A stretch of 23,080 nucleotides of DNA from a bacterium (GTDB lineage Bacteria > AUK180). The stretch is from the NCBI GenBank assembly GCA_030622125.1, contig JAUXGM010000014.1, positions 1-23,080 of the forward strand, in the 5' to 3' direction. Below the pieces are notes generated by a model. That model was given only the letters and a program-made list of their open reading frames with translations. It ran no database searches and was not told the origin of the DNA. This document shows, piece by piece, positions 1 to 23,080 of this stretch; the stretch's first letter is position 1, and every line of letters starts with the position of its first letter. The position numbers and the translations under genes are program-made.

Positions 1-189
1 AGAGTCCGGGACACAGTCTTGGGACACACGATGCAAGCAACGTATGTCCCGCTTGTTTTCGGTGCATTTTCTTTTGAACCTTTTAATCTATTTCCTTTGG
101 CTATGTTGTTCTCGGGAGGTATATCGTTATCTAAGGAAGAGTCCGGGACACATCTCAACTTTAAAACATCCAAAGTTGAGGTATGTCCC
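1..189. repeat. Pair of REP-like palindromes with a shared lead-in sequence
   Basis: Two hairpins both begin with GGGACACA and end with TATGTCCC. The first is 21-50 (10-base arms, one mismatch, loop about 10). The second is 145-189, whose inner arms 154-162 and 172-180 (CTCAACTTT / AAAGTTGAG) match perfectly and whose outer arms match imperfectly. The 15 bases AGAGTCCGGGACACA occur at 1-15 and again at 138-152. This is the look of a REP/BIME-type intergenic repeat or the ends of a small decayed element. The open frame crossing it shows no protein-like features and is not called. Confidence 0.55.
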
Positions 190-224
190 TCTTTTATGGG
201 GGAACGGAGATTAATATTGTTTTA

Positions 225-287
225 CTCTCAATTCTCAACTGTTTATCCAGCCTCTTTACAAGGGGCTGTGGTCAACTCTCAACTATC
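225..287. repeat. Degenerate heptamer repeats flanking a short hairpin
   Basis: CTCTCAATTCTCAACTG (225-241) and GTCAACTCTCAACTATC (271-287) are runs of a 7-base unit, read on the minus strand as AGTTGAG/AATTGAG. Between them lies a hairpin at 248-268 with 7-base arms (CAGCCTC / GGGGCTG, one G-T pair) and a 7-base loop. It sits just downstream of waaA on the minus strand, but no T-run follows it in that direction, so it is not a convincing intrinsic terminator. Confidence 0.45.
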
Positions 288-306
288 TGGTGCTCTGTGG
301 TTAATA

Positions 307-1476
307 TTATTGGTTATTTAGGATTTTGCAAATATTTAGGTTCGGTTTTATATCTTTAATAATTTCTGCAAAGTTTTTTGAAGTGGAGGGACAAGAAAAA
401 TTCTCAATATGTTTTTCTAATTCCTCACTGCTATGTATAATGCTTCCGCAGCCATTTTTTAGTATCTCTCCCATTTCAGGTTTAAAATTATTATAAAATG
501 GACCCGAGATTACATAGGATCCGTAAGAGATCGGCTCTAAGGGGTTATGTCCGCCAATTGTTCGATTAAATGTTCCACCAACATAAGTAAAGAGAGAATT
601 CGCATATATCTCATTTAGTATTCCCATTTTATCTATAATGTAGATCTCTCCTTTTTTTAATGATTGAATATTCGTAAATATCTTTAAATTAAAATTTTGA
701 TATATTTTTAGGATCGACGGTACCCTGTTTATGTGTCGCGGTGCAATAACGATTATTTTATCCTTAATATTTTTCAATGATCTGAATATGAGTTCTTCAT
801 CTATTATATGGGTTGAAGCAAAGAGGATGACCTTATTACTTTGCTTCCCGAAATATTTTATATTTGTATATTTTGTATTTCCAAGAATTTCCGTGATTAT
901 TCCGAGCTTACTGAATTTTTTTTCTTCAATATCATTCGAAACATAGATCTTCTCAAAAAAGTGGAACATTGTTTTGTAAAATGCACCGAATAGTTTATAA
1001 AAATGCAGGTTTCCGTCGGATATTCGTCCGTTTATAAGGATCATTTTCTTATTCAATATCTTTGCAAAAAAGATCATATTTGGGTTTATTTCACTTTCTA
1101 CTATTATTATCTTATCTACTTTATTTATGTAGGGAATAATCAAGATCGGCAAATCCCAGGGCAGATAGTTGGCTGAGACATTATTCTTTTTCAATTTCTC
1201 AAATCCCGTGGTTGTATTTACGGTATAAATCATAGATTCAAAGATAGTTTTTAAAGGGAGGGTCCCGTTGTGTTCACCAACCGATGCACCGTGGATCAAG
1301 AATTTGTATCTTCCTCCGCAATTGAGTCTAAAACGATAAAAATAGTCCTTTGTTCTCTTATTAAAAAGGAAAAAGGGAGAAATTACAAAAGAAATAAGTG
1401 TCGCAATAACAAGCAAAAAATTGTAAATAATAAATAAAGTTGAAAACATTAGGTAATCAATCAGCCTGGTATCCAT
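307..1476 (-). CDS. waaA: 3-deoxy-D-manno-octulosonic acid (Kdo) transferase, GT30
   Basis: This enzyme transfers Kdo from CMP-Kdo to lipid A precursor at the inner membrane, an early step of lipopolysaccharide core synthesis. The sequence has a hydrophobic N-terminal anchor (about residues 10-38). It then shows the family motifs in order: HGASVGE (62-68, with Glu68 at the position proposed as catalytic base in the family), NTTTGFE (87-93), ESEINPN (127-133), NGRISD (149-154), STH (221-223), APRH (245-248) and GGHNPLEP (308-315). Its 389 residues are slightly short of the usual 400-430. It is the last gene of its unit: the upstream gene's stop lies 20 bases inside this frame. No clear Shine-Dalgarno is seen, so translation is probably coupled; Met10 is an alternative start. 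The family call is secure; how many Kdo residues it adds cannot be read. Confidence 0.93.
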   Translation of the reverse strand: MDTRLIDYLMFSTLFIIYNFLLVIATLISFVISPFFLFNKRTKDYFYRFRLNCGGRYKFLIHGASVGEHNGTLPLKTIFESMIYTVNTTTGFEKLKKNNVSANYLPWDLPILIIPYINKVDKIIIVESEINPNMIFFAKILNKKMILINGRISDGNLHFYKLFGAFYKTMFHFFEKIYVSNDIEEKKFSKLGIITEILGNTKYTNIKYFGKQSNKVILFASTHIIDEELIFRSLKNIKDKIIVIAPRHINRVPSILKIYQNFNLKIFTNIQSLKKGEIYIIDKMGILNEIYANSLFTYVGGTFNRTIGGHNPLEPISYGSYVISGPFYNNFKPEMGEILKNGCGSIIHSSEELEKHIENFSCPSTSKNFAEIIKDIKPNLNICKILNNQ

Positions 1477-2245
1477 TAATATAATTTATCAGGTATTGCC
1501 ATTCATCAATAATTATAAGGAAGCTATCATCATCGATATCCACCTTGATATTTTTATATTTATAGTTATAAAAATCTTTCATCTTATCAAGCTTTAATCC
1601 GAAGTTAAATTTCAAAAAATCATAGATATCAACACCTGAAAATTTTTTTACTACCTCATCAATTTTTTCATTTCCGATAACAGATCGATACTTATCGGGA
1701 TTATTAAAAAGTTCAATATAGATCAAAAATTTCAAAAGTATGTTCAAAGAAGAGATCATCTTAAATATGACTTTCTTTAATATACCTTTTGTGGGAGAAG
1801 TAAAATATATCTCTCTAATTCGTACATATTTCGCTCGCAATTCTTCTTCTATTTGTAATTTGGTATTTTTACTTTTGATTGTAATGTCTGTAAAAAGATC
1901 CCTACCATATAGTTTAAAATGCCGCCATTTCATATCCTGATATTCAATTGGAAAGGTATTTACCGCCTTTAAAAACTCATCTTCACTCATAAAAAGCGGC
2001 ATTGCTCTTCCTCTTTTTCTTATGTATTTAATTGACTTTCTCCATTTTTTCAATACATTTTTATCTGTTTTTTTTACGATTATACCAATATTTATATTCG
2101 GTATAAAATCAACATTTAATGTAGTAGAACCATAAGTAAAAACAAATAATGTATCACTTAAAAGCCCGTTCTTTTCTATATTATTTATAAATGATTGAAG
2201 ATAAAGATTTACCTTATGCTTTGATATCATTCTGTTTCTTACCAT
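1457..2245 (-). CDS. Degenerate nucleotidyltransferase-fold protein
   Basis: The N-terminal part resembles the Pol-beta/MNT nucleotidyltransferase fold: a TYGS turn (GS at 39-40), then 11 residues and the strand NIGIIV (52-57) where the family has the metal-binding DhDh. The two expected aspartates are replaced by Asn52 and Gly54, so nucleotidyl transfer is unlikely if the alignment is right. The remaining 200 residues are helical and basic, with a hydrophobic stretch near 167-180. The start overlaps the upstream gene's stop as ATGGTAA. The GGGAGG just before this ATG is too close for normal spacing, and Met6 is the alternative. Cotranscription with waaA and the YgcG-tail protein suggests an envelope-related role, but this is only context. 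Confidence 0.6.
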   Translation of the reverse strand: MVRNRMISKHKVNLYLQSFINNIEKNGLLSDTLFVFTYGSTTLNVDFIPNINIGIIVKKTDKNVLKKWRKSIKYIRKRGRAMPLFMSEDEFLKAVNTFPIEYQDMKWRHFKLYGRDLFTDITIKSKNTKLQIEEELRAKYVRIREIYFTSPTKGILKKVIFKMISSLNILLKFLIYIELFNNPDKYRSVIGNEKIDEVVKKFSGVDIYDFLKFNFGLKLDKMKDFYNYKYKNIKVDIDDDSFLIIIDEWQYLINYINGYQAD

Positions 2246-2703
2246 CCTCCCGATATTCCGGATGCACCACCGCCAAAACCTCTGAAATCTCCTTTTGAAC
2301 CGCCAAGCCCACTTTCATAATTTGAATAAAAAAAGACATTCTTATTTCTTTTTATGTCAAGGGTAAGCGGAAATGACATTATTAATCCGCCAAATAGAGC
2401 AATGGAAGTATTTGTCTGCGCAAAACCAAATAGTAATGACAGGAGAATAAAATTTAAGCCGAATCTATATATGAACTTGGTATTTCGTAAAAAGCTATTT
2501 AACGAAATAATGGAAAAAAGGAGGAAAAAGACAAAAAAACTCTTTATTTTTTTACTTTTGAATATATGAATAACAGGATTTTTTATTAAAGGAATAGTAA
2601 CCTGCTCCTTTTTTAAATGATTGATACTCTGTTCCATTTCAACGGCATATATACTTATGATGATCGTAAAAAAAAATAATAAGAACAAAATCCTCTTAGT
2701 CAT
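2239..2703 (-). CDS. Small membrane protein with YgcG-like Gly-rich C-terminus
   Basis: The 154-residue protein has a signal peptide (residues 1-20, ending SIYA), a basic linker, membrane segments at about 53-70 and 78-115, and a glycine-rich tail (129-154) ending FGGGASGISGGW. That tail matches the C-termini of YgcG/TPM-domain membrane proteins, which typically end in a glycine-serine run and a tryptophan. The roughly 120-residue TPM domain normally found between the signal peptide and the membrane segment is missing here; only about 30 residues occupy that place. The gene has its own promoter at 2709-2737 and overlaps the next gene by 7 bases. Function is unknown. Confidence 0.7.
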   Translation of the reverse strand: MTKRILFLLFFFTIIISIYAVEMEQSINHLKKEQVTIPLIKNPVIHIFKSKKIKSFFVFFLLFSIISLNSFLRNTKFIYRFGLNFILLSLLFGFAQTNTSIALFGGLIMSFPLTLDIKRNKNVFFYSNYESGLGGSKGDFRGFGGGASGISGGW

Positions 2704-2708
2704 AAGTG

Positions 2709-2737
2709 ATTATATAATTTAATTTGATTTAATTCAA
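2709..2737 (-). promoter_or_regulatory. Sigma70-type promoter, leaderless geometry
   Basis: On the minus strand, -35 TTGAAT (2737-2732), a 17-base spacer, and consensus -10 TATAAT (2714-2709). Five bases separate the -10 from the ATG at 2703, so the predicted transcription start falls at or within a base or two of the start codon. No Shine-Dalgarno can fit between them. Confidence 0.7.
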
Positions 2738-2747
2738 ATTTTTCTTG

Positions 2748-3569
2748 TTAATCCGATACCTTTTTATTTATTTTTACTTTTCCTTTTGTTTCAGGAAGTA
2801 CCTTTTCCAACATATGTTCCCAACGATAAAGATAGCTCTCATAGGACAATCTTGAACCGACACCTTCTATTTTTTTAAGGTGCCGGAGCATTTTTATTGC
2901 GATCTTTTGCCGATCTTCATAACTGAGATTAGATATATATTTTTCAATTATTGCTTGCCTATAGAATTTATCACCTCTTCCCTTAATCAAATCACTGATA
3001 TAAACTTTTAACTTTTTGTGATTATATTCCAATGGTGCCGGGGCACCCCATTCATCTAATTTAATATGTTCAACTAATTTCTCTATTTTCTTGATAGGGA
3101 TCATATCTTGGGAACATTCTTTCAGAGATTTTGCTAATTTATTTTTTTCTGCCTCCGAAACGATCTTTTTTTCATTTCCCTTTTCATTAATAATGCGCAG
3201 AACACTGTTACCTCCCCTCATTTGAAAAATTATATTTTCCCCGCTCCAAATAAGTTTAATATGCGGTGGTATGCCGCCGGAGAATTTTTTAATTTCTGTC
3301 AATTTTTTAATTGAAGCGGTTTTAATATCAAAAAGATATAGGAAAATTGTTTTATAACGGGTTTTTACTCTTCCACCGTCGGGGAATCGGGCAATTCCCT
3401 TCGGACATTGATAGATATGGCAATATCTTGCAAATACTACTTTGTTATTATCTGTATTATATGCACCGCCCGTGAAATAGATGCTGAAAGTTACATGTTT
3501 ATAGTGAAAACAACTTAATGAACCTGATAAAATAACAGTAAGAATAATGAGAAATAGTAACCGTTTCAT
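2748..3569 (-). CDS. Hypothetical lipoprotein
   Basis: The N-terminus is a type II signal sequence with lipobox LSSC-like context (SGSLSC, lipidated Cys20), so the protein is probably anchored in a membrane. Residues 25-130 contain short beta-rich segments resembling WD40/TolB-like blades (for example a FARY strand, LYLFDIKT near 78-85 and LIWSGENIIFQ near 106-116), but too few to call a propeller. The C-terminal 100 residues are helical and charged. It follows the 25-codon ORF by only 4 bases and is the last gene of that unit; the next gene downstream has its own promoter. I do not recognise the family. Confidence 0.7.
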   Translation of the reverse strand: MKRLLFLIILTVILSGSLSCFHYKHVTFSIYFTGGAYNTDNNKVVFARYCHIYQCPKGIARFPDGGRVKTRYKTIFLYLFDIKTASIKKLTEIKKFSGGIPPHIKLIWSGENIIFQMRGGNSVLRIINEKGNEKKIVSEAEKNKLAKSLKECSQDMIPIKKIEKLVEHIKLDEWGAPAPLEYNHKKLKVYISDLIKGRGDKFYRQAIIEKYISNLSYEDRQKIAIKMLRHLKKIEGVGSRLSYESYLYRWEHMLEKVLPETKGKVKINKKVSD

Positions 3570-3573
3570 ATAG

Positions 3574-3651
3574 TTATCTCACTTGATCTTCTGAAATATC
3601 CCATGTGTTTGGATTGGCTTTCTTGTTGATAAAAAAGTTAAACTCTTTCAT
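3574..3651 (-). CDS. 25-residue ORF coupled to the DUF2007 gene
   Basis: The frame opens with MKEFNFFINKKANP and ends ISEDQVR before TAA. Its ATG overlaps the stop of the DUF2007 gene as ATGA, and a good Shine-Dalgarno GGGAG lies 6 bases upstream of the ATG. The lipoprotein ATG follows 4 bases after its stop. The start signals are better than expected for a chance frame. It may be a real small protein or a coupling device that carries ribosomes to the lipoprotein gene. No known family is recognised. Confidence 0.45.
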   Translation of the reverse strand: MKEFNFFINKKANPNTWDISEDQVR

Positions 3652-3878
3652 TTTGTTCTCCCATCAATGATTTCTTGATATATTTCCAATATTCTATTTT
3701 TACAATCCGAAGGAGCTTCAATACAACCCCATCCTTTTTGAATTTGGAATATACCATCATAGGCAGAATCATGATATGACTTTAATAAATATGGAATATT
3801 TTCTTCTTCAAGAATAGATGTTAATATCTGCGCTTCTATTTCATTATTTATCAATAATATTTTTTCATATTTTTCCAT
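3648..3878 (-). CDS. DUF2007 domain protein
   Basis: The 76 residues match the small DUF2007 family: an opening strand YEKILLINN, a helix EIEAQILTSILEEENIPYLL in which the protein scans over two layers, a central SAYDGIFQIQKGWGCIEAP segment, and a final helix CKNRILEIYQEI. The family has no established biochemical function; it is sometimes described as a putative signal-transducing or prevent-host-like small domain. A good Shine-Dalgarno (GAGG, 6 bases before ATG) supports the start. The preceding 24-codon ORF ends 14 bases inside this gene, and the next small ORF starts in its stop codon. Confidence 0.75.
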   Translation of the reverse strand: MEKYEKILLINNEIEAQILTSILEEENIPYLLKSYHDSAYDGIFQIQKGWGCIEAPSDCKNRILEIYQEIIDGRTK

Positions 3879-3939
3879 TTTTTACCTCATTTGTTTTTCC
3901 AACTTGTTCATTATTTATTTTGATTTTAAACCTTTTCAT
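3865..3939 (-). CDS. 24-residue leader ORF read from a leaderless promoter
   Basis: The frame begins MKRFKIKINNEQ and stops with TGA inside the start of the DUF2007 gene (overlap 14 bases, other frame). Its ATG lies exactly 5 bases after a -10 hexamer, the same geometry as at dsbD, the SPOR gene and the YgcG-tail gene, whose starts are well supported. If leaderless starts are used, this is the first codon on the message. It could be a small protein, or an upstream ORF setting expression of DUF2007 by termination and re-initiation. It could also be a chance ATG in an ordinary 5' leader. Confidence 0.35.
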   Translation of the reverse strand: MKRFKIKINNEQVGKTNEVKNGKI

Positions 3940-3944
3940 ATTTA

Positions 3945-3973
3945 ATTTTACCACTTTTAATCCCAAAAATCAA
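3945..3973 (-). promoter_or_regulatory. Sigma70-type promoter for the DUF2007-lipoprotein unit
   Basis: On the minus strand, -35 TTGATT (3973-3968), 17-base spacer, -10 TAAAAT (3950-3945). The ATG of the 24-codon ORF follows after 5 bases; the DUF2007 ATG is 66 bases from the -10 and has its own Shine-Dalgarno. Confidence 0.6.
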
Positions 3974-3991
3974 ATTTTCTATAAAATATTT

Positions 3992-4120
3992 CCTGTCATT
4001 CAGAAGGAGCCCCGTTCTAATACGGGGTAAATTCCATGACTGTGAAATCCATTCCTGTCCGTCATACTGAGGACCTTGCCGATTATTCAAACCCCAATTT
4101 TTCGGGGAGAATCTATCTTT
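3992..4120. repeat. Remnants of a dispersed GTCAT...GAATC-type intergenic repeat
   Basis: Two tandem degenerate units are visible. Each starts CCTGTCAT or CCGTCAT followed by a CTGAGGA-like or CAGAAGGA segment, carries a CCCC...GGGG hairpin, and ends in GAATC or a variant. The hairpins are 4010-4027 (CCCCGT / ACGGGG, perfect, loop 6) and 4092-4107 (CCCC / GGGG arms). The second unit ends GAGAATCTATCTTT. Similar GTCAT-to-GAATCTA repeats are known between genes in many unrelated bacteria. The open minus-strand frame here looks like a chance reading of the repeat. It lies in the 372-base gap between the divergent DUF2007 and dsbD promoters. Confidence 0.5.
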
Positions 4121-4216
4121 GAAGTTTCCCCCGTATCCGATTTTCATCAGGACAGGCCAGATACGAGAATCCGTAGTTAAAAAAATTCTATTCTCTGAAA
4201 ACCAAACCTTTATATC

Positions 4217-4245
4217 TTGACAAAACTAAAATTTTAATGTATTAT
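4217..4245 (+). promoter_or_regulatory. dsbD operon promoter, leaderless geometry
   Basis: Perfect -35 TTGACA (4217-4222), 17-base spacer, -10 TATTAT (4240-4245, five of six consensus). The dsbD ATG begins 5 bases after the -10, so transcription should start at or next to the ATG. There is no Shine-Dalgarno. Confidence 0.75.
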
Positions 4246-4250
4246 AAACT

Positions 4251-6008
4251 ATGAAAAAGTATATTTTCACATTATTAACGGTTATGTTTGCGGTAACTGT
4301 TTTTGCTGCATTTAACCCAGCTCCAATAAGTCAATTTTCAATTTCCTCTTTAAATGTAAACAAAAACGGGATATATACAATGGAGTTGGATTATACAATT
4401 GAAGAAGGTATCCATCTCTATATTACCTCCAAGATAGCAAAAAAAATAAAATTTATATTTGCAGATGGAGTAAAAATAGAAAAGCTAACTTATCCTTCAT
4501 TGATAAAAAAAGGAACAGATACCTATATATCCGGCAGTGGTAAGATCATAATAAATCTATCCGGGAAATTAATGGAAAGTGGAAGTTTTAAGGTTACTTA
4601 TCAGGGATGTTCGGAAGACGGTATCTGTTATATACCGGAAACCGTGGATGTTTCATATCAAAATATCCCTAATAAGTCTGGTAAGAAAGAAAAACTGGGG
4701 GTCTCCGGACTACTAAAAAAGAATATAAAAAATCCGATCTTGGCGATATTACTTGTTTTTTTTGCCGGCATCTTGACAAGTTTGACACCTTGTGTTTATC
4801 CAATGATACCGATAACGATATCCTACTTCGGGAAAAGAGGCGAAGGTCAAACTATAAAGTCAAATTTTGTCGGGACATTGTTCTATGTGCTCGGACTTGC
4901 TTTAACATACACATCATTAGGTATAATTGCCGGATTGACCGGCTCTGCTTTCGGCAGTATCACCAATAATAGATATGTGCTCATTGTATTTGCAGGGCTG
5001 TTTTTTATTATGGCTTTTATGATGTGTGATTATATTGTTCTTAATGGCGGAACATTAATGAATAGTGCAACTCAAAATACACGCTCAAAAAGATCATTTT
5101 TTCAGCCGTTCCTTCTTGGGCTTTTGACCGGACTGATCGCTTCACCCTGTATTGGACCTGTTGTTCTTTTCCTGCTGGCGCTTATAATTAAAACCGGAAA
5201 TATTCTTTATGGTGGGATTTTAATGTTTTTCTTTTCACTCGGGCTCGGCTTACTATTTATTATCCTGGGGACATTCTCGGGAGCGATCAATAAACTTCCC
5301 TCCTCCGGAAATTGGATGGAAAAAGTAAAGGTCGTATTTTCTATCTTAATGGTATTGGTGGCAACTTATTTTCTTAATATCTCACTGAAGGGATTTTCAG
5401 TTATCGGCGCCAATTTTATTTCTTACGGCATCGGCATTATGTTCATTCTCTTTTTTCTCGGCTTTTTTGATAAGAAAAAATGGGATGATGATAATCCGTT
5501 TAAGAGGAAAAAGAAGGAGATGCTTCATTTTATTCTTTTTATTGTTCTGCTCTTCGGTATCGGTTTGTTCTTAAAAGGAATACTATCCAACAATGCTTCC
5601 TTGTCGGGCATTAAAAATGAGATCGTAAAAAATGAACAACTCCATTGGTATAATGCTCTCGATAAAGGATTAGAAAATGCTAATGAACATAACCGATTGA
5701 TATTTGTTGATTTTGGAGCAGACTGGTGTGTGATGTGCCGTGAATTTGAAGAGCTTGTAAAAAGGGATACTGAAATTATAAGGGAATTAAAAAAATATAC
5801 ACTCGTAAGATTGGATTATAATAAGAATAAAGAACTCGCAAGGGATGAGTTTAAAGTATTGGGACTTCCAACCTTCCTTATACTTGATAAAAATGCTAAT
5901 GTTATCAAAAGAGAAACAGGATTTAAAAATGTTACCGATCTAAAAAATAAGATTATAGATGGGGACGGTGGTTCAAATACCTCGGATATAAATATAAAAA
6001 GGAGATAG
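4251..6008 (+). CDS. dsbD: Thiol:disulfide interchange protein DsbD
   Basis: DsbD carries reducing power from cytoplasmic thioredoxin across the inner membrane to periplasmic thiol proteins. All three redox modules are present with their cysteine pairs. After a signal peptide (1-20) comes the periplasmic alpha domain with GCSEDGIC (Cys120/Cys126). The polytopic core runs from about 162 to 443, with LTPCVYP (Cys181) and ASPCIGP (Cys300). A C-terminal thioredoxin-like gamma domain has DWCVMC (Cys493/Cys496) and a GLPTF cis-proline loop. The length of 585 is normal. The ATG is fixed by the signal peptide, although the promoter leaves no leader. It heads an operon: the next gene starts 2 bases after its stop, and the next gene's Shine-Dalgarno lies within its last codons. 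Confidence 0.95.
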   Translation: MKKYIFTLLTVMFAVTVFAAFNPAPISQFSISSLNVNKNGIYTMELDYTIEEGIHLYITSKIAKKIKFIFADGVKIEKLTYPSLIKKGTDTYISGSGKIIINLSGKLMESGSFKVTYQGCSEDGICYIPETVDVSYQNIPNKSGKKEKLGVSGLLKKNIKNPILAILLVFFAGILTSLTPCVYPMIPITISYFGKRGEGQTIKSNFVGTLFYVLGLALTYTSLGIIAGLTGSAFGSITNNRYVLIVFAGLFFIMAFMMCDYIVLNGGTLMNSATQNTRSKRSFFQPFLLGLLTGLIASPCIGPVVLFLLALIIKTGNILYGGILMFFFSLGLGLLFIILGTFSGAINKLPSSGNWMEKVKVVFSILMVLVATYFLNISLKGFSVIGANFISYGIGIMFILFFLGFFDKKKWDDDNPFKRKKKEMLHFILFIVLLFGIGLFLKGILSNNASLSGIKNEIVKNEQLHWYNALDKGLENANEHNRLIFVDFGADWCVMCREFEELVKRDTEIIRELKKYTLVRLDYNKNKELARDEFKVLGLPTFLILDKNANVIKRETGFKNVTDLKNKIIDGDGGSNTSDINIKRR

Positions 6009-6010
6009 AA

Positions 6011-7831
6011 ATGCCGGGAAGAGCAAGAATAGATATTACTAATTATAGGTATCCTATTATTTTTCTTATACTTCCGTTTTTGACCTTTTGCAGTCTATTT
6101 TTTTATGGATGTGCAGATTCCTCCGGGAAATTTATATTTACCCTTTTATTAAGTTTATATATACTTACCGTTATTCAATTTTTGATCAAAAAAAAGAGTT
6201 TCTTTCTAACGGGTTATCTAAAACTTTTTATTCTTTTTTCAGTATTTTTCATCATATATCTGTTTGTTAATTCACTGAATGTAAGTTCTGTTCATCATGA
6301 TTCATTAGAAGCATTGCCTTATTATATAATTCTTTTAGTCGGATTTTTTTTCCTGATAGAGATTGAAATTGATAGGAATTATATTTGTACAATTATCTTT
6401 CTATTAGGAATCTTTGAAGTAATTATTGCAATTTTTAAATCGGCTTTTTTAAATGGTGGTTTTACCGGTACATTTTATAGTCCGAATATCTTTGCGGATT
6501 TTTTGATCCTTTCATTTTTCTCCGGTATCGCAATCCTTAACTATTATAAAAGAGGCTTGAAAATCGCAATATTTTTATCACTTTTTATTTTTGTAATTAT
6601 GATCCTATTGACCGGTTCGCGAGGTGGTTCGGCGACTTTAATTGTAGCAGCAATACTCTTCAGTTTAAGATGGAAACGATTTTTGCTATCATTTATAATA
6701 CTTCTTTTCGCTGTTACGATTGTGTTTACCGTAAATAATCCTTTAAAAGAAAAGGTCTTTTCGGGAGTAAAAAAAGATCCTTTTTTGTGGGAAAGAACGA
6801 ATATTTGGAAATCTTCTCTAAAAGTTATAAAAGAAAATCCCATTTTCGGGGTTGGTGTCGGAAATTATAAGTATGATGTATTAAGACATCGTTATCCATC
6901 AAAGCATTATTTTGCCAAATATTCCCGGCGTCCGGCACATCCTCATAATGAATACCTATACCTGATCTCCGAGATAGGTCTATTCGGTTCTCTACTGCTT
7001 ATCATAATGATAATATTGCTTTTGTTTTACTATAAACCCGGATATGAGTTATATGGAATAATTGGTATCTTGGTTCACTCATTTGTAAATGATTCCCTTG
7101 CAATACCCGGGATACTCTTCCCTTTTTTGCTGCTTTTTGCATCAGGTATAAAAATTAAATCCATCTTAAAAAAGGAGATAAGTATCAAAAGATCGTTTTA
7201 TATTTATAGCCTTGCATTCTTTTTTCTGCTCATTTCCTTTGATATGCTCTTTAAAATAGAAGAAATATTTATTGCATCGAAAAGATATGGTAAATTCATA
7301 GATAATGCCACACTCTCCTATCAATTACCTTATAATCAATTTGTAACTTATGGACTGATCTATAATAGAACAAGAGCAAATAATTTACAAAAACTTTATA
7401 TTGATTATCTTGATAGATCATTGAAAAGAAATCCTTACAGTTCCACTGCAAGACAAAAATCGGCAGTTATTTTATCGCAATATGCAAGATCCGATGAATT
7501 TATCGAAACATTGAACCAGGAGATAGAAATGCTTCTATATTATGATCCGTATAATGTCTTTAATTATGAAACCGTCGGAGATATTTACTCCAAACTCGGT
7601 AAAAAAGAATTAGCAATGAAATACTATGAAGATGCTATTGCATTGGAACCGAATTTTGCAGTTGCAATCTATAAACTCGGGAAATTGCGCAATAGCAGGA
7701 GATTAATAAATAAAGCAAAAGAAATTTACAGGGAATACTTTTTTAGGTTTTCGCAAACAATTGATGGCAAACCATTAAACAGATATGAATACAATATACT
7801 TAATTATAAAACGGTTGGAGGGAAACTATGA
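6011..7831 (+). CDS. O-antigen ligase-like (Wzy_C) membrane protein with TPR tail
   Basis: Proteins of the O-antigen ligase/polymerase superfamily join or polymerise undecaprenyl-linked glycans on the periplasmic face. About ten or more membrane segments fill residues 13-400. Family motifs are TGSRGG (201-206), RTNIWKSSLKVIKENPIFGVG beginning near 262, and AHPHNEYL (309-316) followed by the S-E-x-G-L motif (Glu321). The Arg and His in the first and last of these correspond to residues needed in WaaL-type ligases. Residues 520-590 form TPR-like helices (VGDIYSKLGKKELAMKYYED), as in some glycoprotein ligases and PglL-like enzymes. Sequence alone does not separate O-antigen ligase, Wzy polymerase and protein O-oligosaccharyltransferase. 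AGGAG upstream supports the ATG. It overlaps the SLBB gene by ATGA. Confidence 0.82.
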   Translation: MPGRARIDITNYRYPIIFLILPFLTFCSLFFYGCADSSGKFIFTLLLSLYILTVIQFLIKKKSFFLTGYLKLFILFSVFFIIYLFVNSLNVSSVHHDSLEALPYYIILLVGFFFLIEIEIDRNYICTIIFLLGIFEVIIAIFKSAFLNGGFTGTFYSPNIFADFLILSFFSGIAILNYYKRGLKIAIFLSLFIFVIMILLTGSRGGSATLIVAAILFSLRWKRFLLSFIILLFAVTIVFTVNNPLKEKVFSGVKKDPFLWERTNIWKSSLKVIKENPIFGVGVGNYKYDVLRHRYPSKHYFAKYSRRPAHPHNEYLYLISEIGLFGSLLLIIMIILLLFYYKPGYELYGIIGILVHSFVNDSLAIPGILFPFLLLFASGIKIKSILKKEISIKRSFYIYSLAFFFLLISFDMLFKIEEIFIASKRYGKFIDNATLSYQLPYNQFVTYGLIYNRTRANNLQKLYIDYLDRSLKRNPYSSTARQKSAVILSQYARSDEFIETLNQEIEMLLYYDPYNVFNYETVGDIYSKLGKKELAMKYYEDAIALEPNFAVAIYKLGKLRNSRRLINKAKEIYREYFFRFSQTIDGKPLNRYEYNILNYKTVGGKL

Positions 7832-8271
7832 ACTTAAAATATCTATGTTTTTTACTTGCATTTCCAATTGCGATTTTGGGATATTCACAATCAATGGAGA
7901 TAGGTCGAAACGATAATCTTATAATAACCGTTAATATATTGGGACAGGTAAAAAATCCCGGGGAATTCAAGATTGAATATGGCACGAATGTGATCCAGGC
8001 TATCTCAAAGGCAGGCGGATTCGGCGATTATGCCAATATGAAAAACATTAAAATCGTTCGTATAAAAGATGGCAAAAAAATAATAATCGAGGTCAATGTA
8101 AAGAAATTTTTTGATAAAAATAATGTAAAAGTAGATATCCCCATACTTGAAAACGGGGATGTTATAATGATAGGTAAGAATGTAAAAAGGGTATGGGCGT
8201 CATTTGTTACATTTGTTTCCCAAATTGCTATTATTATCAATGTGATCTATTTAATTTCACTAAGTAAATGA
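7828..8271 (+). CDS. SLBB-domain exported protein with C-terminal membrane segment
   Basis: A signal peptide (1-21) is followed by an SLBB beta-grasp domain at about 32-116: GQVKNPGEF (39-47), then VIQAISKAGGF, strands KIVRIKDGKKI, and DIPILENGDVIMI. SLBB domains bind ligands in polysaccharide export proteins of the Wza type. This protein lacks the Poly_export domain and is only 147 residues. It ends in one hydrophobic segment (about 122-144), so it is probably a membrane-tethered single SLBB domain. Placement between an O-antigen-ligase-like gene and a PHP phosphoesterase points to surface glycan handling. The start is coupled to the previous gene through ATGA. Confidence 0.8.
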   Translation: MNLKYLCFLLAFPIAILGYSQSMEIGRNDNLIITVNILGQVKNPGEFKIEYGTNVIQAISKAGGFGDYANMKNIKIVRIKDGKKIIIEVNVKKFFDKNNVKVDIPILENGDVIMIGKNVKRVWASFVTFVSQIAIIINVIYLISLSK

Positions 8272-8272
8272 T

Positions 8273-9043
8273 ATGATCCCGTATACCGACAATCACTTTC
8301 ATTCACTCTTTTCCATAGATGGCAGATCTAATCTCTACACAATGGTAGAACGGCAATACCAGATCGGTTTAAGATATATTACAAATACGGAACATTATGA
8401 CGCTGAACCGGATGATAAGGGATTTGATTATTACAACTATGAAAAAATTCATTCTACTATTGATGAACTAAATCGGGACTACCCTATGAAAATATTTCAT
8501 GGAATTGAGGTTACCTTTCAGGAAGAATATTTAGAACGAGTGGAAAGTTTTCTCAAAGATCATTCCTTTGATCTTATAATCGGTGCTGTTCATTATATTG
8601 ATCACATCCTAATAAAAAATTGGGCTAAGATCAATGATGAATTTGAAAAATATTTCGATCTTGTAATAAAATGTTCACAATGGAAAAAAATGGATGTTAT
8701 CGGACATATTGATATGATAAAAAAATATCGGGAAGATTACAATGAAAAAAAATACCTGAACATGATAGAAATTGTATTGAAGAACATCATTAAAAATAAG
8801 AAGGCACTCGGTATCAATACATCCGGATTTAGACATCTCCCGAAGGAGCAATATCCATCTGAAACAATATTGAGAATGTACAGGGACCTGGGAGGAGAGC
8901 TTATCTCTATCGGCTCGGATTCACATCATCTTTCACATATAGGGATCGGTTACAATGAAATATATCTTCTATTAAAAAAATTGGGATTCAAAAAATACTT
9001 TTATTTCATAGATCATCAGCCGATTGATTGCAAAATCTTATAA
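8273..9043 (+). CDS. PHP-domain phosphoesterase (histidinol-phosphatase-like)
   Basis: The PHP metal site is complete in sequence: DNHFH (Asp6, His8, His10), TEH (His41), GIE (Glu79), AVH (His107), IGH (His145) and GSDSH (Asp216, His218). The overall pattern and the 256-residue length fit monofunctional HisJ/HisK-type histidinol phosphatases, but PHP enzymes also include the CpsB-type phosphotyrosine phosphatases of capsule operons. No other his genes are present, while glycan-type genes lie directly upstream, so the substrate is open. It starts 1 base after the SLBB stop and ends the dsbD operon. Confidence 0.8.
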   Translation: MIPYTDNHFHSLFSIDGRSNLYTMVERQYQIGLRYITNTEHYDAEPDDKGFDYYNYEKIHSTIDELNRDYPMKIFHGIEVTFQEEYLERVESFLKDHSFDLIIGAVHYIDHILIKNWAKINDEFEKYFDLVIKCSQWKKMDVIGHIDMIKKYREDYNEKKYLNMIEIVLKNIIKNKKALGINTSGFRHLPKEQYPSETILRMYRDLGGELISIGSDSHHLSHIGIGYNEIYLLLKKLGFKKYFYFIDHQPIDCKIL

Positions 9044-9054
9044 ACATATTGAAG

Positions 9055-9233
9055 TTTGGTTGTAATGACTTTTTCCCCTCCGTTTCAGATTTTCAAAAAA
9101 TACTTGACCATAAATATCCGTTGCTAAAATTCAATAACTCACTTCGTTCAAACAAATTGTAATTTTTCCTACGGAACGCAACTCCTATTCATTAAATCTT
9201 CAAATGTCGTTTAAAAAGCCATTTACAACCAAA
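9055..9233. repeat. MITE-like element, copy 1
   Basis: The ends are inverted repeats: 9055-9074 (TTTGGTTGTAATGACTTTTT) pairs with 9213-9233 with one base gap and one mismatch. The interior 9078-9228 is repeated at 20554-20703 with about 7 substitutions and one single-base indel over 150 bases. There is no coding capacity. This is the structure of a short non-autonomous element. A target duplication is not clear. The element fills much of the 351-base gap before the nucleoside kinase gene; beyond it lie a small palindrome and a promoter. Confidence 0.7.
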
Positions 9234-9241
9234 AGCCCTCA

Positions 9242-9276
9242 GGACACATTTTTCACTTTGCTCAAAGTATATCCCT
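9242..9276. repeat. Small palindrome similar to the left-end REP-like units
   Basis: GGACACAT opens the unit, ACTTT / AAAGT (9255-9259, 9264-9268) forms the inner hairpin with loop GCTC, and ATATCCCT closes it. The layout (GGACACAT, CTTT, AAAG, AT-TCCC) mirrors the hairpin at 145-189. It is degenerate and could be coincidence. Confidence 0.3.
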
Positions 9277-9336
9277 ACATTTTTTTACATATTGGATTCT
9301 AAAAAAAGTCCAAAATATAGAAAACACAATATTGAT

Positions 9337-9365
9337 TTGAAATTATAGATCATATTTGATATAAT
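9337..9365 (+). promoter_or_regulatory. Promoter of the nucleoside kinase gene
   Basis: -35 TTGAAA (9337-9342), 17-base spacer, consensus -10 TATAAT (9360-9365). The expected start near 9372 gives a leader of about 23 bases containing AGGAG (9380-9384), 10 bases before the ATG. This is a conventional led start, unlike dsbD or the SPOR gene. Confidence 0.75.
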
Positions 9366-9394
9366 GTTAATTATAATTCAGGAGTTTTAAGAAA

Positions 9395-11041
9395 ATGGTG
9401 AAAGTAAAAATTAACGAAAAAGTCTTTGATATTGAAAAGGGAACCACTGTAAACAGTATCATCGGAATGGCAAAATTAAAACCGAAATATCCAATATTGG
9501 GAGCATTTCAAAATAATGAAATTGTTGAATTGGAAGAAAAAATACGGGTGAATTCTTTAATAAGACCGGTGGATATTACCTCCCCGGTCGGATTAAGAAT
9601 ATATTCCACCTCACTTTCTTTTGTAGTAATTGCTGCTGCAAAAAAGATATTTCCAAAGGATACGCTTATTGTCCAGCATTCTCTTTCGGGTGGACTTTTT
9701 ATGGAATTTGAGAAGAAAAAATTTCTTAATTTTAATGATATTAAGAAATTAAAAGAGAAAACAACAAAGATCATAAAAGGGAACTTAAAGATAAAAAAAG
9801 AGAGGATTGATATTGAAGAGGGAATAGAATACTTTAAATCAAGGAAACAGATAGATAAAATAAATCTACTTAGAAATATCTATACCAAAGAGATCACTAT
9901 TTATTCATTAAACGGTATTAAAGCATTTTTTTATGGTCCTCTGGTTCCGGCAACCGGAATGCTTAAATTGTTTGATCTTTTATACTATCCGGGTGGAATG
10001 GTGCTTATGTTCCCCAATCGTTATTCTCCAGATAAAGTTCCCGTATTTAGGGAGCAAAAAAAAATATTCAGTGTTTTCCACGAATTTGAGGAATGGCAAA
10101 ATGTTTTAGATGTTTCGGATGTCGGGTCGTTAAATGAGGCAATATACAATAAATCTATCTCACGATTAGTAAAGATATCGGAAGTGATCCATGAAAAAAA
10201 ATTCTCATATCTTGCCGATAAGATAAAAGTAGACAAAAAAATAAAATTAGTCCTTGTTGCCGGACCGAGTTCATCGGGAAAAACTACATTTGCAAAACGA
10301 TTGGCAATACATCTTCAAGTGATCGGTATCAAAACGGCAACAATTTCACTTGATAATTATTTTGTTTCAAGAGAGAAAACACCGATTGATAAAGACGGCA
10401 AACATGATTTCGAACATATTGATGCAATTGATATCGAACTTTTCAATGAACATCTGATAAAACTAATAGAGGGTGAAGAAATAGAATTACCGGAATACGA
10501 TTTTAGATCCGGGAAAAGAAAATACACGGGGAATAAAATGAAGTTGGATAATGACCAGATTATCCTGATAGAAGGTATTCACGGCTTAAATCCGAAATTA
10601 ACCCATTATATACCGAATATTATGAAATTCAAGATATATGTGAGTGCTTTAACGCAGCTCAATATAGATAATTATAATAGAATTCCGACTACTGATTCCC
10701 GGCTCATAAGAAGAATGGTTCGTGACAGTAAATTTAGGAATTATACTGCCGAAAGCACATTAAAAAGATGGCCCTCGGTAAGAAAAGGCGAAGGGAAATG
10801 GATATTCCCATATCAAGAAAATGCTGATGAAATGTTTAATTCCGCTCTTATATATGAGCTTGCGGTTTTAAAACCTGAGGCAGAACCGCTTTTAAGGGAA
10901 ATAGGACCTGAGTCGGAGGTATATTATGAGGCAAAACGGATATTAAATTTTCTAAATTATTTTACTGCTCTGAAATGTAATGAAATACCTCCAACCTCCA
11001 TTTTAAAAGAATTTATTGGAAAAAGTGCTTTTAAATATTGA
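9395..11041 (+). CDS. Nucleoside (uridine-type) kinase with TGS and ThrRS-like SAD domains
   Basis: Three modules are visible. Residues 1-60 form a TGS beta-grasp domain, as at the N-terminus of threonyl-tRNA synthetase. Residues 65-230 resemble the ThrRS second additional domain (SAD): AAAKKIFP at 80-87 and YYPGGMVLMFP at 197-207. The histidines that serve editing in ThrRS appear replaced (YSTSLSF at the HxxxH region). Residues 280-500 form a uridine kinase/phosphoribulokinase P-loop domain with GPSSSGKT (290-297), SLDNYF (318-323) and LIEGIHGL. Such fusions are annotated as nucleoside kinases in several phyla; the purpose of the tRNA-synthetase-like half is not established. Length 548 is typical. 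It has its own promoter. Confidence 0.88.
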   Translation: MVKVKINEKVFDIEKGTTVNSIIGMAKLKPKYPILGAFQNNEIVELEEKIRVNSLIRPVDITSPVGLRIYSTSLSFVVIAAAKKIFPKDTLIVQHSLSGGLFMEFEKKKFLNFNDIKKLKEKTTKIIKGNLKIKKERIDIEEGIEYFKSRKQIDKINLLRNIYTKEITIYSLNGIKAFFYGPLVPATGMLKLFDLLYYPGGMVLMFPNRYSPDKVPVFREQKKIFSVFHEFEEWQNVLDVSDVGSLNEAIYNKSISRLVKISEVIHEKKFSYLADKIKVDKKIKLVLVAGPSSSGKTTFAKRLAIHLQVIGIKTATISLDNYFVSREKTPIDKDGKHDFEHIDAIDIELFNEHLIKLIEGEEIELPEYDFRSGKRKYTGNKMKLDNDQIILIEGIHGLNPKLTHYIPNIMKFKIYVSALTQLNIDNYNRIPTTDSRLIRRMVRDSKFRNYTAESTLKRWPSVRKGEGKWIFPYQENADEMFNSALIYELAVLKPEAEPLLREIGPESEVYYEAKRILNFLNYFTALKCNEIPPTSILKEFIGKSAFKY

Positions 11042-11066
11042 AAATATTTTATTTTAATGGTATAAT
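11038..11066 (+). promoter_or_regulatory. Promoter of the SPOR gene, leaderless geometry
   Basis: -35 TTGAAA (11038-11043), 17-base spacer, consensus -10 TATAAT (11061-11066), then 5 bases to the ATG at 11072. The -35 contains the TGA stop of the nucleoside kinase gene (11039-11041). The whole 30-base gap between the genes is promoter. Confidence 0.75.
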
Positions 11067-11071
11067 AAATA

Positions 11072-11890
11072 ATGAAAAAATATTTTTTATTTGCATTTAT
11101 TATTATTTTTAGCTTTTTTATCTTTGCCGATGATTATTCCATTCAATTCGGGTCATTTAAAACTAAGGTGAGAGCAAACAAAGCAATTCAAAATATGAAG
11201 GGAAAAATAGATACGACAAATTGTTATATAGTTAGAGCGGATCTCGGGGAAAAAGGGATCTGGTACAGGGCAAAATACGGCAGATTTCAGTCAAAAGAGG
11301 AAGCAATTAAAATATTGGAAGAGTTTAAGAAAAAAAATATCGACTCGATATTAGTAAAATGTAAAGAAATTAAACCGAGTAATATAACTACATTGCCGGA
11401 CACAAAAGGCAAGATCAAGTTTGCCGCTAACAATACTAATTATGATACGAAGAACTTGAAGATAGTAAATGAAACCCTTGATTTTAAGATTAAGATACTA
11501 AACAAGCTGTGGATAAGGGCGGTACAGAAAAGAAATATTATTAAAATAAACGAAATGATACCGAAATATAAAAAACTGTTGAATCAATACTATGATAGTA
11601 ACAACATCTATAAGGTATACTATATGATCGCTCATTCATTTTTACAATTAAAACAGGAAGGAAATGCAATTATTTATCTTGACAAAGCCTTTGATACCGC
11701 ACCCAAAGAGGAAAAATCAGCAATTTTATTTGAAAAAGGTTATGTTACCTATATTTTTGTTCAGAATTATGATAAGGCAATAGATATTTTTAAGAGGGTC
11801 AGTATTGAATTTCCAACAAGCCCATGGGCGCTTGCAGCTCAAAAGAATATCAATCAGATACTAAAATATAAGGTTTACAATATAAATTAG
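11072..11890 (+). CDS. SPOR-domain periplasmic protein with TPR-like C-terminus
   Basis: A signal peptide (1-19, FIFA/DD) precedes a SPOR domain at 22-97: YSIQFGSFKTKVRANKAI, GIWYRAKYGRFQSKEEA. SPOR domains bind peptidoglycan lacking stem peptides, usually at division sites. Residues 145-265 are helical with TPR-like repeats (AHSFLQLKQEGNAIIYLDKA; NYDKAIDIFKRVSIEFPTSPWA), similar in style to BamD/YbgF-type periplasmic scaffolds. The start is fixed by the signal peptide, and the ATG lies 5 bases after a consensus -10. It heads a run that continues through the DUF4388 gene and recA. Confidence 0.82.
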   Translation: MKKYFLFAFIIIFSFFIFADDYSIQFGSFKTKVRANKAIQNMKGKIDTTNCYIVRADLGEKGIWYRAKYGRFQSKEEAIKILEEFKKKNIDSILVKCKEIKPSNITTLPDTKGKIKFAANNTNYDTKNLKIVNETLDFKIKILNKLWIRAVQKRNIIKINEMIPKYKKLLNQYYDSNNIYKVYYMIAHSFLQLKQEGNAIIYLDKAFDTAPKEEKSAILFEKGYVTYIFVQNYDKAIDIFKRVSIEFPTSPWALAAQKNINQILKYKVYNIN

Positions 11891-11899
11891 GAGGTCGAA

Positions 11900-13156
11900 T
11901 TGGGGATAAAAGGTAATTTATCATCTATCAATCTGGCAGATATTCTTCAATTGATCGGATTGGGAGCAAAAACAGGGTGCCTTGTAATAACTACGAAAAA
12001 CGATACGGGCTACATTTTTTTAAAAAACGGAATAGTTATCTACGGTTATTCGGAAAATAAAAAAATATCAGTTGAAAAGATAAATCAAGAAAAAAAAATT
12101 ATTGAGGATGTCAAACTCAAATCCATTCTTGGAACAGCAAAGGAAAAGGGAGTAGATCCATTCAAAATGTTATTGGACGGCAAGTTTGTCAATCTGATAG
12201 TTCTTAAAAAAGCTACTCATTCATACATACTTTCAATAATATATGATTTTTTTAAATTACAGGAAGGAGATTTTGAATTCCTTGAGAACAAACTACCTAA
12301 AAATCCGATTCTCAACATTGAGGAAAGTTACAGTAATATCATAATGGAAGGTTCAAGAAGGATCGATGAGATCGGATTGATAGAAAAAGTTATCAAATCG
12401 GATAAAACAAATTTTATTATTAACGCTTCCGGAATTGACAAGATAGAAACTTTGGAGTTAAAAGCAAAAGAAAAGGATGTGCTAAAGCACTTAAATAAAA
12501 TTACAAATATTTATGAACTTTCAAAAAAGGCTGAATATGATGAATTTGATCTCTATAAGATCATTTACGGATGCTATCAATCAAAGATAATTGAGATATT
12601 ACAGAAAGAATCTTATGAAACTATTTTAGAACACATTGATCTTGCACAATTCTATCTTGAGCGGGAAAATTATGATGGTGCATTAAAAGAAGCTGAAAGA
12701 GCATTTTCGCTTGCTCCTATTGATGAAAAGATAATTAATCTCTTAATGCTCTGTACAAAATTTACACCAATAGATGAAGATAAAAAACGCTATTTTGTTA
12801 TTCCGTTAAAATTTGCCAAATATACATCATATTCAGAAAAAACATTAAAATTTATAAAAGAAAATCAACCGCACATAAAAGAAGAGAAAAAAACGGAAGA
12901 AAAAAAATTATCTCCAAGAGATGCTCTTGTCATGGCATCAAAATTTATAAAAGAAGGTAAAAATCAAGAAGTCGTCAATATACTTAAAGAAGTTGGTGAG
13001 ATTAGAAATACCACTTACTATTTGCTTCTTGGTAATGCTTGTTATAAATTAAAAGATCTAAAAGGCTCTTACGATGCATTTTCAAAATTTCTGGAATTAA
13101 ATCCGGAGAATGAAAAAATTAAAAAATTATTATCAATAATAAAAACAAAGATTTAG
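11900..13156 (+). CDS. DUF4388 (PATAN-like) and TPR protein
   Basis: The N-terminal residues 1-120 match DUF4388: GNLSSINLADILQLIGLGAKTG, CLVITTKNDTGYIFLKNG, and the later YDFFKLQEGDFEFLE. The domain is common in regulatory proteins of bacteria with complex signalling, often with response regulators. Here it is joined to a helical middle region, a TPR (about 244-277), a Lys/Glu linker (325-337) and a second TPR (372-405). The start codon is TTG, supported by AGGAGG (11889-11894) 5 bases upstream. It probably acts in the cytoplasm as a scaffold or regulator; no catalytic motif is seen. Confidence 0.82.
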   Translation: MGIKGNLSSINLADILQLIGLGAKTGCLVITTKNDTGYIFLKNGIVIYGYSENKKISVEKINQEKKIIEDVKLKSILGTAKEKGVDPFKMLLDGKFVNLIVLKKATHSYILSIIYDFFKLQEGDFEFLENKLPKNPILNIEESYSNIIMEGSRRIDEIGLIEKVIKSDKTNFIINASGIDKIETLELKAKEKDVLKHLNKITNIYELSKKAEYDEFDLYKIIYGCYQSKIIEILQKESYETILEHIDLAQFYLERENYDGALKEAERAFSLAPIDEKIINLLMLCTKFTPIDEDKKRYFVIPLKFAKYTSYSEKTLKFIKENQPHIKEEKKTEEKKLSPRDALVMASKFIKEGKNQEVVNILKEVGEIRNTTYYLLLGNACYKLKDLKGSYDAFSKFLELNPENEKIKKLLSIIKTKI

Positions 13157-13165
13157 GAGGATTGA

Positions 13166-14191
13166 ATGCCGGAAAACAAAAAAAACGATAAGGAACTTGA
13201 GAACAAGAAAAAGGCGCTTGAAATAGCAATATCACAGATTGAAAAATCACATGGAAAGGGTTCAATTATGAAGCTTGGTGAAAAAGAACATATAAAAATC
13301 GGGTCCATCTCAACCGGATCAATTGCTCTTGATGCTGCACTTGGTATAGGTGGTATCCCAAAGGGGAGAATAACGGAAATATATGGGATGGAATCCGGAG
13401 GGAAAACGACATTAGCGCTTCATATTATTGCAGAAGCACAAAAACAAGGCGGGATCGCTGCATTCATAGATGCCGAACACGCACTGGATGTTGAATATGC
13501 TCACAACATTGGAATAAACATTGAAGATCTTATTATAAGTCAACCTGATTATGGCGAGCAAGCACTTGATATTGCAGAAACACTTGCAAGGAGCGGAGCA
13601 ATTAATGTTATCGTTATTGATTCGGTGGCAGCACTTGTACCTAAATCCGAGATAGATGGCGATATGGGTGATTCTCATGTGGGATTGCAGGCACGACTAA
13701 TGTCGCAGGCAATGAGAAAACTTGTAGCAGTCGTAAATAGATCAAAGTGCGCCGTGGTCTTTATCAATCAAATACGAATGAAGATCGGTGTTATGTTCGG
13801 AAATCCCGAAACAACAACCGGTGGATTTGCTCTCAAATTTTATTCATCCGTAAGAATTGATCTGAGAAAAGCCGGGGTAATAAAAGCCGGAGATAAAGAT
13901 GTTGGTATTCGCGCCAGAGCAAAGGTCGTAAAAAATAAGGTAGCTACCCCATTTAAAAGAGTTGAATTTGATATACTTTTTGGTAAGGGGATCTCAAAAG
14001 CCGGAGAGATCATTGATATTGGTGTTGATGAAAATATTGTTGAAAAAGCCGGTTCATGGTTTTCTTACAATAATCAAAGAATTGGACAGGGCAGAATGAC
14101 CGTTATGTCATTTTTAAATGAAAATCCGGATATTATGTCGGAGATTGAAACAAAGATCAGAGAAAAGAAAGGATTGCTTGTTACTAAATGA
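13166..14191 (+). CDS. recA: Recombinase RecA
   Basis: RecA forms ATP-dependent filaments on single-stranded DNA for recombination and SOS signalling. The core is complete: [28 protein letters not shown], Walker A (74-81), [10 protein letters not shown], Walker [45 protein letters not shown] and the C-terminal domain. Length 341 is normal. The Walker A reads GMESGGKT where most RecA have GPESSGKT: proline and second serine are replaced, while the glycines, lysine and threonine of the P-loop remain. AGGAGG lies 5 bases before the ATG. The next gene starts within its stop codon (ATGA). No SOS box can be judged, since the gene lies inside an operon. Confidence 0.97.
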
Positions 14192-14802
14192 TACAAAATA
14201 AATTTTTTAGTTTTAGAAAAAGGATCTTCACTTATTGTATTTTATTTGTTGTGCTTGTTGCATTTATTTTATTGATGGGTTTAATGAAAGGCTACAAAAA
14301 CTCCCCTCTTTTTGTAAAGGTTATTTCCATTTCTTATTTTGCAGAATCAAATTGTTCAAATGTATCGATCAAGATAAGGCTTACTTTTAAGGCATCCGGC
14401 GGAAAAGCGAAGATCCCGTTCTCATTTCCGTTACTACTACCGGAGGATGTAAAGCTAAACAAGGTTTATGTGGACTATCCTTACAAAACCCCGGATCCTG
14501 TTCTTATTAGAGAAAATACTGTTTATTGGAAGGGATATCAGCCGGAAAAGGGAAAACTGGTAACTTTTACCATAAGATATGATTATCATTCTAATACCGA
14601 TATGATAATACTGCCGTTTAAAAAAGTTGGATTTTTTAATGTAAGAAAATCTTTATGCGATGCCCACATAATACTCAATGAGAAAATATTTGAATTCAAT
14701 TGCAATTATGAACTATCATCAAGGCAGAAGGATTTTAAAACCTACCTTTCCTATAATGGAAATTTAACCGGTACAGATGATAATCTAACATTAAAATGGT
14801 AA
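14188..14802 (+). CDS. Membrane-anchored protein of unknown function
   Basis: A short basic cytoplasmic end is followed by one membrane segment (about 14-33). The rest (34-204) is predicted outside the cytoplasm and is rich in beta-type alternation ([18 protein letters not shown]). It carries cysteines at 54, 157 and 169 or close to them. No family is recognised. It is coupled to recA by ATGA and ends 3 bases before polA, so it is cotranscribed with DNA repair genes, although it looks like an envelope protein. Confidence 0.65.
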
Positions 14803-14805
14803 TCT

Positions 14806-17325
14806 ATGAAAAAAATTCTCTACCTGGTTGATACATATTCTATTATTTTCAGAGCTTACTATGCTATTCCGGCTCTTTATACAAGCAGCGGTTTTCAAAC
14901 CAACGCAGTTTTTGGAGTGATCAAATCGATCATTAAATTGAGGGAGAAGTTCAACCCCGAATTTATGTGCGCAGTTTATGATAGTATTGGAAAGACATTT
15001 AGAAAAGAAATTGCAGAGGACTATAAAGCAAATAGAGTAAAAGCACCCGATGATCTAAAAAAACAATTTCCAATAATAGAAAATATTGTCAAAAACTTTG
15101 GTATACCATCGATACGGATTGAGGGGTATGAAGCCGATGATGTTCTTGCCGCAATCACTAAAAAATTAAAAGATAAGTTTGATGAGATCGTAATACTTAC
15201 AGGAGATAAGGATCTTTTTCAACTTATTGATGACAGGGTTGCCATCTTCGATCCCAAATACAATAAATGGTATCATAGAAAAGAAACTTATGAAAAATTT
15301 GGTGTTTGGCCTGAACAGATAAAGGATTTTTTATCACTTGTCGGTGATGCATCCGACAATATAAAGGGTGCTCCCGGGATTGGGAAAAAAACCGCTGCAA
15401 AACTTCTAAATGAATACACCAATCTTGATAATATCTACATTAACAAAGAAAAGTTAGGCAACGGCATACAGAGATCATTAGAAGAATTTGCAAAATACAA
15501 GGATGTTTCGGTAAAACTTATAACAATGAAAACCGATCTTCCAATAAATGGTTCAATGGAATATTTTGGTATTAGTGAACCCGAACATAACAAATTGATC
15601 GAAGAATTTCAAAATTTAGAGTTTCACTCTCTTATAAAGGAATTACATTTAAACCTACCGACTTCTTTTATTGAATTTCTGCCCATAGAAAAATTTAAAC
15701 GAACGGATATCATATTTTTTAAGATTATTGATGACAAGGTCATTGCCTTAAATTCTAATGGCACAGTATCTATCTTTGAACTTTTTCAGTTTGAATTTGA
15801 TGCCAATTCAACCTACATCTCTTATGATATAAAATCCGATTTTAAGTTCCTAATTGAGAATAATATTTTACTCCCCAAAAAATATTTTGATCTTCTCATT
15901 GCTCATCACATATTGAAGGGGGGGAAGAAGATCCTTTCTTATGATGATTTAATTATGGATTACCCCGTTTCCAATTTAATGCAATTTAAAGATAAAATAA
16001 ATCTTGATATAAAAATATTGGAAGAGATCAAAAAATTGTATCACATATCACAGATATATAAGGAGATGACAACATATCAAACATTTGAACTTATGTATGA
16101 AAAGGTTCTGAAACCGATAGAATTACCCCTTATACCTATACTTGCAAATATGGAATTAAAAGGAATTAAAATAGATATGGATATTTTTGGATCTGTCAAA
16201 AAAGAATATCAAAAAATGGCGAAGGACCTTGAAAAAGAGATCATTGAACTTTGCGGTGAACCGTTCAATATAGATTCACCGAAACAACTTGGGCAGATTC
16301 TTTTTTATAAACTTGACCTGCCGATCATAAAAAAGATGAAAACAGGTCCATCAACGAACAACAGTGTTTTAAATGCCCTTATCAAAACAACAAAAAATGC
16401 CACACATTTTCAAATATTAAAGAGCATTATCTCTTACAGAGAGATCGCAAAACTATTAAATACTTATCTTGTCGGATTTGAGAAGCATATTACTCATGAA
16501 AGTCATAAGATACATACAACATTTTACCAATCGGTAACAGCGACAGGTAGGTTATCATCTGAAAACCCAAATCTTCAAAACATACCCATAAGAAGTGAAA
16601 AGGGCTCTATAATGAGAAAGATGTTCATCCCTTCAAAGGCAAATTATTCCCTTTTATCACTTGATTACAGTCAGATTGAACTCAGAGTTTTAGCTGTTAT
16701 GACAAAAGACAAAAACCTTATGGATGGGTTTAAACAGGGGCTGGATATTCATATACATACGGCATCAAAGATATTATCCATTCCCATAGAAAAGGTTGGT
16801 AAAAAGGAACGATCAATTGGAAAAACAATAAATTACGCTGTTATCTATGGAATGAGTGCATACCATCTCTCGCAACGGATGGATATTTCAATGAATGAAG
16901 CACAAGCATTTATAGATACTTATTATAAAGAATATTCAGGTGTAAAAAAATTTAAAGAGGAGCTCATAGAAGAAGCTGAAAAAAAAGGTTATGTGGAAAC
17001 ATACTTTGGAAGACGGAGATACATTCCCGAACTTCTTTCAAGAGATAAAAATATCCAAAATTCGGGGATAAGAATTGCTGTAAATGCTCCTGTTCAAGGG
17101 ACCGCAAGTGAGATCGTAAAACTTGCAATGATAAAGATCGAAGGAAAGCAATTTCCGATAGATATGTTGCTTCAAATACACGATGAACTAATATTTGAAG
17201 GTGAAACGGAACTTTTGGAAAAATACTCGTCCAGGATCGCAGAAATAATGGAAACCATTGTAAATTTTGGGGTAGATCTGAAGGTTGATTATAACATTGG
17301 AAAAAATTGGTTGGACATTCATTAA
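14806..17325 (+). CDS. polA: DNA polymerase I
   Basis: Residues 1-290 form the 5'-3' flap nuclease domain (VDTYS at 8-12, EGYEADD at 106-112, TGDKDLFQL at 132-140, VGDASDNIKGAPGIGKKTA starting 179). Residues 295-420 occupy the 3'-5' exonuclease position but lack the DxE motif; only a YDIKSDFKFL segment like motif II remains, so proofreading is probably absent. The polymerase domain is complete: TATGRLSS (578-585), motif A LDYSQIE (619-625), motif B with Arg669, Lys673 and Tyr677, and motif C HDE (792-794). Tyr677 stands where E. coli Pol I and Taq have Phe. Length 839 is close to Taq. Its TAA overlaps the coaE ATG as TAATG. Confidence 0.96.
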   Translation: MKKILYLVDTYSIIFRAYYAIPALYTSSGFQTNAVFGVIKSIIKLREKFNPEFMCAVYDSIGKTFRKEIAEDYKANRVKAPDDLKKQFPIIENIVKNFGIPSIRIEGYEADDVLAAITKKLKDKFDEIVILTGDKDLFQLIDDRVAIFDPKYNKWYHRKETYEKFGVWPEQIKDFLSLVGDASDNIKGAPGIGKKTAAKLLNEYTNLDNIYINKEKLGNGIQRSLEEFAKYKDVSVKLITMKTDLPINGSMEYFGISEPEHNKLIEEFQNLEFHSLIKELHLNLPTSFIEFLPIEKFKRTDIIFFKIIDDKVIALNSNGTVSIFELFQFEFDANSTYISYDIKSDFKFLIENNILLPKKYFDLLIAHHILKGGKKILSYDDLIMDYPVSNLMQFKDKINLDIKILEEIKKLYHISQIYKEMTTYQTFELMYEKVLKPIELPLIPILANMELKGIKIDMDIFGSVKKEYQKMAKDLEKEIIELCGEPFNIDSPKQLGQILFYKLDLPIIKKMKTGPSTNNSVLNALIKTTKNATHFQILKSIISYREIAKLLNTYLVGFEKHITHESHKIHTTFYQSVTATGRLSSENPNLQNIPIRSEKGSIMRKMFIPSKANYSLLSLDYSQIELRVLAVMTKDKNLMDGFKQGLDIHIHTASKILSIPIEKVGKKERSIGKTINYAVIYGMSAYHLSQRMDISMNEAQAFIDTYYKEYSGVKKFKEELIEEAEKKGYVETYFGRRRYIPELLSRDKNIQNSGIRIAVNAPVQGTASEIVKLAMIKIEGKQFPIDMLLQIHDELIFEGETELLEKYSSRIAEIMETIVNFGVDLKVDYNIGKNWLDIH

Positions 17326-17882
17326 TGAAAATACTTGTAACCGGGATCATTTCATCGGGAAAAACCACCTTTTCACAAATAATTGCCAATAAATTAAAAT
17401 TTCCCACTTATTCTACTGATGATATTGCAAAAAGAGTGAGAATTAGGGAAAGAGTAAATAAACAACTAATAAAAAAACTGCGATTTGATCCTGAAATAAA
17501 ACTTGACAGACAATTAAGAACGGCTCTTTGCGATGATAAGAAAAGAACAATTATAAACAAAATTATGCATCCGAAAATAAATAGAGAGTTACAGAAAATA
17601 TTGAAACACAATAGAAATTGTATAATTGACAGTCCTATACCTAAAACAATGAAGATACTCAAATTTTTTGATATTACTATTTTGATCACTGCTTCCCAAA
17701 GGATCATATTTGAAAGGATGCAAAGGCTTAATTTTGACAAACAAACAAGAGATAAGTTATTTTTAATTCACGAACAAGAATTTAAAGGAATTCGTTTTGA
17801 TTATGAAGTAATAAATGATGGAGTAAATAATCTTGAAAAAACTGCTGCTGCTATCTGCCATAATATTAACCGTAATTATTGA
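17325..17882 (+). CDS. coaE: Dephospho-CoA kinase
   Basis: CoaE phosphorylates dephospho-CoA in the last step of coenzyme A synthesis. Seen are the P-loop GIISSGKT (7-14), the STDDIAKRV segment (30-38) at the substrate-binding position, MHPKINREL (81-89) and SQRIIFERMQRL, the arginine-rich lid. At 185 residues it is slightly shorter than usual, and the PLLFE-type segment reads DSPIPKTM. The start is ATG at 17325, which overlaps the polA stop as TAATG. A TTG 18 bases upstream would add a non-conserved MVGHSL extension. Its end overlaps the next gene by 50 bases. polA-coaE adjacency is common in bacteria. Confidence 0.88.
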   Translation: MKILVTGIISSGKTTFSQIIANKLKFPTYSTDDIAKRVRIRERVNKQLIKKLRFDPEIKLDRQLRTALCDDKKRTIINKIMHPKINRELQKILKHNRNCIIDSPIPKTMKILKFFDITILITASQRIIFERMQRLNFDKQTRDKLFLIHEQEFKGIRFDYEVINDGVNNLEKTAAAICHNINRNY

Positions 17883-18846
17883 AGGATACTACTTCCCTTT
17901 TTACCCGAATAATTATATTTTTTCCGATGAATTGAATTATTTTGATGAGATCAATCTAAAATATCAACCACCGAGCGGGAAAAATATCTTTATTTCCGAT
18001 GATTATTATCTTAATAAAGAGGAAAATCTACTTGAAAAGCCTGCAAATCTATTATTATTTAAACAATCTTACATACGCAGTAACAGAAATTACTTTTATT
18101 TGAATATTAATCTTTTAAGTGGTAAATATAACGATTTCGAGGAGATTAAAAATAAATCGATTAAGCTCCTCTATGGGTTAAAGATAAGGGAAAATATTCA
18201 TTTCGGAGCAGAAGGTAATTGGTATGAGACAAGTAATGAAAATTTATTCGACTATAAAAATTCATTTTCAAGATATTTTCTTTTTTTAAATTACAGATAT
18301 AAATTGTTCTCATTTACATTGAAATACTATCTGAACGGCAACAAAAAATTTAAAAATAATTTTGATACATTTTTTACTTTTAATTTATACAGGGATATTC
18401 TCGGATTTCGGTTTTATCTTGGCAGCAATCCTGATTTTTTAGGTATCAGAAGCTACATTAAAGATATATTCGGACCAATTCAGGAATTGAATTTTGCTGG
18501 AAATGTCATAGTAAAATATCCGCCTTATATAAAAATTTACTTTTTATATCACCAGATCTTTACAAAGAATTATGATTTTGAAGTAACAATGAGCATTCTT
18601 GATAAGACTTTTTTTCAATTTTATTGGAGTGATCAGATAGAAGCGAAAAGATTGATCTTCAAATTTCCTATTTATAAGAGCTATCACATTATATTCGGAC
18701 CTGAATTTTATAATATTTATTACTTTAATTTTTCATTTATGGAAACTACCAAGCAGCATACTTTTATTATTACATTTAAACATACATTGAAAATTGATGT
18801 AAAAAGGAATTTCTCTCTATTTTTACGGTATATTTATTTTATTTAG
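17833..18846 (+). CDS. Predicted outer-membrane beta-barrel protein
   Basis: The start is TTG with GGAG (17820-17823) 9 bases upstream. It gives a clear signal peptide, MKKLLLLSAIILTVIIEG, so the 50-base overlap with coaE is probably real. The remainder is rich in Tyr, Phe, Asn and Lys with repeated 8-10-residue amphipathic strands separated by short turns (NYFYLNINLLSG, YRYKLFSFTLKYYLNG, PYIKIYFLYHQIF), and it ends LFLRYIYFI. This composition suits a barrel of about 14-16 strands, but no specific family is recognised. Its end overlaps the convergent grpE end by 8 bases. Confidence 0.65.
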   Translation: MKKLLLLSAIILTVIIEGYYFPFYPNNYIFSDELNYFDEINLKYQPPSGKNIFISDDYYLNKEENLLEKPANLLLFKQSYIRSNRNYFYLNINLLSGKYNDFEEIKNKSIKLLYGLKIRENIHFGAEGNWYETSNENLFDYKNSFSRYFLFLNYRYKLFSFTLKYYLNGNKKFKNNFDTFFTFNLYRDILGFRFYLGSNPDFLGIRSYIKDIFGPIQELNFAGNVIVKYPPYIKIYFLYHQIFTKNYDFEVTMSILDKTFFQFYWSDQIEAKRLIFKFPIYKSYHIIFGPEFYNIYYFNFSFMETTKQHTFIITFKHTLKIDVKRNFSLFLRYIYFI

Positions 18847-19402
18847 ATACGATACAATCAGCCGGTCTTATTAATTTCTCTTCTAATTTGAAACCCTTTC
18901 TAATAATTTTTAAAACGATTCCGGACTTGACACCTTTTTTCTCATCAACACCGATCGCATTGTGTATAGTATGATCAAACGGGACACCTTCCTTTTCAAT
19001 AACTCCAATTCCTTCTTCTTTAAATACCTTTATAAATTCATTATAAACCATTTCTATTCCCTTTAATGTATTCTTATCCTTTATACTTAACATTGCATAT
19101 TCAAAATGACTCAATGTATCTATAAATTTGATTAAAAATTTCCTTTTATCATTCATTAAGATCGTTGTTTGCTCTTTTTCCAAACGTTGTGATAGTCTAT
19201 TCACTTCTTTTTTGCTTTCATTCTGAAATTTTGTCAATGCCTCTCTATTCCTTTTAAGCATATTTTTATAATTTTCGATTTCCTGCTGAGATTCCATATT
19301 TTTAAAAGCAATCTCCCGCAAAAGTTTTTGCATATATTTATCCTGCTTTTGTAGTTTATTCAATTTGTTGTAAAAATATTTAGTTCTCATATCCTTATTC
19401 AT
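18839..19402 (-). CDS. grpE: Co-chaperone GrpE
   Basis: GrpE is the nucleotide exchange factor of DnaK. The N-terminal 85 residues form a long charged coiled coil (RNREALTKFQNESKKEVNRL). The C-terminal half carries the family pattern: KFLIKFIDTLSHFEYAM, GIEMVYNEFIKVFKEEGI, GVPFDHTIHNAIGV and KGFKLEEKLIRPADCIVSK. The ATG at 19402 is chosen because GGAGG lies 5 bases upstream and the hrcA stop overlaps it as TAATG. A TTG 12 bases earlier would lie in the Shine-Dalgarno. It is the last gene of the hrcA unit; dnaK and dnaJ, which usually follow, are absent. Confidence 0.92.
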   Translation of the reverse strand: MNKDMRTKYFYNKLNKLQKQDKYMQKLLREIAFKNMESQQEIENYKNMLKRNREALTKFQNESKKEVNRLSQRLEKEQTTILMNDKRKFLIKFIDTLSHFEYAMLSIKDKNTLKGIEMVYNEFIKVFKEEGIGVIEKEGVPFDHTIHNAIGVDEKKGVKSGIVLKIIRKGFKLEEKLIRPADCIVSK

Positions 19403-20436
19403 TATATCCTCCAATTATTAAATTTCGCTGTAAGTAGATTTGAGATGATCTTGGAAAAGTTCTTCATAAAATCTATATTAAAATCATACGCCATTGTCTT
19501 TGGTCCCAAAATGCCAAAAAGTCCCGTTATCTCATTATTGATCTTAAATGGAGAGGTAATAATACTTACATCCTCAAATTTTTTATCACCCGTTTCTTTC
19601 CCGATAAAAACATTTGTATTATCAATTTTAGAGACCCTTGCTATTAAGTTCTTTATCCTATCTTCAAGCGGTATATTGCATATCTCTTTTTTGTTTGATG
19701 ATATTTCAATATGGACACTTTCAAATTCCGAAATAACTCCTTTAAGTTTCATTAGGATATTTGAAGCCATATCGCTATAATTAGTAAGTTCTCTCTTTGA
19801 ATTATTAATTACATCTCCCAATTCCTTTTTAAATTCCGATAATGTTTTTCCCTCAATAAACTCATTTATAAAATTTTCCGTCATCTTCAAATTTTTATGA
19901 TTGATCTGAATGTCATTAATATAAAATATTCTGTCAAGAACAAGTCCACTTGATAAAAAGAGAAGAGTTAAAATCCGACTCTGTCCGATCTGATTAAAAT
20001 GAATCGATCTAAATCGCTGTTCGTTTATTGTTATACCAAAAGAGAATGACATTTCATTGGTAAATTTTGACATTAATTTTGACGCAATAAAAAGTATATT
20101 ATCAAGATCAACTATTCTATTTTTCAGTTCATTTCTTAAATTTTTTAGTTCAATCTCAATGTATTGATTGATGTGTATAAGATGATTTACATACACTCTA
20201 AAAGCAGAATCCGTCGGTATACGCCCACCGGAAGTATACGGCTTATACAAAAAGCCTTTCCTTTCAAGTATATAAAACATATTTCGTAATGTAGCGGATG
20301 AGCAATCAAGATGATATCTTGATTTTAAATATTTGGAACTTATCGGTTTTTTTGTATCACAGTATTCTTTTACAAGCAATTGTAAAATAAACAGTTCTCT
20401 TTTATTAAGTTGATTTTTCACTATCTTGCCGGTCAT
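19402..20436 (-). CDS. hrcA: Heat-inducible transcription repressor HrcA
   Basis: HrcA represses chaperone operons by binding CIRCE operators and is kept active by GroEL. Residues 10-65 form the winged helix (ELFILQLLVKEY, KPISSKYL, SSATLRNMFYILERKGFL), followed by the conserved TSGGRIPTDSAFRVYV (68-83) and the GAF-like dimerisation region ending in ITGLFGILGPKTMAYDF. The ATG at 20436 is chosen over the TTG at 20460, because a promoter -10 lies between the two and the extra residues do not match the family. This start is 6 bases after the -10, so the transcript is nearly leaderless. No CIRCE sequence is visible upstream. Confidence 0.92.
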   Translation of the reverse strand: MTGKIVKNQLNKRELFILQLLVKEYCDTKKPISSKYLKSRYHLDCSSATLRNMFYILERKGFLYKPYTSGGRIPTDSAFRVYVNHLIHINQYIEIELKNLRNELKNRIVDLDNILFIASKLMSKFTNEMSFSFGITINEQRFRSIHFNQIGQSRILTLLFLSSGLVLDRIFYINDIQINHKNLKMTENFINEFIEGKTLSEFKKELGDVINNSKRELTNYSDMASNILMKLKGVISEFESVHIEISSNKKEICNIPLEDRIKNLIARVSKIDNTNVFIGKETGDKKFEDVSIITSPFKINNEITGLFGILGPKTMAYDFNIDFMKNFSKIISNLLTAKFNNWRI

Positions 20437-20442
20437 AATAGT

Positions 20443-20470
20443 ATTGTATAATATTTTCAAAATTTTTCAA
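20443..20470 (-). promoter_or_regulatory. hrcA-grpE promoter, leaderless geometry
   Basis: On the minus strand, -35 TTGAAA (20470-20465), 16-base spacer, -10 TACAAT (20448-20443), then 6 bases to the ATG at 20436. TTGAAAA occurs twice in this promoter, 11 bases apart (in the -35 and in the spacer). Confidence 0.6.
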
Positions 20471-20514
20471 GTTTTAGCTTTTTGTCTATTGTTACTAAAT
20501 GAAAATGTTAAACT

Positions 20515-20533
20515 TTTCAAAATTATTTTGAAA
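20515..20533. promoter_or_regulatory. Perfect 9-1-9 palindrome upstream of hrcA
   Basis: TTTCAAAAT and ATTTTGAAA are exact inverted repeats around one T. The site lies about 45 bases upstream of the hrcA -35 and directly beside the MITE-like copy 2. It is AT-only apart from one C and one G, so it may be chance, an operator, or part of the insertion site. Confidence 0.25.
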
Positions 20534-20535
20534 TT

Positions 20536-20704
20536 ATTGCAATATCTTTTCATCTCCGTTTCAGATTTTCAAAAATATTTGACCATAAATATCCGTTGCT
20601 AAAATTCAATAACTCACTTCGTCCAAACAAATTGTAATTTTTCCTACGGAACGCAACTACTATTTATTAAATCTTCAAATGTCGTTAGAAAAGACATTTA
20701 CAAT
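20536..20704. repeat. MITE-like element, copy 2
   Basis: Same orientation as copy 1 and about 95 percent identical to it over 20554-20703. The ends are more decayed inverted repeats: ATTGCAATATCTTTTC (20536-20551) against GAAAAGACATTTACAAT (20688-20704). It separates the hrcA promoter from the tRNA promoter. The remainder of the hrcA-tRNA gap (20705-20766) is plain AT-rich sequence in which I see nothing. Confidence 0.65.
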
Positions 20705-20766
20705 ATTTTTTTAAAGGAATAAAAAATTAACATTTTGACTTTGGAATAAAAAATGAAAAAATAGTC

Positions 20767-20795
20767 TTGACAAATTGTTTTTAAATTGTTATAAT
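20767..20795 (+). promoter_or_regulatory. tRNA operon promoter, full consensus
   Basis: -35 TTGACA (20767-20772), 17-base spacer, -10 TATAAT (20790-20795). Transcription should start about 3 bases before the tRNA-Gly 5' end. No GC-rich discriminator is present (TTCAACTTAT follows). Confidence 0.85.
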
Positions 20796-20804
20796 TCAAC
20801 TTAT

Positions 20805-20876
20805 GCGGGTGTAGCTCAGTGGTAGAGCCTCACGTTGCCAACGTGATTGTCACCGGTTCAAATCCGGCCACCCGCT
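20805..20876 (+). tRNA. tRNA-Gly (GCC)
   Basis: Acceptor arms GCGGGTG / CACCCGC pair fully, with discriminator T. D arm GCTC / GAGC. Anticodon stem TCACG / CGTGA with loop TTGCCAA gives anticodon GCC. T loop TTCAAAT is closed by CCGG pairs, with an A-C mismatch at the stem base. CCA is not encoded. Confidence 0.95.
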
Positions 20877-20879
20877 CTT

Positions 20880-20952
<73 letters not shown>

Positions 20953-20959
20953 TATTTTG

Positions 20960-21037
20960 GGGCGATTAGCTCAGCTTGGTTAGAGTACTACGTTGACATC
21001 GTAGGGGTCACTGGTTCGAGTCCAGTATCGCCCACCA
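20960..21037 (+). tRNA. tRNA-Val (GAC), CCA encoded
   Basis: Acceptor GGGCGAT / ATCGCCC, discriminator A at 21034, followed by genomic CCA (21035-21037). Anticodon stem CTACG / CGTAG with loop TTGACAT gives anticodon GAC. T arm ACTGG / CCAGT with loop TTCGAGT. It is the only one of the five with an encoded CCA. Confidence 0.95.
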
Positions 21038-21041
21038 TTCA

Positions 21042-21113
21042 GGCGGCATAGCCAAGTGGTAAGGCAGCGGTCTGCAAAATCGCTATTCACCCGTTCAAAT
21101 CGGGTTGCCGCCT
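21042..21113 (+). tRNA. tRNA-Cys (GCA)
   Basis: Acceptor GGCGGCA / TGCCGCC, discriminator T as expected for cysteine. Anticodon stem GCGGT / ATCGC with loop CTGCAAA gives anticodon GCA. T arm ACCCG / CGGGT with loop TTCAAAT. CCA is not encoded. Confidence 0.95.
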
Positions 21114-21120
21114 TTTGTAT

Positions 21121-21206
21121 GCCGGGATGGCGAAATTGGCAGACGCAAGGGACTTAAAATCCCTCGGGGCTTTGGCTCCGTGTCGGTTCAAGTCCGACTC
21201 CCGGCA
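21121..21206 (+). tRNA. tRNA-Leu (TAA)
   Basis: A class II tRNA with a long variable arm (CGGGGCTTTGGCTCCGT region). Acceptor GCCGGGA / TCCCGGC, discriminator A. Anticodon stem AGGGA / TCCCT with loop CTTAAAA gives anticodon TAA. T arm GTCGG / CCGAC with loop TTCAAGT. CCA is not encoded. A protein gene begins 11 bases after it. Confidence 0.95.
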
Positions 21207-21217
21207 CTTTTTAAAAA

Positions 21218-21937
21218 ATGAGAAAAAATTTAATTCTCCTTATTGCTGCTGTTATCCTTCTTTTTATTTTTATGCAAGTTTGTACATTTAAAGATTTTTG
21301 TTCTTATCATTTAAATATATGGTTATTCCTTTTTGTTTTTATCTGCTACATCATTTCGGGAGTACTTCAATTTCCCCTTGCGAAAAAGGTTAATTTTTCT
21401 ATGATACCATATTTTATCATGCTTTCTTTTCTTTCTTTCGGTCCATTTTATACATTGATAATGGTTATTCCGGGAACATTTTTTTATAAAAATCTACACT
21501 ATTCTCTCCTCAAGCGAGAAAAACTTCCTCCTAATATACCGAACATTAGAGCATCAATCTGGACAACATTGCTAACACGCTCAATAGAGGTTCTGTTGAT
21601 CGGAATATTAATTTTAAAATTTATACGGACAAAGTGTGGGAATTACCCTAATAAGGAACTCACTTGTGCCATTGTTACTGTTGTTTCTTTTTCTGTATTG
21701 GATATGTTCCTTCTTGCTTTTAATAGATTTGGGTTGATTAGATTTTTGGATTTTTTCAGGATTTTTTTTATTTCAATGATTGCATGGCTTATAAGTGGAT
21801 ATCTTGCATACCAATCGTTTTCGCTGGAAAAACAAAATGGCTATGTTTTTTTCATTTTTATTTCACTAATGGTAATTATCATTAATTGGACTCTTTTTAA
21901 AATCTTATTTCGGAAACGCCAACAAAAACAAACTTGA
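21218..21937 (+). CDS. Polytopic membrane protein of unknown function
   Basis: About seven hydrophobic segments fill the 239 residues (roughly 4-20, 34-52, 62-88, 113-134, 148-168, 180-199, 209-231), with a basic C-terminus (FRKRQQKQT). The second and third segments (GVLQFPLAKKVNFSMIPYFI, then LSFGPFYTLIMVIPGTFFYK) resemble the membrane sensor halves found in front of HD-GYP or GGDEF domains, but no output domain follows. The ATG is 11 bases after the tRNA-Leu 3' end with no Shine-Dalgarno and no visible promoter of its own, so it is probably expressed by read-through from the tRNA operon. Its stop codon lies in the next promoter's -35. Confidence 0.65.
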   Translation: MRKNLILLIAAVILLFIFMQVCTFKDFCSYHLNIWLFLFVFICYIISGVLQFPLAKKVNFSMIPYFIMLSFLSFGPFYTLIMVIPGTFFYKNLHYSLLKREKLPPNIPNIRASIWTTLLTRSIEVLLIGILILKFIRTKCGNYPNKELTCAIVTVVSFSVLDMFLLAFNRFGLIRFLDFFRIFFISMIAWLISGYLAYQSFSLEKQNGYVFFIFISLMVIIINWTLFKILFRKRQQKQT

Positions 21938-21962
21938 CTTATAATCTAAAATAAGTTATAAT
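21934..21962 (+). promoter_or_regulatory. Promoter of the TPR/acidic-tail gene
   Basis: -35 TTGACT (21934-21939, containing the TGA stop of the upstream gene), 17-base spacer, consensus -10 TATAAT (21957-21962). A leader of about 20 bases follows, with AAGGGGG (21977-21983), a Shine-Dalgarno variant with one G-U wobble, 5 bases before the ATG at 21989. Confidence 0.75.
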
Positions 21963-21988
21963 TAAAATAATTATATAAGGGGGTTGTT

Positions 21989-23080
21989 ATGAACGACGAA
22001 TTAGAAAGCCTTCTCAAGCTTGTAAAGAATAATCCATCACCTAAAAATTACCTAAAACTTGTCAATTATTACAAGAAAGATGAAGATTATGAAAGTGCCG
22101 TACATTATTTGGATGAATGCTTGGGAGATTTCCCGGGCGATCTAAAAACATCTCTTTCAAAAGGAAAGCTTCTAATTGAGATGAAAAATTATGATGCTGC
22201 AAAAGAAATTTTTAAAAAAATTATTTCAAAGAAACCAACCCACTACATGGCTAATCAACAGATCGCTACAATTTATAAGAAACAAGATGATTTTGCAAAT
22301 GCATTAAAGCATTATCAAATAATATCTGATGAAAATCCCGATGATGAACTTGTTGAAGAAGAGATAAAGGAATTAAAAGAAAAAATGGGGACAAACAATG
22401 GGAAAAAGGTGGAGATTTACACCATTGCAAATGCCAAAATTTATCAAGAAAAAGGAGATTATGATAAGGCAAAGGAAATTTGCAACAAAATCCTTGAAAA
22501 TGATCCTGATAATGAAGAAGCTAAGGAATTTATAAGTGCAATGGAAGAACCGAACAAAACAAATGAAAATGAACCAAAAAAAGATATTGAAGATAAATTT
22601 GCAGATCTTTTTGAAGAGGAATCGGATAAAGAAATAAAGAATATGGAAAAAGATATATCAGAAACCTCAGAAGAAGTAAATTTTGGCGATATTTTTGGTG
22701 AAGAAGAATCAGAAGAGGGTTCAACAGAAGCTGATGATGAAGATTTTGGGGATTTATTCGGTAATGAAGAAAAAAGTGAAGAAACCGAAGCATATAAAGA
22801 TATTTTCGGTGAAGAAAAAAAAGAAACCTCAGCAGAAGGTGATATTCAGGATATTTTCGGTGAAGAAGCAGAAGAAAAAACAGTGAATAGTGAACAGTTA
22901 ATAGTGAATAGTGAAGAAAAAGAAACCTCAGAGGAAGCAGAGGAAGAGGAAGCGGAAGAGCCGGAAACTGCAAAGGAAGAGGAAGAAACCGTAGAAGAAA
23001 AAAAGGAAGAACCGGAAACTGAAGAGGAAGAAGAAGAGGAAGAAGAAGTAACCACAGAGGAAGAAGAAGAAGAAAAAGAA
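21989..23080 (+). CDS. TPR protein with repeated D-[IL]-F motifs and acidic tail (3' end outside window)
   Basis: An open frame of 364 codons runs to the window edge without a stop. Residues 17-185 are helical TPR-type repeats (NYYKKDEDYESAVHYLDECLGDFPGD; MKNYDAAKEIFKKIISKKPT; QDDFANALKHYQIISDENPDD; KGDYDKAKEICNKILENDPDN). Residues 190-364 are low-complexity and acidic, probably disordered. They carry five copies of a D-[IL]-F-[GE]-E/N-E motif at 206, 234, 255, 271 and 288 (the residue number is the Asp), followed by a Glu-rich run. Residues 299-310 (VNSEQLIVNSEE) are encoded by a 7-base tandem repeat. No signal peptide is present, so it is cytoplasmic. The TPR part and the motif array suggest a scaffold with several weak binding sites; the partner is unknown. 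Confidence 0.8.
   Translation, partial: MNDELESLLKLVKNNPSPKNYLKLVNYYKKDEDYESAVHYLDECLGDFPGDLKTSLSKGKLLIEMKNYDAAKEIFKKIISKKPTHYMANQQIATIYKKQDDFANALKHYQIISDENPDDELVEEEIKELKEKMGTNNGKKVEIYTIANAKIYQEKGDYDKAKEICNKILENDPDNEEAKEFISAMEEPNKTNENEPKKDIEDKFADLFEEESDKEIKNMEKDISETSEEVNFGDIFGEEESEEGSTEADDEDFGDLFGNEEKSEETEAYKDIFGEEKKETSAEGDIQDIFGEEAEEKTVNSEQLIVNSEEKETSEEAEEEEAEEPETAKEEEETVEEKKEEPETEEEEEEEEEVTTEEEEEEKE
22882..22916 (+). repeat. Five-unit heptamer repeat inside a coding sequence
   Basis: AGTGAAT, AGTGAAC, AGTTAAT, AGTGAAT and AGTGAAG lie in tandem. Because 7 is not a multiple of 3, the units are read in changing phase and give VNSEQLIVNSEE. The frame stays open on both sides. Confidence 0.75.

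Follow-up and report, generated by a model that had tools for sequence, protein, structure and literature searches.

Sigma70-type promoters phased to the start codon predict leaderless transcription beside Shine-Dalgarno initiation in a sparsely sampled bacterial lineage

Within a 23,080-nt stretch of bacterial DNA (the window), five start codons are preceded by promoter-like elements held at a nearly fixed distance from the ATG, and the same layout recurs throughout the genome. We consider it probable (about 0.88) that these elements are sigma70-type promoters phased to the start codon, and that leaderless transcription operates beside Shine-Dalgarno (SD) initiation. The sequence shows directly that the layout exists, peaks at a set distance from the start, is conserved in the family and is nearly confined to one class among the genomes sampled, and that SD motifs are missing from these starts.

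The window is contig 1 of an assembly of 192 contigs totaling 2.08 Mb (G000, GC content 33%). Among the named genomes scanned, the closest RecA has at most 68% identity to that of G000; this distance suggests an uncultured lineage, and the bacterium was treated as such. Six other genomes of the class were compared, four of them in the same family as G000, including G003 (GC content 46.5%) and G004. A TGA suspected within the RecA gene of G003 proved to be only its natural stop. Sequence was read for G000 (848 kb, the 41% of the genome covered by its positional statistics), G003 (338 kb) and G004 (394 kb). Gene calling used a model of hexamer coding and selected starts without regard to upstream signals, so that start choice is unable to generate the promoter pattern; the caller is simple, and some layout ATGs differ from the true start (ndk in L176 and some G003 genes). 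Promoter-proximal genes were those whose upstream sequence is free of other genes for at least 40 nt, and genes at most 15 nt behind an upstream gene served as the control group.

The five window starts had been described in the initial annotation as sharing a TTGA-type -35, a 16-17-nt spacer, a TA-type -10 and 5-6 nt before the ATG, and all were recovered at their coordinates (Table 1). The start codons are supported by signal-peptide N-termini and orthologue alignment. A search of Pfam found no match for the YgcG-tail protein.

Table 1. Promoters and associated genes in the window, with genes at layout starts predicted to be leaderless.
Feature	Coordinates	Strand	Details
YgcG-tail gene, predicted leaderless	2239..2703	-	154 aa, signal-peptide-like N-terminus, Gly-rich tail
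YgcG-tail gene promoter	2709..2737	-	-35 TTGAAT 2732-2737, N17, -10 TATAAT 2709-2714, CACTT, ATG 2703
DUF2007 ORF	3648..3878	-	own SD-like GAGG; 61 nt downstream of the predicted transcription start of the repeated element
24-codon ORF, doubtful gene	3865..3939	-	in intergenic element with at least 6 relatives in 848 kb
Promoter of 24-codon ORF, in repeated element	3945..3973	-	-35 TTGATT 3968-3973, N17, -10 TAAAAT 3945-3950, TAAAT, ATG 3939
dsbD promoter	4217..4245	+	-35 TTGACA 4217-4222, N17, -10 TATTAT 4240-4245, AAACT, ATG 4251
dsbD-like gene, predicted leaderless in G000	4251..6008	+	DsbD_N, DsbD_TM, thioredoxin domain
SPOR gene promoter	11038..11066	+	-35 TTGAAA 11038-11043, N17, -10 TATAAT 11061-11066, AAATA, ATG 11072
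SPOR/TPR gene, predicted leaderless	11072..11890	+	layout also in G003, G004
hrcA, predicted leaderless	19402..20436	-	layout also in G001, G003, G004
hrcA promoter	20443..20470	-	-35 TTGAAA 20465-20470, N16, -10 TACAAT 20443-20448, ACTATT, ATG 20436

A strict motif (TTGA, N16-18, TANAAT or TATTAT, N5-6, ATG) matches the window five times, at exactly these starts, and none of 200 window shuffles reached that count (mean 0.23, maximum 3). The cases could nevertheless be a chance cluster in one window, with significance read in afterwards: the looser TTGN..TANNNT form, weak taken alone, occurs 7 times, only twice the shuffled expectation of 3.3, and one of the five starts lies in a repeated element. 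The motif was indeed defined after viewing the cases, so the genome-wide tests carry the weight; independent tests on the genome, on its relatives and on 290 genomes refute such a cluster, to which we give practically no credence. The promoter of a five-tRNA cluster (20767-20795; region 20767-20814) is of the same type as the layout promoters, TTGACA-N17-TATAAT, and a chance ATG 7 nt past its -10 mimics the layout.

Genome-wide distances were measured from the end of the -10 to the start codon using TTGNNN-N16-18-TANNNT. The sharp peak at 5-6 nt that had been predicted relative to shuffled sequence is present in both G000 and G003. In G000, the -10 ends 5-7 nt before the start in 25 of 187 promoter-proximal genes (15 at 5 nt, 7 at 6 and 3 at 7), against 1.5 in shuffles, with a maximum of 5 in 200. 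The corresponding figure in G003 is 15 of 80, with 0.38 expected, and a -10 ending 1-4 nt before the start was found in none of these 187 and 80 genes. The excess in G004 spans 5-8 nt (11 of 119 genes at 5-7 nt and 5 more at 8 nt), and a second promoter group lies at 14-22 nt; no peak was seen among 26 promoter-proximal starts of G005. The distribution is bimodal: one set of promoters is phased at 5-7 nt, and a second, leadered set forms a hump at about 14-35 nt. Proteobacteria have 2 of 756 genes at 5-7 nt and more promoter matches about 25-35 nt upstream.

The phasing is also visible in base columns before promoter-proximal starts, where T reaches 0.46 and 0.54 at -35 and -34 and 0.44 at -12 in G000, and 0.42, 0.48 and 0.39 at the same positions in G003. 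The 5-7-nt range also takes in 34 of 137 G000 promoters and 19 of 53 G003 promoters when each intergenic promoter is matched to a called start at most 60 nt away; these rough figures include background. ATGs of tiny ORFs lie 5-7 nt after G000 promoters in 26 cases versus 10.6 per three positions, a weak 5'-AUG excess without a gene that is absent in G003.

An alternative is that the -10-like hexamers are simply an A/T-rich start context, acting as an unstructured or AU-rich translation signal, and are not promoters. TANNNT is common in a genome of 33% GC (7.2 expected per position for 187 genes), but the TTG box keeps a constant spacing of 17 nt, shuffled sequence fails to yield the peak, and the peak is stronger in the relative with 46.5% GC. 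Moreover, genes close behind another gene lack a comparable peak (6 of 361 in G000, shuffle mean 1.7 and maximum 8; 0 of 155 at 5-7 nt in G003), and far fewer matches are obtained with reversed or distance-shifted patterns. We regard this alternative as very improbable.

The layout starts have the consensus -35 TTGA(a/t)(a/t) and -10 TAtAAT, with a 17-nt spacer in 32 of 39 cases. The start is ATG in 38 of 39, the exception being ndk, whose true ATG lies downstream behind an SD. Counted by genome, start codons at layout starts are ATG in 26/26 (G000), 16 ATG and 1 GTG (G003), and 9 ATG and 3 GTG (G004). Counting from the A of the ATG, the -10 hexamer has its first T at -12 or -11, so that the canonical promoter frame and the gene frame coincide. 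In the proposed mechanism, a housekeeping-sigma promoter, with its -35 hexamer beginning near -35 and its -10 hexamer at -12 or -11, would direct RNA polymerase to initiate at, or about 1-2 nt from, the A of the ATG, yielding an mRNA without a 5' leader. The ribosome would then bind the 5'-terminal AUG directly, without SD contact. From promoter geometry we infer both where exactly transcription starts and that translation is leaderless. At distances of 5-6 nt, 30 of 33 G000 starts have T at -1, versus 63 of 99 at longer distances, an excess that fits a T(-1)A(+1) transcription start; the bias is weak in G004.

The same geometry could instead leave a very short leader of about 2-5 nt, with flexible start selection. 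Distances of 5, 6, 7 and 8 nt all occur, and sigma70 start sites are known to vary by 1-3 nt, both of which would suit such a leader. However, the most frequent distance is 5 nt, below which the polymerase could no longer reach the A, and 32 of the 33 G000 starts at distances of 5-6 nt have a pyrimidine at -1. We therefore consider a short leader unlikely, at about one chance in four, and prefer initiation at the start codon itself.

That two initiation modes coexist, as was proposed from the window, holds across the genomes read. SD-like motifs were found at none of the layout starts (0/26 in G000, 0/17 in G003 and 0/12 in G004), an absence that is partly automatic because the -10 box occupies the SD position. 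They precede about 40-57% of other genes, operon-internal genes have an SD, and the anti-SD of the 16S rRNA is intact (...TCACCTCCTT). SD initiation would serve operon-internal genes together with promoter-proximal genes whose promoter is 14-35 nt away. At some G003 promoters (L183:13566, L186:4841), ATGGAGGT and a second in-frame ATG follow 7 nt on, so that a 5'-terminal AUG codon is joined to the Shine-Dalgarno of the real start.

Orthologues retain the layout beyond what chance predicts, in 6 of 9 layout genes in G003 (Fisher p 9e-6) and 4 of 12 in G004 (0.003), among them nrdR, gpsA, the SPOR gene and hrcA. In G003 it persists at nrdR and at an adjacent gene, whose promoter sequence is almost unchanged, TTGATTTTTTTTATAC[A/G]ATATAGTATAAT. 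Orthologues of dsbD lack the layout: G001 and G004 have a promoter further upstream and an SD, and the G003 promoter likewise has its -10 well upstream. This gene, leaderless-type in G000 and leadered in relatives, indicates that genes shift between initiation modes.

The breadth of the layout was assessed by counting exact TTGA-N19-TANAAT-N5-6-ATG matches in 290 whole genomes representing 221 families. The seven genomes of the class gave 63, 61, 66, 62, 58, 43 and 28 matches, and six of them hold the six highest counts of all. The other 283 genomes reach at most 30 (G131), followed by 18 and 15, with most at 0-5; backward-pattern controls in the class gave 0-5. Shifting the ATG from 5-7 to 13-15 nt lowered the class counts from 42-98 to 15-28; the family clearly exceeds this shifted control, and G005 (64 vs 28) and G006 (42 vs 28) exceed it modestly. 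G131, a 1.4-Mb genome from another bacterial family, combines its 30 matches with a backward control of 0 and is the only unrelated genome of comparable density among the 283; it is possibly an independent leaderless lineage.

Two side points of the initial annotation did not survive. It noted that three of the five genes encode exported proteins, but such proteins are not over-represented among layout genes: the N-terminal hydrophobic fraction in layout versus other promoter-proximal genes is 0.28 vs 0.25 in G000 (11 of 40 vs 41 of 162), 0.26 vs 0.29 in G003 and 0.27 vs 0.31 in G004, and an exported-protein bias was rejected.

The 24-codon ORF, listed as a gene in its own right, is instead one copy of a multi-copy element with integrase remnants, and was dropped as a gene on the evidence of further copies and tyrosine-recombinase remnants. 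Copies lie at 3911-4004 (- strand) in the window and at L166:2266-2520, L126:13247-13390, L155:799-930 and L098:12591-12727, and several share the same promoter. The element comprises a leaderless-type promoter, a short ORF beginning MKKYKIKITK and, in some copies, remnants of a tyrosine-recombinase C-terminus; the L166 copy encodes a tyrosine recombinase end (Pfam Phage_integrase, E 1.7e-4, below the curated cut-off). It looks like a set of integrase genes that have lost internal sequence and lie dispersed as relics bearing a promoter. In the window, the element would give the SD-bearing DUF2007 ORF a 61-nt leader. A second repeat family occupies 3985-4215, in pieces of 25-75 nt that are 74-96% identical to more than 15 other places in the 848 kb.

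These results extend leaderless expression, as a well-supported prediction, to an uncultured lineage that is sparsely sampled, and have a practical use in correcting gene starts: the start codon is fixed by a -10 box at -12 or -11, and gene-finding software that ignores this signal may pick the wrong start, as seen here for the YgcG-tail gene. Orthologue pairs of leaderless and leadered type (dsbD as against the SPOR gene and hrcA) provide natural material for the question of how initiation mode is switched. More tentatively, start-codon-phased -35/-10 promoters could be a main mode for promoter-proximal genes in the whole class, with SD mainly operon-internal. This would amount to an archaeal-like division of labour evolved in bacteria, its modes switched by small promoter shifts, a reading that we hold as possible and somewhat less than evenly likely.

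Among known systems, there is a close likeness to the TA-led genes described by Zheng et al. (2011, BMC Genomics 12:361, PMC3160421), in which a TANNNT that precedes the start by about 12 nt, above dinucleotide shuffles, is read as the -10 box of a leaderless gene; such genes exceed 20% in Actinobacteria and Deinococcus-Thermus (PMC3160421). Here too TANNNT stands near -12 above shuffles, with its first T at -12 or -11, whereas the genome is AT-rich, the lineage is uncultured and a strong phased -35 box is present as well. Leaderless transcription has been predicted in 21.6% of bacterial species, with up to 40% of transcripts leaderless in one genome beside SD-led genes (Lomsadze et al. 2018, as cited in PMC9581028), and both types appear to share one genome here too. 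Leaderless starts are a minority mode in bacteria and, as predicted from these promoters, should be unusually common in this lineage. The predicted system is thus a new, strong example of a recognised bacterial leaderless class in a sparsely sampled lineage, with a mechanism that is itself already known. In Sulfolobus operons, distal genes are SD-led while single and first genes are leaderless (cited in PMC3160421). The concentration of the layout in promoter-proximal genes and of SD in operon-internal genes resembles this rule; unlike in Sulfolobus, the promoter here is of the bacterial sigma70 type, and many promoter-proximal genes keep a leader.
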